In this document: positions 1-64,000 of the stretch, piece by piece
Layout: each line of letters begins with the position of its first letter
Numbering within the stretch: position 1 is the first letter of the stretch
Assembly: GCA_960531495.1 (NCBI GenBank)
Contig: CAUIJY010000083.1
Location: forward strand, 67,001-131,000
Direction of reading: 5' to 3'
Source of the DNA: Zeus faber
Lineage: Eukaryota > Chordata > Actinopteri > Zeiformes > Zeidae
Length of the DNA stretch: 64,000 nt
Made by a program: the position numbers and the translations under genes
Notes under the pieces: model-generated
Told to the model about the DNA's origin: nothing
The model's input: only the letters and a program-made list of their open reading frames with translations
Database searches by the model: none

Positions 1-113
1 CCCTAACCCTAACGTTAACCCTAAGACCTAGCCCTAAACCAAACCCCAAACCTAACCCTAAACCTAACCCTTATCCTAACCCTAAAACCAAATCCTAACC
101 CTAACCATTGACG
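1..113 (+). repeat. Degenerate telomeric tract (Tdeg), first part
   Basis: CCCTAA-type hexamers are mixed with ACCTAA, GCCTAA, ATCCTAA and one GTTAAC. The same order of variants recurs in every R unit of every array (for example 1538-1798, 24882-25125, 33765-34015, 55265-55525, 60578-60834). The tract therefore degenerated before the arrays diverged and has since been copied as a fixed block. It is not an active telomere end. Confidence 0.9.
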
Positions 114-475
114 AATAGAGGTCGTACCCAAACTCAACAAAATCCAAGAACAAAAATATCCCACTGACAAATAGAGGTCGTACCCAAACTCTACAATATC
201 CAATTGAAGATGGAAGAAGTTTCCCAATGACAAACTGAGACGGAACTTACCTATACTCAACAAAATCTAAGAACATAGATATCCCACTGACAAATAGAGG
301 TCGTACCCAAACTCTACAAAATCCAATTGAAAATGGAAGAAGTTTCCCAATGACAACCAGAGACGGAGCTTTCCTATACTCAACAAAATCTAAGAACATA
401 GATATCCCACGGACAAATAGAGGTCGTACCCAAACTTAACAAAATCCAACCAACAAGAGTAGAAATATTTCCTAA
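114..475 (+). repeat. F60 repeat block (four copies of a 57-123 bp repeat)
   Basis: The phrase TAGAGGTCGTACCCAAACT recurs near 115, 172, 295 and 417, spaced 57, 123 and 122 bp. The longer spacings are two related ~61-bp halves, each carrying an ACTCAACAAAATC core followed by AAGAACA and ATATCCCAC. The other R families have only three copies, so R1685 carries one extra ~122-bp dimer. Diverged relatives lie at 20690-20980, 28011-28280 and 30531-30700. Confidence 0.85.
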
Positions 476-640
476 AATAAACCAATTGACCGGGGGACAC
501 ACACCAGGGTCTTGACGAAGCCCAGGTGGCCTGCCTCAAGGAGAGGGTGTATAGTTTGTTTAAAAGGCTGAAACACTCAATGATCCTGAGGTACACTACT
601 GATGAATGTGTCCTAAATTTCTAAAAGTAATCATATAGAA
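476..640 (+). ncRNA. Core B: conserved ~150-nt element with hairpin (representative copy in R1685)
   Basis: This GC-richer block is the most constant part of all modules. Between the R family and the 12-kb family (20985-21130) I count four differences over about 146 nt, although the F60 and F42 flanks differ strongly. A hairpin at 502-528 pairs CACC, GGG and CTT with AAG, CCC and GGTG around a GACG loop, with one A-A mismatch and one bulge, about 10 bp in total. Smaller hairpins follow: CCTC-AAGGA-GAGG and CTCA-ATGATCC-TGAG. It could be a structured RNA, a protein-binding DNA element or a gene-conversion-homogenised remnant. No known RNA family is recognised. Copies recur every 1685 bp. Confidence 0.35.
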
Positions 641-815
641 ATGCGGAGAAAGAACAAATAAGGTGTTCTTAACCACTCTTAACAACAGGAAACAAAAAAA
701 CAAACAGGGTATTCTCAACCACTCTTAACAACTTGAAACAAAAAACAAATAAGGTGTTCTTAACCACTCTTAACAACTGGAAACAAAAAAACAAACAGGG
801 TATTCTCAACCACAA
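641..815 (+). repeat. F42 repeat block (four ~44-bp repeats)
   Basis: Alternating units containing AAGGTGTTCTTAACCACTCT and AGGGTATTCTCAACCACTCT begin near 654, 701, 745 and 792. Each ends in AACAAC(A/T)(G/T)GAAACAAAAA. The same family, diverged, forms long arrays in the 12-kb blocks, with a ~42-bp unit and a ~169-bp higher-order period. The + strand is very A-rich and G-poor. Confidence 0.85.
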
Positions 816-964
816 ATATAAGACAAATTAATCTGGACCTATACTACTAAGAGGAAACAAGCATCCTTTTAAATGTAAGTCACCTTAAACCCTCGTTAGG
901 GGACTTCTCCTTGAAGCCAGAATATGCCTATATTCTTTAACCCAAATGGGATAACTACAAAACA
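816..964 (+). other. Linker between F42 and core C, with a splice-donor-like GTAAGT
   Basis: Unique-looking sequence joins F42 to C. It contains GTAAGT at 875-880, a perfect match to the intron part of the eukaryotic 5' splice consensus, and a small CTTC-TCCTT-GAAG hairpin. The 1576-bp family has a replaced stretch at the equivalent of 54480-54560. No gene is recognised. Confidence 0.4.
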
Positions 965-1157
965 TGAACCTAACACTCTACCTAACATAATACGGGATTG
1001 GAGAATCTTGATAACGTGCGACGGCCCGTGCATTACCTTTGGTCCCCTATACCAAACTGACCATGCTGGCCAGGGGGGAACATAGGAAAAGTACTCACCA
1101 ATACATACCAGGCTACCCAAACTGGGTAGACGGGATCATCAATACAGTACTCACCCA
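965..1157 (+). ncRNA. Core C: conserved ~193-nt element ending in a recurrent breakpoint (representative copy)
   Basis: Core C runs from GAACCTAAC to TACTCACCCA and recurs about 40 times in the window with few changes; I count four differences between the R family and the 12-kb family. It holds perfect hairpins TTTGGT-CCCCTAT-ACCAAA (1038-1056) and CTACCC-AAACT-GGGTAG (1113-1129), a CTGGCCAG palindrome (1066-1073), a run of six G, and two copies of the palindrome AGTACT (1090-1095 and 1146-1151). Variants elsewhere change the CTACCC hairpin loop, or trim one pair, without destroying it. Its right edge is the most frequent junction in the window. It may be a structured RNA, a recombination or telomere-addition site, or both. 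Confidence 0.35.
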
Positions 1158-1340
1158 ACCTAATCTAGCCTGTGCCTCGGAAAGCAGATTCTCCTTATAA
1201 CCCATTATATGTATTATCTTACCAAATCTCTCTCCCCTTTCTTTCCTCCTCTTAAAGGCGTTAACATGGCGCAAGATAAGGTGTACAACAACTTCCAACT
1301 ATTGATTAGAGTCTATTCTCATAAATTAACAACTATACAA
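1158..1340 (+). other. Rt linker of the R unit
   Basis: Sequence between core C and the pyrimidine tract. A short frame starts here with MAQDKVYNNFQ at the ATG near 1266 and runs through the pyrimidine tract. It is not maintained: in the copies at 33385 and 54900 a change in poly-T length shifts it, and all changes I see between families in its first 25 codons alter amino acids. I treat the stretch as non-coding. A 65-bp piece of it, beginning CTAACCTAGCCTGTGCC, recurs alone at 32715, 35095, 44455, 46835 and 53598. Confidence 0.5.
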
Positions 1341-1537
1341 AATAACAGCTTACAATTTTTTTTCTCTTTTTTCATTCTTTTTCTCACTCTCTTCCCCTTC
1401 TCTCAGGAAACTGAGAGAGCTGGGACGGTAGAGAATAGCCCGAACAGGCAGGAGGAGAATGCAGTCCGAACAGACGGCTCTCCTTCCCTCTACCTCCCTT
1501 CTACATATACTTCTCCTCCACTTCCCTCTCCTCTCCA
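1341..1537 (+). ncRNA. Block D: pyrimidine tract, GAAA-tetraloop hairpin and paired CGAACA hairpins (representative)
   Basis: A ~60-nt pyrimidine tract ends in CTCTCAG. TTCTCTCAG (1398-1406), loop GAAA (1407-1410) and CTGAGAGAG (1411-1419) form a 9-bp hairpin, with further CC/GG pairing beyond a 2x2 internal loop. Then GCC-CGAACA-GGC (1438-1449) and GTC-CGAACA-GAC (1464-1475) share the same six-base loop. An AGGAG/CTCCT helix can enclose the second. The related 318-bp element keeps all of these, and its tetraloop-closing pair is T-A instead of G-C. This is the best RNA-structure evidence in the window. An alternative reading of the CAG is a splice acceptor. Copies recur in all R units. Confidence 0.45.
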
Positions 1538-1798
1538 ACCCTAATCCTAAAACCCTGACCCTAACCCTAACCCTAACTCTAGCTCTAAACCTAACCCTAA
1601 CCCTAATGTTAACCCTAAGACTTAACCCTAAACCTAACCCTTAGCCTAACCCTAAACCTAAGCCTAGCCCTGGTTCTAAACCTAACCCTAACCCTAACGT
1701 TAACCCTAAGACCTAGCCCTAAACCAAACCCCAAACCTAACCCTAAACCTAACCCTTATCCTAACCCTAAAACCAAATCCTAACCCTAACCATTGACG
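1538..1798 (+). repeat. Degenerate telomeric tract (Tdeg) bridging two R1685 units
   Basis: About 260 bp of variant CCCTAA repeats run from the end of block D across the unit boundary at 1686 into the next F60 block. The variant order is constant between copies and arrays. Open frames over this tract, rich in Asn-Pro, Thr-Leu or Arg-Val, are translations of the hexamer and not genes. Confidence 0.9.
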
Positions 1799-4700
1799 AA
1801 TAGAGGTCGTACCCAAACTCAACAAAATCCAAGAACAAAAATATCCCACTGACAAATAGAGGTCGTACCCAAACTCTACAATATCCAATTGAAGATGGAA
1901 GAAGTTTCCCAATGACAAACTGAGACGGAACTTACCTATACTCAACAAAATCTAAGAACATAGATATCCCACTGACAAATAGAGGTCGTACCCAAACTCT
2001 ACAAAATCCAATTGAAAATGGAAGAAGTTTCCCAATGACAACCAGAGACGGAGCTTTCCTATACTCAACAAAATCTAAGAACATAGATATCCCACGGACA
2101 AATAGAGGTCGTACCCAAACTTAACAAAATCCAACCAACAAGAGTAGAAATATTTCCTAAAATAAACCAATTGACCGGGGGACACACACCAGGGTCTTGA
2201 CGAAGCCCAGGTGGCCTGCCTCAAGGAGAGGGTGTATAGTTTGTTTAAAAGGCTGAAACACTCAATGATCCTGAGGTACACTACTGATGAATGTGTCCTA
2301 AATTTCTAAAAGTAATCATATAGAAATGCGGAGAAAGAACAAATAAGGTGTTCTTAACCACTCTTAACAACAGGAAACAAAAAAACAAACAGGGTATTCT
2401 CAACCACTCTTAACAACTTGAAACAAAAAACAAATAAGGTGTTCTTAACCACTCTTAACAACTGGAAACAAAAAAACAAACAGGGTATTCTCAACCACAA
2501 ATATAAGACAAATTAATCTGGACCTATACTACTAAGAGGAAACAAGCATCCTTTTAAATGTAAGTCACCTTAAACCCTCGTTAGGGGACTTCTCCTTGAA
2601 GCCAGAATATGCCTATATTCTTTAACCCAAATGGGATAACTACAAAACATGAACCTAACACTCTACCTAACATAATACGGGATTGGAGAATCTTGATAAC
2701 GTGCGACGGCCCGTGCATTACCTTTGGTCCCCTATACCAAACTGACCATGCTGGCCAGGGGGGAACATAGGAAAAGTACTCACCAATACATACCAGGCTA
2801 CCCAAACTGGGTAGACGGGATCATCAATACAGTACTCACCCAACCTAATCTAGCCTGTGCCTCGGAAAGCAGATTCTCCTTATAACCCATTATATGTATT
2901 ATCTTACCAAATCTCTCTCCCCTTTCTTTCCTCCTCTTAAAGGCGTTAACATGGCGCAAGATAAGGTGTACAACAACTTCCAACTATTGATTAGAGTCTA
3001 TTCTCATAAATTAACAACTATACAAAATAACAGCTTACAATTTTTTTTCTCTTTTTTCATTCTTTTTCTCACTCTCTTCCCCTTCTCTCAGGAAACTGAG
3101 AGAGCTGGGACGGTAGAGAATAGCCCGAACAGGCAGGAGGAGAATGCAGTCCGAACAGACGGCTCTCCTTCCCTCTACCTCCCTTCTACATATACTTCTC
3201 CTCCACTTCCCTCTCCTCTCCAACCCTAATCCTAAAACCCTGACCCTAACCCTAACCCTAACTCTAGCTCTAAACCTAACCCTAACCCTAATGTTAACCC
3301 TAAGACTTAACCCTAAACCTAACCCTTAGCCTAACCCTAAACCTAAGCCTAGCCCTGGTTCTAAACCTAACCCTAACCCTAACGTTAACCCTAAGACCTA
3401 GCCCTAAACCAAACCCCAAACCTAACCCTAAACCTAACCCTTATCCTAACCCTAAAACCAAATCCTAACCCTAACCATTGACGAATAGAGGTCGTACCCA
3501 AACTCAACAAAATCCAAGAACAAAAATATCCCACTGACAAATAGAGGTCGTACCCAAACTCTACAATATCCAATTGAAGATGGAAGAAGTTTCCCAATGA
3601 CAAACTGAGACGGAACTTACCTATACTCAACAAAATCTAAGAACATAGATATCCCACTGACAAATAGAGGTCGTACCCAAACTCTACAAAATCCAATTGA
3701 AAATGGAAGAAGTTTCCCAATGACAACCAGAGACGGAGCTTTCCTATACTCAACAAAATCTAAGAACATAGATATCCCACGGACAAATAGAGGTCGTACC
3801 CAAACTTAACAAAATCCAACCAACAAGAGTAGAAATATTTCCTAAAATAAACCAATTGACCGGGGGACACACACCAGGGTCTTGACGAAGCCCAGGTGGC
3901 CTGCCTCAAGGAGAGGGTGTATAGTTTGTTTAAAAGGCTGAAACACTCAATGATCCTGAGGTACACTACTGATGAATGTGTCCTAAATTTCTAAAAGTAA
4001 TCATATAGAAATGCGGAGAAAGAACAAATAAGGTGTTCTTAACCACTCTTAACAACAGGAAACAAAAAAACAAACAGGGTATTCTCAACCACTCTTAACA
4101 ACTTGAAACAAAAAACAAATAAGGTGTTCTTAACCACTCTTAACAACTGGAAACAAAAAAACAAACAGGGTATTCTCAACCACAAATATAAGACAAATTA
4201 ATCTGGACCTATACTACTAAGAGGAAACAAGCATCCTTTTAAATGTAAGTCACCTTAAACCCTCGTTAGGGGACTTCTCCTTGAAGCCAGAATATGCCTA
4301 TATTCTTTAACCCAAATGGGATAACTACAAAACATGAACCTAACACTCTACCTAACATAATACGGGATTGGAGAATCTTGATAACGTGCGACGGCCCGTG
4401 CATTACCTTTGGTCCCCTATACCAAACTGACCATGCTGGCCAGGGGGGAACATAGGAAAAGTACTCACCAATACATACCAGGCTACCCAAACTGGGTAGA
4501 CGGGATCATCAATACAGTACTCACCCAACCTAATCTAGCCTGTGCCTCGGAAAGCAGATTCTCCTTATAACCCATTATATGTATTATCTTACCAAATCTC
4601 TCTCCCCTTTCTTTCCTCCTCTTAAAGGCGTTAACATGGCGCAAGATAAGGTGTACAACAACTTCCAACTATTGATTAGAGTCTATTCTCATAAATTAAC

Positions 4701-7700
4701 AACTATACAAAATAACAGCTTACAATTTTTTTTCTCTTTTTTCATTCTTTTTCTCACTCTCTTCCCCTTCTCTCAGGAAACTGAGAGAGCTGGGACGGTA
4801 GAGAATAGCCCGAACAGGCAGGAGGAGAATGCAGTCCGAACAGACGGCTCTCCTTCCCTCTACCTCCCTTCTACATATACTTCTCCTCCACTTCCCTCTC
4901 CTCTCCAACCCTAATCCTAAAACCCTGACCCTAACCCTAACCCTAACTCTAGCTCTAAACCTAACCCTAACCCTAATGTTAACCCTAAGACTTAACCCTA
5001 AACCTAACCCTTAGCCTAACCCTAAACCTAAGCCTAGCCCTGGTTCTAAACCTAACCCTAACCCTAACGTTAACCCTAAGACCTAGCCCTAAACCAAACC
5101 CCAAACCTAACCCTAAACCTAACCCTTATCCTAACCCTAAAACCAAATCCTAACCCTAACCATTGACGAATAGAGGTCGTACCCAAACTCAACAAAATCC
5201 AAGAACAAAAATATCCCACTGACAAATAGAGGTCGTACCCAAACTCTACAATATCCAATTGAAGATGGAAGAAGTTTCCCAATGACAAACTGAGACGGAA
5301 CTTACCTATACTCAACAAAATCTAAGAACATAGATATCCCACTGACAAATAGAGGTCGTACCCAAACTCTACAAAATCCAATTGAAAATGGAAGAAGTTT
5401 CCCAATGACAACCAGAGACGGAGCTTTCCTATACTCAACAAAATCTAAGAACATAGATATCCCACGGACAAATAGAGGTCGTACCCAAACTTAACAAAAT
5501 CCAACCAACAAGAGTAGAAATATTTCCTAAAATAAACCAATTGACCGGGGGACACACACCAGGGTCTTGACGAAGCCCAGGTGGCCTGCCTCAAGGAGAG
5601 GGTGTATAGTTTGTTTAAAAGGCTGAAACACTCAATGATCCTGAGGTACACTACTGATGAATGTGTCCTAAATTTCTAAAAGTAATCATATAGAAATGCG
5701 GAGAAAGAACAAATAAGGTGTTCTTAACCACTCTTAACAACAGGAAACAAAAAAACAAACAGGGTATTCTCAACCACTCTTAACAACTTGAAACAAAAAA
5801 CAAATAAGGTGTTCTTAACCACTCTTAACAACTGGAAACAAAAAAACAAACAGGGTATTCTCAACCACAAATATAAGACAAATTAATCTGGACCTATACT
5901 ACTAAGAGGAAACAAGCATCCTTTTAAATGTAAGTCACCTTAAACCCTCGTTAGGGGACTTCTCCTTGAAGCCAGAATATGCCTATATTCTTTAACCCAA
6001 ATGGGATAACTACAAAACATGAACCTAACACTCTACCTAACATAATACGGGATTGGAGAATCTTGATAACGTGCGACGGCCCGTGCATTACCTTTGGTCC
6101 CCTATACCAAACTGACCATGCTGGCCAGGGGGGAACATAGGAAAAGTACTCACCAATACATACCAGGCTACCCAAACTGGGTAGACGGGATCATCAATAC
6201 AGTACTCACCCAACCTAATCTAGCCTGTGCCTCGGAAAGCAGATTCTCCTTATAACCCATTATATGTATTATCTTACCAAATCTCTCTCCCCTTTCTTTC
6301 CTCCTCTTAAAGGCGTTAACATGGCGCAAGATAAGGTGTACAACAACTTCCAACTATTGATTAGAGTCTATTCTCATAAATTAACAACTATACAAAATAA
6401 CAGCTTACAATTTTTTTTCTCTTTTTTCATTCTTTTTCTCACTCTCTTCCCCTTCTCTCAGGAAACTGAGAGAGCTGGGACGGTAGAGAATAGCCCGAAC
6501 AGGCAGGAGGAGAATGCAGTCCGAACAGACGGCTCTCCTTCCCTCTACCTCCCTTCTACATATACTTCTCCTCCACTTCCCTCTCCTCTCCAACCCTAAT
6601 CCTAAAACCCTGACCCTAACCCTAACCCTAACTCTAGCTCTAAACCTAACCCTAACCCTAATGTTAACCCTAAGACTTAACCCTAAACCTAACCCTTAGC
6701 CTAACCCTAAACCTAAGCCTAGCCCTGGTTCTAAACCTAACCCTAACCCTAACGTTAACCCTAAGACCTAGCCCTAAACCAAACCCCAAACCTAACCCTA
6801 AACCTAACCCTTATCCTAACCCTAAAACCAAATCCTAACCCTAACCATTGACGAATAGAGGTCGTACCCAAACTCAACAAAATCCAAGAACAAAAATATC
6901 CCACTGACAAATAGAGGTCGTACCCAAACTCTACAATATCCAATTGAAGATGGAAGAAGTTTCCCAATGACAAACTGAGACGGAACTTACCTATACTCAA
7001 CAAAATCTAAGAACATAGATATCCCACTGACAAATAGAGGTCGTACCCAAACTCTACAAAATCCAATTGAAAATGGAAGAAGTTTCCCAATGACAACCAG
7101 AGACGGAGCTTTCCTATACTCAACAAAATCTAAGAACATAGATATCCCACGGACAAATAGAGGTCGTACCCAAACTTAACAAAATCCAACCAACAAGAGT
7201 AGAAATATTTCCTAAAATAAACCAATTGACCGGGGGACACACACCAGGGTCTTGACGAAGCCCAGGTGGCCTGCCTCAAGGAGAGGGTGTATAGTTTGTT
7301 TAAAAGGCTGAAACACTCAATGATCCTGAGGTACACTACTGATGAATGTGTCCTAAATTTCTAAAAGTAATCATATAGAAATGCGGAGAAAGAACAAATA
7401 AGGTGTTCTTAACCACTCTTAACAACAGGAAACAAAAAAACAAACAGGGTATTCTCAACCACTCTTAACAACTTGAAACAAAAAACAAATAAGGTGTTCT
7501 TAACCACTCTTAACAACTGGAAACAAAAAAACAAACAGGGTATTCTCAACCACAAATATAAGACAAATTAATCTGGACCTATACTACTAAGAGGAAACAA
7601 GCATCCTTTTAAATGTAAGTCACCTTAAACCCTCGTTAGGGGACTTCTCCTTGAAGCCAGAATATGCCTATATTCTTTAACCCAAATGGGATAACTACAA

Positions 7701-10700
7701 AACATGAACCTAACACTCTACCTAACATAATACGGGATTGGAGAATCTTGATAACGTGCGACGGCCCGTGCATTACCTTTGGTCCCCTATACCAAACTGA
7801 CCATGCTGGCCAGGGGGGAACATAGGAAAAGTACTCACCAATACATACCAGGCTACCCAAACTGGGTAGACGGGATCATCAATACAGTACTCACCCAACC
7901 TAATCTAGCCTGTGCCTCGGAAAGCAGATTCTCCTTATAACCCATTATATGTATTATCTTACCAAATCTCTCTCCCCTTTCTTTCCTCCTCTTAAAGGCG
8001 TTAACATGGCGCAAGATAAGGTGTACAACAACTTCCAACTATTGATTAGAGTCTATTCTCATAAATTAACAACTATACAAAATAACAGCTTACAATTTTT
8101 TTTCTCTTTTTTCATTCTTTTTCTCACTCTCTTCCCCTTCTCTCAGGAAACTGAGAGAGCTGGGACGGTAGAGAATAGCCCGAACAGGCAGGAGGAGAAT
8201 GCAGTCCGAACAGACGGCTCTCCTTCCCTCTACCTCCCTTCTACATATACTTCTCCTCCACTTCCCTCTCCTCTCCAACCCTAATCCTAAAACCCTGACC
8301 CTAACCCTAACCCTAACTCTAGCTCTAAACCTAACCCTAACCCTAATGTTAACCCTAAGACTTAACCCTAAACCTAACCCTTAGCCTAACCCTAAACCTA
8401 AGCCTAGCCCTGGTTCTAAACCTAACCCTAACCCTAACGTTAACCCTAAGACCTAGCCCTAAACCAAACCCCAAACCTAACCCTAAACCTAACCCTTATC
8501 CTAACCCTAAAACCAAATCCTAACCCTAACCATTGACGAATAGAGGTCGTACCCAAACTCAACAAAATCCAAGAACAAAAATATCCCACTGACAAATAGA
8601 GGTCGTACCCAAACTCTACAATATCCAATTGAAGATGGAAGAAGTTTCCCAATGACAAACTGAGACGGAACTTACCTATACTCAACAAAATCTAAGAACA
8701 TAGATATCCCACTGACAAATAGAGGTCGTACCCAAACTCTACAAAATCCAATTGAAAATGGAAGAAGTTTCCCAATGACAACCAGAGACGGAGCTTTCCT
8801 ATACTCAACAAAATCTAAGAACATAGATATCCCACGGACAAATAGAGGTCGTACCCAAACTTAACAAAATCCAACCAACAAGAGTAGAAATATTTCCTAA
8901 AATAAACCAATTGACCGGGGGACACACACCAGGGTCTTGACGAAGCCCAGGTGGCCTGCCTCAAGGAGAGGGTGTATAGTTTGTTTAAAAGGCTGAAACA
9001 CTCAATGATCCTGAGGTACACTACTGATGAATGTGTCCTAAATTTCTAAAAGTAATCATATAGAAATGCGGAGAAAGAACAAATAAGGTGTTCTTAACCA
9101 CTCTTAACAACAGGAAACAAAAAAACAAACAGGGTATTCTCAACCACTCTTAACAACTTGAAACAAAAAACAAATAAGGTGTTCTTAACCACTCTTAACA
9201 ACTGGAAACAAAAAAACAAACAGGGTATTCTCAACCACAAATATAAGACAAATTAATCTGGACCTATACTACTAAGAGGAAACAAGCATCCTTTTAAATG
9301 TAAGTCACCTTAAACCCTCGTTAGGGGACTTCTCCTTGAAGCCAGAATATGCCTATATTCTTTAACCCAAATGGGATAACTACAAAACATGAACCTAACA
9401 CTCTACCTAACATAATACGGGATTGGAGAATCTTGATAACGTGCGACGGCCCGTGCATTACCTTTGGTCCCCTATACCAAACTGACCATGCTGGCCAGGG
9501 GGGAACATAGGAAAAGTACTCACCAATACATACCAGGCTACCCAAACTGGGTAGACGGGATCATCAATACAGTACTCACCCAACCTAATCTAGCCTGTGC
9601 CTCGGAAAGCAGATTCTCCTTATAACCCATTATATGTATTATCTTACCAAATCTCTCTCCCCTTTCTTTCCTCCTCTTAAAGGCGTTAACATGGCGCAAG
9701 ATAAGGTGTACAACAACTTCCAACTATTGATTAGAGTCTATTCTCATAAATTAACAACTATACAAAATAACAGCTTACAATTTTTTTTCTCTTTTTTCAT
9801 TCTTTTTCTCACTCTCTTCCCCTTCTCTCAGGAAACTGAGAGAGCTGGGACGGTAGAGAATAGCCCGAACAGGCAGGAGGAGAATGCAGTCCGAACAGAC
9901 GGCTCTCCTTCCCTCTACCTCCCTTCTACATATACTTCTCCTCCACTTCCCTCTCCTCTCCAACCCTAATCCTAAAACCCTGACCCTAACCCTAACCCTA
10001 ACTCTAGCTCTAAACCTAACCCTAACCCTAATGTTAACCCTAAGACTTAACCCTAAACCTAACCCTTAGCCTAACCCTAAACCTAAGCCTAGCCCTGGTT
10101 CTAAACCTAACCCTAACCCTAACGTTAACCCTAAGACCTAGCCCTAAACCAAACCCCAAACCTAACCCTAAACCTAACCCTTATCCTAACCCTAAAACCA
10201 AATCCTAACCCTAACCATTGACGAATAGAGGTCGTACCCAAACTCAACAAAATCCAAGAACAAAAATATCCCACTGACAAATAGAGGTCGTACCCAAACT
10301 CTACAATATCCAATTGAAGATGGAAGAAGTTTCCCAATGACAAACTGAGACGGAACTTACCTATACTCAACAAAATCTAAGAACATAGATATCCCACTGA
10401 CAAATAGAGGTCGTACCCAAACTCTACAAAATCCAATTGAAAATGGAAGAAGTTTCCCAATGACAACCAGAGACGGAGCTTTCCTATACTCAACAAAATC
10501 TAAGAACATAGATATCCCACGGACAAATAGAGGTCGTACCCAAACTTAACAAAATCCAACCAACAAGAGTAGAAATATTTCCTAAAATAAACCAATTGAC
10601 CGGGGGACACACACCAGGGTCTTGACGAAGCCCAGGTGGCCTGCCTCAAGGAGAGGGTGTATAGTTTGTTTAAAAGGCTGAAACACTCAATGATCCTGAG

Positions 10701-13700
10701 GTACACTACTGATGAATGTGTCCTAAATTTCTAAAAGTAATCATATAGAAATGCGGAGAAAGAACAAATAAGGTGTTCTTAACCACTCTTAACAACAGGA
10801 AACAAAAAAACAAACAGGGTATTCTCAACCACTCTTAACAACTTGAAACAAAAAACAAATAAGGTGTTCTTAACCACTCTTAACAACTGGAAACAAAAAA
10901 ACAAACAGGGTATTCTCAACCACAAATATAAGACAAATTAATCTGGACCTATACTACTAAGAGGAAACAAGCATCCTTTTAAATGTAAGTCACCTTAAAC
11001 CCTCGTTAGGGGACTTCTCCTTGAAGCCAGAATATGCCTATATTCTTTAACCCAAATGGGATAACTACAAAACATGAACCTAACACTCTACCTAACATAA
11101 TACGGGATTGGAGAATCTTGATAACGTGCGACGGCCCGTGCATTACCTTTGGTCCCCTATACCAAACTGACCATGCTGGCCAGGGGGGAACATAGGAAAA
11201 GTACTCACCAATACATACCAGGCTACCCAAACTGGGTAGACGGGATCATCAATACAGTACTCACCCAACCTAATCTAGCCTGTGCCTCGGAAAGCAGATT
11301 CTCCTTATAACCCATTATATGTATTATCTTACCAAATCTCTCTCCCCTTTCTTTCCTCCTCTTAAAGGCGTTAACATGGCGCAAGATAAGGTGTACAACA
11401 ACTTCCAACTATTGATTAGAGTCTATTCTCATAAATTAACAACTATACAAAATAACAGCTTACAATTTTTTTTCTCTTTTTTCATTCTTTTTCTCACTCT
11501 CTTCCCCTTCTCTCAGGAAACTGAGAGAGCTGGGACGGTAGAGAATAGCCCGAACAGGCAGGAGGAGAATGCAGTCCGAACAGACGGCTCTCCTTCCCTC
11601 TACCTCCCTTCTACATATACTTCTCCTCCACTTCCCTCTCCTCTCCAACCCTAATCCTAAAACCCTGACCCTAACCCTAACCCTAACTCTAGCTCTAAAC
11701 CTAACCCTAACCCTAATGTTAACCCTAAGACTTAACCCTAAACCTAACCCTTAGCCTAACCCTAAACCTAAGCCTAGCCCTGGTTCTAAACCTAACCCTA
11801 ACCCTAACGTTAACCCTAAGACCTAGCCCTAAACCAAACCCCAAACCTAACCCTAAACCTAACCCTTATCCTAACCCTAAAACCAAATCCTAACCCTAAC
11901 CATTGACGAATAGAGGTCGTACCCAAACTCAACAAAATCCAAGAACAAAAATATCCCACTGACAAATAGAGGTCGTACCCAAACTCTACAATATCCAATT
12001 GAAGATGGAAGAAGTTTCCCAATGACAAACTGAGACGGAACTTACCTATACTCAACAAAATCTAAGAACATAGATATCCCACTGACAAATAGAGGTCGTA
12101 CCCAAACTCTACAAAATCCAATTGAAAATGGAAGAAGTTTCCCAATGACAACCAGAGACGGAGCTTTCCTATACTCAACAAAATCTAAGAACATAGATAT
12201 CCCACGGACAAATAGAGGTCGTACCCAAACTTAACAAAATCCAACCAACAAGAGTAGAAATATTTCCTAAAATAAACCAATTGACCGGGGGACACACACC
12301 AGGGTCTTGACGAAGCCCAGGTGGCCTGCCTCAAGGAGAGGGTGTATAGTTTGTTTAAAAGGCTGAAACACTCAATGATCCTGAGGTACACTACTGATGA
12401 ATGTGTCCTAAATTTCTAAAAGTAATCATATAGAAATGCGGAGAAAGAACAAATAAGGTGTTCTTAACCACTCTTAACAACAGGAAACAAAAAAACAAAC
12501 AGGGTATTCTCAACCACTCTTAACAACTTGAAACAAAAAACAAATAAGGTGTTCTTAACCACTCTTAACAACTGGAAACAAAAAAACAAACAGGGTATTC
12601 TCAACCACAAATATAAGACAAATTAATCTGGACCTATACTACTAAGAGGAAACAAGCATCCTTTTAAATGTAAGTCACCTTAAACCCTCGTTAGGGGACT
12701 TCTCCTTGAAGCCAGAATATGCCTATATTCTTTAACCCAAATGGGATAACTACAAAACATGAACCTAACACTCTACCTAACATAATACGGGATTGGAGAA
12801 TCTTGATAACGTGCGACGGCCCGTGCATTACCTTTGGTCCCCTATACCAAACTGACCATGCTGGCCAGGGGGGAACATAGGAAAAGTACTCACCAATACA
12901 TACCAGGCTACCCAAACTGGGTAGACGGGATCATCAATACAGTACTCACCCAACCTAATCTAGCCTGTGCCTCGGAAAGCAGATTCTCCTTATAACCCAT
13001 TATATGTATTATCTTACCAAATCTCTCTCCCCTTTCTTTCCTCCTCTTAAAGGCGTTAACATGGCGCAAGATAAGGTGTACAACAACTTCCAACTATTGA
13101 TTAGAGTCTATTCTCATAAATTAACAACTATACAAAATAACAGCTTACAATTTTTTTTCTCTTTTTTCATTCTTTTTCTCACTCTCTTCCCCTTCTCTCA
13201 GGAAACTGAGAGAGCTGGGACGGTAGAGAATAGCCCGAACAGGCAGGAGGAGAATGCAGTCCGAACAGACGGCTCTCCTTCCCTCTACCTCCCTTCTACA
13301 TATACTTCTCCTCCACTTCCCTCTCCTCTCCAACCCTAATCCTAAAACCCTGACCCTAACCCTAACCCTAACTCTAGCTCTAAACCTAACCCTAACCCTA
13401 ATGTTAACCCTAAGACTTAACCCTAAACCTAACCCTTAGCCTAACCCTAAACCTAAGCCTAGCCCTGGTTCTAAACCTAACCCTAACCCTAACGTTAACC
13501 CTAAGACCTAGCCCTAAACCAAACCCCAAACCTAACCCTAAACCTAACCCTTATCCTAACCCTAAAACCAAATCCTAACCCTAACCATTGACGAATAGAG
13601 GTCGTACCCAAACTCAACAAAATCCAAGAACAAAAATATCCCACTGACAAATAGAGGTCGTACCCAAACTCTACAATATCCAATTGAAGATGGAAGAAGT

Positions 13701-16700
13701 TTCCCAATGACAAACTGAGACGGAACTTACCTATACTCAACAAAATCTAAGAACATAGATATCCCACTGACAAATAGAGGTCGTACCCAAACTCTACAAA
13801 ATCCAATTGAAAATGGAAGAAGTTTCCCAATGACAACCAGAGACGGAGCTTTCCTATACTCAACAAAATCTAAGAACATAGATATCCCACGGACAAATAG
13901 AGGTCGTACCCAAACTTAACAAAATCCAACCAACAAGAGTAGAAATATTTCCTAAAATAAACCAATTGACCGGGGGACACACACCAGGGTCTTGACGAAG
14001 CCCAGGTGGCCTGCCTCAAGGAGAGGGTGTATAGTTTGTTTAAAAGGCTGAAACACTCAATGATCCTGAGGTACACTACTGATGAATGTGTCCTAAATTT
14101 CTAAAAGTAATCATATAGAAATGCGGAGAAAGAACAAATAAGGTGTTCTTAACCACTCTTAACAACAGGAAACAAAAAAACAAACAGGGTATTCTCAACC
14201 ACTCTTAACAACTTGAAACAAAAAACAAATAAGGTGTTCTTAACCACTCTTAACAACTGGAAACAAAAAAACAAACAGGGTATTCTCAACCACAAATATA
14301 AGACAAATTAATCTGGACCTATACTACTAAGAGGAAACAAGCATCCTTTTAAATGTAAGTCACCTTAAACCCTCGTTAGGGGACTTCTCCTTGAAGCCAG
14401 AATATGCCTATATTCTTTAACCCAAATGGGATAACTACAAAACATGAACCTAACACTCTACCTAACATAATACGGGATTGGAGAATCTTGATAACGTGCG
14501 ACGGCCCGTGCATTACCTTTGGTCCCCTATACCAAACTGACCATGCTGGCCAGGGGGGAACATAGGAAAAGTACTCACCAATACATACCAGGCTACCCAA
14601 ACTGGGTAGACGGGATCATCAATACAGTACTCACCCAACCTAATCTAGCCTGTGCCTCGGAAAGCAGATTCTCCTTATAACCCATTATATGTATTATCTT
14701 ACCAAATCTCTCTCCCCTTTCTTTCCTCCTCTTAAAGGCGTTAACATGGCGCAAGATAAGGTGTACAACAACTTCCAACTATTGATTAGAGTCTATTCTC
14801 ATAAATTAACAACTATACAAAATAACAGCTTACAATTTTTTTTCTCTTTTTTCATTCTTTTTCTCACTCTCTTCCCCTTCTCTCAGGAAACTGAGAGAGC
14901 TGGGACGGTAGAGAATAGCCCGAACAGGCAGGAGGAGAATGCAGTCCGAACAGACGGCTCTCCTTCCCTCTACCTCCCTTCTACATATACTTCTCCTCCA
15001 CTTCCCTCTCCTCTCCAACCCTAATCCTAAAACCCTGACCCTAACCCTAACCCTAACTCTAGCTCTAAACCTAACCCTAACCCTAATGTTAACCCTAAGA
15101 CTTAACCCTAAACCTAACCCTTAGCCTAACCCTAAACCTAAGCCTAGCCCTGGTTCTAAACCTAACCCTAACCCTAACGTTAACCCTAAGACCTAGCCCT
15201 AAACCAAACCCCAAACCTAACCCTAAACCTAACCCTTATCCTAACCCTAAAACCAAATCCTAACCCTAACCATTGACGAATAGAGGTCGTACCCAAACTC
15301 AACAAAATCCAAGAACAAAAATATCCCACTGACAAATAGAGGTCGTACCCAAACTCTACAATATCCAATTGAAGATGGAAGAAGTTTCCCAATGACAAAC
15401 TGAGACGGAACTTACCTATACTCAACAAAATCTAAGAACATAGATATCCCACTGACAAATAGAGGTCGTACCCAAACTCTACAAAATCCAATTGAAAATG
15501 GAAGAAGTTTCCCAATGACAACCAGAGACGGAGCTTTCCTATACTCAACAAAATCTAAGAACATAGATATCCCACGGACAAATAGAGGTCGTACCCAAAC
15601 TTAACAAAATCCAACCAACAAGAGTAGAAATATTTCCTAAAATAAACCAATTGACCGGGGGACACACACCAGGGTCTTGACGAAGCCCAGGTGGCCTGCC
15701 TCAAGGAGAGGGTGTATAGTTTGTTTAAAAGGCTGAAACACTCAATGATCCTGAGGTACACTACTGATGAATGTGTCCTAAATTTCTAAAAGTAATCATA
15801 TAGAAATGCGGAGAAAGAACAAATAAGGTGTTCTTAACCACTCTTAACAACAGGAAACAAAAAAACAAACAGGGTATTCTCAACCACTCTTAACAACTTG
15901 AAACAAAAAACAAATAAGGTGTTCTTAACCACTCTTAACAACTGGAAACAAAAAAACAAACAGGGTATTCTCAACCACAAATATAAGACAAATTAATCTG
16001 GACCTATACTACTAAGAGGAAACAAGCATCCTTTTAAATGTAAGTCACCTTAAACCCTCGTTAGGGGACTTCTCCTTGAAGCCAGAATATGCCTATATTC
16101 TTTAACCCAAATGGGATAACTACAAAACATGAACCTAACACTCTACCTAACATAATACGGGATTGGAGAATCTTGATAACGTGCGACGGCCCGTGCATTA
16201 CCTTTGGTCCCCTATACCAAACTGACCATGCTGGCCAGGGGGGAACATAGGAAAAGTACTCACCAATACATACCAGGCTACCCAAACTGGGTAGACGGGA
16301 TCATCAATACAGTACTCACCCAACCTAATCTAGCCTGTGCCTCGGAAAGCAGATTCTCCTTATAACCCATTATATGTATTATCTTACCAAATCTCTCTCC
16401 CCTTTCTTTCCTCCTCTTAAAGGCGTTAACATGGCGCAAGATAAGGTGTACAACAACTTCCAACTATTGATTAGAGTCTATTCTCATAAATTAACAACTA
16501 TACAAAATAACAGCTTACAATTTTTTTTCTCTTTTTTCATTCTTTTTCTCACTCTCTTCCCCTTCTCTCAGGAAACTGAGAGAGCTGGGACGGTAGAGAA
16601 TAGCCCGAACAGGCAGGAGGAGAATGCAGTCCGAACAGACGGCTCTCCTTCCCTCTACCTCCCTTCTACATATACTTCTCCTCCACTTCCCTCTCCTCTC

Positions 16701-18007
16701 CAACCCTAATCCTAAAACCCTGACCCTAACCCTAACCCTAACTCTAGCTCTAAACCTAACCCTAACCCTAATGTTAACCCTAAGACTTAACCCTAAACCT
16801 AACCCTTAGCCTAACCCTAAACCTAAGCCTAGCCCTGGTTCTAAACCTAACCCTAACCCTAACGTTAACCCTAAGACCTAGCCCTAAACCAAACCCCAAA
16901 CCTAACCCTAAACCTAACCCTTATCCTAACCCTAAAACCAAATCCTAACCCTAACCATTGACGAATAGAGGTCGTACCCAAACTCAACAAAATCCAAGAA
17001 CAAAAATATCCCACTGACAAATAGAGGTCGTACCCAAACTCTACAATATCCAATTGAAGATGGAAGAAGTTTCCCAATGACAAACTGAGACGGAACTTAC
17101 CTATACTCAACAAAATCTAAGAACATAGATATCCCACTGACAAATAGAGGTCGTACCCAAACTCTACAAAATCCAATTGAAAATGGAAGAAGTTTCCCAA
17201 TGACAACCAGAGACGGAGCTTTCCTATACTCAACAAAATCTAAGAACATAGATATCCCACGGACAAATAGAGGTCGTACCCAAACTTAACAAAATCCAAC
17301 CAACAAGAGTAGAAATATTTCCTAAAATAAACCAATTGACCGGGGGACACACACCAGGGTCTTGACGAAGCCCAGGTGGCCTGCCTCAAGGAGAGGGTGT
17401 ATAGTTTGTTTAAAAGGCTGAAACACTCAATGATCCTGAGGTACACTACTGATGAATGTGTCCTAAATTTCTAAAAGTAATCATATAGAAATGCGGAGAA
17501 AGAACAAATAAGGTGTTCTTAACCACTCTTAACAACAGGAAACAAAAAAACAAACAGGGTATTCTCAACCACTCTTAACAACTTGAAACAAAAAACAAAT
17601 AAGGTGTTCTTAACCACTCTTAACAACTGGAAACAAAAAAACAAACAGGGTATTCTCAACCACAAATATAAGACAAATTAATCTGGACCTATACTACTAA
17701 GAGGAAACAAGCATCCTTTTAAATGTAAGTCACCTTAAACCCTCGTTAGGGGACTTCTCCTTGAAGCCAGAATATGCCTATATTCTTTAACCCAAATGGG
17801 ATAACTACAAAACATGAACCTAACACTCTACCTAACATAATACGGGATTGGAGAATCTTGATAACGTGCGACGGCCCGTGCATTACCTTTGGTCCCCTAT
17901 ACCAAACTGACCATGCTGGCCAGGGGGGAACATAGGAAAAGTACTCACCAATACATACCAGGCTACCCAAACTGGGTAGACGGGATCATCAATACAGTAC
18001 TCACCCA

Positions 18008-18125
18008 CCCTAACCCTAACCCTAACCCTAACCCTAACCCTAACCCTAACCCTAACCCTAACCCTAACCCTAACCCTAACCCTAACCCTAACCCTAACCC
18101 TAACCCTAACCCTAACCCTAACCCT
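18008..18125 (+). repeat. Interstitial telomeric tract, pure (CCCTAA)n
   Basis: About 19.6 uninterrupted CCCTAA hexamers. On the left they abut the last nucleotides of core C (TCACCCA) of the truncated eleventh R1685 copy. On the right they join the middle of the D' element at TTTATGCCCG. The lack of degeneration contrasts with the Tdeg tracts and suggests a recent former chromosome end. Confidence 0.97.
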
Positions 18126-18411
18126 TTATGCCCGAACAAAATAACCCAAACAATTTAACTCACAAACCTTTTTTTCACTCTCTTCCCTTTCTCTCATGAA
18201 AATGAGAGAGTTGGGACGGTAGAGAACAGCCCGAACAGGCAGGAGGAGAATGCAGTCCGAACAGACGGCTCTCCTTCCCTCTACCTCCCTCCTACCTCCC
18301 TCTTGCTCCTTCTAAAAATAAACCTTATAATGAATTAATCTTCATAACAAACAAACTAACCGTAACCCGGAGTCTATCCCAATATACTTGGTAAACCCTC
18401 AACACATTCCC
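18126..18411 (+). repeat. D' element, single truncated copy of the 318-bp repeat
   Basis: This matches the 318-bp units at 35787-37395 but lacks their first ~30 nt, which were replaced by telomeric repeats. It contains the D-like hairpin with arms at 18189-18197 and 18202-18210 and a GAAA loop, followed by the two CGAACA hairpins. It ends in the same CCCAATATACTTGGTAAACC junction to degenerate telomeric DNA that is seen at 37381 and 49121. Confidence 0.9.
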
Positions 18412-19055
18412 AACCCTAACCCTAACCCTAACCCCTAACCCTAACCCTAACCCTAACCCTTAACATATTCCTAACCCTAACCCTAACCCTAACCCAAACC
18501 CTAAACCCTAACCCTAACCCTTAACACGAGTCACATTCCTAACCCTAACCCTAACCCTAACCCTATTAACCCTTACCCAATCCTGAATCCGGACCTAAAC
18601 CCTAAACTTAACCCCTACCCTCAACACATTCCCAACCCTAACCCTAACCCCAACCCCAACCTTAAGCTTAACTAACCCCAACCTAACTCTGAATCTAAAC
18701 CTAACCCCAACCCCTACCCTAACCATATTCCCCACCCTAACCCTAACCCTAACCCTAACCCTAACCTAGCCCTAAACCTAACCCTAAAACTAACCCTAGC
18801 CCTGGTTCTAAACCTAACCCTAACGTTAACCCTAAGACCTAGCCCTAAACCCGACCCTAAACCTAACCCTAGCGCTTAACCTAACCCTAAACCTAACCCT
18901 AAACTTAACCCTCAATCCAACCCTAAACTTAACCCTCAATCTAACCCTAAACTTAACCCTCAATCTAACCCTAAACCTAACCCTAAACCTAACCCTAAAC
19001 CTAGCCCTGAGCCTAACCTTAGACCTAACCCTAAACCTAACCTTAGCTCTAAAAC
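18412..19055 (+). repeat. Degenerate telomeric region
   Basis: CCCTAA repeats are mixed with CCCCTAA, CCCAAC, CTCAAT and AACTTAACC variants and short unique inserts such as CTTAACACATTC. The last ~250 bp become regular, alternating CCCTAAACCTAA and CCCTAAACTTAA. The same region recurs at 37396-38195 and 49136-49935 with small insertions and deletions. Confidence 0.9.
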
Positions 19056-19098
19056 CATCACTGTTACCCAATCTTTTTTATATATAAAAAAAACGTAA

Positions 19099-19187
<89 letters not shown>

Positions 19188-19420
19188 CCACCCCTTTCCC
19201 CAACCCTAAAATCTCTAATTACTACAGATGTAGTTAAAATGAATAGTTATGTGGGAAGGTTTGTTTTTATATATATATATTTTTTTCATATATATTTTTT
19301 TATTATGTTTTTATTATATTTTTTATATATATTTTTTTATATATTTATAGATTTTTTCTAAATTATTTATGTATTTATTTATTAGTTTTTTCTATTTATT
19401 TATATATTTATATAATAACT
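19056..19420. repeat. AT-rich low-complexity tract with an 86-nt poly-A
   Basis: The tract contains a poly-A run at 19100-19185, a C-rich patch (CCCCACCCCTTTCCCC), and then ~160 bp made almost only of TA and T runs. The sister copies at 26480, 38220 and 49960 have only about 8 A at the same place. No gene is seen. Confidence 0.9.
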
Positions 19421-19730
19421 ACGGACATTCCAACACGGAGCGTTCTCCGTGCCCAAGTGTATAGCCCCACGCGTAGTGTGTGTAGTCAGCCGGATCCACC
19501 GAGAGTGATGGAGTGCCACTTTAATCGCGGCGCGAGTTTCGCTCGCGATGCCGATGGACTGCCTTTACTTCTCTTTGAGGGCCGGTTTTCTCGGCGGCGA
19601 GTTGCTCGCTGTCAACCGGATTGTTTTGGACAGAAGTTGTCCACCCGGAGATTAATTTGTTTTCCCGCTGTCATGTCATTACAAGCGCTACCGCTATCGC
19701 TCATGGTACCGTTTTTTTAAAAAAAACCTA
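19421..19730 (+). ncRNA. GC-rich island G, copy 0: candidate structured non-coding RNA
   Basis: This island is offset about 7308 bp from the copy described at 26721 and nearly identical to it. The hairpins CACGGAG-CGTT-CTCCGTG, CGCGAG-TTTCG-CTCGCG and GGACA-GAAGT-TGTCC are intact. The long stem loses only its basal pair, through GTCAACC instead of GTCGACC. All three open frames seen in other copies are damaged here: the ATG of the long + frame is ATA, the second + frame has a TAA, and the - frame has a TGA. That argues against a protein in this copy. Confidence 0.35.
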
Positions 19731-20215
19731 CAACATCCCCACTTTAATGAAACACTTCCGCGATGTTTTTTCTGGTTAAAATAATTTCAGTAGGCTATTG
19801 AAAATTATTTAACATACAAAAACATAGTCAACTAATAAAATAGAGGAATTATGGGATAATTATAGAGGACCAATCAGAGGATGAACATCATGCTAGAGAC
19901 TCCCCTTCAGGAAGTAGCGGCCGTTCCTACGGGAAAAAAAACGCTATGAACCATGGGTACTTTTAATTTTAATTTCTTCACGCATTTTATTGCACGAAAA
20001 AATATTTATATGCCACCAATCGTTTAATGAAATTCTAAATATAATATTCAGGACCCCAACTACATTATTAAAAACATAAAATCCCAGGAACCAGGAGGGT
20101 GAAAGATATAACCCGAGTAGACCCTATACGAAATTTAAGTGATAAAATAATGAAGACCTGGCTGGGGTAAGTGTTATCCAAGGTTTCTAGGTGTAAAACT
20201 AAAAAAAACATAGAT
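19731..20215. other. AT-rich spacer between G and E
   Basis: About 480 bp of AT-rich sequence with no recognisable gene. It contains a perfect AATTAT-GGG-ATAATT hairpin and a TAGCG/CGCTA stem near 19917-19955, which corresponds to the six-pair stem at 27223-27253. Confidence 0.5.
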
Positions 20216-20360
20216 ATATTGGACAATTCCTGGAGTTGTGCGGTGTACGGGACACAGGAATTGTTCCTTTAAAAGTAGAATGCTGTTTTTACAGCAATTT
20301 AAATTTTCACACCCTTATTTCCTCATCCCCTGGTCCAAACTTAGGGACCAGGCCGTGGAT
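20216..20360 (+). ncRNA. E head, copy 0: three successive hairpins
   Basis: The arms at 20221-20232 and 20255-20267 form a 12-bp helix with a single bulged T. A TGCTGT-TTTT-ACAGCA hairpin and then CCTGGTCC-AAACTTAG-GGACCAGG (8 bp) follow. The sequence equals that of the copy at 27528. Two overlapping 62- and 67-codon frames cover it, but they overlap in competing frames and have no recognisable domain. Confidence 0.35.
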
Positions 20361-20690
20361 GCACCGGGACCTAGACCTTTTAGAACTAACTACCTATCTC
20401 CATCCTTTAACCCAACCTGTATAATAATACCTAGGAGATAACAGTAACCACTTACTCTACTAGGTCTAATTTATCCTTACTCCCAAGACATACCCGTAAT
20501 CAGATCTTATTATCCATTATAACCGAAGTAACCAAACTATCATCAAACAGACGATAGCTTACCCAAGAAAATAACCAAAACCCGACCAACTTGAATAACG
20601 TTAGAACAACGGTATTTCAATTTAGCCAAACTCGACTATCTCGTCTAACAACAGCAGAAATGTACCTGGGATAAATTAAAAGGCAACGTA
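20361..20690 (+). repeat. Block E, copy 0
   Basis: Moderately AT-rich sequence, repeated at 27668, 39408 and 51148, with a clearly diverged relative (E') at 30166 and 41906. No gene or RNA family is recognised beyond the hairpins at its head. Confidence 0.75.
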
Positions 20691-20984
20691 TCCAAGCTCA
20701 ACAAAGTCCAACCAATAATACCGGAGGCACCTTAAGAAAAAATAGTGATACAAACTTACCCAAACTCAACAGAATCCTAGGACAGAAATATCTTACCGAC
20801 AAAGAAAGACCGTACCCAAACTCAACAAAATCCGAATGACCATAGTAAGAACTACCCAATGACAAAGACAGAACCTAACCAAAAAAAACTCAAAGTCTAA
20901 GAAAAAGAATATCCTACCAACGTATAAAGGTCGAACCCAAATGCAACGAAATCCAACTTACAAATTTTGTTTAAATAAAACCAA
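20691..20984 (+). repeat. Diverged F60-type repeats, copy 0
   Basis: Phrases of the type (T)ACCCAAACTCAACA(A/G)AATCC recur about every 60 bp, alternating with GGACAGAAATATCTTACC-like halves. This places the block in the F60 family although it is far from the R-unit version. Confidence 0.7.
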
Positions 20985-21130
20985 TTGACCGGGGGACACA
21001 CACCAGGGTCTTGATCAAACCCAGGTGGCCTGCCTCAAGGAGAGGGTGTATAGTTTGTTTAAAAGGCTGAAACACTCAATGATCCTGAGGTACACTACTG
21101 ATGAATGTGTCCTAAATTCCTAAAAGTAAT
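20985..21130 (+). ncRNA. Core B, 12-kb-family version, copy 0
   Basis: It differs from the R version at four positions, three of them clustered in the apical seven bases of the main hairpin (GATCAAA for GACGAAG). The stem is kept by switching which base bulges: here C bulges and T pairs with A, whereas in the R version T bulges and C pairs with G. Confidence 0.35.
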
Positions 21131-21827
21131 CATACGGAAATTAAGAGAAAGAAGAAACAGGGTACACTTAACCATCCGTAACAACTTGAATCAAAAAACA
21201 ATAAGGTGTACCTAACCACGCTTAAACTCGTAATAAAAAACAAACAAGGTTTTCGTACCATCCGTAACAACTTTAAACAAGAAACTAACAAGGTGTACTT
21301 AACCACGCTTAAACCCGCAATAAGGAACAAACAAGGTGTTCTGAACCAATCCGTAAAAACTTGAAACAGAAACAAATAAGGTGTACCTAACCACGCTTAA
21401 ACCCGTAACCAAAAAAAACAAACAAGGCGATCTTAACCATCCGTAACAACTTCAAACAAGAAACTAACAAGGTGTACTTAACCACGCTTAAACCCGTAAT
21501 AAGGAACAAACAAGGTGTTCTGAACCAATCCGTAAAAACTTGAAACAGAAACAAATAAGGTGTACCTAACCATGCTTAAACCCGTAACCAAAAAAAACAA
21601 ACAAGGTGATCTTAACCATTCGTAACAACTTGAAACAAAAACAAACAAAGTTTATTTAACCACGCTTAAACCCATAACAAATGAACACCCAAAGAAAACA
21701 AATGGGGTGTTCTTAACCATCCATAAACAACTGGAAACAAAAACAAACAAGGTGTATTTAACCACGTTTAAACCCAGAACAAAAAACAAACAAAACGTTC
21801 GTAACCATCCGCAACAACTTGAACAGG
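21131..21827 (+). repeat. F42 array, copy 0
   Basis: About 16 units of ~42 bp alternate between AAGGTGTACCTAACCACGCT-type and AAGGTGTTCTGAACCAATCC-type repeats, giving a higher-order period of about 169 bp. The reverse-strand frames beginning MFLFQVFTDWF are translations of this repeat. Confidence 0.9.
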
Positions 21828-22020
21828 AACCTAACTCTCTACCTAACATAATACGGGATTGGAGAATCTTGATAACGTGCGACGGCCCGTGCATTACCTT
21901 TGGTCCCCTATACCAAACTGCCCTTGCTGGCCAGGGGGGAACATAGGAAAAAGTACTCACCAATACATACCAGGCTACCCAAACTGGGTAGACGGGATCA
22001 TCAATACAGTACTCAACCAA
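21828..22020 (+). repeat. Core C copy, joined to F42
   Basis: A full core C of the 12-kb-family version (CTGCCCTTGCTGG, TACTCAACCA). To its right it joins CCTAATAATAAAAAAC and a new F42 array. Confidence 0.9.
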
Positions 22021-22619
22021 CCTAATAATAAAAAACAAACAAGGTTTTCTTACCATCCGTAACAACTTTAAACAAGAAACTAACAAGATGTACTTAACCA
22101 CACTTAAACCCGTAATAAGGAACAAACAAGGTGTTCTGAACCAATCCGTAAAAACTTGAAACAGAAACAAATAAGGTGTACCTAACCACGCTTAAACCCG
22201 TAACCAAAAAAACAAACAAGGTGATCTTAACCATCCGTAACAACTTTAAACAAGAAACTAACAAGGTGTACTTAACCACGCTTAAACCCGTAATAAGGAA
22301 CAAACAAGGTGTTCTGAACCAATCCGTAAAAACTTGAAACAGAAACAAATAAGGTGTACCTAACCACGCTTAAACCCGTAACCAAAAAAACAAACAAGGT
22401 GATCTTAACCATTCGTAACAACTTGAAACAAAAACAAACAAGGTTTATTTAACCACGCTTAAACCCATAACAAATGAACACCCAAATAAAACAAATAGGG
22501 TGTTCTTAACCATCCATAACAACTTGAAACAAAAACCAACAAGGTGTATTTTGCCACGGTTAAACCCAGAACAAAAAAACAAACAAAATGTTCTTAACCA
22601 TCCGCAACAACCTGAACAG
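22021..22619 (+). repeat. F42 array
   Basis: A further array of ~42-bp repeats with the ~169-bp higher-order pattern. It ends in AACAACCTGAACAG before the next core C. Confidence 0.88.
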
Positions 22620-22880
22620 GAACCTAACTCTCTACCTAACATAATACGGGATTGGAGAATCTTGATAACGTGCGACGGCCCGTGCATTACCTTTGGTCCC
22701 CTATACCAAACTGCCCTTGCTGGCCAGGGGGGAACATAGGAAAAGTACTCACCAATACATACCAGGCTACCCAAACTGGGTAGACGGGATCATCAATACA
22801 GTACTCAACCAAACTCACCAATACATACCATGCTACCCAAACTGGGTAGACGGGATCATCAATACAGTACTCAACCAACC
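22620..22880 (+). repeat. Core C copy plus a tandem duplicate of its tail
   Basis: A full core C ends at about 22812 and is followed by a second copy of its last ~65 nt, from ACTCACCAATAC to TCAACCAACC, to 22880. The duplicated piece is bounded by the two AGTACTCA repeats inside C, as expected for slippage or unequal exchange between them. The second CTACCC/GGGTAG hairpin is intact. Confidence 0.9.
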
Positions 22881-23337
22881 AAAAAAACAATAAGGTGTAC
22901 CTAACCACGCTTAAACTCGAAATAGAAAAACAAACAAGGTTTTCTTACCATCGGTAACAACTTTAAACAAGAAACTAACAAGATGTACTTAACCACGCTT
23001 AAACCCGTAATAAGGAACAAACAAGGTGTTCTGAACCAATCCGTAAAAACTTGAAACGGAAACAAATAAGGTGTTCCTAACCACGCTTAGACCCGTAACC
23101 AAAAAAACAAACAAGGTGATCTTAACCATTCGTAACAACTTGAAACAAAAACAAACAAGGTTTATTTAACCACGCTTAAACCCATAACAAATGAACACCC
23201 AAAGAAAACAAATAGGGTGTTCTTAACCATCCATAAACAACTGGAAACAAAAACAAACAAGGTGTATTTAACCACGTTTAAACCCAGAACAAAAAACAAA
23301 CAAAACGTTCTTAACCATCCGCAACAACTTGAACAGG
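22881..23337 (+). repeat. F42 array
   Basis: Units of ~42 bp as before, with point differences from neighbouring arrays. They lead into core C at 23338. Confidence 0.88.
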
Positions 23338-23530
23338 AACCTAACTCTCTACCTAACATAATACGGGATTGGAGAATCTTGATAACGTGCGACGGCCCGT
23401 GCATTACCTTTGGTCCCCTATACCAAACTGCCCTTGCTGGCCAGGGGGGAACATAGGAAAAGTACTCACCAATACATACCAGGCTACCCAAACTGGGTAG
23501 ACGGGATCATCAATACAGTACTCAACCAAC
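23338..23530 (+). repeat. Core C copy joined to the telomere-like part of an R unit
   Basis: A full core C whose right end runs through CCTAACCCTAACCCTAAAACC straight into the degenerate telomeric tract of the 1553-bp family. It is another C-to-telomere-repeat junction, but with only about two intact hexamers. Confidence 0.9.
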
Positions 23531-26053
23531 CTAACCCTAACCCTAAAACCAAATCCTAACCCTAACCATTGACGAATAGAGGTCGTACCCAAACTCAACA
23601 AAATCCAAGGAAGAAAAAAAATATCCCACTGACAAATAGAGGTCGTACCCAAACTCTACAATATCCAATTGAAGGTGGAAGAAGTTTCCCAATGACAACC
23701 AGAGACGGAGCTTACCTATACTCAACAAAATCTAAGAACATAGATATCCCACGGACAAATAGAGGTCGTACCCAAACTAAACAAAATCCAACCAACAAGA
23801 GTAGAAATATTTCCTAAAATAAACCAATTGACCGGGGGACACACACCAGGGTCTTGACGAAGCCCAGGTGGCCTGCCTCAAGGAGAGGGTGTATAGTTTG
23901 TTTAAAAGGCTGAAACACTCAATGATCCTGAGGTACACTACTGATGAATGTGTCCTAAATTTCTAAAAGTAATCATATAGAAATGCGGAGAAAGAACAAA
24001 TAAGGTGTTCTTAACCACTCTTAACAACAGGAAACAAAAAAACAAACAGGGTATTCTCAACCACTCTTAACAACTTGAAACAAAAAACAAATAAGGTGTT
24101 CTTAACCACTCTTAACAACTGGAAACAAAAAAACAAACAGGGTATTCTCAACCACAAATATAAGACAAATTAATCGGGACCTATACTACTAAGAGGAAAC
24201 AAGCATCCTTTTAAATGTAAGTCACCTTAAACCCTCGTTAGGGGACTTCTCCTTGAAGCCAGAATATGCCTATATTCTTTAACCCAAATGGGATAACTAC
24301 AAAACATGAACCTAACACTCTACCTAACATAATACGGGATTGGAGAATCTTGATAACGTGCGACGGCCCGTGCATTACCTTTGGTCCCCTATACCAAACT
24401 GACCATGCTGGCCAGGGGGGAACATAGGAAAAGTACTCACCAATACATACCAGGCTACCCAAACTGGGTAGACGGGATCATCAATACAGTACTCACCCAA
24501 CCTAATCTAGCCTGTGCCTCGGAAAGCAGATTCTCCTTATAACCCATTATATGTATTATCTTACCAAATCTCTCTCCCCTTTCTTTCCTCCTCTTAAAGG
24601 CGTTAACATGGCGCAAGATAAGGTGTACAACAACTTCCAACTATTGATTAGAGTCTATTCTCATAAATTAACAACTATACAAAATAACAGCTTACAATTT
24701 TTTTTCTCTTTTTTCATTCTTTTTCTCACTCTCTTCCCCTTCTCTCAGGAAACTGAGAGAGCTGGGACGGTAGAGAATAGCCCGAACAGGCAGGAGGAGA
24801 ATGCAGTCCGAACAGACGGCTCTCCTTCCCTCTACCTCCCTTCTACATATACTTCTCCTCCACTTCCCTCTCCTCTCCAACCCTAATCCTAAAACCCTGA
24901 CCCTAACCCTAACCCTAACTCTAGCTCTAAACCTAACCCTAACCCTAATGTTAACCCTAAACCTAACCCTTAGCCTAACCCTAAACCTAAGCCTAGCCCT
25001 GGTTCTAAACCTAACCCTAACCCTAACGTTAACCCTAAGACCTAGCCCTAAACCAAACCCCAAACCTAACCCTAAACCTAACCCTTATCCTAACCCTAAA
25101 ACCAAATCCTAACCCTAACCATTGACGAATAGAGGTCGTACCCAAACTCAACAAAATCCAAGGAAGAAAAAAAATATCCCACTGACAAATAGAGGTCGTA
25201 CCCAAACTCTACAATATCCAATTGAAGGTGGAAGAAGTTTCCCAATGACAACCAGAGACGGAGCTTACCTATACTCAACAAAATCTAAGAACATAGATAT
25301 CCCACGGACAAATAGAGGTCGTACCCAAACTAAACAAAATCCAACCAACAAGAGTAGAAATATTTCCTAAAATAAACCAATTGACCGGGGGACACACACC
25401 AGGGTCTTGACGAAGCCCAGGTGGCCTGCCTCAAGGAGAGGGTGTATAGTTTGTTTAAAAGGCTGAAACACTCAATGATCCTGAGGTACACTACTGATGA
25501 ATGTGTCCTAAATTTCTAAAAGTAATCATATAGAAATGCGGAGAAAGAACAAATAAGGTGTTCTTAACCACTCTTAACAACAGGAAACAAAAAAACAAAC
25601 AGGGTATTCTCAACCACTCTTAACAACTTGAAACAAAAAACAAATAAGGTGTTCTTAACCACTCTTAACAACTGGAAACAAAAAAACAAACAGGGTATTC
25701 TCAACCACAAATATAAGACAAATTAATCGGGACCTATACTACTAAGAGGAAACAAGCATCCTTTTAAATGTAAGTCACCTTAAACCCTCGTTAGGGGACT
25801 TCTCCTTGAAGCCAGAATATGCCTATATTCTTTAACCCAAATGGGATAACTACAAAACATGAACCTAACACTCTACCTAACATAATACGGGATTGGAGAA
25901 TCTTGATAACGTGCGACGGCCCGTGCATTACCTTTGGTCCCCTATACCAAACTGACCATGCTGGCCAGGGGGGAACATAGGAAAAGTACTCACCAATACA
26001 TACCAGGCTACCCAAACTGGGTAGACGGGATCATCAATACAGTACTCACCCAA
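23531..26053 (+). repeat. R1553 array, about 1.6 copies of a 1553-bp R unit
   Basis: Same module order as R1685. F60 copies start near 23576, 23637 and 23760, and again 1553 bp later. Core B is at about 23820 and 25373, core C at 24309-24502 and 25862-26053, D at about 24690-24882, and Tdeg at 24882-25125. It is shorter than R1685 mainly through one fewer ~122-bp F60 dimer and a short gap in Tdeg. The second unit is cut at the end of core C, as in the other arrays. Confidence 0.95.
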
Positions 26054-26328
26054 CCTAACCCTAACCCTAACCCTAACCCTAACCCTAACCCTAACCCTAA
26101 CCCTAACCCTAACCCTAACCCTAACCCTAACCCTAACCCTAACCCTAACCCTAACCCTAACCCTAACCCTAACCCTAACCCCTAACCCCTAACCCCTAAC
26201 CCTAACCCTAACCCCTAACCCCTAACCCTAACCCTAACCCCTAACCCTAACCCTAACCCTAACCCTAACCCTAACCCTAACCCTAACCCCTAACCCTAAC
26301 CCCTAACCCTAACCCTAACCCTAACCCT
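26054..26328 (+). repeat. Interstitial telomeric tract, CCCTAA then mixed CCCTAA/CCCCTAA
   Basis: About 21 perfect CCCTAA hexamers lie next to core C (CACCCAA). They are followed by ~150 bp in which CCCCTAA heptamers are interspersed singly and in pairs. The graded change from pure to variant repeats, away from the C junction, resembles a real telomere, where the inner part carries variant repeats. Confidence 0.96.
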
Positions 26329-26440
26329 CAATCTAACCCTAAACCTAACCCTAAACCTAACCCTAAACCTAACCCTAAACCTAGCCCTGAGCCTAACCTT
26401 AGACCTAACCCTAAACCTAACCTTAGCTCTAAAACCATCA
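26329..26440 (+). repeat. Degenerate telomeric tract preceding composite block copy 1
   Basis: Only the last ~110 bp of the degenerate region seen in full at 18412-19055 and 37396-38195 is present. The rest, including the D' element, has been replaced by the telomeric tract to the left. This is a terminal truncation point inside Tdeg. Confidence 0.85.
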
Positions 26441-26720
26441 CTGTTACCCAATCTTTTTTATATATAAAAAAAACGTAACAAAAAAAACCCCACCCCTTTC
26501 CCCAACCCTAAAATCTCTAATTACTACAGATGTAGTTAAAATGAATAGTTATGTGGGAAGGTTTGTTTTTATATATATATTTTTTTTTCATATATATATA
26601 TTTTTTTATTATGTTTTTATTATATTTTTTTTATATATATTTTTTTATATATTTATAGATTTTTTCTAAATTATTTATGTATTTATTTATTAGTTTTTTC
26701 TATTTATTTATATATTTATA
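26441..26720. repeat. AT-rich low-complexity tract, copy 1
   Basis: The same tract as at 19056, but with about 8 A instead of 86. It consists of TA dinucleotides and T runs. Nothing else is seen. Confidence 0.88.
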
Positions 26721-27026
26721 TAATGACTACGGACATTCCAACACGGAGCGTTCTCCGTGCCCAGGTGTATAGCCCCACGCGTAGTGTGTGTAGTCAGCCG
26801 GATCCACCGAGAGTGATGGAGTGCCACTTTAATCGCGGCGCGAGTTTCGCTCGCGATGCCGATGGACTGCCTTTACTTCTCTTTGAGGGCCGGTTTTCTC
26901 GGCGGCGAGTTGCTCGCTGTCGACCGGATTGTTTTGGACAGAAGTTGTCCACCCGGAGATTATTTTGTTTTCCCGCTGTCATGTCATTACAAGCGCTACC
27001 GCTATCGCTCATGGTACCGTTTTTTT
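26721..27026 (+). ncRNA. GC-rich island G, copy 1: candidate structured non-coding RNA
   Basis: A ~300-nt GC-rich island in very AT-rich surroundings. Hairpins seen: CACGGAG-CGTT-CTCCGTG (26742-26759); CGCGAG-TTTCG-CTCGCG (26839-26855); a 10-bp stem with two G-T pairs at 26900-26922, capped by TTG and closed further out by CCGGT (26890-26894) with ACCGG (26923-26927); and GGACA-GAAGT-TGTCC (26936-26950). The island ends in seven T at 27020-27026, which would suit RNA polymerase III termination. In this copy frames of 101 and 78 codons (+) and 72 codons (-) are all open, but each is broken in at least one sister copy. A decayed gene remains possible. Which strand is transcribed is unknown. Confidence 0.4.
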
Positions 27027-27525
27027 AAAAAAAACCTACAACATCCCCACGTTAATGAAACACTTCCGCGATGTTTTTTCTGGTTAAAATAATTTCAGTA
27101 GGCTATTGAAAATTATTTAACATACAAAAACATAGTCAACTAATAAAATAGAGGAATTATGGGATAATTATAGAGGACCAATCAGAGGATGAACATCATG
27201 CTAGAGACTCCCCTTCAGGAAGTAGCGGCCGTTCCTACCGAAAAAAACCGCTATGAACCATGGGTACTTTTAATTTTAATTTCTTCACGCATTTTATTGC
27301 ACGAAAAAATATTTATATGCCACCAATCGTTTAATGAAATTCTAAATATAATATTCAGGACCCCAACTACATTATTAAAAACATAAAATCCCAGGAACCA
27401 GGAGGGTGAAAGACATAACCCGAGTAGACCCTATACGAAATTTAAGTGATAAAATAATGAAGACCTGGCTGGGGTAAGTGTTATCCAAGGTTTCTAGGTG
27501 TAAAACTAAAAAAAACATAGATATA
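27027..27525. other. AT-rich spacer with two hairpins
   Basis: No gene is recognised. TAGCGG (27223-27228) pairs with CCGCTA (27248-27253). In composite copies 2 and 3 the second arm is CTGCTA, which keeps pairing through a G-T pair; copy 0 keeps five of the six pairs. A perfect AATTAT-GGG-ATAATT hairpin lies upstream. A GTAAGT occurs near 27473. Confidence 0.45.
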
Positions 27526-27667
27526 TTGGACAATTCCTGGAGTTGTGCGGTGTACGGGACACAGGAATTGTTCCTTTAAAAGTAGAATGCTGTTTTTACA
27601 GCAATTTAAATTTTCACACCCTTATTTCCTCATCCCCTGGTCCAAACTTAGGGACCAGGCCGTGGAT
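27526..27667 (+). ncRNA. E head, copy 1: 12-bp bulged hairpin, TTTT-loop hairpin and 8-bp hairpin
   Basis: The arms 27528-27539 and 27562-27574 pair over 12 bp with one bulged T and a 22-nt loop. TGCTGT-TTTT-ACAGCA follows at 27588-27603, and CCTGGTCC-AAACTTAG-GGACCAGG at 27636-27659. In the diverged E' block (30166) the last hairpin reads CCTGGTTC/GGACCAGG, so the change is from a C-G to a T-G pair and the helix survives. The three hairpins in 130 nt suggest an RNA, either separate or continuous with island G. Confidence 0.4.
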
Positions 27668-28284
27668 GCACCGGGACCTAGACCTTTTAGAACTAACTAC
27701 CTATCTCCATCCTTTAACCCAACCTGTATAATAATACCTAGGAGATAACAGTAACCACTTACTCTACTAGGTCTAATTTATCCTTACTCCCAAGACATAC
27801 CCGTAATCAGATCTTATTATCCATTATAACCGAAGTAACCAAACTATCATCAAACAGACGATAGCTTACCCAAGAAAATAACCAAAACCCGACCAACTTG
27901 AATAACGTTAGAACAACGGTATTTCAATTTAGCCAAACTCGACTACCTCGTCTAACAACAGCAGAAATGTACCTGGGATAAATTAAAAGGCAACGTATCC
28001 AAGCTCAACAAAGTCCAACCAATAATACCGGAGGCACCTTAAGAAAAAATAGTGATACAAACTTACCCAAACTCAACAGAATCCTAGGACAGAAATATCT
28101 TACCGACAAAGAAAGACCGTACCCAAACTCAACAAAATCCGAATGACCATAGTAAGAACTACCCAATGACAAAGACAGAACCTAACCAAAAAAAACTCAA
28201 AGTCTAAGGAAAAGAATATCCTACCAACGTATAAAGGTCGTACCCAAATGCAACGAAATCCAACGAACAAATTTTTTTTAAATA
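27668..28284 (+). repeat. Block E and diverged F60 repeats, copy 1
   Basis: E occupies roughly 27668-28010 and is followed by F60-type repeats to 28284. It is almost the same as copy 0, with scattered substitutions such as GACTACCTCG for GACTATCTCG. No gene is recognised. Confidence 0.75.
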
Positions 28285-28445
28285 AAACCAATTGACCGGG
28301 GGACACACACCAGGGTCTTGATCAAACCCAGGTGGCCTGCCTCAAGGAGAGGGTGTATAGTTTGTTTAAAAGGCTGAAACACTCAATGATCCTGAGGTAC
28401 ACTACTGATGAATGTGTCCTAAATTCCTAAAAGTAATCATATGGA
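28285..28445 (+). ncRNA. Core B, 12-kb-family version, copy 1a
   Basis: As at 20985, with the GATCAAA apical version of the hairpin. To its right it joins a different F42 start (ATGGAAATTCAGAG) from copy 0, so the junction at the right edge of B varies. Confidence 0.35.
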
Positions 28446-28953
28446 AATTCAGAGAAAAAAGAAACAGGGTGCGCTTAACCATCCGTAACAACTTGAAACA
28501 AAAAACAATAAGGTGTACCTAACCACGCTTAAACTCGTAATAAAAAACAAACAAGGTTTTCTTACCATCCGTAACAACTTTAAACAAGAAACTAACAAGG
28601 TGTACTTAACCACGCTTAAACCCGTAATAAGGAACAAACAAGGTGTTCTGAACCAATCCGTAAAAACTTGAAACAGAAACAAATAAGGTGTACCTAACCA
28701 CGCTTAAACCCGTAACCAAAAAAACAAACAAGGTGATCTTAACCATTCGTAACAACTTGAAACAAAAACAAACAAGGTTTATTTAACCACGCTTAAACCC
28801 ATAACAAATGAACACCCAAATAAAACAAATAGGGTGTTCTTAACCATCCATAAACAACTGGAAACAAAAACAAACAAGGTGTATTTAACCACGTTTAAAC
28901 CCAGAACAAAAAACAAACAAAACGTTCTTAACCATCCGCAACAACTTGAACAG
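28446..28953 (+). repeat. F42 array
   Basis: Repeats of ~42 bp as elsewhere. They end in CCGCAACAACTTGAACAG before core C. Confidence 0.88.
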
Positions 28954-29146
28954 GAACCTAACTCTCTACCTAACATAATACGGGATTGGAGAATCTTGAT
29001 AACGTGCGACGGCCCGTGCATTACCTTTGGTCCCCTATACCAAACTGCCCATGCTGGCCAGGGGGGAACATAGGAATAGTACTCACCAATACATGCCAGG
29101 ATACCCAACTGGGTAAACGGAATCATCTATACAGTACTCAACAAAC
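28954..29146 (+). repeat. Core C variant copy
   Basis: A diverged core C (CATGCTGG, GGAATAGTACT, CATGCCAGGATACCC-AACT-GGGTA). The central hairpin keeps five pairs, the sixth becoming A-A, and its loop is one base shorter. The right end is TACTCAACAAACCC. Confidence 0.88.
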
Positions 29147-29785
29147 CCAAATCAAAAAACAATAAGGTGTACCTAACCACGCTTAAACTCGTAATAAAAA
29201 ACAAACAAGGTTTTCTTACCATCCGTAACAACTTTAAACAAGAAACTAACAAGGTGTACTTAACCACGCTTAAACCCGTAATAAGGAACAAACAAGGTGT
29301 TCTGAACCAATCCGTAAAAACTTGTAACAGAAACAAATAAGGTGTACCTAACCACGCTTAAACCCGTAACCAAAAAAACAAACAAGGTGATCTTAACCAT
29401 CCGTGACAACTTTAAACAAGAAACTAACAAGGTGTACTTAACCACGCTTAAACCCGTAATAAGGAACAAACAAGGTGTTCTGAACCAATCCGTAAAAACT
29501 TGAAACAGAAACAAATAAGGTGTACCTAACCACGCTTAAACCCGTAACCAAAAAAACAAACAAGGTGATCTTAACCATTCGTAACAACTTGAAACAAAAA
29601 CAAACAAGGTTTATTTAACCACGCTTAAACCCATAACAAATGAACACCCAAATAAAACAAATAGGGTGTTCTTAACCATCCATAAACAACTGGAAACAAA
29701 AACAAACAAGGTGTATTTAACCACGTTTACACCCAGAACAAAAAACAAACAAAACGTTCCTAACCATCCGCAACAACTTGAACAG
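29147..29785 (+). repeat. F42 array
   Basis: An array of ~42-bp repeats with the ~169-bp higher-order pattern, similar to 22021-22619. Confidence 0.88.
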
Positions 29786-29978
29786 GAACCTAACTCTCTA
29801 CCTAACATAATACGGGATTGGAGAATCTTGATAACGTGCGACGGCCCGTGCATTACCTTTGGTCCCCTATACCAAACTGCCCTTGCTGGCCAGGGGGGAA
29901 CATAGGAAAAGTACTCACCAATACATACCAGGCTACCCAAACTGGGTAGACGGGATCATCAATACAGTACTCAACCAA
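29786..29978 (+). repeat. Core C copy joined to a GC-rich island
   Basis: A full core C of the 12-kb-family version. Its right end TCAACCAACC joins CCCCTTGCGTCC, a sequence not related to any other module. Confidence 0.9.
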
Positions 29979-30110
29979 CCCCCCTTGCGTCCACTTGGAC
30001 AGCACGCAGGGTGTGGTGGTCCAGGGCATCAGGACCTTGAACGTTGCCCAGTCTTCTATGGGGATTAGCCCCACCCATGCAACAGCACATTACACCACAC
30101 ACGGTTAATG
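29979..30110. ncRNA. GC-rich 130-bp island with a multi-helix fold, or a captured gene fragment
   Basis: GTGTGGTG (30011-30018) can pair with CACCACAC (30093-30100). Inside lie GGTCC-AGGGCATCA-GGACC (30018-30036) and TGGGG-ATTAG-CCCCA (30059-30073), giving a three-helix junction-like shape; a GTCC-ACTT-GGAC hairpin precedes it. On the - strand a 36-codon frame is open, rich in Trp and Thr (GLIPIEDWATFKVLM), and runs on into core C, so a short coding fragment is an alternative. I recognise neither. It sits in front of E' much as the E head sits in front of E. Confidence 0.3.
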
Positions 30111-30530
30111 TTACTTGCCAAAAAAAACTAATTGGACACCCTTAAATTCTCACAAAAATCAGTTTTTGCCCTCATCCCCTGGTTCAAACTTATGGACCAG
30201 GCCGTGGACCTACCGTACCTTAGACCAATTATAACCAACTACCGTCCCCGACTCGACAGATTGGTAAACGCTTAGATGATAATAGAAACCGCTTTGTCTA
30301 CTAAATCTAAATTTATCTTTACTCCCGGAACCACCTGTTTCTTAGATTTTTTTAGCCACCATAATCAAAGTAACCAATTATCAAACAAGTTACACCTTAC
30401 CCAAGTAAATACCAAAACTTGACCAACCGGAATAAAGGGATAACAACAGCGTTTCAATAATGCCTACTCGACTAATCTCATCTAAACGACAGCAAAAATA
30501 ATCCTGGATTAGATTTTAAGGCGGCCGATG
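30111..30530 (+). repeat. Block E' (diverged paralogue of E)
   Basis: From about 30166 the sequence aligns to E along its length with many substitutions and small gaps (for example TTACTCCCGGAACCACC against TTACTCCCAAGACATACC). The CCTGGTTC-AAACTTAT-GGACCAGG hairpin is kept near its start. No gene is recognised. Confidence 0.7.
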
Positions 30531-30884
30531 CAGACTCAACGAAGTCCAACCAATTATACCAGAGGCGCTTGAGAAAAAACGGAAACTTACCCAAACTCAA
30601 CAAGGTCCTAGGATAGAAATATCCATCGACAAATAAAGAACGTACCCAAAAACTTAGAAAAGCCGAATAATCAAAGTAATAATTGCCCAAGGACAAATAA
30701 ATTTTCTCAAAAAATTAATTAAAAAATAATAATTTTTTTAAGAAAAATTTATTTTTTTAAAAAAAATAATAAATAAATAAAAAACAACAACAGAAAAGAT
30801 TCAAGAAATATCCTACCAACGTATAGAGCTCGTACCCAAAATCCGAGTAATAACCTTTTTTAAAAAAAAAAAAAAAAAAAAAAA
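30531..30884 (+). repeat. Diverged F60 repeats, AT-rich insert and 23-nt poly-A
   Basis: F60-type phrases (ACCCAAACTCAACAAGGTCC) run to about 30700. An A/T-only stretch of roughly 75 bp follows, then a further F60 fragment, and a poly-A run at 30862-30884 next to core B. Confidence 0.75.
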
Positions 30885-31030
30885 CCAATTGACCGAGGGA
30901 CACACACCAGGGTCTTGATCAAACCCAGGTGGCCTGCCTCTAGGAGAGGGTGTATAGTTTGTTTAAAAGGCTGAAACACTCAATGATCCTGAGGTACACT
31001 ACTGATGAATGTGTCCTAAATTCCTAAAAG
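30885..31030 (+). ncRNA. Core B, copy 1b
   Basis: Differs from the other copies by GACCGAGGGAC for GACCGGGGGAC and by CTCTAGGAG for CTCAAGGAG. The second change falls in the loop of the CCTC/GAGG hairpin, leaving the stem intact. Confidence 0.35.
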
Positions 31031-31728
31031 TAATCATACGGAAATTAAGAGAAAGAAGAAACAGGGTACACTTAACCATCCGTAACAACTTGAATCAAAA
31101 AACAATAAGGTGTACCTAACCACGCTTAAACTCGTAATAAAAAACAAACAAGGTTTTCGTACCATCCGTAACAACTTTAAACAAGAAACTAACAAGGTGT
31201 ACTTAACCACGCTTAAACCCGCAATAAGGAACAAACAAGGTGTTCTGAACCAATCCGTAAAAACTTGAAACAGAAACAAATAAGGTGTACCTAACCACGC
31301 TTAAACCCGTAACCAAAAAAACAAACAAGGCGATCTTAACCATCCGTAACAACTTTAAACAAGAAACTAACAAGGTGTACTTAACCACGCTTAAACCCGT
31401 AATAAGGAACAAACAAGGTGTTCTGAACCAATCCGTAAAAACTTGAAACAGAAACAAATAAGGTGTACCTAACCATGCTTAAACCCGTAACCAAAAAAAC
31501 AAACAAGGTGATCTTAACCATTCGTAACAACTTGAAACAAAAACAAACAAAGTTTATTTAACCACGCTTAAACCCATAACAAATGAACACCCAAAGAAAA
31601 CAAATAGGGTGTTCTTAACCATCCATAAACAACTGGAAACAAAAACAAACAAGGTGTATTTAACCACGTTTAAACCCAGAACAAAAAACAAACAAAACGT
31701 TCTTAACCATCCGCAACAACTTGAACAG
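31031..31728 (+). repeat. F42 array
   Basis: Nearly the same as the array at 21131-21827 (offset about 9904), including the rare GTTTTCGTACC and CAAGGCGATC variants. The two arrays therefore share a recent source. Confidence 0.9.
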
Positions 31729-32714
31729 GAACCTAACTCTCTACCTAACATAATACGGGATTGGAGAATCTTGATAACGTGCGACGGCCCGTGCATTACC
31801 TTTGGTCCCCTATACCAAACTGCCCTTGCTGGCCAGGGGGGAACATAGGAAAAAGTACTCACCAATACATACCAGGCTACCCAAACTGGGTAGACGGGAT
31901 CATCAATACAGTACTCAACCAACCTAATAATAAAAAACAAACAAGGTTTTCTTACCATCCGTAACAACTTTAAACAAGAAACTAACAAGGTGTACTTAAC
32001 CACGCTTAAACCCGTAATAAGGAACAAACAAGGTGTTCTGAACCAATCCGTAAAAACTTGAAACAGAAACAAATAAGGTGTACCTAACCACGCTTAAACC
32101 CGTAACCAAAAAAACAAACAAGGTGATCTTAACCATCCGTAACAACTTTAAACAAGAAACTAACAAGGTGTACTTAACCACGCTTAAACCCGTAATAAGG
32201 AACAAACAAGGTGTTCTGAACCAATCCGTAAAAACTTGAAACAGAAACAAATAAGGTGTACCTAACCACGCTTAAACCCGTAACCAAAAAAACAAACAAG
32301 GTGATCTTAACCATTCGTAACAACTTGAAACAAAAACAAACAAGGTTTATTTAACCACGCTTAAACCCATAACAAATGAACACCCAAATAAAACAAATAG
32401 GGTGTTCTTAACCATCCATAACAACTTGAAACAAAAACCAACAAGGTGTATTTTGCCACGGTTAAACCCAGAACAAAAAACAAACAAAACGTTCTTAACC
32501 ATCCGCAACAACTTGAACAGGAACCTAACTCTCTACCTAACATAATACGGGATTGGAGAATCTTGATAACGTGCGACGGCCCGTGCATTACCTTTGGTCC
32601 CCTATACCAAACTGCCCTTGCTGGCCAGGGGGGAACATGGGAAAAGTACTCACCAATACATACCAGGCTACCCAAACGGGGTAGACGGGATCATCAATAC
32701 AGTACTCAACCAAC
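31729..32714 (+). repeat. C-F42-C module pair
   Basis: Core C lies at 31729-31922, an F42 array at 31923-32520, and a second core C at 32521-32714. The second C has CAAACGGGGTAG, a substitution in the loop of the CTACCC/GGGTAG hairpin that leaves the stem intact. Confidence 0.9.
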
Positions 32715-33384
32715 CTAACCTAGCCTGTGCCTCGGAAAGCAGATTCTCCTTATAACCCATTACAGGTATTATCTTACCAAGACCGTGCATTACCTTTGGT
32801 CCCCTATACCAAACTTCCCATGCTGGCCAGGGGGGAACATAGGAATATTACTCACCAATACATACCAGGATACCCAACTGGGTAAACGGAATCATCAATA
32901 CAGTACTCAACAAATCAAACAAGGTGATCTTAACCATTCGTAACAACTTGGAACAAAAACAAATAAGGTTTATTTAACCACTCTTAAACCCATAACAAAT
33001 GAACACCCAAAAAAAACAAATAGTGTGTTCTTAACCATCCATAACAACTTGAAACAAAAACCAACAAGGTGTATTTTGCCACGGTTAAACCCAGAACAAA
33101 AAAACAAACAAAATGTTCTTAACCATCCGCAACAACCTGAACAGGAACCTAACTCTCTACCTAACATAATACGGGATTGGAGAATCTTGATAACGTGCGA
33201 CGGCCCGTGCATTACCTTTGGTCCCCTATACCAAACTGCCCTTGCTGGCCAGGGGGGAACATAGGAAAAGTACTCACCAATACATACCAGGCTACCCAAA
33301 CTGGGTAGACGGGATCATCAATACAGTACTCAACCAACCTACCCAAACTGGGTAGACGGGATCATCAATACAGTACTCACCCAA
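32715..33384 (+). repeat. Chimeric stretch: Rt fragment, truncated C, F42, full C, C tail
   Basis: An Rt fragment (32715-32779) is joined at CTTACCAAGACCGTGC to a core C lacking its first ~70 nt (32780-32912). An F42 array (32913-33144), a full C (33145-33337) and a second C tail (33338-33384) follow. The tail starts inside the CTACCC hairpin arm and leads into a complete R unit. Each join is at or inside C. Confidence 0.9.
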
Positions 33385-34941
33385 CCTAATCTAGCCTGTG
33401 CCTCGGAAAGCAGATTCTCCTTATAACCCATTATATGTATTATCTTACCAAATCTCTCTCCCCTTTCTTTCCTCCTCTTAAAGGCGTTAACATGGCGCAA
33501 GATAAGGTGTACAACAACTTCCAACTATTGATTAGAGTCTATTCTCATAAATTAACAACTATACAAAATAACTTAGCTTACAATTTTTTTTCTCTTTTTT
33601 CATTCTTTTTCTCACTCTCTTCCCCTTCTCTCAGGAAACTGAGAGAGCTGGGACGGTAGAGAATAGCCCGAACAGGCAGGAGGAGAATGCAGTCCGAACA
33701 GACGGCTCTCCTTCCCTCTACCTCCCTTCTACATATACTTCTCCTCCACTTCCCTCTCCTCTCCAACCCTAATCCTAAAACCCTGACCCTAACCCTAACC
33801 CTAACTCTAGCTCTAAACCTAACCCTAATGTTAACCCTAAGACTTAACCGTAAACCTAACCCTTAGCCTAACCCTAAACCTAAGCCTAGCCCTGGTTCTA
33901 AACCTAACCCTAACCCTAACGTTAACCCTAAGACCTAGCCCTAAACCTAACCCCAAACCTAACCCTAAACCTAACCCTTATCCTAACCCTAAAACCAAAT
34001 CCTAACCCTAACCATTGACGAATAGAGGTCGTACCCAAACTCAACAAAATCCAAGAACAAAAATATCCCACTGAAGAATAGAGGTCGTACCCAAACTCTA
34101 CAAAATCCAATTGAAAATGGAAGAAGTTTCCCAATGACAAACAGAGACGGAACTTACCTATACTCAACTAAATCTAAGAACATAGATATCCCATGGACAA
34201 ATAGAGGTCGTACCCAAACTCATCAAAATCCAACCAACAAGAGTAGAAATATTTCCTAAAATAAACCAATTGACCGGGGGACACACACCAGGGTCTTGAC
34301 GAAGCCCAGGTGGCCTGCCTCAAGGAGAGGGTGTATAGTTTGTTTAAAAGGCTGAAACACTCAATGATCCTGAGGTACACTACTGATGAATGTGTCCTAA
34401 ATTTCTAAAAGTAATCATATAAGAATGCGGAGAAAGAACAAATAAGGTGTTCTTAACCACTCTTAACAACAGGAAACAAAAAAACAAACAGGGTATTCTC
34501 AACCACTCTTAACAACTTGAAACAAAAAACAAATAAGGTGTTCTTAACCACTCTTAACAACTGGAAACAAAAAAACAAACAGGGTATTCTCAACCACAAA
34601 TATAAGACAAATTAATCTGGACCTATACTACTAAGAGGAAACAAGCATCCTTTTAAATGTAAGTCACCTTAAACCCTCGTTAGGGGACTTCTCCTTGAAG
34701 CCAGAATATGCCTATATTCTTTAACCCAAATGGGATAACTACAAAACATGAACCTAACACTCTACCTAACATAATACGGGATTGGAGAATCTTGATAACG
34801 TGCGACGGCCCGTGCATTACCTTTGGTCCCCTATACCAAACTGACCATGCTGGCCAGGGGGGAACATAGGAAAAGTACTCACCAATACATACCAGGCTAC
34901 CCAAACTGGGTAGACGGGATCATCAATACAGTACTCACCCA
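33385..34941 (+). repeat. Single R unit inside composite block copy 1
   Basis: An R unit of about 1557 bp read from Rt: block D about 33590-33765, Tdeg 33765-34015, F60 34016-34255 (three copies), B 34258-34430, F42 34440-34600, linker, and C 34748-34941. It carries AATAACTTAGC with only eight T, which shifts the frame that is open in R1685. It ends at core C against a telomeric tract. Confidence 0.93.
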
Positions 34942-34990
34942 CCCTAACCCTAACCCTAACCCTAACCCTAACCCTAACCCTAACCCTAAC
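34942..34990 (+). repeat. Interstitial telomeric tract, about 8 x CCCTAA
   Basis: Pure hexamers are flanked on the left by core C (CTCACCCA) and on the right by the middle of another core C (TGCCCTTGCTGG). The right junction can share AAC with the displaced sequence. Confidence 0.97.
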
Positions 34991-35786
34991 TGCCCTTGCT
35001 GGCCAGGGGGGAACATAGGAAAAGTACTCACCAATACATACCAGGCTACCCAAACTGGGTAGACGGGATCATCAATACAGTACTCAACCAACCTAACCTA
35101 GCCTGTGCCTCGGAAAGCAGATTCTCCTCATAACCCATTACATGTATTATCTTACCAAGACCGTACATTACCTTTGGTCCCCTATACCAAACTGCCCATG
35201 CTGGCCAGGGGGGAACATAGGAATATTACTCACCAATACATGCCAGGATACCCAACTGGGTAAACGGAATCATCAATACAGTACTCAACAAATCAAACAA
35301 GGTGATCTTAACCATTCGTAACAACTTGGAACAAAAACAAATAAGGTTTGTTTAACCACTCTTAAACCCATAACAAATGAACACCCAAAAAAAACAAATA
35401 GGGTGTTCTTAACCATCCATAACAACTTGAAACAAAAACCAACAAGGTGTATTTTGCCACGGTTAAACCCAGAACAAAAAAACAAACAAAACGTTCTTAA
35501 CCATCCGCAACAACCTGAACAGGAACCTAACTCTCTACCTAACATAATACGGGATTGGAGAATCTTGATAACGTGCGACGGCCCGTGCATTACCTTTGGT
35601 CCCCTATACCAAACTGCCCTTGCTGGCCAGGGGGGAACATAGGAAAAGTACTCACCAATACATACCAGGCTACCCAAACTGGGTAGACGGGATCATCAAT
35701 ACAGTACTCAACCAACCAAACTCACCAATACATACCAGGCTACCCAAACTGGGTAGACGGGATCATCAATACAGTACTCAACCAAC
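34991..35786 (+). repeat. Truncated C, Rt fragment, truncated C, F42, full C, C tail
   Basis: C lacking its first half (34991-35094), Rt fragment (35095-35159), C variant lacking its start (35160-35290), F42 (35291-35523), full C (35524-35718), and a tandem C tail (35719-35786). This is the same set of joins as at 32715-33384, so the two stretches are paralogous. Confidence 0.9.
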
Positions 35787-37395
35787 GTATCCCAATATAC
35801 TTGATATAACACTACCGGATTAATATAACCCACTACCACCTAGGACCAATTAGAATTTACGCCCGAACAAAATAACCCAAACAATTTAACTCACAAACCT
35901 TTTTTTCACTCTCTTCCCTTTCTCTCATGAAAATGAGAGAGTTGGGACGGTAGAGAACAGCCCGAACAGGCAGGAGGAGAATGCAGTCCGAACAGACGGC
36001 TCTCCTTCCCTCTACCTCCCTCCTACCTCCCTCTTGCTCCTTCTAAAAATAAACCTTATAATGAATTAATCTTCATAACAAACAAACTAACCGTAACCCG
36101 GAGTCTATCCCAATATACTTGATATAACATTACCGGATTAATATAACCCACTACCACCTAGGACCAATTAGAATTTACGCCCGAACAAAATAACCCAAAC
36201 AATTTAACTCACAAACCTTTTTTTCACTCTCTTCCCTTTCTCTCATGAAAATGAGAGAGTTGGGACGGTAGAGAACAGCCCGAACAGGCAGGAGGAGAAT
36301 GCAGTCCGAACAGACGGCTCTCCTTCCCTCTACCTCCCTCCTACCTCCCTCTTGCTCCTTCTAAAAATAAACCTTATAATGAATTAATCTTCATAACAAA
36401 CAAACTAACCGTAACCCGGAGTCTATCCCAATATACTTGATATAACATTACCGGATTAATATAACCCACTACCACCTAGGACCAATTAGAATTTACGCCC
36501 GAACAAAATAACCCAAACAATTTAACTCACAAACCTTTTTTTCACTCTCTTCCCTTTCTCTCATGAAAATGAGAGAGTTGGGACGGTAGAGAACAGCCCG
36601 AACAGGCAGGAGGAGAATGCAGTCCGAACAGACGGCTCTCCTTCCCTCTACCTCCCTCCTACCTCCCTCTTGCTCCTTCTAAAAATAAACCTTATAATGA
36701 ATTAATCTTCATAACAAACAAACTAACCGTAACCCGGAGTCTATCCCAATATACTTAATAAAACATTACCGGATTAATATAACCCACTACCACCTAGGAC
36801 CAATTAGAATTTATGCCCGAACAAAATAACCCAAACAATTTAACTCACAAACCTTTTTTTCACTCTCTTCCCTTTCTCTCATGAAAATGAGAGAGTTGGG
36901 ACGGTAGAGAACAGCCCGAACAGGCAGGAGGAGAATGCAGTCCGAACAGACGGCTCTCCTTCCCTCTACCTCCCTCCTACCTCCCTCTTGCTCCTTCTAA
37001 AAATAAACCTTATAATGAATTAATCTTCATAACAAACAAACTAACCGTAACCCGGTATCTATCCCAATATACTTGATATAACATTACCGGATTAATATAA
37101 CCCACTACCACCTAGGACCAATTAGAATTTATGCCCGAACAAAATAACCCAAACAATTTAACTCACAAACCTTTTTTTCACTCTCTTCCCTTTCTCTCAT
37201 GAAAATGAGAGAGTTGGGACGGTAGAGAACAGCCCGAACAGGCAGGAGGAGAATGCAGTCCGAACAGACGGCTCTCCTTCCCTCTACCTCCCTCCTACCT
37301 CCCTCTTGCTCCTTCTAAAAATAAACCTTATAATTAATTAATCTTCATAACAAACAAACTAACCGTAACCCGGAGTCTATCCCAATATACTTGGT
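35787..37395 (+). repeat. Tandem array of a 318-bp D' element, five copies
   Basis: CCCAATATAC recurs at 35791, 36109, 36427, 36745, 37063 and 37381, exactly 318 bp apart. Copies differ at single bases (TTACGCCC or TTATGCCC, GATATAACA or AATAAAACA). Each holds a D-type hairpin, for example arms 36238-36246 and 36251-36259 around GAAA, with a T-A closing pair, and the two CGAACA hairpins. Copy 0 at 18126 has only one element, so the array expanded after the blocks split. The pyrimidine tract ends in CAT instead of CAG, so no splice acceptor is possible at that point. Confidence 0.96.
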
Positions 37396-38195
37396 AAACC
37401 CTCAACACATTCCCAACCCTAACCCTAACCCTAACCCTAACCCCTAACCCTAACCCTAACCCTTAACATATTCCCAACCCTAACCCTAACCCAAACCCTA
37501 ACCCTAACCCTAACCCAAACCCTAAACCCTAACCCTAACCCTTAACACGAGTCCTTGAATCCAAACCTAACCCTAACCCTAACCCCTACCCTTAACACAT
37601 TCCTAACCCTAACCCTAACCCTAACCCTAACCCTATTAACCCTTACCCAATCCTGAATCCGGACCTAAACCCTAAACTTAACCCCTACCCTCAACACATT
37701 CCCAACCCTAACCCTAACCCTAACCCCAACCCCAACCTTAAGCTTAACTAACCCCAACCTAACTCTGAATCTAAACCTAACCCCAACCCCTACCCTAACC
37801 ATATTCCCCACCCTAACCCTAACCCTAACCCCTAACCCTAACCCTAACCCTAACCTAGCCCTAAACCTAACCCTAAAACTAACCCTAGCCCTGGTTCTAA
37901 ACCTAACCCTAACGTTAACCCTAAGACCTAGCCCTAAACCCGACCCTAAACCTAACCCTAGCGCTTAACCTAACCCTAAACCTAACCCTAAACTTAACCC
38001 TCAATCCAACCCTAAACTTAACCCTCAATCTAACCCTAAACTTAACCCTCAATCTAACCCTAAACTTAACCCTCAATCTAACCCTAAACCTAACCCTAAA
38101 CCTAACCCTAAACCTAACCCTAAACCTAGCCCTGAGCCTAACCTTAGACCTAACCCTAAACCTAACCTTAGCTCTAAAACCATCACTGTTACCCA
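37396..38195 (+). repeat. Degenerate telomeric region of composite block copy 1
   Basis: Same composition as 18412-19055 but about 150 bp longer. It includes an extra CTCAATCTAACCCTAAACTT period and an extra insert after CACGAGTCC. The CCCTAAACTTAA/CTCAATCTAA part has a regular ~24-bp period. Confidence 0.9.
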
Positions 38196-38461
38196 ATCTT
38201 TTTTATATATAAAAAAAACGTAACAAAAAAAACCCCACCCCTTTCCCCAACCCTAAAATCTCTAATTACTACAGATGTAGTTAAAATGAATAGTTATGTG
38301 GGAAGGTTTGTTTTTATATATATATATTTTTTTCATATATATTTTTTTATTATGTTTTTATTATATTTTTTTTATATATATTTTTTTATATATTTATAGA
38401 TTTTTTCTAAATTATTTATGTATTTATTTATTAGTTTTTTCTATTTATTTATATATTTATA
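38196..38461. repeat. AT-rich tract, copy 2
   Basis: The same as 26441-26720 with minor TA and T length differences. Because of these a 157-codon frame is open through the tract into island G. The first ~57 codons are Ile, Tyr and Phe from TA repeats and are not evidence of a gene. Confidence 0.88.
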
Positions 38462-38768
38462 TAATGACTACGGACATTCCAACACGGAGCGTTCTCCGTG
38501 CCCAGGTGTATAGCCCCACGCGTAGTGTGTGTAGTCAGCCGGATCCACCGAGAGTGATGGAGTGCCACTTTAATCGCGGCGCGAGTTTCGCTCGCGATGC
38601 CGATGGACTGCCTTTACTTCTCTTTGAGGGCCGGTTTTCTCGGCGGCGAGTTGCTCGCTGTCGACCGGATTGTTATGGACAGAAGTTGTCCACCCGGAGA
38701 TTATTTTGTTTTCCCGCTGTCATGTCATTACAAGCGCTACCGCTATCGCTCATGGTACCGTTTTTTTA
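38462..38768 (+). ncRNA. GC-rich island G, copy 2
   Basis: As copy 1 (offset 11741) with GTTATGG for GTTTTGG just before the GGACA hairpin. That change creates a stop in the 72-codon - strand frame but leaves all five helices intact. The poly-T end is kept. Confidence 0.38.
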
Positions 38769-39265
38769 AAAAAAACCTACAACATCCCCACGTTAATGAA
38801 ACACTTCCGCAATGTTTTTTCTGGTTAAAATAATTTCAGTAGGCTATTGAAAATTATTTAACATACAAAAACATAGTCAACTAATAAAATAGAGGAATTA
38901 TGGGATAATTATAGAGGACCAATCAGAGGATGAACATCATGCTAGAGACTCCCCTTCAGGAAGTAGCGGCCGTTCCTACCGAAAAAAACTGCTATGAACC
39001 ATGGGTACTTTTAATTTTAATTTCTTCATGCATTTTATTGCACGAAAAAATATTTATATGCCACCAATCGTTTAATGAAATTCTAAATATAATATTCAGG
39101 ACCCCAACTACATTATTAAAAACATAAAATCCCAGGAACCAGGAGGGTGAAAGACATAACCCGAGTAGACCCTATACGAAATTTAAGTGATAAAATAATG
39201 AAGACCTGGCTGGGGTAAGTGTTATCCAAGGTTTCTAGGTGTAAAACTAAAAAAACATAGATATA
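38769..39265. other. AT-rich spacer, copy 2
   Basis: As 27027-27525. Differences from copy 1 include the CTGCTA arm of the TAGCGG stem, CTTCATGC for CTTCACGC, and one fewer A near 39250. No gene is seen. Confidence 0.45.
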
Positions 39266-39407
39266 TTGGACAATTCCTGGAGTTGTGCGGTGTACGGGAC
39301 ACAGGAATTGTTCCTTTAAAAGTAGAATGCTGTTTTTACAGCAATTTAAATTTTCACACCCTTATTTCCTCATCCCCTGGTCCAAACTTAGGGACCAGGC
39401 CGTGGAT
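39266..39407 (+). ncRNA. E head hairpins, copy 2
   Basis: Identical to 27526-27667. The 12-bp bulged helix starts at 39268. Confidence 0.38.
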
Positions 39408-41718
39408 GCACCGGGACCTAGACCTTTTAGAACTAACTACCTATCTCCATCCTTTAACCCAACCTGTATAATAATACCTAGGAGATAACAGTAACCACTT
39501 ACTCTACTAGGTCTAATTTATCCTTACTCCCAAGACATACCCGTAATCAGATCTTATTATCCATTATAACCGAAGTAACCAAACTATCATCAAACAGACG
39601 ATAGCTTACCCAAGAAAATAACCAAAACCCGACCAACTTGAATAACGTTAGAACAACGGTATTTCAATTTAGCCAAACTCGACTACCTCGTCTAACAACA
39701 GCAGAAATGTACCTGGGATAAATTAAAAGGCAACGTATCCAAGCTCAACAAAGTCCAACCAATAATACCGGAGGCACCTTAAGAAAAAATAGTGATACAA
39801 ACTTACCCAAACTCAACAGAATCCTAGGACAGAAATATCTTACCGACAAAGAAAGACCGTACCCAAACTCAACAAAATCCGAATGACCATAGTAAGAACT
39901 ACCCAATGACAAAGACAGAACCTAACCAAAAAAAACTCAAAGTCTAAGGAAAAGAATATCCTACCAACGTATAAAGGTCGTACCCAAATGCAACGAAATC
40001 CAACGAACAAATTTTTTTTAAATAAAACCAATTGACCGGGGGACACACACCAGGGTCTTGATCAAACCCAGGTGGCCTGCCTCAAGGAGAGGGTGTATAG
40101 TTTGTTTAAAAGGCTGAAACACTCAATGATCCTGAGGTACACTACTGATGAATGTGTCCTAAATTCCTAAAAGTAATCATATGGAAATTCAGAGAAAAAA
40201 GAAACAGGGTGCGCTTAACCATCCGTAACAACTTGAAACAAAAAACAATAAGGTGTACCTAACCACGCTTAAACTCGTAATAAAAAACAAACAAGGTTTT
40301 CTTACCATCCGTAACAACTTTAAACAAGAAACTAACAAGGTGTACTTAACCACGCTTAAACCCGTAATAAGGAACAAACAAGGTGTTCTGAACCAATCCG
40401 TAAAAACTTGAAACAGAAACAAATAAGGTGTACCTAACCACGCTTAAACCCGTAACCAAAAAAACAAACAAGGTGATCTTAACCATTCGTAACAACTTGA
40501 AACAAAAACAAACAAGGTTTATTTAACCACGCTTAAACCCATAACAAATGAACACCCAAATAAAACAAATAGGGTGTTCTTAACCATCCATAAACAACTG
40601 GAAACAAAAACAAACAAGGTGTATTTAACCACGTTTAAACCCAGAACAAAAAACAAACAAAACGTTCTTAACCATCCGCAACAACTTGAACAGGAACCTA
40701 ACTCTCTACCTAACATAATACGGGATTGGAGAATCTTGATAACGTGCGACGGCCCGTGCATTACCTTTGGTCCCCTATACCAAACTGCCCATGCTGGCCA
40801 GGGGGGAACATAGGAATAGTACTCACCAATACATGCCAGGATACCCAACTGGGTAAACGGAATCATCTATACAGTACTCAACAAACCCAAATCAAAAAAC
40901 AATAAGGTGTACCTAACCACGCTTAAACTCGTAATAAAAAACAAACAAGGTTTTCTTACCATCCGTAACAACTTTAAACAAGAAACTAACAAGGTGTACT
41001 TAACCACGCTTAAACCCGTAATAAGGAACAAACAAGGTGTTCTGAACCAATCCGTAAAAACTTGTAACAGAAACAAATAAGGTGTACCTAACCACGCTTA
41101 AACCCGTAACCAAAAAAACAAACAAGGTGATCTTAACCATCCGTGACAACTTTAAACAAGAAACTAACAAGGTGTACTTAACCACGCTTAAACCCGTAAT
41201 AAGGAACAAACAAGGTGTTCTGAACCAATCCGTAAAAACTTGAAACAGAAACAAATAAGGTGTACCTAACCACGCTTAAACCCGTAACCAAAAAAACAAA
41301 CAAGGTGATCTTAACCATTCGTAACAACTTGAAACAAAAACAAACAAGGTTTATTTAACCACGCTTAAACCCATAACAAATGAACACCCAAATAAAACAA
41401 ATAGGGTGTTCTTAACCATCCATAAACAACTGGAAACAAAAACAAACAAGGTGTATTTAACCACGTTTACACCCAGAACAAAAAACAAACAAAACGTTCC
41501 TAACCATCCGCAACAACTTGAACAGGAACCTAACTCTCTACCTAACATAATACGGGATTGGAGAATCTTGATAACGTGCGACGGCCCGTGCATTACCTTT
41601 GGTCCCCTATACCAAACTGCCCTTGCTGGCCAGGGGGGAACATAGGAAAAGTACTCACCAATACATACCAGGCTACCCAAACTGGGTAGACGGGATCATC
41701 AATACAGTACTCAACCAA
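39408..41718 (+). repeat. E, F60, B, F42, C, F42, C of composite copy 2
   Basis: Exact offset of 11740 from 27668-29978: E to 39750, F60 type to 40024, core B 40025-40185, F42 40186-40693, variant C 40694-40886, F42 40887-41525, C 41526-41718. No differences from copy 1 were seen. Confidence 0.92.
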
Positions 41719-41850
41719 CCCCCCTTGCGTCCACTTGGACAGCACGCAGGGTGTGGTGGTCCAGGGCATCAGGACCTTGAACGTTGCCCAGTCTTCTATG
41801 GGGATTAGCCCCACCCATGCAACAGCACATTACACCACACACGGTTAATG
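41719..41850. ncRNA. GC-rich 130-bp island, second copy
   Basis: Identical to 29979-30110, with the outer GTGTGGTG/CACCACAC helix at 41751-41758 and 41833-41840. Because it is identical it adds no independent evidence for structure. Confidence 0.3.
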
Positions 41851-44800
41851 TTACTTGCCAAAAAAAACTAATTGGACACCCTTAAATTCTCACAAAAATC
41901 AGTTTTTGCCCTCATCCCCTGGTTCAAACTTATGGACCAGGCCGTGGACCTACCGTACCTTAGACCAATTATAACCAACTACCGTCCCCGACTCGACAGA
42001 TTGGTAAACGCTTAGATGATAATAGAAACCGCTTTGTCTACTAAATCTAAATTTATCTTTACTCCCGGAACCACCTGTTTCTTAGATTTTTTTAGCCACC
42101 ATAATCAAAGTAACCAATTATCAAACAAGTTACACCTTACCCAAGTAAATACCAAAACTTGACCAACCGGAATAAAGGGATAACAACAGCGTTTCAATAA
42201 TGCCTACTCGACTAATCTCATCTAAACGACAGCAAAAATAATCCTGGATTAGATTTTAAGGCGGCCGATGCAGACTCAACGAAGTCCAACCAATTATACC
42301 AGAGGCGCTTGAGAAAAAACGGAAACTTACCCAAACTCAACAAGGTCCTAGGATAGAAATATCCATCGACAAATAAAGAACGTACCCAAAAACTTAGAAA
42401 AGCCGAATAATCAAAGTAATAATTGCCCAAGGACAAATAAATTTTCTCAAAAAATTAATTAAAAAATAATAATTTTTTTAAGAAAAATTTATTTTTTTAA
42501 AAAAAATAATAAATAAATAAAAAACAACAACAGAAAAGATTCAAGAAATATCCTACCAACGTATAGAGCTCGTACCCAAAATCCGAGTAATAACCTTTTT
42601 TAAAAAAAAAAAAAAAAAAAAAAACCAATTGACCGAGGGACACACACCAGGGTCTTGATCAAACCCAGGTGGCCTGCCTCTAGGAGAGGGTGTATAGTTT
42701 GTTTAAAAGGCTGAAACACTCAATGATCCTGAGGTACACTACTGATGAATGTGTCCTAAATTCCTAAAAGTAATCATACGGAAATTAAGAGAAAGAAGAA
42801 ACAGGGTACACTTAACCATCCGTAACAACTTGAATCAAAAAACAATAAGGTGTACCTAACCACGCTTAAACTCGTAATAAAAAACAAACAAGGTTTTCGT
42901 ACCATCCGTAACAACTTTAAACAAGAAACTAACAAGGTGTACTTAACCACGCTTAAACCCGCAATAAGGAACAAACAAGGTGTTCTGAACCAATCCGTAA
43001 AAACTTGAAACAGAAACAAATAAGGTGTACCTAACCACGCTTAAACCCGTAACCAAAAAAACAAACAAGGCGATCTTAACCATCCGTAACAACTTTAAAC
43101 AAGAAACTAACAAGGTGTACTTAACCACGCTTAAACCCGTAATAAGGAACAAACAAGGTGTTCTGAACCAATCCGTAAAAACTTGAAACAGAAACAAATA
43201 AGGTGTACCTAACCATGCTTAAACCCGTAACCAAAAAAACAAACAAGGTGATCTTAACCATTCGTAACAACTTGAAACAAAAACAAACAAAGTTTATTTA
43301 ACCACGCTTAAACCCATAACAAATGAACACCCAAAGAAAACAAATAGGGTGTTCTTAACCATCCATAAACAACTGGAAACAAAAACAAACAAGGTGTATT
43401 TAACCACGTTTAAACCCAGAACAAAAAACAAACAAAACGTTCTTAACCATCCGCAACAACTTGAACAGGAACCTAACTCTCTACCTAACATAATACGGGA
43501 TTGGAGAATCTTGATAACGTGCGACGGCCCGTGCATTACCTTTGGTCCCCTATACCAAACTGCCCTTGCTGGCCAGGGGGGAACATAGGAAAAAGTACTC
43601 ACCAATACATACCAGGCTACCCAAACTGGGTAGACGGGATCATCAATACAGTACTCAACCAACCTAATAATAAAAAACAAACAAGGTTTTCTTACCATCC
43701 GTAACAACTTTAAACAAGAAACTAACAAGGTGTACTTAACCACGCTTAAACCCGTAATAAGGAACAAACAAGGTGTTCTGAACCAATCCGTAAAAACTTG
43801 AAACAGAAACAAATAAGGTGTACCTAACCACGCTTAAACCCGTAACCAAAAAAACAAACAAGGTGATCTTAACCATCCGTAACAACTTTAAACAAGAAAC
43901 TAACAAGGTGTACTTAACCACGCTTAAACCCGTAATAAGGAACAAACAAGGTGTTCTGAACCAATCCGTAAAAACTTGAAACAGAAACAAATAAGGTGTA
44001 CCTAACCACGCTTAAACCCGTAACCAAAAAAACAAACAAGGTGATCTTAACCATTCGTAACAACTTGAAACAAAAACAAACAAGGTTTATTTAACCACGC
44101 TTAAACCCATAACAAATGAACACCCAAATAAAACAAATAGGGTGTTCTTAACCATCCATAACAACTTGAAACAAAAACCAACAAGGTGTATTTTGCCACG
44201 GTTAAACCCAGAACAAAAAACAAACAAAACGTTCTTAACCATCCGCAACAACTTGAACAGGAACCTAACTCTCTACCTAACATAATACGGGATTGGAGAA
44301 TCTTGATAACGTGCGACGGCCCGTGCATTACCTTTGGTCCCCTATACCAAACTGCCCTTGCTGGCCAGGGGGGAACATGGGAAAAGTACTCACCAATACA
44401 TACCAGGCTACCCAAACGGGGTAGACGGGATCATCAATACAGTACTCAACCAACCTAACCTAGCCTGTGCCTCGGAAAGCAGATTCTCCTTATAACCCAT
44501 TACAGGTATTATCTTACCAAGACCGTGCATTACCTTTGGTCCCCTATACCAAACTTCCCATGCTGGCCAGGGGGGAACATAGGAATATTACTCACCAATA
44601 CATACCAGGATACCCAACTGGGTAAACGGAATCATCAATACAGTACTCAACAAATCAAACAAGGTGATCTTAACCATTCGTAACAACTTGGAACAAAAAC
44701 AAATAAGGTTTATTTAACCACTCTTAAACCCATAACAAATGAACACCCAAAAAAAACAAATAGTGTGTTCTTAACCATCCATAACAACTTGAAACAAAAA

Positions 44801-45124
44801 CCAACAAGGTGTATTTTGCCACGGTTAAACCCAGAACAAAAAAACAAACAAAATGTTCTTAACCATCCGCAACAACCTGAACAGGAACCTAACTCTCTAC
44901 CTAACATAATACGGGATTGGAGAATCTTGATAACGTGCGACGGCCCGTGCATTACCTTTGGTCCCCTATACCAAACTGCCCTTGCTGGCCAGGGGGGAAC
45001 ATAGGAAAAGTACTCACCAATACATACCAGGCTACCCAAACTGGGTAGACGGGATCATCAATACAGTACTCAACCAACCTACCCAAACTGGGTAGACGGG
45101 ATCATCAATACAGTACTCACCCAA
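41851..45124 (+). repeat. E', F60, B, F42 and C modules of composite copy 2
   Basis: Offset of 11740 from 30111-33384. E' to 42270, AT insert and poly-A to 42624, core B 42625-42770, F42 to 43468, C 43469-43662, F42, C 44261-44454, Rt fragment 44455-44519, truncated C 44520-44652, F42, C 44885-45077, C tail 45078-45124. Confidence 0.92.
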
Positions 45125-46681
45125 CCTAATCTAGCCTGTGCCTCGGAAAGCAGATTCTCCTTATAACCCATTATATGTATTATCTTACCAAATCTCTCTC
45201 CCCTTTCTTTCCTCCTCTTAAAGGCGTTAACATGGCGCAAGATAAGGTGTACAACAACTTCCAACTATTGATTAGAGTCTATTCTCATAAATTAACAACT
45301 ATACAAAATAACTTAGCTTACAATTTTTTTTCTCTTTTTTCATTCTTTTTCTCACTCTCTTCCCCTTCTCTCAGGAAACTGAGAGAGCTGGGACGGTAGA
45401 GAATAGCCCGAACAGGCAGGAGGAGAATGCAGTCCGAACAGACGGCTCTCCTTCCCTCTACCTCCCTTCTACATATACTTCTCCTCCACTTCCCTCTCCT
45501 CTCCAACCCTAATCCTAAAACCCTGACCCTAACCCTAACCCTAACTCTAGCTCTAAACCTAACCCTAATGTTAACCCTAAGACTTAACCGTAAACCTAAC
45601 CCTTAGCCTAACCCTAAACCTAAGCCTAGCCCTGGTTCTAAACCTAACCCTAACCCTAACGTTAACCCTAAGACCTAGCCCTAAACCTAACCCCAAACCT
45701 AACCCTAAACCTAACCCTTATCCTAACCCTAAAACCAAATCCTAACCCTAACCATTGACGAATAGAGGTCGTACCCAAACTCAACAAAATCCAAGAACAA
45801 AAATATCCCACTGAAGAATAGAGGTCGTACCCAAACTCTACAAAATCCAATTGAAAATGGAAGAAGTTTCCCAATGACAAACAGAGACGGAACTTACCTA
45901 TACTCAACTAAATCTAAGAACATAGATATCCCATGGACAAATAGAGGTCGTACCCAAACTCATCAAAATCCAACCAACAAGAGTAGAAATATTTCCTAAA
46001 ATAAACCAATTGACCGGGGGACACACACCAGGGTCTTGACGAAGCCCAGGTGGCCTGCCTCAAGGAGAGGGTGTATAGTTTGTTTAAAAGGCTGAAACAC
46101 TCAATGATCCTGAGGTACACTACTGATGAATGTGTCCTAAATTTCTAAAAGTAATCATATAAGAATGCGGAGAAAGAACAAATAAGGTGTTCTTAACCAC
46201 TCTTAACAACAGGAAACAAAAAAACAAACAGGGTATTCTCAACCACTCTTAACAACTTGAAACAAAAAACAAATAAGGTGTTCTTAACCACTCTTAACAA
46301 CTGGAAACAAAAAAACAAACAGGGTATTCTCAACCACAAATATAAGACAAATTAATCTGGACCTATACTACTAAGAGGAAACAAGCATCCTTTTAAATGT
46401 AAGTCACCTTAAACCCTCGTTAGGGGACTTCTCCTTGAAGCCAGAATATGCCTATATTCTTTAACCCAAATGGGATAACTACAAAACATGAACCTAACAC
46501 TCTACCTAACATAATACGGGATTGGAGAATCTTGATAACGTGCGACGGCCCGTGCATTACCTTTGGTCCCCTATACCAAACTGACCATGCTGGCCAGGGG
46601 GGAACATAGGAAAAGTACTCACCAATACATACCAGGCTACCCAAACTGGGTAGACGGGATCATCAATACAGTACTCACCCA
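45125..46681 (+). repeat. Single R unit inside composite copy 2
   Basis: A copy of 33385-34941. It has the same eight-T version of the pyrimidine tract and the same Tdeg variants (AACCGTAAACC). Confidence 0.93.
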
Positions 46682-46730
46682 CCCTAACCCTAACCCTAAC
46701 CCTAACCCTAACCCTAACCCTAACCCTAAC
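46682..46730 (+). repeat. Interstitial telomeric tract, about 8 x CCCTAA
   Basis: Duplicate of 34942-34990 with the same length, as expected from a recent block duplication. The two are one event in history, not two. Confidence 0.97.
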
Positions 46731-47526
46731 TGCCCTTGCTGGCCAGGGGGGAACATAGGAAAAGTACTCACCAATACATACCAGGCTACCCAAACTGGGT
46801 AGACGGGATCATCAATACAGTACTCAACCAACCTAACCTAGCCTGTGCCTCGGAAAGCAGATTCTCCTCATAACCCATTACATGTATTATCTTACCAAGA
46901 CCGTACATTACCTTTGGTCCCCTATACCAAACTGCCCATGCTGGCCAGGGGGGAACATAGGAATATTACTCACCAATACATGCCAGGATACCCAACTGGG
47001 TAAACGGAATCATCAATACAGTACTCAACAAATCAAACAAGGTGATCTTAACCATTCGTAACAACTTGGAACAAAAACAAATAAGGTTTGTTTAACCACT
47101 CTTAAACCCATAACAAATGAACACCCAAAAAAAACAAATAGGGTGTTCTTAACCATCCATAACAACTTGAAACAAAAACCAACAAGGTGTATTTTGCCAC
47201 GGTTAAACCCAGAACAAAAAAACAAACAAAACGTTCTTAACCATCCGCAACAACCTGAACAGGAACCTAACTCTCTACCTAACATAATACGGGATTGGAG
47301 AATCTTGATAACGTGCGACGGCCCGTGCATTACCTTTGGTCCCCTATACCAAACTGCCCTTGCTGGCCAGGGGGGAACATAGGAAAAGTACTCACCAATA
47401 CATACCAGGCTACCCAAACTGGGTAGACGGGATCATCAATACAGTACTCAACCAACCAAACTCACCAATACATACCAGGCTACCCAAACTGGGTAGACGG
47501 GATCATCAATACAGTACTCAACCAAC
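46731..47526 (+). repeat. Truncated C, Rt, truncated C, F42, C, C tail of composite copy 2
   Basis: Offset of 11740 from 34991-35786, with no difference seen. Confidence 0.9.
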
Positions 47527-49135
47527 GTATCCCAATATACTTGATATAACACTACCGGATTAATATAACCCACTACCACCTAGGACCAATTAGAATTTAC
47601 GCCCGAACAAAATAACCCAAACAATTTAACTCACAAACCTTTTTTTCACTCTCTTCCCTTTCTCTCATGAAAATGAGAGAGTTGGGACGGTAGAGAACAG
47701 CCCGAACAGGCAGGAGGAGAATGCAGTCCGAACAGACGGCTCTCCTTCCCTCTACCTCCCTCCTACCTCCCTCTTGCTCCTTCTAAAAATAAACCTTATA
47801 ATGAATTAATCTTCATAACAAACAAACTAACCGTAACCCGGAGTCTATCCCAATATACTTGATATAACATTACCGGATTAATATAACCCACTACCACCTA
47901 GGACCAATTAGAATTTACGCCCGAACAAAATAACCCAAACAATTTAACTCACAAACCTTTTTTTCACTCTCTTCCCTTTCTCTCATGAAAATGAGAGAGT
48001 TGGGACGGTAGAGAACAGCCCGAACAGGCAGGAGGAGAATGCAGTCCGAACAGACGGCTCTCCTTCCCTCTACCTCCCTCCTACCTCCCTCTTGCTCCTT
48101 CTAAAAATAAACCTTATAATGAATTAATCTTCATAACAAACAAACTAACCGTAACCCGGAGTCTATCCCAATATACTTGATATAACATTACCGGATTAAT
48201 ATAACCCACTACCACCTAGGACCAATTAGAATTTACGCCCGAACAAAATAACCCAAACAATTTAACTCACAAACCTTTTTTTCACTCTCTTCCCTTTCTC
48301 TCATGAAAATGAGAGAGTTGGGACGGTAGAGAACAGCCCGAACAGGCAGGAGGAGAATGCAGTCCGAACAGACGGCTCTCCTTCCCTCTACCTCCCTCCT
48401 ACCTCCCTCTTGCTCCTTCTAAAAATAAACCTTATAATGAATTAATCTTCATAACAAACAAACTAACCGTAACCCGGAGTCTATCCCAATATACTTAATA
48501 AAACATTACCGGATTAATATAACCCACTACCACCTAGGACCAATTAGAATTTATGCCCGAACAAAATAACCCAAACAATTTAACTCACAAACCTTTTTTT
48601 CACTCTCTTCCCTTTCTCTCATGAAAATGAGAGAGTTGGGACGGTAGAGAACAGCCCGAACAGGCAGGAGGAGAATGCAGTCCGAACAGACGGCTCTCCT
48701 TCCCTCTACCTCCCTCCTACCTCCCTCTTGCTCCTTCTAAAAATAAACCTTATAATGAATTAATCTTCATAACAAACAAACTAACCGTAACCCGGTATCT
48801 ATCCCAATATACTTGATATAACATTACCGGATTAATATAACCCACTACCACCTAGGACCAATTAGAATTTATGCCCGAACAAAATAACCCAAACAATTTA
48901 ACTCACAAACCTTTTTTTCACTCTCTTCCCTTTCTCTCATGAAAATGAGAGAGTTGGGACGGTAGAGAACAGCCCGAACAGGCAGGAGGAGAATGCAGTC
49001 CGAACAGACGGCTCTCCTTCCCTCTACCTCCCTCCTACCTCCCTCTTGCTCCTTCTAAAAATAAACCTTATAATTAATTAATCTTCATAACAAACAAACT
49101 AACCGTAACCCGGAGTCTATCCCAATATACTTGGT
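47527..49135 (+). repeat. 318-bp D' array, five copies, composite copy 2
   Basis: Offset of 11740 from 35787-37395. It has the same copy number and the same position of the variant units (AATAAAACA in the fourth), so the array was duplicated as a whole. Confidence 0.95.
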
Positions 49136-50201
49136 AAACCCTCAACACATTCCCAACCCTAACCCTAACCCTAACCCTAACCCCTAACCCTAACCCTAAC
49201 CCTTAACATATTCCCAACCCTAACCCTAACCCAAACCCTAACCCTAACCCTAACCCAAACCCTAAACCCTAACCCTAACCCTTAACACGAGTCCTTGAAT
49301 CCAAACCTAACCCTAACCCTAACCCCTACCCTTAACACATTCCTAACCCTAACCCTAACCCTAACCCTAACCCTATTAACCCTTACCCAATCCTGAATCC
49401 GGACCTAAACCCTAAACTTAACCCCTACCCTCAACACATTCCCAACCCTAACCCTAACCCTAACCCCAACCCCAACCTTAAGCTTAACTAACCCCAACCT
49501 AACTCTGAATCTAAACCTAACCCCAACCCCTACCCTAACCATATTCCCCACCCTAACCCTAACCCTAACCCCTAACCCTAACCCTAACCCTAACCTAGCC
49601 CTAAACCTAACCCTAAAACTAACCCTAGCCCTGGTTCTAAACCTAACCCTAACGTTAACCCTAAGACCTAGCCCTAAACCCGACCCTAAACCTAACCCTA
49701 GCGCTTAACCTAACCCTAAACCTAACCCTAAACTTAACCCTCAATCCAACCCTAAACTTAACCCTCAATCTAACCCTAAACTTAACCCTCAATCTAACCC
49801 TAAACTTAACCCTCAATCTAACCCTAAACCTAACCCTAAACCTAACCCTAAACCTAACCCTAAACCTAGCCCTGAGCCTAACCTTAGACCTAACCCTAAA
49901 CCTAACCTTAGCTCTAAAACCATCACTGTTACCCAATCTTTTTTATATATAAAAAAAACGTAACAAAAAAAACCCCACCCCTTTCCCCAACCCTAAAATC
50001 TCTAATTACTACAGATGTAGTTAAAATGAATAGTTATGTGGGAAGGTTTGTTTTTATATATATATATTTTTTTCATATATATTTTTTTATTATGTTTTTA
50101 TTATATTTTTTTTATATATATTTTTTTATATATTTATAGATTTTTTCTAAATTATTTATGTATTTATTTATTAGTTTTTTCTATTTATTTATATATTTAT
50201 A
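49136..50201 (+). repeat. Degenerate telomeric region and AT-rich tract before copy 3
   Basis: Offset of 11740 from 37396-38461. No gene is seen. Confidence 0.9.
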
Positions 50202-50508
50202 TAATGACTACGGACATTCCAACACGGAGCGTTCTCCGTGCCCAGGTGTATAGCCCCACGCGTAGTGTGTGTAGTCAGCCGGATCCACCGAGAGTGATGG
50301 AGTGCCACTTTAATCGCGGCGCGAGTTTCGCTCGCGATGCCGATGGACTGCCTTTACTTCTCTTTGAGGGCCGGTTTTCTCGGCGGCGAGTTGCTCGCTG
50401 TCGACCGGATTGTTATGGACAGAAGTTGTCCACCCGGAGATTATTTTGTTTTCCCGCTGTCATGTCATTACAAGCGCTACCGCTATCGCTCATGGTACCG
50501 TTTTTTTA
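50202..50508 (+). ncRNA. GC-rich island G, copy 3
   Basis: Identical to copy 2 (GTTATGG version). All helices are present. Confidence 0.38.
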
Positions 50509-51764
50509 AAAAAAACCTACAACATCCCCACGTTAATGAAACACTTCCGCAATGTTTTTTCTGGTTAAAATAATTTCAGTAGGCTATTGAAAATTATTTA
50601 ACATACAAAAACATAGTCAACTAATAAAATAGAGGAATTATGGGATAATTATAGAGGACCAATCAGAGGATGAACATCATGCTAGAGACTCCCCTTCAGG
50701 AAGTAGCGGCCGTTCCTACCGAAAAAAACTGCTATGAACCATGGGTACTTTTAATTTTAATTTCTTCATGCATTTTATTGCACGAAAAAATATTTATATG
50801 CCACCAATCGTTTAATGAAATTCTAAATATAATATTCAGGACCCCAACTACATTATTAAAAACATAAAATCCCAGGAACCAGGAGGGTGAAAGACATAAC
50901 CCGAGTAGACCCTATACGAAATTTAAGTGATAAAATAATGAAGACCTGGCTGGGGTAAGTGTTATCCAAGGTTTCTAGGTGTAAAACTAAAAAAACATAG
51001 ATATATTGGACAATTCCTGGAGTTGTGCGGTGTACGGGACACAGGAATTGTTCCTTTAAAAGTAGAATGCTGTTTTTACAGCAATTTAAATTTTCACACC
51101 CTTATTTCCTCATCCCCTGGTCCAAACTTAGGGACCAGGCCGTGGATGCACCGGGACCTAGACCTTTTAGAACTAACTACCTATCTCCATCCTTTAACCC
51201 AACCTGTATAATAATACCTAGGAGATAACAGTAACCACTTACTCTACTAGGTCTAATTTATCCTTACTCCCAAGACATACCCGTAATCAGATCTTATTAT
51301 CCATTATAACCGAAGTAACCAAACTATCATCAAACAGACGATAGCTTACCCAAGAAAATAACCAAAACCCGACCAACTTGAATAACGTTAGAACAACGGT
51401 ATTTCAATTTAGCCAAACTCGACTATCTCGTCTAACAACAGCAGAAATGTACCTGGGATAAATTAAAAGGCAACGTATCCAAGCTCAACAAAGTCAAACC
51501 AATAATACCGGAGGCACCTTAAGAAAAAATAGTGATACAAACTTACCCAAACTCAACAGAATCCTAGGACAGAAATATCTTACCGACAAAGAAAGACCGT
51601 ACCCAAACTCAACAAAATCCGAATGACCATAGTAAGAACTACCCAATGACAAAGACAGAACCTAACCAAAAAAAACTCAAAGTCTAAGAAAAAGAATATC
51701 CTACCAACGTATAAAGGTCGTACCCAAATGCAACGAAATCCAACGAACAAATTTTTTTTAAATA
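50509..51764 (+). repeat. AT spacer, E head, E and F60 of composite copy 3 (mosaic)
   Basis: Matches copy 2 to about 51420, including the E head hairpins at 51008-51139. From GACTATCTCG (about 51421) and AGTCTAAGAAAAAG onwards it carries copy 0 alleles, with a few of its own such as AAAGTCAAACC. This is a gene-conversion or recombination mosaic. Confidence 0.85.
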
Positions 51765-51913
51765 AAACCAATTGACCGGGGGACACACACCAGGGTCTTG
51801 ATCAAACCCAGGTGGCCTGCCTCAAGGAGAGGGTGTATAGTTTGTTTAAAAGGCTGAAACACTCAATGATCCTGAGGTACACTACTGATGAATGTGTCCT
51901 AAATTCCTAAAAG
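51765..51913 (+). ncRNA. Core B, copy 3, at a deletion junction
   Basis: Left of B the sequence follows the E/F60 side (copy 2 at 40025). Right of B it follows the F42 array found after the second B of copy 2 (42771). About 2.6 kb, including the GC island and E', is therefore missing. Copy 0 has the same arrangement at 20985-21130. Confidence 0.4.
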
Positions 51914-54220
51914 TAATCATACGGAAATTAAGAGAAAGAAGAAACAGGGTACACTTAACCATCCGTAACAACTTGAATCAAAAAACAATAAGGTGTACCT
52001 AACCACGCTTAAACTCGTAATAAAAAACAAACAAGGTTTTCGTACCATCCGTAACAACTTTAAACAAGAAACTAACAAGGTGTACTTAACCACGCTTAAA
52101 CCCGCAATAAGGAACAAACAAGGTGTTCTGAACCAATCCGTAAAAACTTGAAACAGAAACAAATAAGGTGTACCTAACCACGCTTAAACCCGTAACCAAA
52201 AAAACAAACAAGGCGATCTTAACCATCCGTAACAACTTTAAACAAGAAACTAACAAGGTGTACTTAACCACGCTTAAACCCGTAATAAGGAACAAACAAG
52301 GTGTTCTGAACCAATCCGTAAAAACTTGAAACAGAAACAAATAAGGTGTACCTAACCATGCTTAAACCCGTAACCAAAAAAACAAACAAGGTGATCTTAA
52401 CCATTCGTAACAACTTGAAACAAAAACAAACAAAGTTTATTTAACCACGCTTAAACCCATAACAAATGAACACCCAAAGAAAACAAATAGGGTGTTCTTA
52501 ACCATCCATAAACAACTGGAAACAAAAACAAACAAGGTGTATTTAACCACGTTTAAACCCAGAACAAAAAACAAACAAAACGTTCTTAACCATCCGCAAC
52601 AACTTGAACAGGAACCTAACTCTCTACCTAACATAATACGGGATTGGAGAATCTTGATAACGTGCGACGGCCCGTGCATTACCTTTGGTCCCCTATACCA
52701 AACTGCCCTTGCTGGCCAGGGGGGAACATAGGAAAAAGTACTCACCAATACATACCAGGCTACCCAAACTGGGTAGACGGGATCATCAATACAGTACTCA
52801 ACCAACCTAATAATAAAAAACAAACAAGGTTTTCTTACCATCCGTAACAACTTTAAACAAGAAACTAACAAGGTGTACTTAACCACGCTTAAACCCGTAA
52901 TAAGGAACAAACAAGGTGTTCTGAACCAATCCGTAAAAACTTGAAACAGAAACAAATAAGGTGTACCTAACCACGCTTAAACCCGTAACCAAAAAAACAA
53001 ACAAGGTGATCTTAACCATCCGTAACAACTTTAAACAAGAAACTAACAAGGTGTACTTAACCACGCTTAAACCCGTAATAAGGAACAAACAAGGTGTTCT
53101 GAACCAATCCGTAAAAACTTGAAACAGAAACAAATAAGGTGTACCTAACCACGCTTAAACCCGTAACCAAAAAAACAAACAAGGTGATCTTAACCATTCG
53201 TAACAACTTGAAACAAAAACAAACAAGGTTTATTTAACCACGCTTAAACCCATAACAAATGAACACCCAAATAAAACAAATAGGGTGTTCTTAACCATCC
53301 ATAACAACTTGAAACAAAAACCAACAAGGTGTATTTTGCCACGGTTAAACCCAGAACAAAAAACAAACAAAACGTTCTTAACCATCCGCAACAACTTGAA
53401 CAGGAACCTAACTCTCTACCTAACATAATACGGGATTGGAGAATCTTGATAACGTGCGACGGCCCGTGCATTACCTTTGGTCCCCTATACCAAACTGCCC
53501 TTGCTGGCCAGGGGGGAACATGGGAAAAGTACTCACCAATACATACCAGGCTACCCAAACGGGGTAGACGGGATCATCAATACAGTACTCAACCAACCTA
53601 ACCTAGCCTGTGCCTCGGAAAGCAGATTCTCCTTATAACCCATTACAGGTATTATCTTACCAAGACCGTGCATTACCTTTGGTCCCCTATACCAAACTTC
53701 CCATGCTGGCCAGGGGGGAACATAGGAATATTACTCACCAATACATACCAGGATACCCAACTGGGTAAACGGAATCATCAATACAGTACTCAACAAATCA
53801 AACAAGGTGATCTTAACCATTCGTAACAACTTGGAACAAAAACAAATAAGGTTTATTTAACCACTCTTAAACCCATAACAAATGAACACCCAAAAAAAAC
53901 AAATAGTGTGTTCTTAACCATCCATAACAACTTGAAACAAAAACCAACAAGGTGTATTTTGCCACGGTTAAACCCAGAACAAAAAAACAAACAAAATGTT
54001 CTTAACCATCCGCAACAACCTGAACAGGAACCTAACTCTCTACCTAACATAATACGGGATTGGAGAATCTTGATAACGTGCGACGGCCCGTGCATTACCT
54101 TTGGTCCCCTATACCAAACTGCCCTTGCTGGCCAGGGGGGAACATAGGAAAAGTACTCACCAATACATACCAGGCTACCCAAACTGGGTAGACGGGATCA
54201 TCAATACAGTACTCAACCAA
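51914..54220 (+). repeat. F42 and C modules of composite copy 3
   Basis: Offset of 9143 from copy 2: F42 51914-52611, C 52612-52805, F42, C 53404-53597, Rt fragment 53598-53662, truncated C 53663-53795, F42, C 54028-54220. The block stops at the end of C, where copies 1 and 2 continue with a C tail and an R unit. Confidence 0.92.
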
Positions 54221-54273
54221 CCTAACCCTAACCCTAACCCTAACCCTAACCCTAACCCTAACCCTAACCCTAA
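54221..54273 (+). repeat. Interstitial telomeric tract, about 9 x CCCTAA
   Basis: Left flank is the end of core C (CTCAACCAA). Right flank is the middle of core B at GGCTGAAACAC, cut about 90 nt into B. The hexamers are pure. Confidence 0.97.
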
Positions 54274-57200
54274 GGCTGAAACACTCAATGATCCTGAGGT
54301 ACACTACTGATGAATGTGTCCTAAATTTCTAAAAGTAATCATATAGAAATGCGGAGAAAGAACAAATAAGGTGTTCTTAACCACTCTTAACAACTGGAAA
54401 CAAAAAAACAAACAGGGTATTCTCAACCACTCTTAACAACTTGAAACAAAAAACAAATAAGGTGTTCTTAACCACTCTTAAAGAAAACAACTACGTCTAC
54501 CAACGACTAATAAAGCATCTAAACAACAAATATAAGCAAATTACTCTGGACCTATACTACTAAGAGGAAACAAGCATCCTTTTAAATGTAAGTCACCTTA
54601 AACCCTCGTTAGGGGACTTCTCCTTGAAGCCAGAATATGCCAATATTCTTTAACCCAAATGGGATAACTACAAAACATGAACCTAACACTCTACCTAACA
54701 TAATACGGGATTGGAGAATCTTGATAACGTGCGACGGCCCGTGCATTACCTTTGGTCCCCTATACCAAACTGACCATGCTGGCCAGGGGGGAACATAGGA
54801 AAAGTACTCACCAATACATACCAGGCTACCCAAACTGGGTAGACGGGATCATCAATACAGTACTCACCCAACCTAATCTAGCCTGTGCCTCGGAAAGCAG
54901 ATTCTCCTTATAACCCATTATATGTATTATCTAACCAAATCTCTCTCCCCTTTCTTTCCTCCTCTTAAAGGCATTGACATGGCGCAAGATAAGGTGTACA
55001 ACAACTTCCAACTATTGATTAGAGTCTATTCTCATAAATTAACAACTATACAAAATAACTTAGCTTACAATTTTTTTTTTTTTTTTTTTTCTCTTTTTTC
55101 ATTCTTTTTCTCACTCTCTTCCCCTTCTCTCAGGAAACTGAGAGAGCTGGGACGGTAGAGAATAGCCCGAACAGGCAGGAGGAGAATGCAGTCCGAACAG
55201 ACGGCTCTCCTTCCCTCTACCTCCCTTCTACATATACTTCTCCTCCACTTCCCTCTCCTCTCCAACCCTAATCCTAAAACCCTGACCCTAACCCTAACCC
55301 TAACTCTAGCTCTAAACCTAACCCTAACCCTAACGTTAACCCTAAGACTTAACCCTAAACCTAACCCTTAGCCTAACCCTAAACCTAAGCCTAGCCCTGG
55401 TTCTAAACCTAACCCTAACACTAACGTTAACCCTAAGACCTAGCCCTAAACCTAACCCCAAACCTAACCCTAAACCTAACCCTTATCCTAACCCTAAAAC
55501 CAAATCCTAACCCTAACCATTGACGAATAGAGGTCGTACCCAAACTCAACAAAATCCAAGAACAAAAATATCCCACTGAGAAATAGAGGTCGTACCCAAA
55601 CTCTACAAAATCCAATTGAAAATGGAAGAAGTTTCCCAATGACAAACAGAGACGGAACTTACCTATACTCAACTAAATCTAAGAACATAGATATACCACG
55701 GACAAATAGAGGTCGTACCCAAACTCATCAAAATCCAACCAACAAGAGTAGAAATATTTCCTAAAATAAACCAATTGACCGGGGGACACACACCAGGGTC
55801 TTGACGAAGCCCAGGTGGCCTGCCTCAAGGAGAGGGTGTATAGTTTGTTTAAAAGGCTGAAACACTCAATGATCCTGAGGTACACTACTGATGAATGTGT
55901 CCTAAATTTCTAAAAGTAATCATATAGAAATGCGGAGAAAGAACAAATAAGGTGTTCTTAACCACTCTTAACAACTGGAAACAAAAAAACAAACAGGGTA
56001 TTCTCAACCACTCTTAACAACTTGAAACAAAAAACAAATAAGGTGTTCTTAACCACTCTTAAAGAAAACAACTACGTCTACCAACGACTAATAAAGCATC
56101 TAAACAACAAATATAAGCAAATTACTCTGGACCTATACTACTAAGAGGAAACAAGCATCCTTTTAAATGTAAGTCACCTTAAACCCTCGTTAGGGGACTT
56201 CTCCTTGAAGCCAGAATATGCCAATATTCTTTAACCCAAATGGGATAACTACAAAACATGAACCTAACACTCTACCTAACATAATACGGGATTGGAGAAT
56301 CTTGATAACGTGCGACGGCCCGTGCATTACCTTTGGTCCCCTATACCAAACTGACCATGCTGGCCAGGGGGGAACATAGGAAAAGTACTCACCAATACAT
56401 ACCAGGCTACCCAAACTGGGTAGACGGGATCATCAATACAGTACTCACCCAACCTAATCTAGCCTGTGCCTCGGAAAGCAGATTCTCCTTATAACCCATT
56501 ATATGTATTATCTAACCAAATCTCTCTCCCCTTTCTTTCCTCCTCTTAAAGGCATTGACATGGCGCAAGATAAGGTGTACAACAACTTCCAACTATTGAT
56601 TAGAGTCTATTCTCATAAATTAACAACTATACAAAATAACTTAGCTTACAATTTTTTTTTTTTTTTCTCTTTTTTCATTCTTTTTCTCACTCTCTTCCCC
56701 TTCTCTCAGGAAACTGAGAGAGCTGGGACGGTAGAGAATAGCCCGAACAGGCAGGAGGAGAATGCAGTCCGAACAGACGGCTCTCCTTCCCTCTACCTCC
56801 CTTCTACATATACTTCTCCTCCACTTCCCTCTCCTCTCCAACCCTAATCCTAAAACCCTGACCCTAACCCTAACCCTAACTCTAGCTCTAAACCTAACCC
56901 TAACCCTAACGTTAACCCTAAGACTTAACCCTAAACCTAACCCTTAGCCTAACCCTAAACCTAAGCCTAGCCCTGGTTCTAAACCTAACCCTAACACTAA
57001 CGTTAACCCTAAGACCTAGCCCTAAACCTAACCCCAAACCTAACCCTAAACCTAACCCTTATCCTAACCCTAAAACCAAATCCTAACCCTAACCATTGAC
57101 GAATAGAGGTCGTACCCAAACTCAACAAAATCCAAGAACAAAAATATCCCACTGAGAAATAGAGGTCGTACCCAAACTCTACAAAATCCAATTGAAAATG

Positions 57201-59603
57201 GAAGAAGTTTCCCAATGACAAACAGAGACGGAACTTACCTATACTCAACTAAATCTAAGAACATAGATATACCACGGACAAATAGAGGTCGTACCCAAAC
57301 TCATCAAAATCCAACCAACAAGAGTAGAAATATTTCCTAAAATAAACCAATTGACCGGGGGACACACACCAGGGTCTTGACGAAGCCCAGGTGGCCTGCC
57401 TCAAGGAGAGGGTGTATAGTTTGTTTAAAAGGCTGAAACACTCAATGATCCTGAGGTACACTACTGATGAATGTGTCCTAAATTTCTAAAAGTAATCATA
57501 TAGAAATGCGGAGAAAGAACAAATAAGGTGTTCTTAACCACTCTTAACAACTGGAAACAAAAAAACAAACAGGGTATTCTCAACCACTCTTAACAACTTG
57601 AAACAAAAAACAAATAAGGTGTTCTTAACCACTCTTAAAGAAAACAACTACGTCTACCAACGACTAATAAAGCATCTAAACAACAAATATAAGCAAATTA
57701 CTCTGGACCTATACTACTAAGAGGAAACAAGCATCCTTTTAAATGTAAGTCACCTTAAACCCTCGTTAGGGGACTTCTCCTTGAAGCCAGAATATGCCAA
57801 TATTCTTTAACCCAAATGGGATAACTACAAAACATGAACCTAACACTCTACCTAACATAATACGGGATTGGAGAATCTTGATAACGTGCGACGGCCCGTG
57901 CATTACCTTTGGTCCCCTATACCAAACTGACCATGCTGGCCAGGGGGGAACATAGGAAAAGTACTCACCAATACATACCAGGCTACCCAAACTGGGTAGA
58001 CGGGATCATCAATACAGTACTCACCCAACCTAATCTAGCCTGTGCCTCGGAAAGCAGATTCTCCTTATAACCCATTATATGTATTATCTAACCAAATCTC
58101 TCTCCCCTTTCTTTCCTCCTCTTAAAGGCATTGACATGGCGCAAGATAAGGTGTACAACAACTTCCAACTATTGATTAGAGTCTATTCTCATAAATTAAC
58201 AACTATACAAAATAACTTAGCTTACAATTTTTTTTTTTTTTTCTCTTTTTTCATTCTTTTTCTCACTCTCTTCCCCTTCTCTCAGGAAACTGAGAGAGCT
58301 GGGACGGTAGAGAATAGCCCGAACAGGCAGGAGGAGAATGCAGTCCGAACAGACGGCTCTCCTTCCCTCTACCTCCCTTCTACATATACTTCTCCTCCAC
58401 TTCCCTCTCCTCTCCAACCCTAATCCTAAAACCCTGACCCTAACCCTAACCCTAACTCTAGCTCTAAACCTAACCCTAACCCTAACGTTAACCCTAAGAC
58501 TTAACCCTAAACCTAACCCTTAGCCTAACCCTAAACCTAAGCCTAGCCCTGGTTCTAAACCTAACCCTAACACTAACGTTAACCCTAAGACCTAGCCCTA
58601 AACCTAACCCCAAACCTAACCCTAAACCTAACCCTTATCCTAACCCTAAAACCAAATCCTAACCCTAACCATTGACGAATAGAGGTCGTACCCAAACTCA
58701 ACAAAATCCAAGAACAAAAATATCCCACTGAGAAATAGAGGTCGTACCCAAACTCTACAAAATCCAATTGAAAATGGAAGAAGTTTCCCAATGACAAACA
58801 GAGACGGAACTTACCTATACTCAACTAAATCTAAGAACATAGATATACCACGGACAAATAGAGGTCGTACCCAAACTCATCAAAATCCAACCAACAAGAG
58901 TAGAAATATTTCCTAAAATAAACCAATTGACCGGGGGACACACACCAGGGTCTTGACGAAGCCCAGGTGGCCTGCCTCAAGGAGAGGGTGTATAGTTTGT
59001 TTAAAAGGCTGAAACACTCAATGATCCTGAGGTACACTACTGATGAATGTGTCCTAAATTTCTAAAAGTAATCATATAGAAATGCGGAGAAAGAACAAAT
59101 AAGGTGTTCTTAACCACTCTTAACAACTGGAAACAAAAAAACAAACAGGGTATTCTCAACCACTCTTAACAACTTGAAACAAAAAACAAATAAGGTGTTC
59201 TTAACCACTCTTAAAGAAAACAACTACGTCTACCAACGACTAATAAAGCATCTAAACAACAAATATAAGCAAATTACTCTGGACCTATACTACTAAGAGG
59301 AAACAAGCATCCTTTTAAATGTAAGTCACCTTAAACCCTCGTTAGGGGACTTCTCCTTGAAGCCAGAATATGCCAATATTCTTTAACCCAAATGGGATAA
59401 CTACAAAACATGAACCTAACACTCTACCTAACATAATACGGGATTGGAGAATCTTGATAACGTGCGACGGCCCGTGCATTACCTTTGGTCCCCTATACCA
59501 AACTGACCATGCTGGCCAGGGGGGAACATAGGAAAAGTACTCACCAATACATACCAGGCTACCCAAACTGGGTAGACGGGATCATCAATACAGTACTCAC
59601 CCA
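54274..59603 (+). repeat. R1576 array, about 3.4 copies
   Basis: The first unit starts in the middle of core B. Core C lies at 54677-54870, then at intervals of 1581, 1576 and 1576 bp. The extra 5 bp in the first interval is a longer poly-T (20 against 15) at 55071-55090. Family-specific features are AAAGAAAACAACTACGTCTACC in place of the last F42 repeats, GGCATTGACATGG in Rt, and CTAACACTAACGTT in Tdeg. The array ends at the right edge of core C. Confidence 0.95.
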
Positions 59604-59686
59604 ACCTAACCCTAACCCTAACCCTAACCCTAACCCTAACCCTAACCCTAACCCTAACCCTAACCTAACCTAACCCTAACCCTAAC
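59604..59686 (+). repeat. Interstitial telomeric tract with CCTAA variants
   Basis: About ten CCCTAA hexamers follow core C (CACCCAA), then TAACCTAACCTAACC, in which two repeats lack one C. The right flank is an F42 unit starting at ACAAATAAGG, so the R1566 array to the right is truncated inside F42. Confidence 0.96.
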
Positions 59687-62600
59687 CACAAATAAGGTGT
59701 TCTTAACCACTCTTAACAACAGGAAACAAAAAAACAAACAGGGTATTCTCAACCACTCTTAACAACTTGAAACAAAAAACAAATAAGGTGTTCTTAACCA
59801 CTCTTAACAACTGGAAACAAAAAAACAAACAGGGTATTCTCAACCACAAATATAAGACAAATTAATCTGGACCTATACTACTAAGAGGAAACAAGCATCC
59901 TTTTAAATGTAAGTCACCTTAAACCCTCGTTAGGGGACTTCTCCTTGAAGCCAGAATATGCCTATATTCTTTAACCCAAATGGGATAACTACAAAACATG
60001 AACCTAACACTCTACCTAACATAATACGGGATTGGAGAATCTTGATAACGTGCGACGGCCCGTGCATTACCTTTGGTCCCCTATACCAAACTGACCATGC
60101 TGGCCAGGGGGGAACATAGGAAAAGTACTCACCAATACATACCAGGCTACCCAAACTGGGTAGACGGGATCATCAATACAGTACTCACCCAACCTAATCT
60201 AGCCTGTGCCTCGGAAAGCAGATTCTCCTTATAACCCATTATATGTATTATCTTACCAAATCTCTCTCCCCTTTCTTTCCTCCTCTTAAAGGCGTTAACA
60301 TGGCGCAAGATAAGGTGAACAACAACTTCCAACTATTGACTAGAGTCTATTCTCATAAATTAACAACTATACAAAATAACTTAGCTTACAATTTTTTTTT
60401 CTCTTTTTTCATTCTTTTTCTCACTCTCTTCCCCTTCTCTCAGGAAACTGAGAGAGCTGGGACGGTAGAGAATAGCCCGAACAGGCAGGAGGAGAATGCA
60501 GTCCGAACAGACGGCTCTCCTTCCCTCTACCTCCCTTCTACATATACTTCTCCTCCACTTCCCTCTCCTCTCCAACCCTAATCCTAAAACCCTGACCCTA
60601 ACCCTAACCCTAACTCTAGCTCTAAACCTAACCCTAACCCTAATGTTAACCCTAAGACTTAACCCTAAACCTAACCCTTAGCCTAACCCTAAACCTAAGC
60701 CTAGCCCTGGTTCTAAACCTAACCCTAACCCTAACGTTAACCCTAAGACCTAGCCCTAAACCAAACCCCAAACCTAACCCTAAACCTAACCCTTATCCTA
60801 ACCCTAAAACCAAATCCTAACCCTAACCATTGACGAATAGAGGTCGTACCCAAACTCAACAAAATCCAAGGAAAAAAAACATCCCACTGACAAATAGAGG
60901 TCGTACCCAAACTCTACAATATCCAATTGAAGATGGAAGAAGTTTCCCAATGACAACCAGAGACGGAGCTTACCTATACTCAACAAAATCTAAGAACATA
61001 GATATCCCACGGACAAATAGAGGTCGTACCCAAACTAAACAAAATCCAACCAACAAGAGTAGAAATATTTCCTAAAATAAACCAATTGACCGGGGGACAC
61101 ACACCAGGGTCTTGACGAAGCCCAGGTGGCCTGCCTCAAGGAGAGGGTGTATAGTTTGTTTAAAAGGCTGAAACACTCAATGATCCTGAGGTACACTACT
61201 GATGAATGTGTCCTAAATTTCTAAAAGTAATCATATAAGAATGCGGAGAAAGAACAAATAAGGTGTTCTTAACCACTCTTAACAACAGGAAACAAAAAAA
61301 CAAACAGGGTATTCTCAACCACTCTTAACAACTTGAAACAAAAAACAAATAAGGTGTTCTTAACCACTCTTAACAACTGGAAACAAAAAAACAAACAGGG
61401 TATTCTCAACCACAAATATAAGACAAATTAATCTGGACCTATACTACTAAGAGGAAACAAGCATCCTTTTAAATGTAAGTCACCTTAAACCCTCGTTAGG
61501 GGACTTCTCCTTGAAGCCAGAATATGCCTATATTCTTTAACCCAAATGGGATAACTACAAAACATGAACCTAACACTCTACCTAACATAATACGGGATTG
61601 GAGAATCTTGATAACGTGCGACGGCCCGTGCATTACCTTTGGTCCCCTATACCAAACTGACCATGCTGGCCAGGGGGGAACATAGGAAAAGTACTCACCA
61701 ATACATACCAGGCTACCCAAACTGGGTAGACGGGATCATCAATACAGTACTCACCCAACCTAATCTAGCCTGTGCCTCGGAAAGCAGATTCTCCTTATAA
61801 CCCATTATATGTATTATCTTACCAAATCTCTCTCCCCTTTCTTTCCTCCTCTTAAAGGCGTTAACATGGCGCAAGATAAGGTGAACAACAACTTCCAACT
61901 ATTGACTAGAGTCTATTCTCATAAATTAACAACTATACAAAATAACTTAGCTTACAATTTTTTTTTCTCTTTTTTCATTCTTTTTCTCACTCTCTTCCCC
62001 TTCTCTCAGGAAACTGAGAGAGCTGGGACGGTAGAGAATAGCCCGAACAGGCAGGAGGAGAATGCAGTCCGAACAGACGGCTCTCCTTCCCTCTACCTCC
62101 CTTCTACATATACTTCTCCTCCACTTCCCTCTCCTCTCCAACCCTAATCCTAAAACCCTGACCCTAACCCTAACCCTAACTCTAGCTCTAAACCTAACCC
62201 TAACCCTAATGTTAACCCTAAGACTTAACCCTAAACCTAACCCTTAGCCTAACCCTAAACCTAAGCCTAGCCCTGGTTCTAAACCTAACCCTAACCCTAA
62301 CGTTAACCCTAAGACCTAGCCCTAAACCAAACCCCAAACCTAACCCTAAACCTAACCCTTATCCTAACCCTAAAACCAAATCCTAACCCTAACCATTGAC
62401 GAATAGAGGTCGTACCCAAACTCAACAAAATCCAAGGAAAAAAAACATCCCACTGACAAATAGAGGTCGTACCCAAACTCTACAATATCCAATTGAAGAT
62501 GGAAGAAGTTTCCCAATGACAACCAGAGACGGAGCTTACCTATACTCAACAAAATCTAAGAACATAGATATCCCACGGACAAATAGAGGTCGTACCCAAA

Positions 62601-64000
62601 CTAAACAAAATCCAACCAACAAGAGTAGAAATATTTCCTAAAATAAACCAATTGACCGGGGGACACACACCAGGGTCTTGACGAAGCCCAGGTGGCCTGC
62701 CTCAAGGAGAGGGTGTATAGTTTGTTTAAAAGGCTGAAACACTCAATGATCCTGAGGTACACTACTGATGAATGTGTCCTAAATTTCTAAAAGTAATCAT
62801 ATAAGAATGCGGAGAAAGAACAAATAAGGTGTTCTTAACCACTCTTAACAACAGGAAACAAAAAAACAAACAGGGTATTCTCAACCACTCTTAACAACTT
62901 GAAACAAAAAACAAATAAGGTGTTCTTAACCACTCTTAACAACTGGAAACAAAAAAACAAACAGGGTATTCTCAACCACAAATATAAGACAAATTAATCT
63001 GGACCTATACTACTGAGAGGAAACAAGCATCCTTTTAAATGTAAGTCACCTTAAACCCTCGTTAGGGGACTTCTCCTTGAAGCCAGAATATGCCTATATT
63101 CTTTAACCCAAATGGGATAACTACAAAACATGAACCTAACACTCTACCTAACATAATACGGGATTGGAGAATCTTGATAACGTGCGACGGCCCGTGCATT
63201 ACCTTTGGTCCCCTATACCAAACTGACCATGCTGGCCAGGGGGGAACATAGGAAAAGTACTCACCAATACATACCAGGCTACCCAAACTGGGTAGACGGG
63301 ATCATCAATACAGTACTCACCCAACCTAATCTAGCCTGTGCCTCGGAAAGCAGATTCTCCTTATAACCCATTATATGTATTATCTTACCAAATCTCTCTC
63401 CCCTTTCTTTCCTCCTCTTAAAGGCGTTAACATGGCGCAAGATAAGGTGAACAACAACTTCCAACTATTGACTAGAGTCTATTCTCATAAATTAACAACT
63501 ATACAAAATAACTTAGCTTACAATTTTTTTTTCTCTTTTTTCATTCTTTTTCTCACTCTCTTCCCCTTCTCTCAGGAAACTGAGAGAGCTGGGACGGTAG
63601 AGAATAGCCCGAACAGGCAGGAGGAGAATGCAGTCCGAACAGACGGCTCTCCTTCCCTCTACCTCCCTTCTACATATACTTCTCCTCCACTTCCCTCTCC
63701 TCTCCAACCCTAATCCTAAAACCCTGACCCTAACCCTAACCCTAACTCTAGCTCTAAACCTAACCCTAACCCTAATGTTAACCCTAAGACTTAACCCTAA
63801 ACCTAACCCTTAGCCTAACCCTAAACCTAAGCCTAGCCCTGGTTCTAAACCTAACCCTAACCCTAACGTTAACCCTAAGACCTAGCCCTAAACCAAACCC
63901 CAAACCTAACCCTAAACCTAACCCTTATCCTAACCCTAAAACCAAATCCTAACCCTAACCATTGACGAATAGAGGTCGTACCCAAACTCAACAAAATCCA
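59687..64000 (+). repeat. R1566 array, about 2.75 copies, continuing beyond the window
   Basis: Core C starts near 60000, 61566 and 63132, spaced 1566 bp. F60 copies lie near 60837, 60896 and 61018. Family markers are AAGGTGAACAACAAC and TTGACTAGAG in Rt, and GGAAAAAAAACATCCC in F60. One substitution, TACTGAGAGG for TACTAAGAGG near 63013, separates the last unit from the others. The window ends inside F60 of the next unit. Confidence 0.95.

What the first reader, a model, noticed from the sequence alone, without database searches (positions are those of the whole stretch)
17980..59700. Polarised interstitial telomeres: constant left neighbour, variable right neighbour
Pure CCCTAA tracts at 18008, 26054, 34942 (copied at 46682), 54221 and 59604 all have the right end of core C on their left, within a few bases of the same nucleotide. 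Their right neighbours differ: mid D', mid degenerate tract, mid C, mid B and mid F42. With the chromosome end to the left, randomly truncated right flanks capped by CCCTAA are what telomere addition at broken ends leaves behind. The constant C edge then marks how new material was joined outside the old telomere. I infer several cycles of truncation, healing and re-extension. A telomere-targeted element with a fixed C end is an alternative.
Basis: partly seen in the sequence, partly recalled or inferred. Interest (0 to 1): 0.85.

Follow-up and report, generated by a model that had tools for sequence, protein, structure and literature searches.

The report
Fossil telomeres with fixed docking edge
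Chromosome ends in this vertebrate carry stacked old telomeres, each with a different sequence on its inner side but the same DNA element stuck to its outer side at nearly the same base, as if broken ends were repeatedly healed and then extended from one preferred starting point.

Summary
In unselected sequence, 8 of 8 separate pure CCCTAA tracts have the right edge of core C outside them. Genome-wide there are 189 such junctions; 123 of 123 on contigs of known length have this polarity, at 23 contig ends. Inner neighbours differ, and on at least eight contigs show no match to the held subtelomeric repeats.

Healing by telomerase is supported by excess microhomology on the inner side (1.88 nt against 0.83, P = 0.0002). 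One live telomere lies about 100 bp outside a C edge that itself abuts an old tract.

New here: C also joins non-telomeric sequence at this edge, no C copy in unselected sequence was truly cut further left, and five of six kilobase-scale arrays on this contig start there. C thus works like the fixed 3' end of a chromosome-end-attached element (Athena, MoTeR, HeT-A), but no reverse transcriptase was seen, and DNA-templated copying (ALT/TALT-like) is not excluded. I read it as cycles of truncation, telomerase healing and fixed-entry extension in a vertebrate that has a telomerase RNA gene.

The parts
1..18007 (+). Proximal 10.7 copies of a 17.8-copy tandem array of a 1685-bp unit (whole array C89:55082-85016); its inner end is a C edge
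   Evidence: self-alignment 99.99%; period scan
17818..18007 (+). Core C, about 190 bp, with right edge ...CAATACAGTACTCACCCA
   Evidence: no Rfam match at gathering threshold, two weak sub-threshold matches nearby; RNA fold z -0.36
18008..18125 (+). Fossil telomere, 19 CCCTAA units plus a partial unit; left C edge, right neighbour mid D'
18126..23524 (+). F/D block ending proximally in a CAACC-type C edge at 23524
23528..26048 (+). Tandem array, 1553-bp unit, 1.6 copies, proximal end = C edge at 26048
26054..26328 (+). Fossil telomere, about 44 units with CCCCTAA variants; left C edge (CACCCAA|CCTAACCC), right neighbour degenerate tract
27503..51950 (+). 11.74-kb tandem duplication (about 2.1 copies) of an F/D block that contains a C-edge tract; its proximal end is not a C edge
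34942..34990 (+). Fossil telomere, 8 units; left C edge, right neighbour core C cut about 96 bp from its own edge
46682..46730 (+). Copy of the 34942 tract in the 11.74-kb duplication
54221..54273 (+). Fossil telomere, 9 units; left CAACC-type C edge (edge at 54215), right neighbour mid B
54274..59599 (+). Tandem array, 1576/1581-bp unit, about 3.4 copies, proximal end = C edge at 59599
59605..59688 (+). Fossil telomere, 14 units with variants; left C edge, right neighbour mid 46-mer repeats
59689..64000 (+). Tandem array, 1566-bp unit, 7.3 copies, running on to window coordinate 71149, where its proximal end is a C edge abutting another tract

Best explanation
These chromosome ends are built in layers by a repeated cycle. 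(1) The end is truncated at an arbitrary point (inferred from variable inner flanks). (2) Telomerase adds TTAGGG repeats to the broken end, often helped by a few nucleotides of chance homology (supported statistically). (3) The telomere, usually short by then, or sometimes a bare broken end, primes copying of a template entered at a fixed site, the telomere-like stretch CAMCCAACCTAAYC at the right edge of element C, and copied outward through C and what lies beyond (fixed edge shown; copying inferred). (4) The added unit is often amplified into a homogeneous tandem array, and the cycle starts again. C therefore works like the 3' end of a non-autonomous chromosome-end-attached retroelement (Athena/terminon, MoTeR2, HeT-A style). 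Within this model I give an RNA template about 0.42, a DNA template (circle or another chromosome end, by break-induced replication) about 0.37, and spread by homologous recombination from a few ancestral C|tract donors about 0.21. I lowered the RNA share slightly after finding on re-check that array lengths do nearly recur between ends.
For: Polarity 123 of 123 and 8 of 8 unselected tracts. Of 59 closed C-edge tracts, 56 distinct right neighbours (56 of the 64 tracts held were chosen because they have a C edge, and a few 'neighbours' are interruptions inside a longer telomere-like tract). Inner flanks of 185-400 nt without match to C89 and four contig starts on C1, C3, C4, C6, C8, C16, C20 and C21, and only a 36-nt weak match on C19. 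Inner-side microhomology mean 1.88 nt against 0.83 simulated, P = 0.0002, n = 26. Live telomeres join the arrays at four different points; on C7 the live telomere caps C about 104 bp from its edge, and that edge abuts an older tract of about 108 units. Fixed edge, tested with inner C seeds in unselected sequence: of 95 matches to the seed nearest the edge, 52 run on into the standard unit, 33 stop 5-11 nt past ...ACTCA, 10 (a decayed type) stop at it, none before it. 21 other spellings. Arrays of 1685, 5873, 1576, 1566 and 1553 bp begin at a C edge, 5 of 6 kilobase-scale arrays on C89. Old tracts: median 14 units, 39 of 59 at most 20, against 272-1735 units in four live telomeres.
Against: No reverse transcriptase seen: of 48 frames of 120 aa or more on C89 two are the telomere itself and the rest are at most 179 aa; five representatives have no Pfam match. 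No unusual RNA folding of C (z -0.36). The edge varies over about 9 nt. The two commonest telomeric spellings differ by one base and lie in the register of C's own telomere-like sequence, as DNA annealing would also give. Direct non-telomeric joins show no excess homology (overlaps average 0 over 19 spellings with a parent). Healing points are not concentrated near C edges (7 of 41 within 200 bp against 12.7% expected, P = 0.26; an earlier hand count of 8 of 41 was wrong), so there is no sign of abortive short copies. Array lengths nearly recur at different ends (1695 bp on C1 and 1695-1696 on C4; 1580 on C1 and 1581 on C89; 1565 on C3 and 1566 on C89), as shared donors would give. All is inferred from one assembly.
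Confidence: 0.55

Rival explanations
1. DNA-templated extension (ALT/TALT- or K. lactis-like): a short telomere invades a subtelomeric unit, linear or circular, at the telomere-like heptamer of the C edge and is copied outward by break-induced or rolling-circle replication.
For: The commonest junctions lie in register with C's own CCTAA. Arrays are almost perfectly homogeneous and start at the C edge, as a rolling circle would give. No coding sequence in the unit. Near-equal array lengths at different ends would fit shared templates.
Against: Each unit also holds a degenerate telomere tract of about 250 bp with up to three exact repeats in a row, a better landing site than the C edge, yet none of the 8 separate unselected tracts enters there. 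Ends without telomere repeats also join at the C edge.
Confidence: 0.36
2. Descent by homologous recombination: one or a few old C|tract junctions serve as donors; later short telomeres invade the interstitial tract by long homology and copy C and everything outside it, so the left side is constant by inheritance.
For: Gives constant left and variable right flanks automatically; a few junction spellings dominate (31 CCCA, 11 CCCAACCTAA, 10 CCCAA of 64 held, a sample drawn mostly; genome-wide 106 of 189 are CAMCCAACCTAA); near-equal array lengths at different ends.
Against: Does not explain C edges joined to sequence without telomere repeats. The number of canonical repeats between the C edge and the first variant repeat differs widely between tracts (3 to 29). 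Joins next to non-subtelomeric flanks carry several spellings (CCCA, CCCAA, ACCA, CCCACCCA).
Confidence: 0.2
3. Telomerase reads past its template into its own RNA, so C is a copy of telomerase RNA (TERC-ITS type).
For: Telomere repeats flanked by a constant sequence of one orientation look like TERC-ITS loci (PMC8537989).
Against: The genome's telomerase RNA gene (RF00024, 115.7 bits) has a different flank beside its CUAACCCUAA template, and its locus matches C89 only in T-rich sequence (best E 0.024).
Confidence: 0.02
4. Assembly artefact: misjoined or collapsed repeats.
For: Long, highly homogeneous arrays on an unplaced 141-kb contig.
Against: The same junction type recurs at 23 contig ends with 123 of 123 consistent polarity and different inner flanks.
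Confidence: 0.03

Closest known systems
MoTeR1/MoTeR2 telomeric retrotransposons of Magnaporthe (PMC7367193; abstract, introduction and two result sections read)
   Same: Head-to-tail elements in telomeres, truncated at the 5' end, separated by TTAGGG tracts of half a repeat to over 20; MoTeR2 lacks the RT region but shares end sequences with MoTeR1; arrays thought to amplify also by D-loop or rolling circle
   Different: No RT-bearing partner seen here (none searched for genome-wide); the shared end is one 190-bp element with different blocks behind it; vertebrate host; up to about 195 kb per end
Athena / terminons of bdelloid rotifers and GilM/GilT/GilD elements (PMC5537684, passages read; that the Gil host is Giardia is recalled)
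   Same: [quoted passage not shown] Gil elements lie head to tail between subtelomere and telomere
   Different: Those elements encode a reverse transcriptase; none seen in 141 kb here
TALT of C. elegans and mTALT of mouse ES cells (PMC9066243 whole text; PMC7889907 passages)
   Same: A subtelomeric unit bordered by telomeric repeats, uniform direction, head-to-tail duplication, used to rebuild telomeres
   Different: mTALT was seen in Terc-knockout cells and TALT is described as a trace of telomere damage repair; here a telomerase RNA gene is present and the additions lie at many chromosome ends, alternating with healing
TERC-ITS of vertebrates (PMC8537989, abstract and one discussion section read)
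   Same: Telomere repeats with a flank of RNA-templated origin
   Different: C does not derive from the telomerase RNA gene found and is subtelomeric and polar
HeT-A/TART of Drosophila (details recalled; review PMC5537684 passages)
   Same: Fixed 3' end attached to chromosome ends, variable outer truncation, growth outward
   Different: Not coding here; telomerase-type repeats cap many of the layers

Membership tests
Chromosome-end-attached retroelements (Athena/terminon, MoTeR, HeT-A) | Fixed proximal (3') end, uniform orientation relative to the chromosome end | tested here: met
   123 of 123 junctions on contigs of known length; right edge within 0-11 nt in unselected copies
Chromosome-end-attached retroelements (Athena/terminon, MoTeR, HeT-A) | Short telomeric repeats at the 3' end and outer (5') truncation | tested here: met
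   64 C-edge tracts, median 14 units in the 59 closed ones; variable outer healing points
Chromosome-end-attached retroelements (Athena/terminon, MoTeR, HeT-A) | Intact reverse transcriptase inside the element | tested here: not met
   Longest non-telomeric frame on C89 is 179 aa; five representative frames without Pfam match
Chromosome-end-attached retroelements (Athena/terminon, MoTeR, HeT-A) | Reverse-transcriptase partner sharing the 3' end elsewhere in the genome (as MoTeR1 for MoTeR2) | not tested
   No genome-wide search for such a partner was made
Chromosome-end-attached retroelements (Athena/terminon, MoTeR, HeT-A) | RNA intermediate | not testable with these tools
   no transcript data
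TALT / ALT template | Subtelomeric unit bordered by telomeric repeats, one direction, on several ends | tested here: met
TALT / ALT template | Telomerase-independent maintenance | tested here: inconclusive
   Telomerase RNA gene present and long live telomeres; TERT and activity not tested
TALT / ALT template | DNA (recombination) template | not testable with these tools
   needs reads from individuals or circle sequencing
TERC-ITS | Flank copied from telomerase RNA | tested here: not met
   against the one gene found

The most novel reading that the evidence does not exclude
A vertebrate with ordinary telomerase repeats carries a second, sequence-templated way of lengthening chromosome ends: a non-coding subtelomeric RNA whose CAMCCAACCUAAYC stretch acts like a telomerase template, receiving telomeric or bare 3' ends and being copied outward by a reverse transcriptase supplied in trans (telomerase itself, or a LINE or Penelope enzyme), in alternation with telomerase healing, building up to about 195 kb at chromosome ends.
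Probability: 0.23. Interest if true: 0.88.

Novelty: new variant of a known kind. Interest (0 to 1): 0.68.

Why it matters
Chromosome-end-attached elements and ALT templates are described from flies, rotifers, fungi, protists, worms and telomerase-knockout mouse cells. Here a similar layered record lies at 23 contig ends of a vertebrate genome that has a telomerase RNA gene, with old telomeres preserved as markers of each cycle. It would let the order, position and number of past end-loss and rescue events be read chromosome by chromosome, and it makes the question of how vertebrate subtelomeres grow directly testable.

Tried and rejected
Telomerase-RNA read-through: found one gene, compared, rejected. 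Known RNA family: none at gathering threshold in the window; two weak sub-threshold matches beside C, taken as chance. Special RNA structure in C: no. Coding capacity: none recognised. Ultra-short C inserts in tracts as a sign of abortive copying: the pattern was too loose; the 100 listed of 184 matches lie in chromosome interiors; one apparent 10-nt case was read on C17. Concentration of healing points near the C edge: a first hand count (8 of 41) was wrong; the recount gives 7 of 41, P = 0.26, so dropped. 'Array lengths do not recur between ends' was an earlier belief of mine and is wrong. C2 as an end with non-subtelomeric inner flank: dropped, because its flank matches C89 at 86%; the C5 flank L061 also matches. 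First microhomology script measured overlap wrongly, replaced; first junction script failed, replaced. The whole-unit search scored one candidate contig only, so it says little about donor ends (C1, 98%). Tract starts of class-A type: of 14 near the ends of C1-C9 in the 100 listed of 279, 12 are C edges; C3:31649 lies inside a C-edge tract and C9:117290 is an interstitial repeat in a gypsy-like pol fragment outside the C arrays. Class-C type: in the 100 listed of 253, all 20 CAACC starts near ends are C edges; seven AAACC starts near ends of C2, C4 and C5 were not followed up and may be variant repeats inside tracts or the degenerate module.
Full report
WHAT WAS CHECKED. The window is C89:67001-131000 of an 803-Mb assembly in 153 contigs. 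C89 is 141 kb: 5 kb of N, 10.4 kb of telomere (5002-15416), then subtelomeric repeats to its right end. The left side is the chromosome end. The six tracts of the finding exist at the stated places. The 34942 and 46682 tracts are copies in an 11.74-kb tandem duplication, so the window has five independent tracts, with one more outside it at C89:138155.

CONSTANT LEFT. In the unselected pieces (C89, and the first 10 kb of C1, C3, C7 and C9) 8 of 8 separate tracts with at least six perfect units have the C edge immediately to the left (11 runs in all, three being continuations after a variant repeat; two of the eight are the duplicated pair). Genome-wide there are 494 + 1067 = 1561 intact C edges; 334 + 770 = 1104 run on into the standard sequence CCTAAYCTAGCC, and 83 + 106 = 189 abut a telomere tract. 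On contigs of known length, 123 of 123 junctions have C outward and the tract inward, at 23 contig ends, none more than 195 kb from the end. Left out of that count: 22 of 83 on smaller contigs, 38 of the 100 listed of 106 on C14, C22 or smaller contigs, and 6 unlisted.

VARIABLE RIGHT. Of 64 C-edge tracts held, 59 are closed, with 56 distinct right neighbours; 56 of the 64 were fetched because they have a C edge, and a few neighbours are interruptions in a longer telomere-like tract. Inner flanks of 185-400 nt on C1, C3, C4, C6, C8, C16, C20 and C21 have no match to C89 or four contig starts, and the C19 flank has one 36-nt weak match; flanks on C2 and C5 do match subtelomeric sequence. On C1, C3 and C4 the junction is also the innermost C edge listed; for the other ends this was not checked. 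The simplest reading is that these ends once had an ordinary telomere there and what lies outside was added later.

HEALING. 59 distinct tract or live-telomere inner joins were examined; 41 have an uncut parent sequence held, 15 of these in telomere-like sequence were left out, and the remaining 26 (three of them live telomeres) have a mean overlap between telomere and parent of 1.88 nt against 0.83 in a random-joining simulation, P = 0.0002. Five of the 26 have no overlap, one of them with 2 extra nt. Live telomeres join the arrays at four different points: F on C89, between the 46-mers and C on C1, the degenerate tract on C3, and core C on C7. On C7 about 104 bp of C separates the live telomere from an older tract of about 108 units.

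FIXED EDGE. Because C edges were found with a word close to the edge, I repeated the test with seeds inside C in unselected sequence. For the seed nearest the edge (95 matches) 52 copies run on into the standard unit, 33 stop 5-11 nt past ...ACTCA, 10 of a decayed type stop at it, and none before. For the next seed (84 matches) one stops earlier, at the end of the fetched stretch. The two outer seeds have further stops at -63 and -33, which I attribute to one-base indels or the decayed type, since the inner seeds show the same copies going on. Among 173 edges in the held stretches (57 standard, 63 with a tract) 53 edges in 21 spellings have other right neighbours: mid-B, mid-C, mid-D or mid-F sequence or degenerate telomere-like sequence; one of the 21 is really a tract. 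19 of 21 keep 4-12 nt after ...ACTCA and two decayed ones keep 2. Overlaps average 0 over the 19 with a parent. Telomeric joins use the same zone: CACCCA|CCCTAA (31 of 64 held), CACCCAA|CCTAACCC (11), CACCCAA|CCCTAA (10) (sample drawn mostly). The first two differ by one base and lie in register with C's own TTAGG on the lower strand, as if a TTAGGGT end had annealed there; that register argument is my own inspection.

ARRAYS. Five of six kilobase-scale tandem arrays on C89 (1685 bp x 17.8, 5873 x 4.6, 1576/1581 x about 3.4, 1566 x 7.3, 1553 x 1.6) have their inner end at a C edge; the 11.74-kb duplication does not. Outer ends lie at different points. Unit make-up differs (B-type or F/D-type), the inner edge is the same. 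C89 thus reads as a stack, oldest on the right. Array lengths at other ends are close to and sometimes the same as these or each other (1695 on C1 and 1695-1696 on C4; 1580 on C1 and 1581 on C89; 1565 on C3 and 1566 on C89), so templates or donors may be shared.

TRACT LENGTH. Old tracts are short (median 14 units, 39 of 59 at most 20, maximum 108 among closed ones); four live telomeres have at least 272, 669, about 1490 and about 1735 units. Either extension happens when telomeres are nearly gone, or tracts shrink afterwards; the data do not separate these.

MECHANISM. Shown: polarity, fixed outer edge, variable inner edge, healing-type microhomology, arrays anchored at C. Inferred: order of events, truncation, copying. 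The template is open. A defined RNA 3' end explains why ends without telomere repeats also join at C and why the better telomere homology of the degenerate tract is not used. A DNA template explains homogeneous arrays, near-equal array lengths at different ends and the lack of coding sequence. Recombination between C|tract donors explains the constant left flank by inheritance but not the non-telomeric joins. I put RNA at 0.42, DNA at 0.37 and descent at 0.21 within the model; the RNA share was lowered from 0.45 after the array lengths were re-read. Healing points are not concentrated near C edges (7 of 41 within 200 bp, 12.7% expected, P = 0.26), so there is no evidence for abortive short copies.

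HOST. The Telomerase-vert family gives one match over its cut-off (115.7 bits, C11:15583954-15584310), so the host is taken as a vertebrate with a telomerase RNA gene. A fish is my guess from a gypsy-like fragment, from recall and not tested. The telomerase RNA does not resemble C.

LITERATURE. Six library searches (listings only, 10-15 papers shown of 12 to 203 found) showed no paper that I recognised as describing this element or such a fixed-edge stack in a vertebrate. Closest are MoTeR (PMC7367193), Athena, terminons and Gil elements as reviewed in PMC5537684, TALT/mTALT (PMC9066243, PMC7889907) and TERC-ITS (PMC8537989).

Noticed in passing
L068 (C9:117100-117500): An interstitial telomere repeat of about 10 units sits inside a gypsy-like retroelement pol fragment (name from recall), outside the C arrays; looks like an insertion at a repaired break.
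   Followed up: no
C89:17067, 17449 and repeated copies; window 18414, 18735, 37417, 37811, 49157, 49551: Short CCCTAA runs inside the degenerate telomere-like module have constant flanks on both sides (TTCCCAA| and TTCCCCA|) and vary in length: module-internal microsatellites, not fossil telomeres.
   Followed up: partly
C2:46.27-46.32 Mb, C3:3.13-3.16 Mb, C6:34.55 Mb, C9:5.05-5.09 Mb: Chromosome-interior clusters of telomere-like repeats; the listed matches of each cluster are all on one strand.
   Followed up: no
L087 (C11:15583954-15584310): Telomerase RNA gene, 115.7 bits to RF00024, template CTAACCCTAAA.
   Followed up: partly
L047 (C4:37919950-37921050): Two pieces of C of about 64 bp, both starting at the same base, lie between three tracts: either a tandem duplication or two additions healed at the same point.
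   Followed up: partly
window 50030-50506: A 159-aa frame recurs with few changes in at least four copies on C89; no Pfam match.
   Followed up: partly
window 35788-37393: 318-bp satellite, 5.1 copies at 99%, directly after a C edge of the spelling CAACCAAC|GTATCCC, and repeated in other blocks.
   Followed up: no
L036 (C2:52872000-52873400): The innermost C-edge tract listed on C2 is followed inward by sequence 86% identical to the D region of C89: an older subtelomeric layer rather than plain chromosomal DNA.
   Followed up: partly
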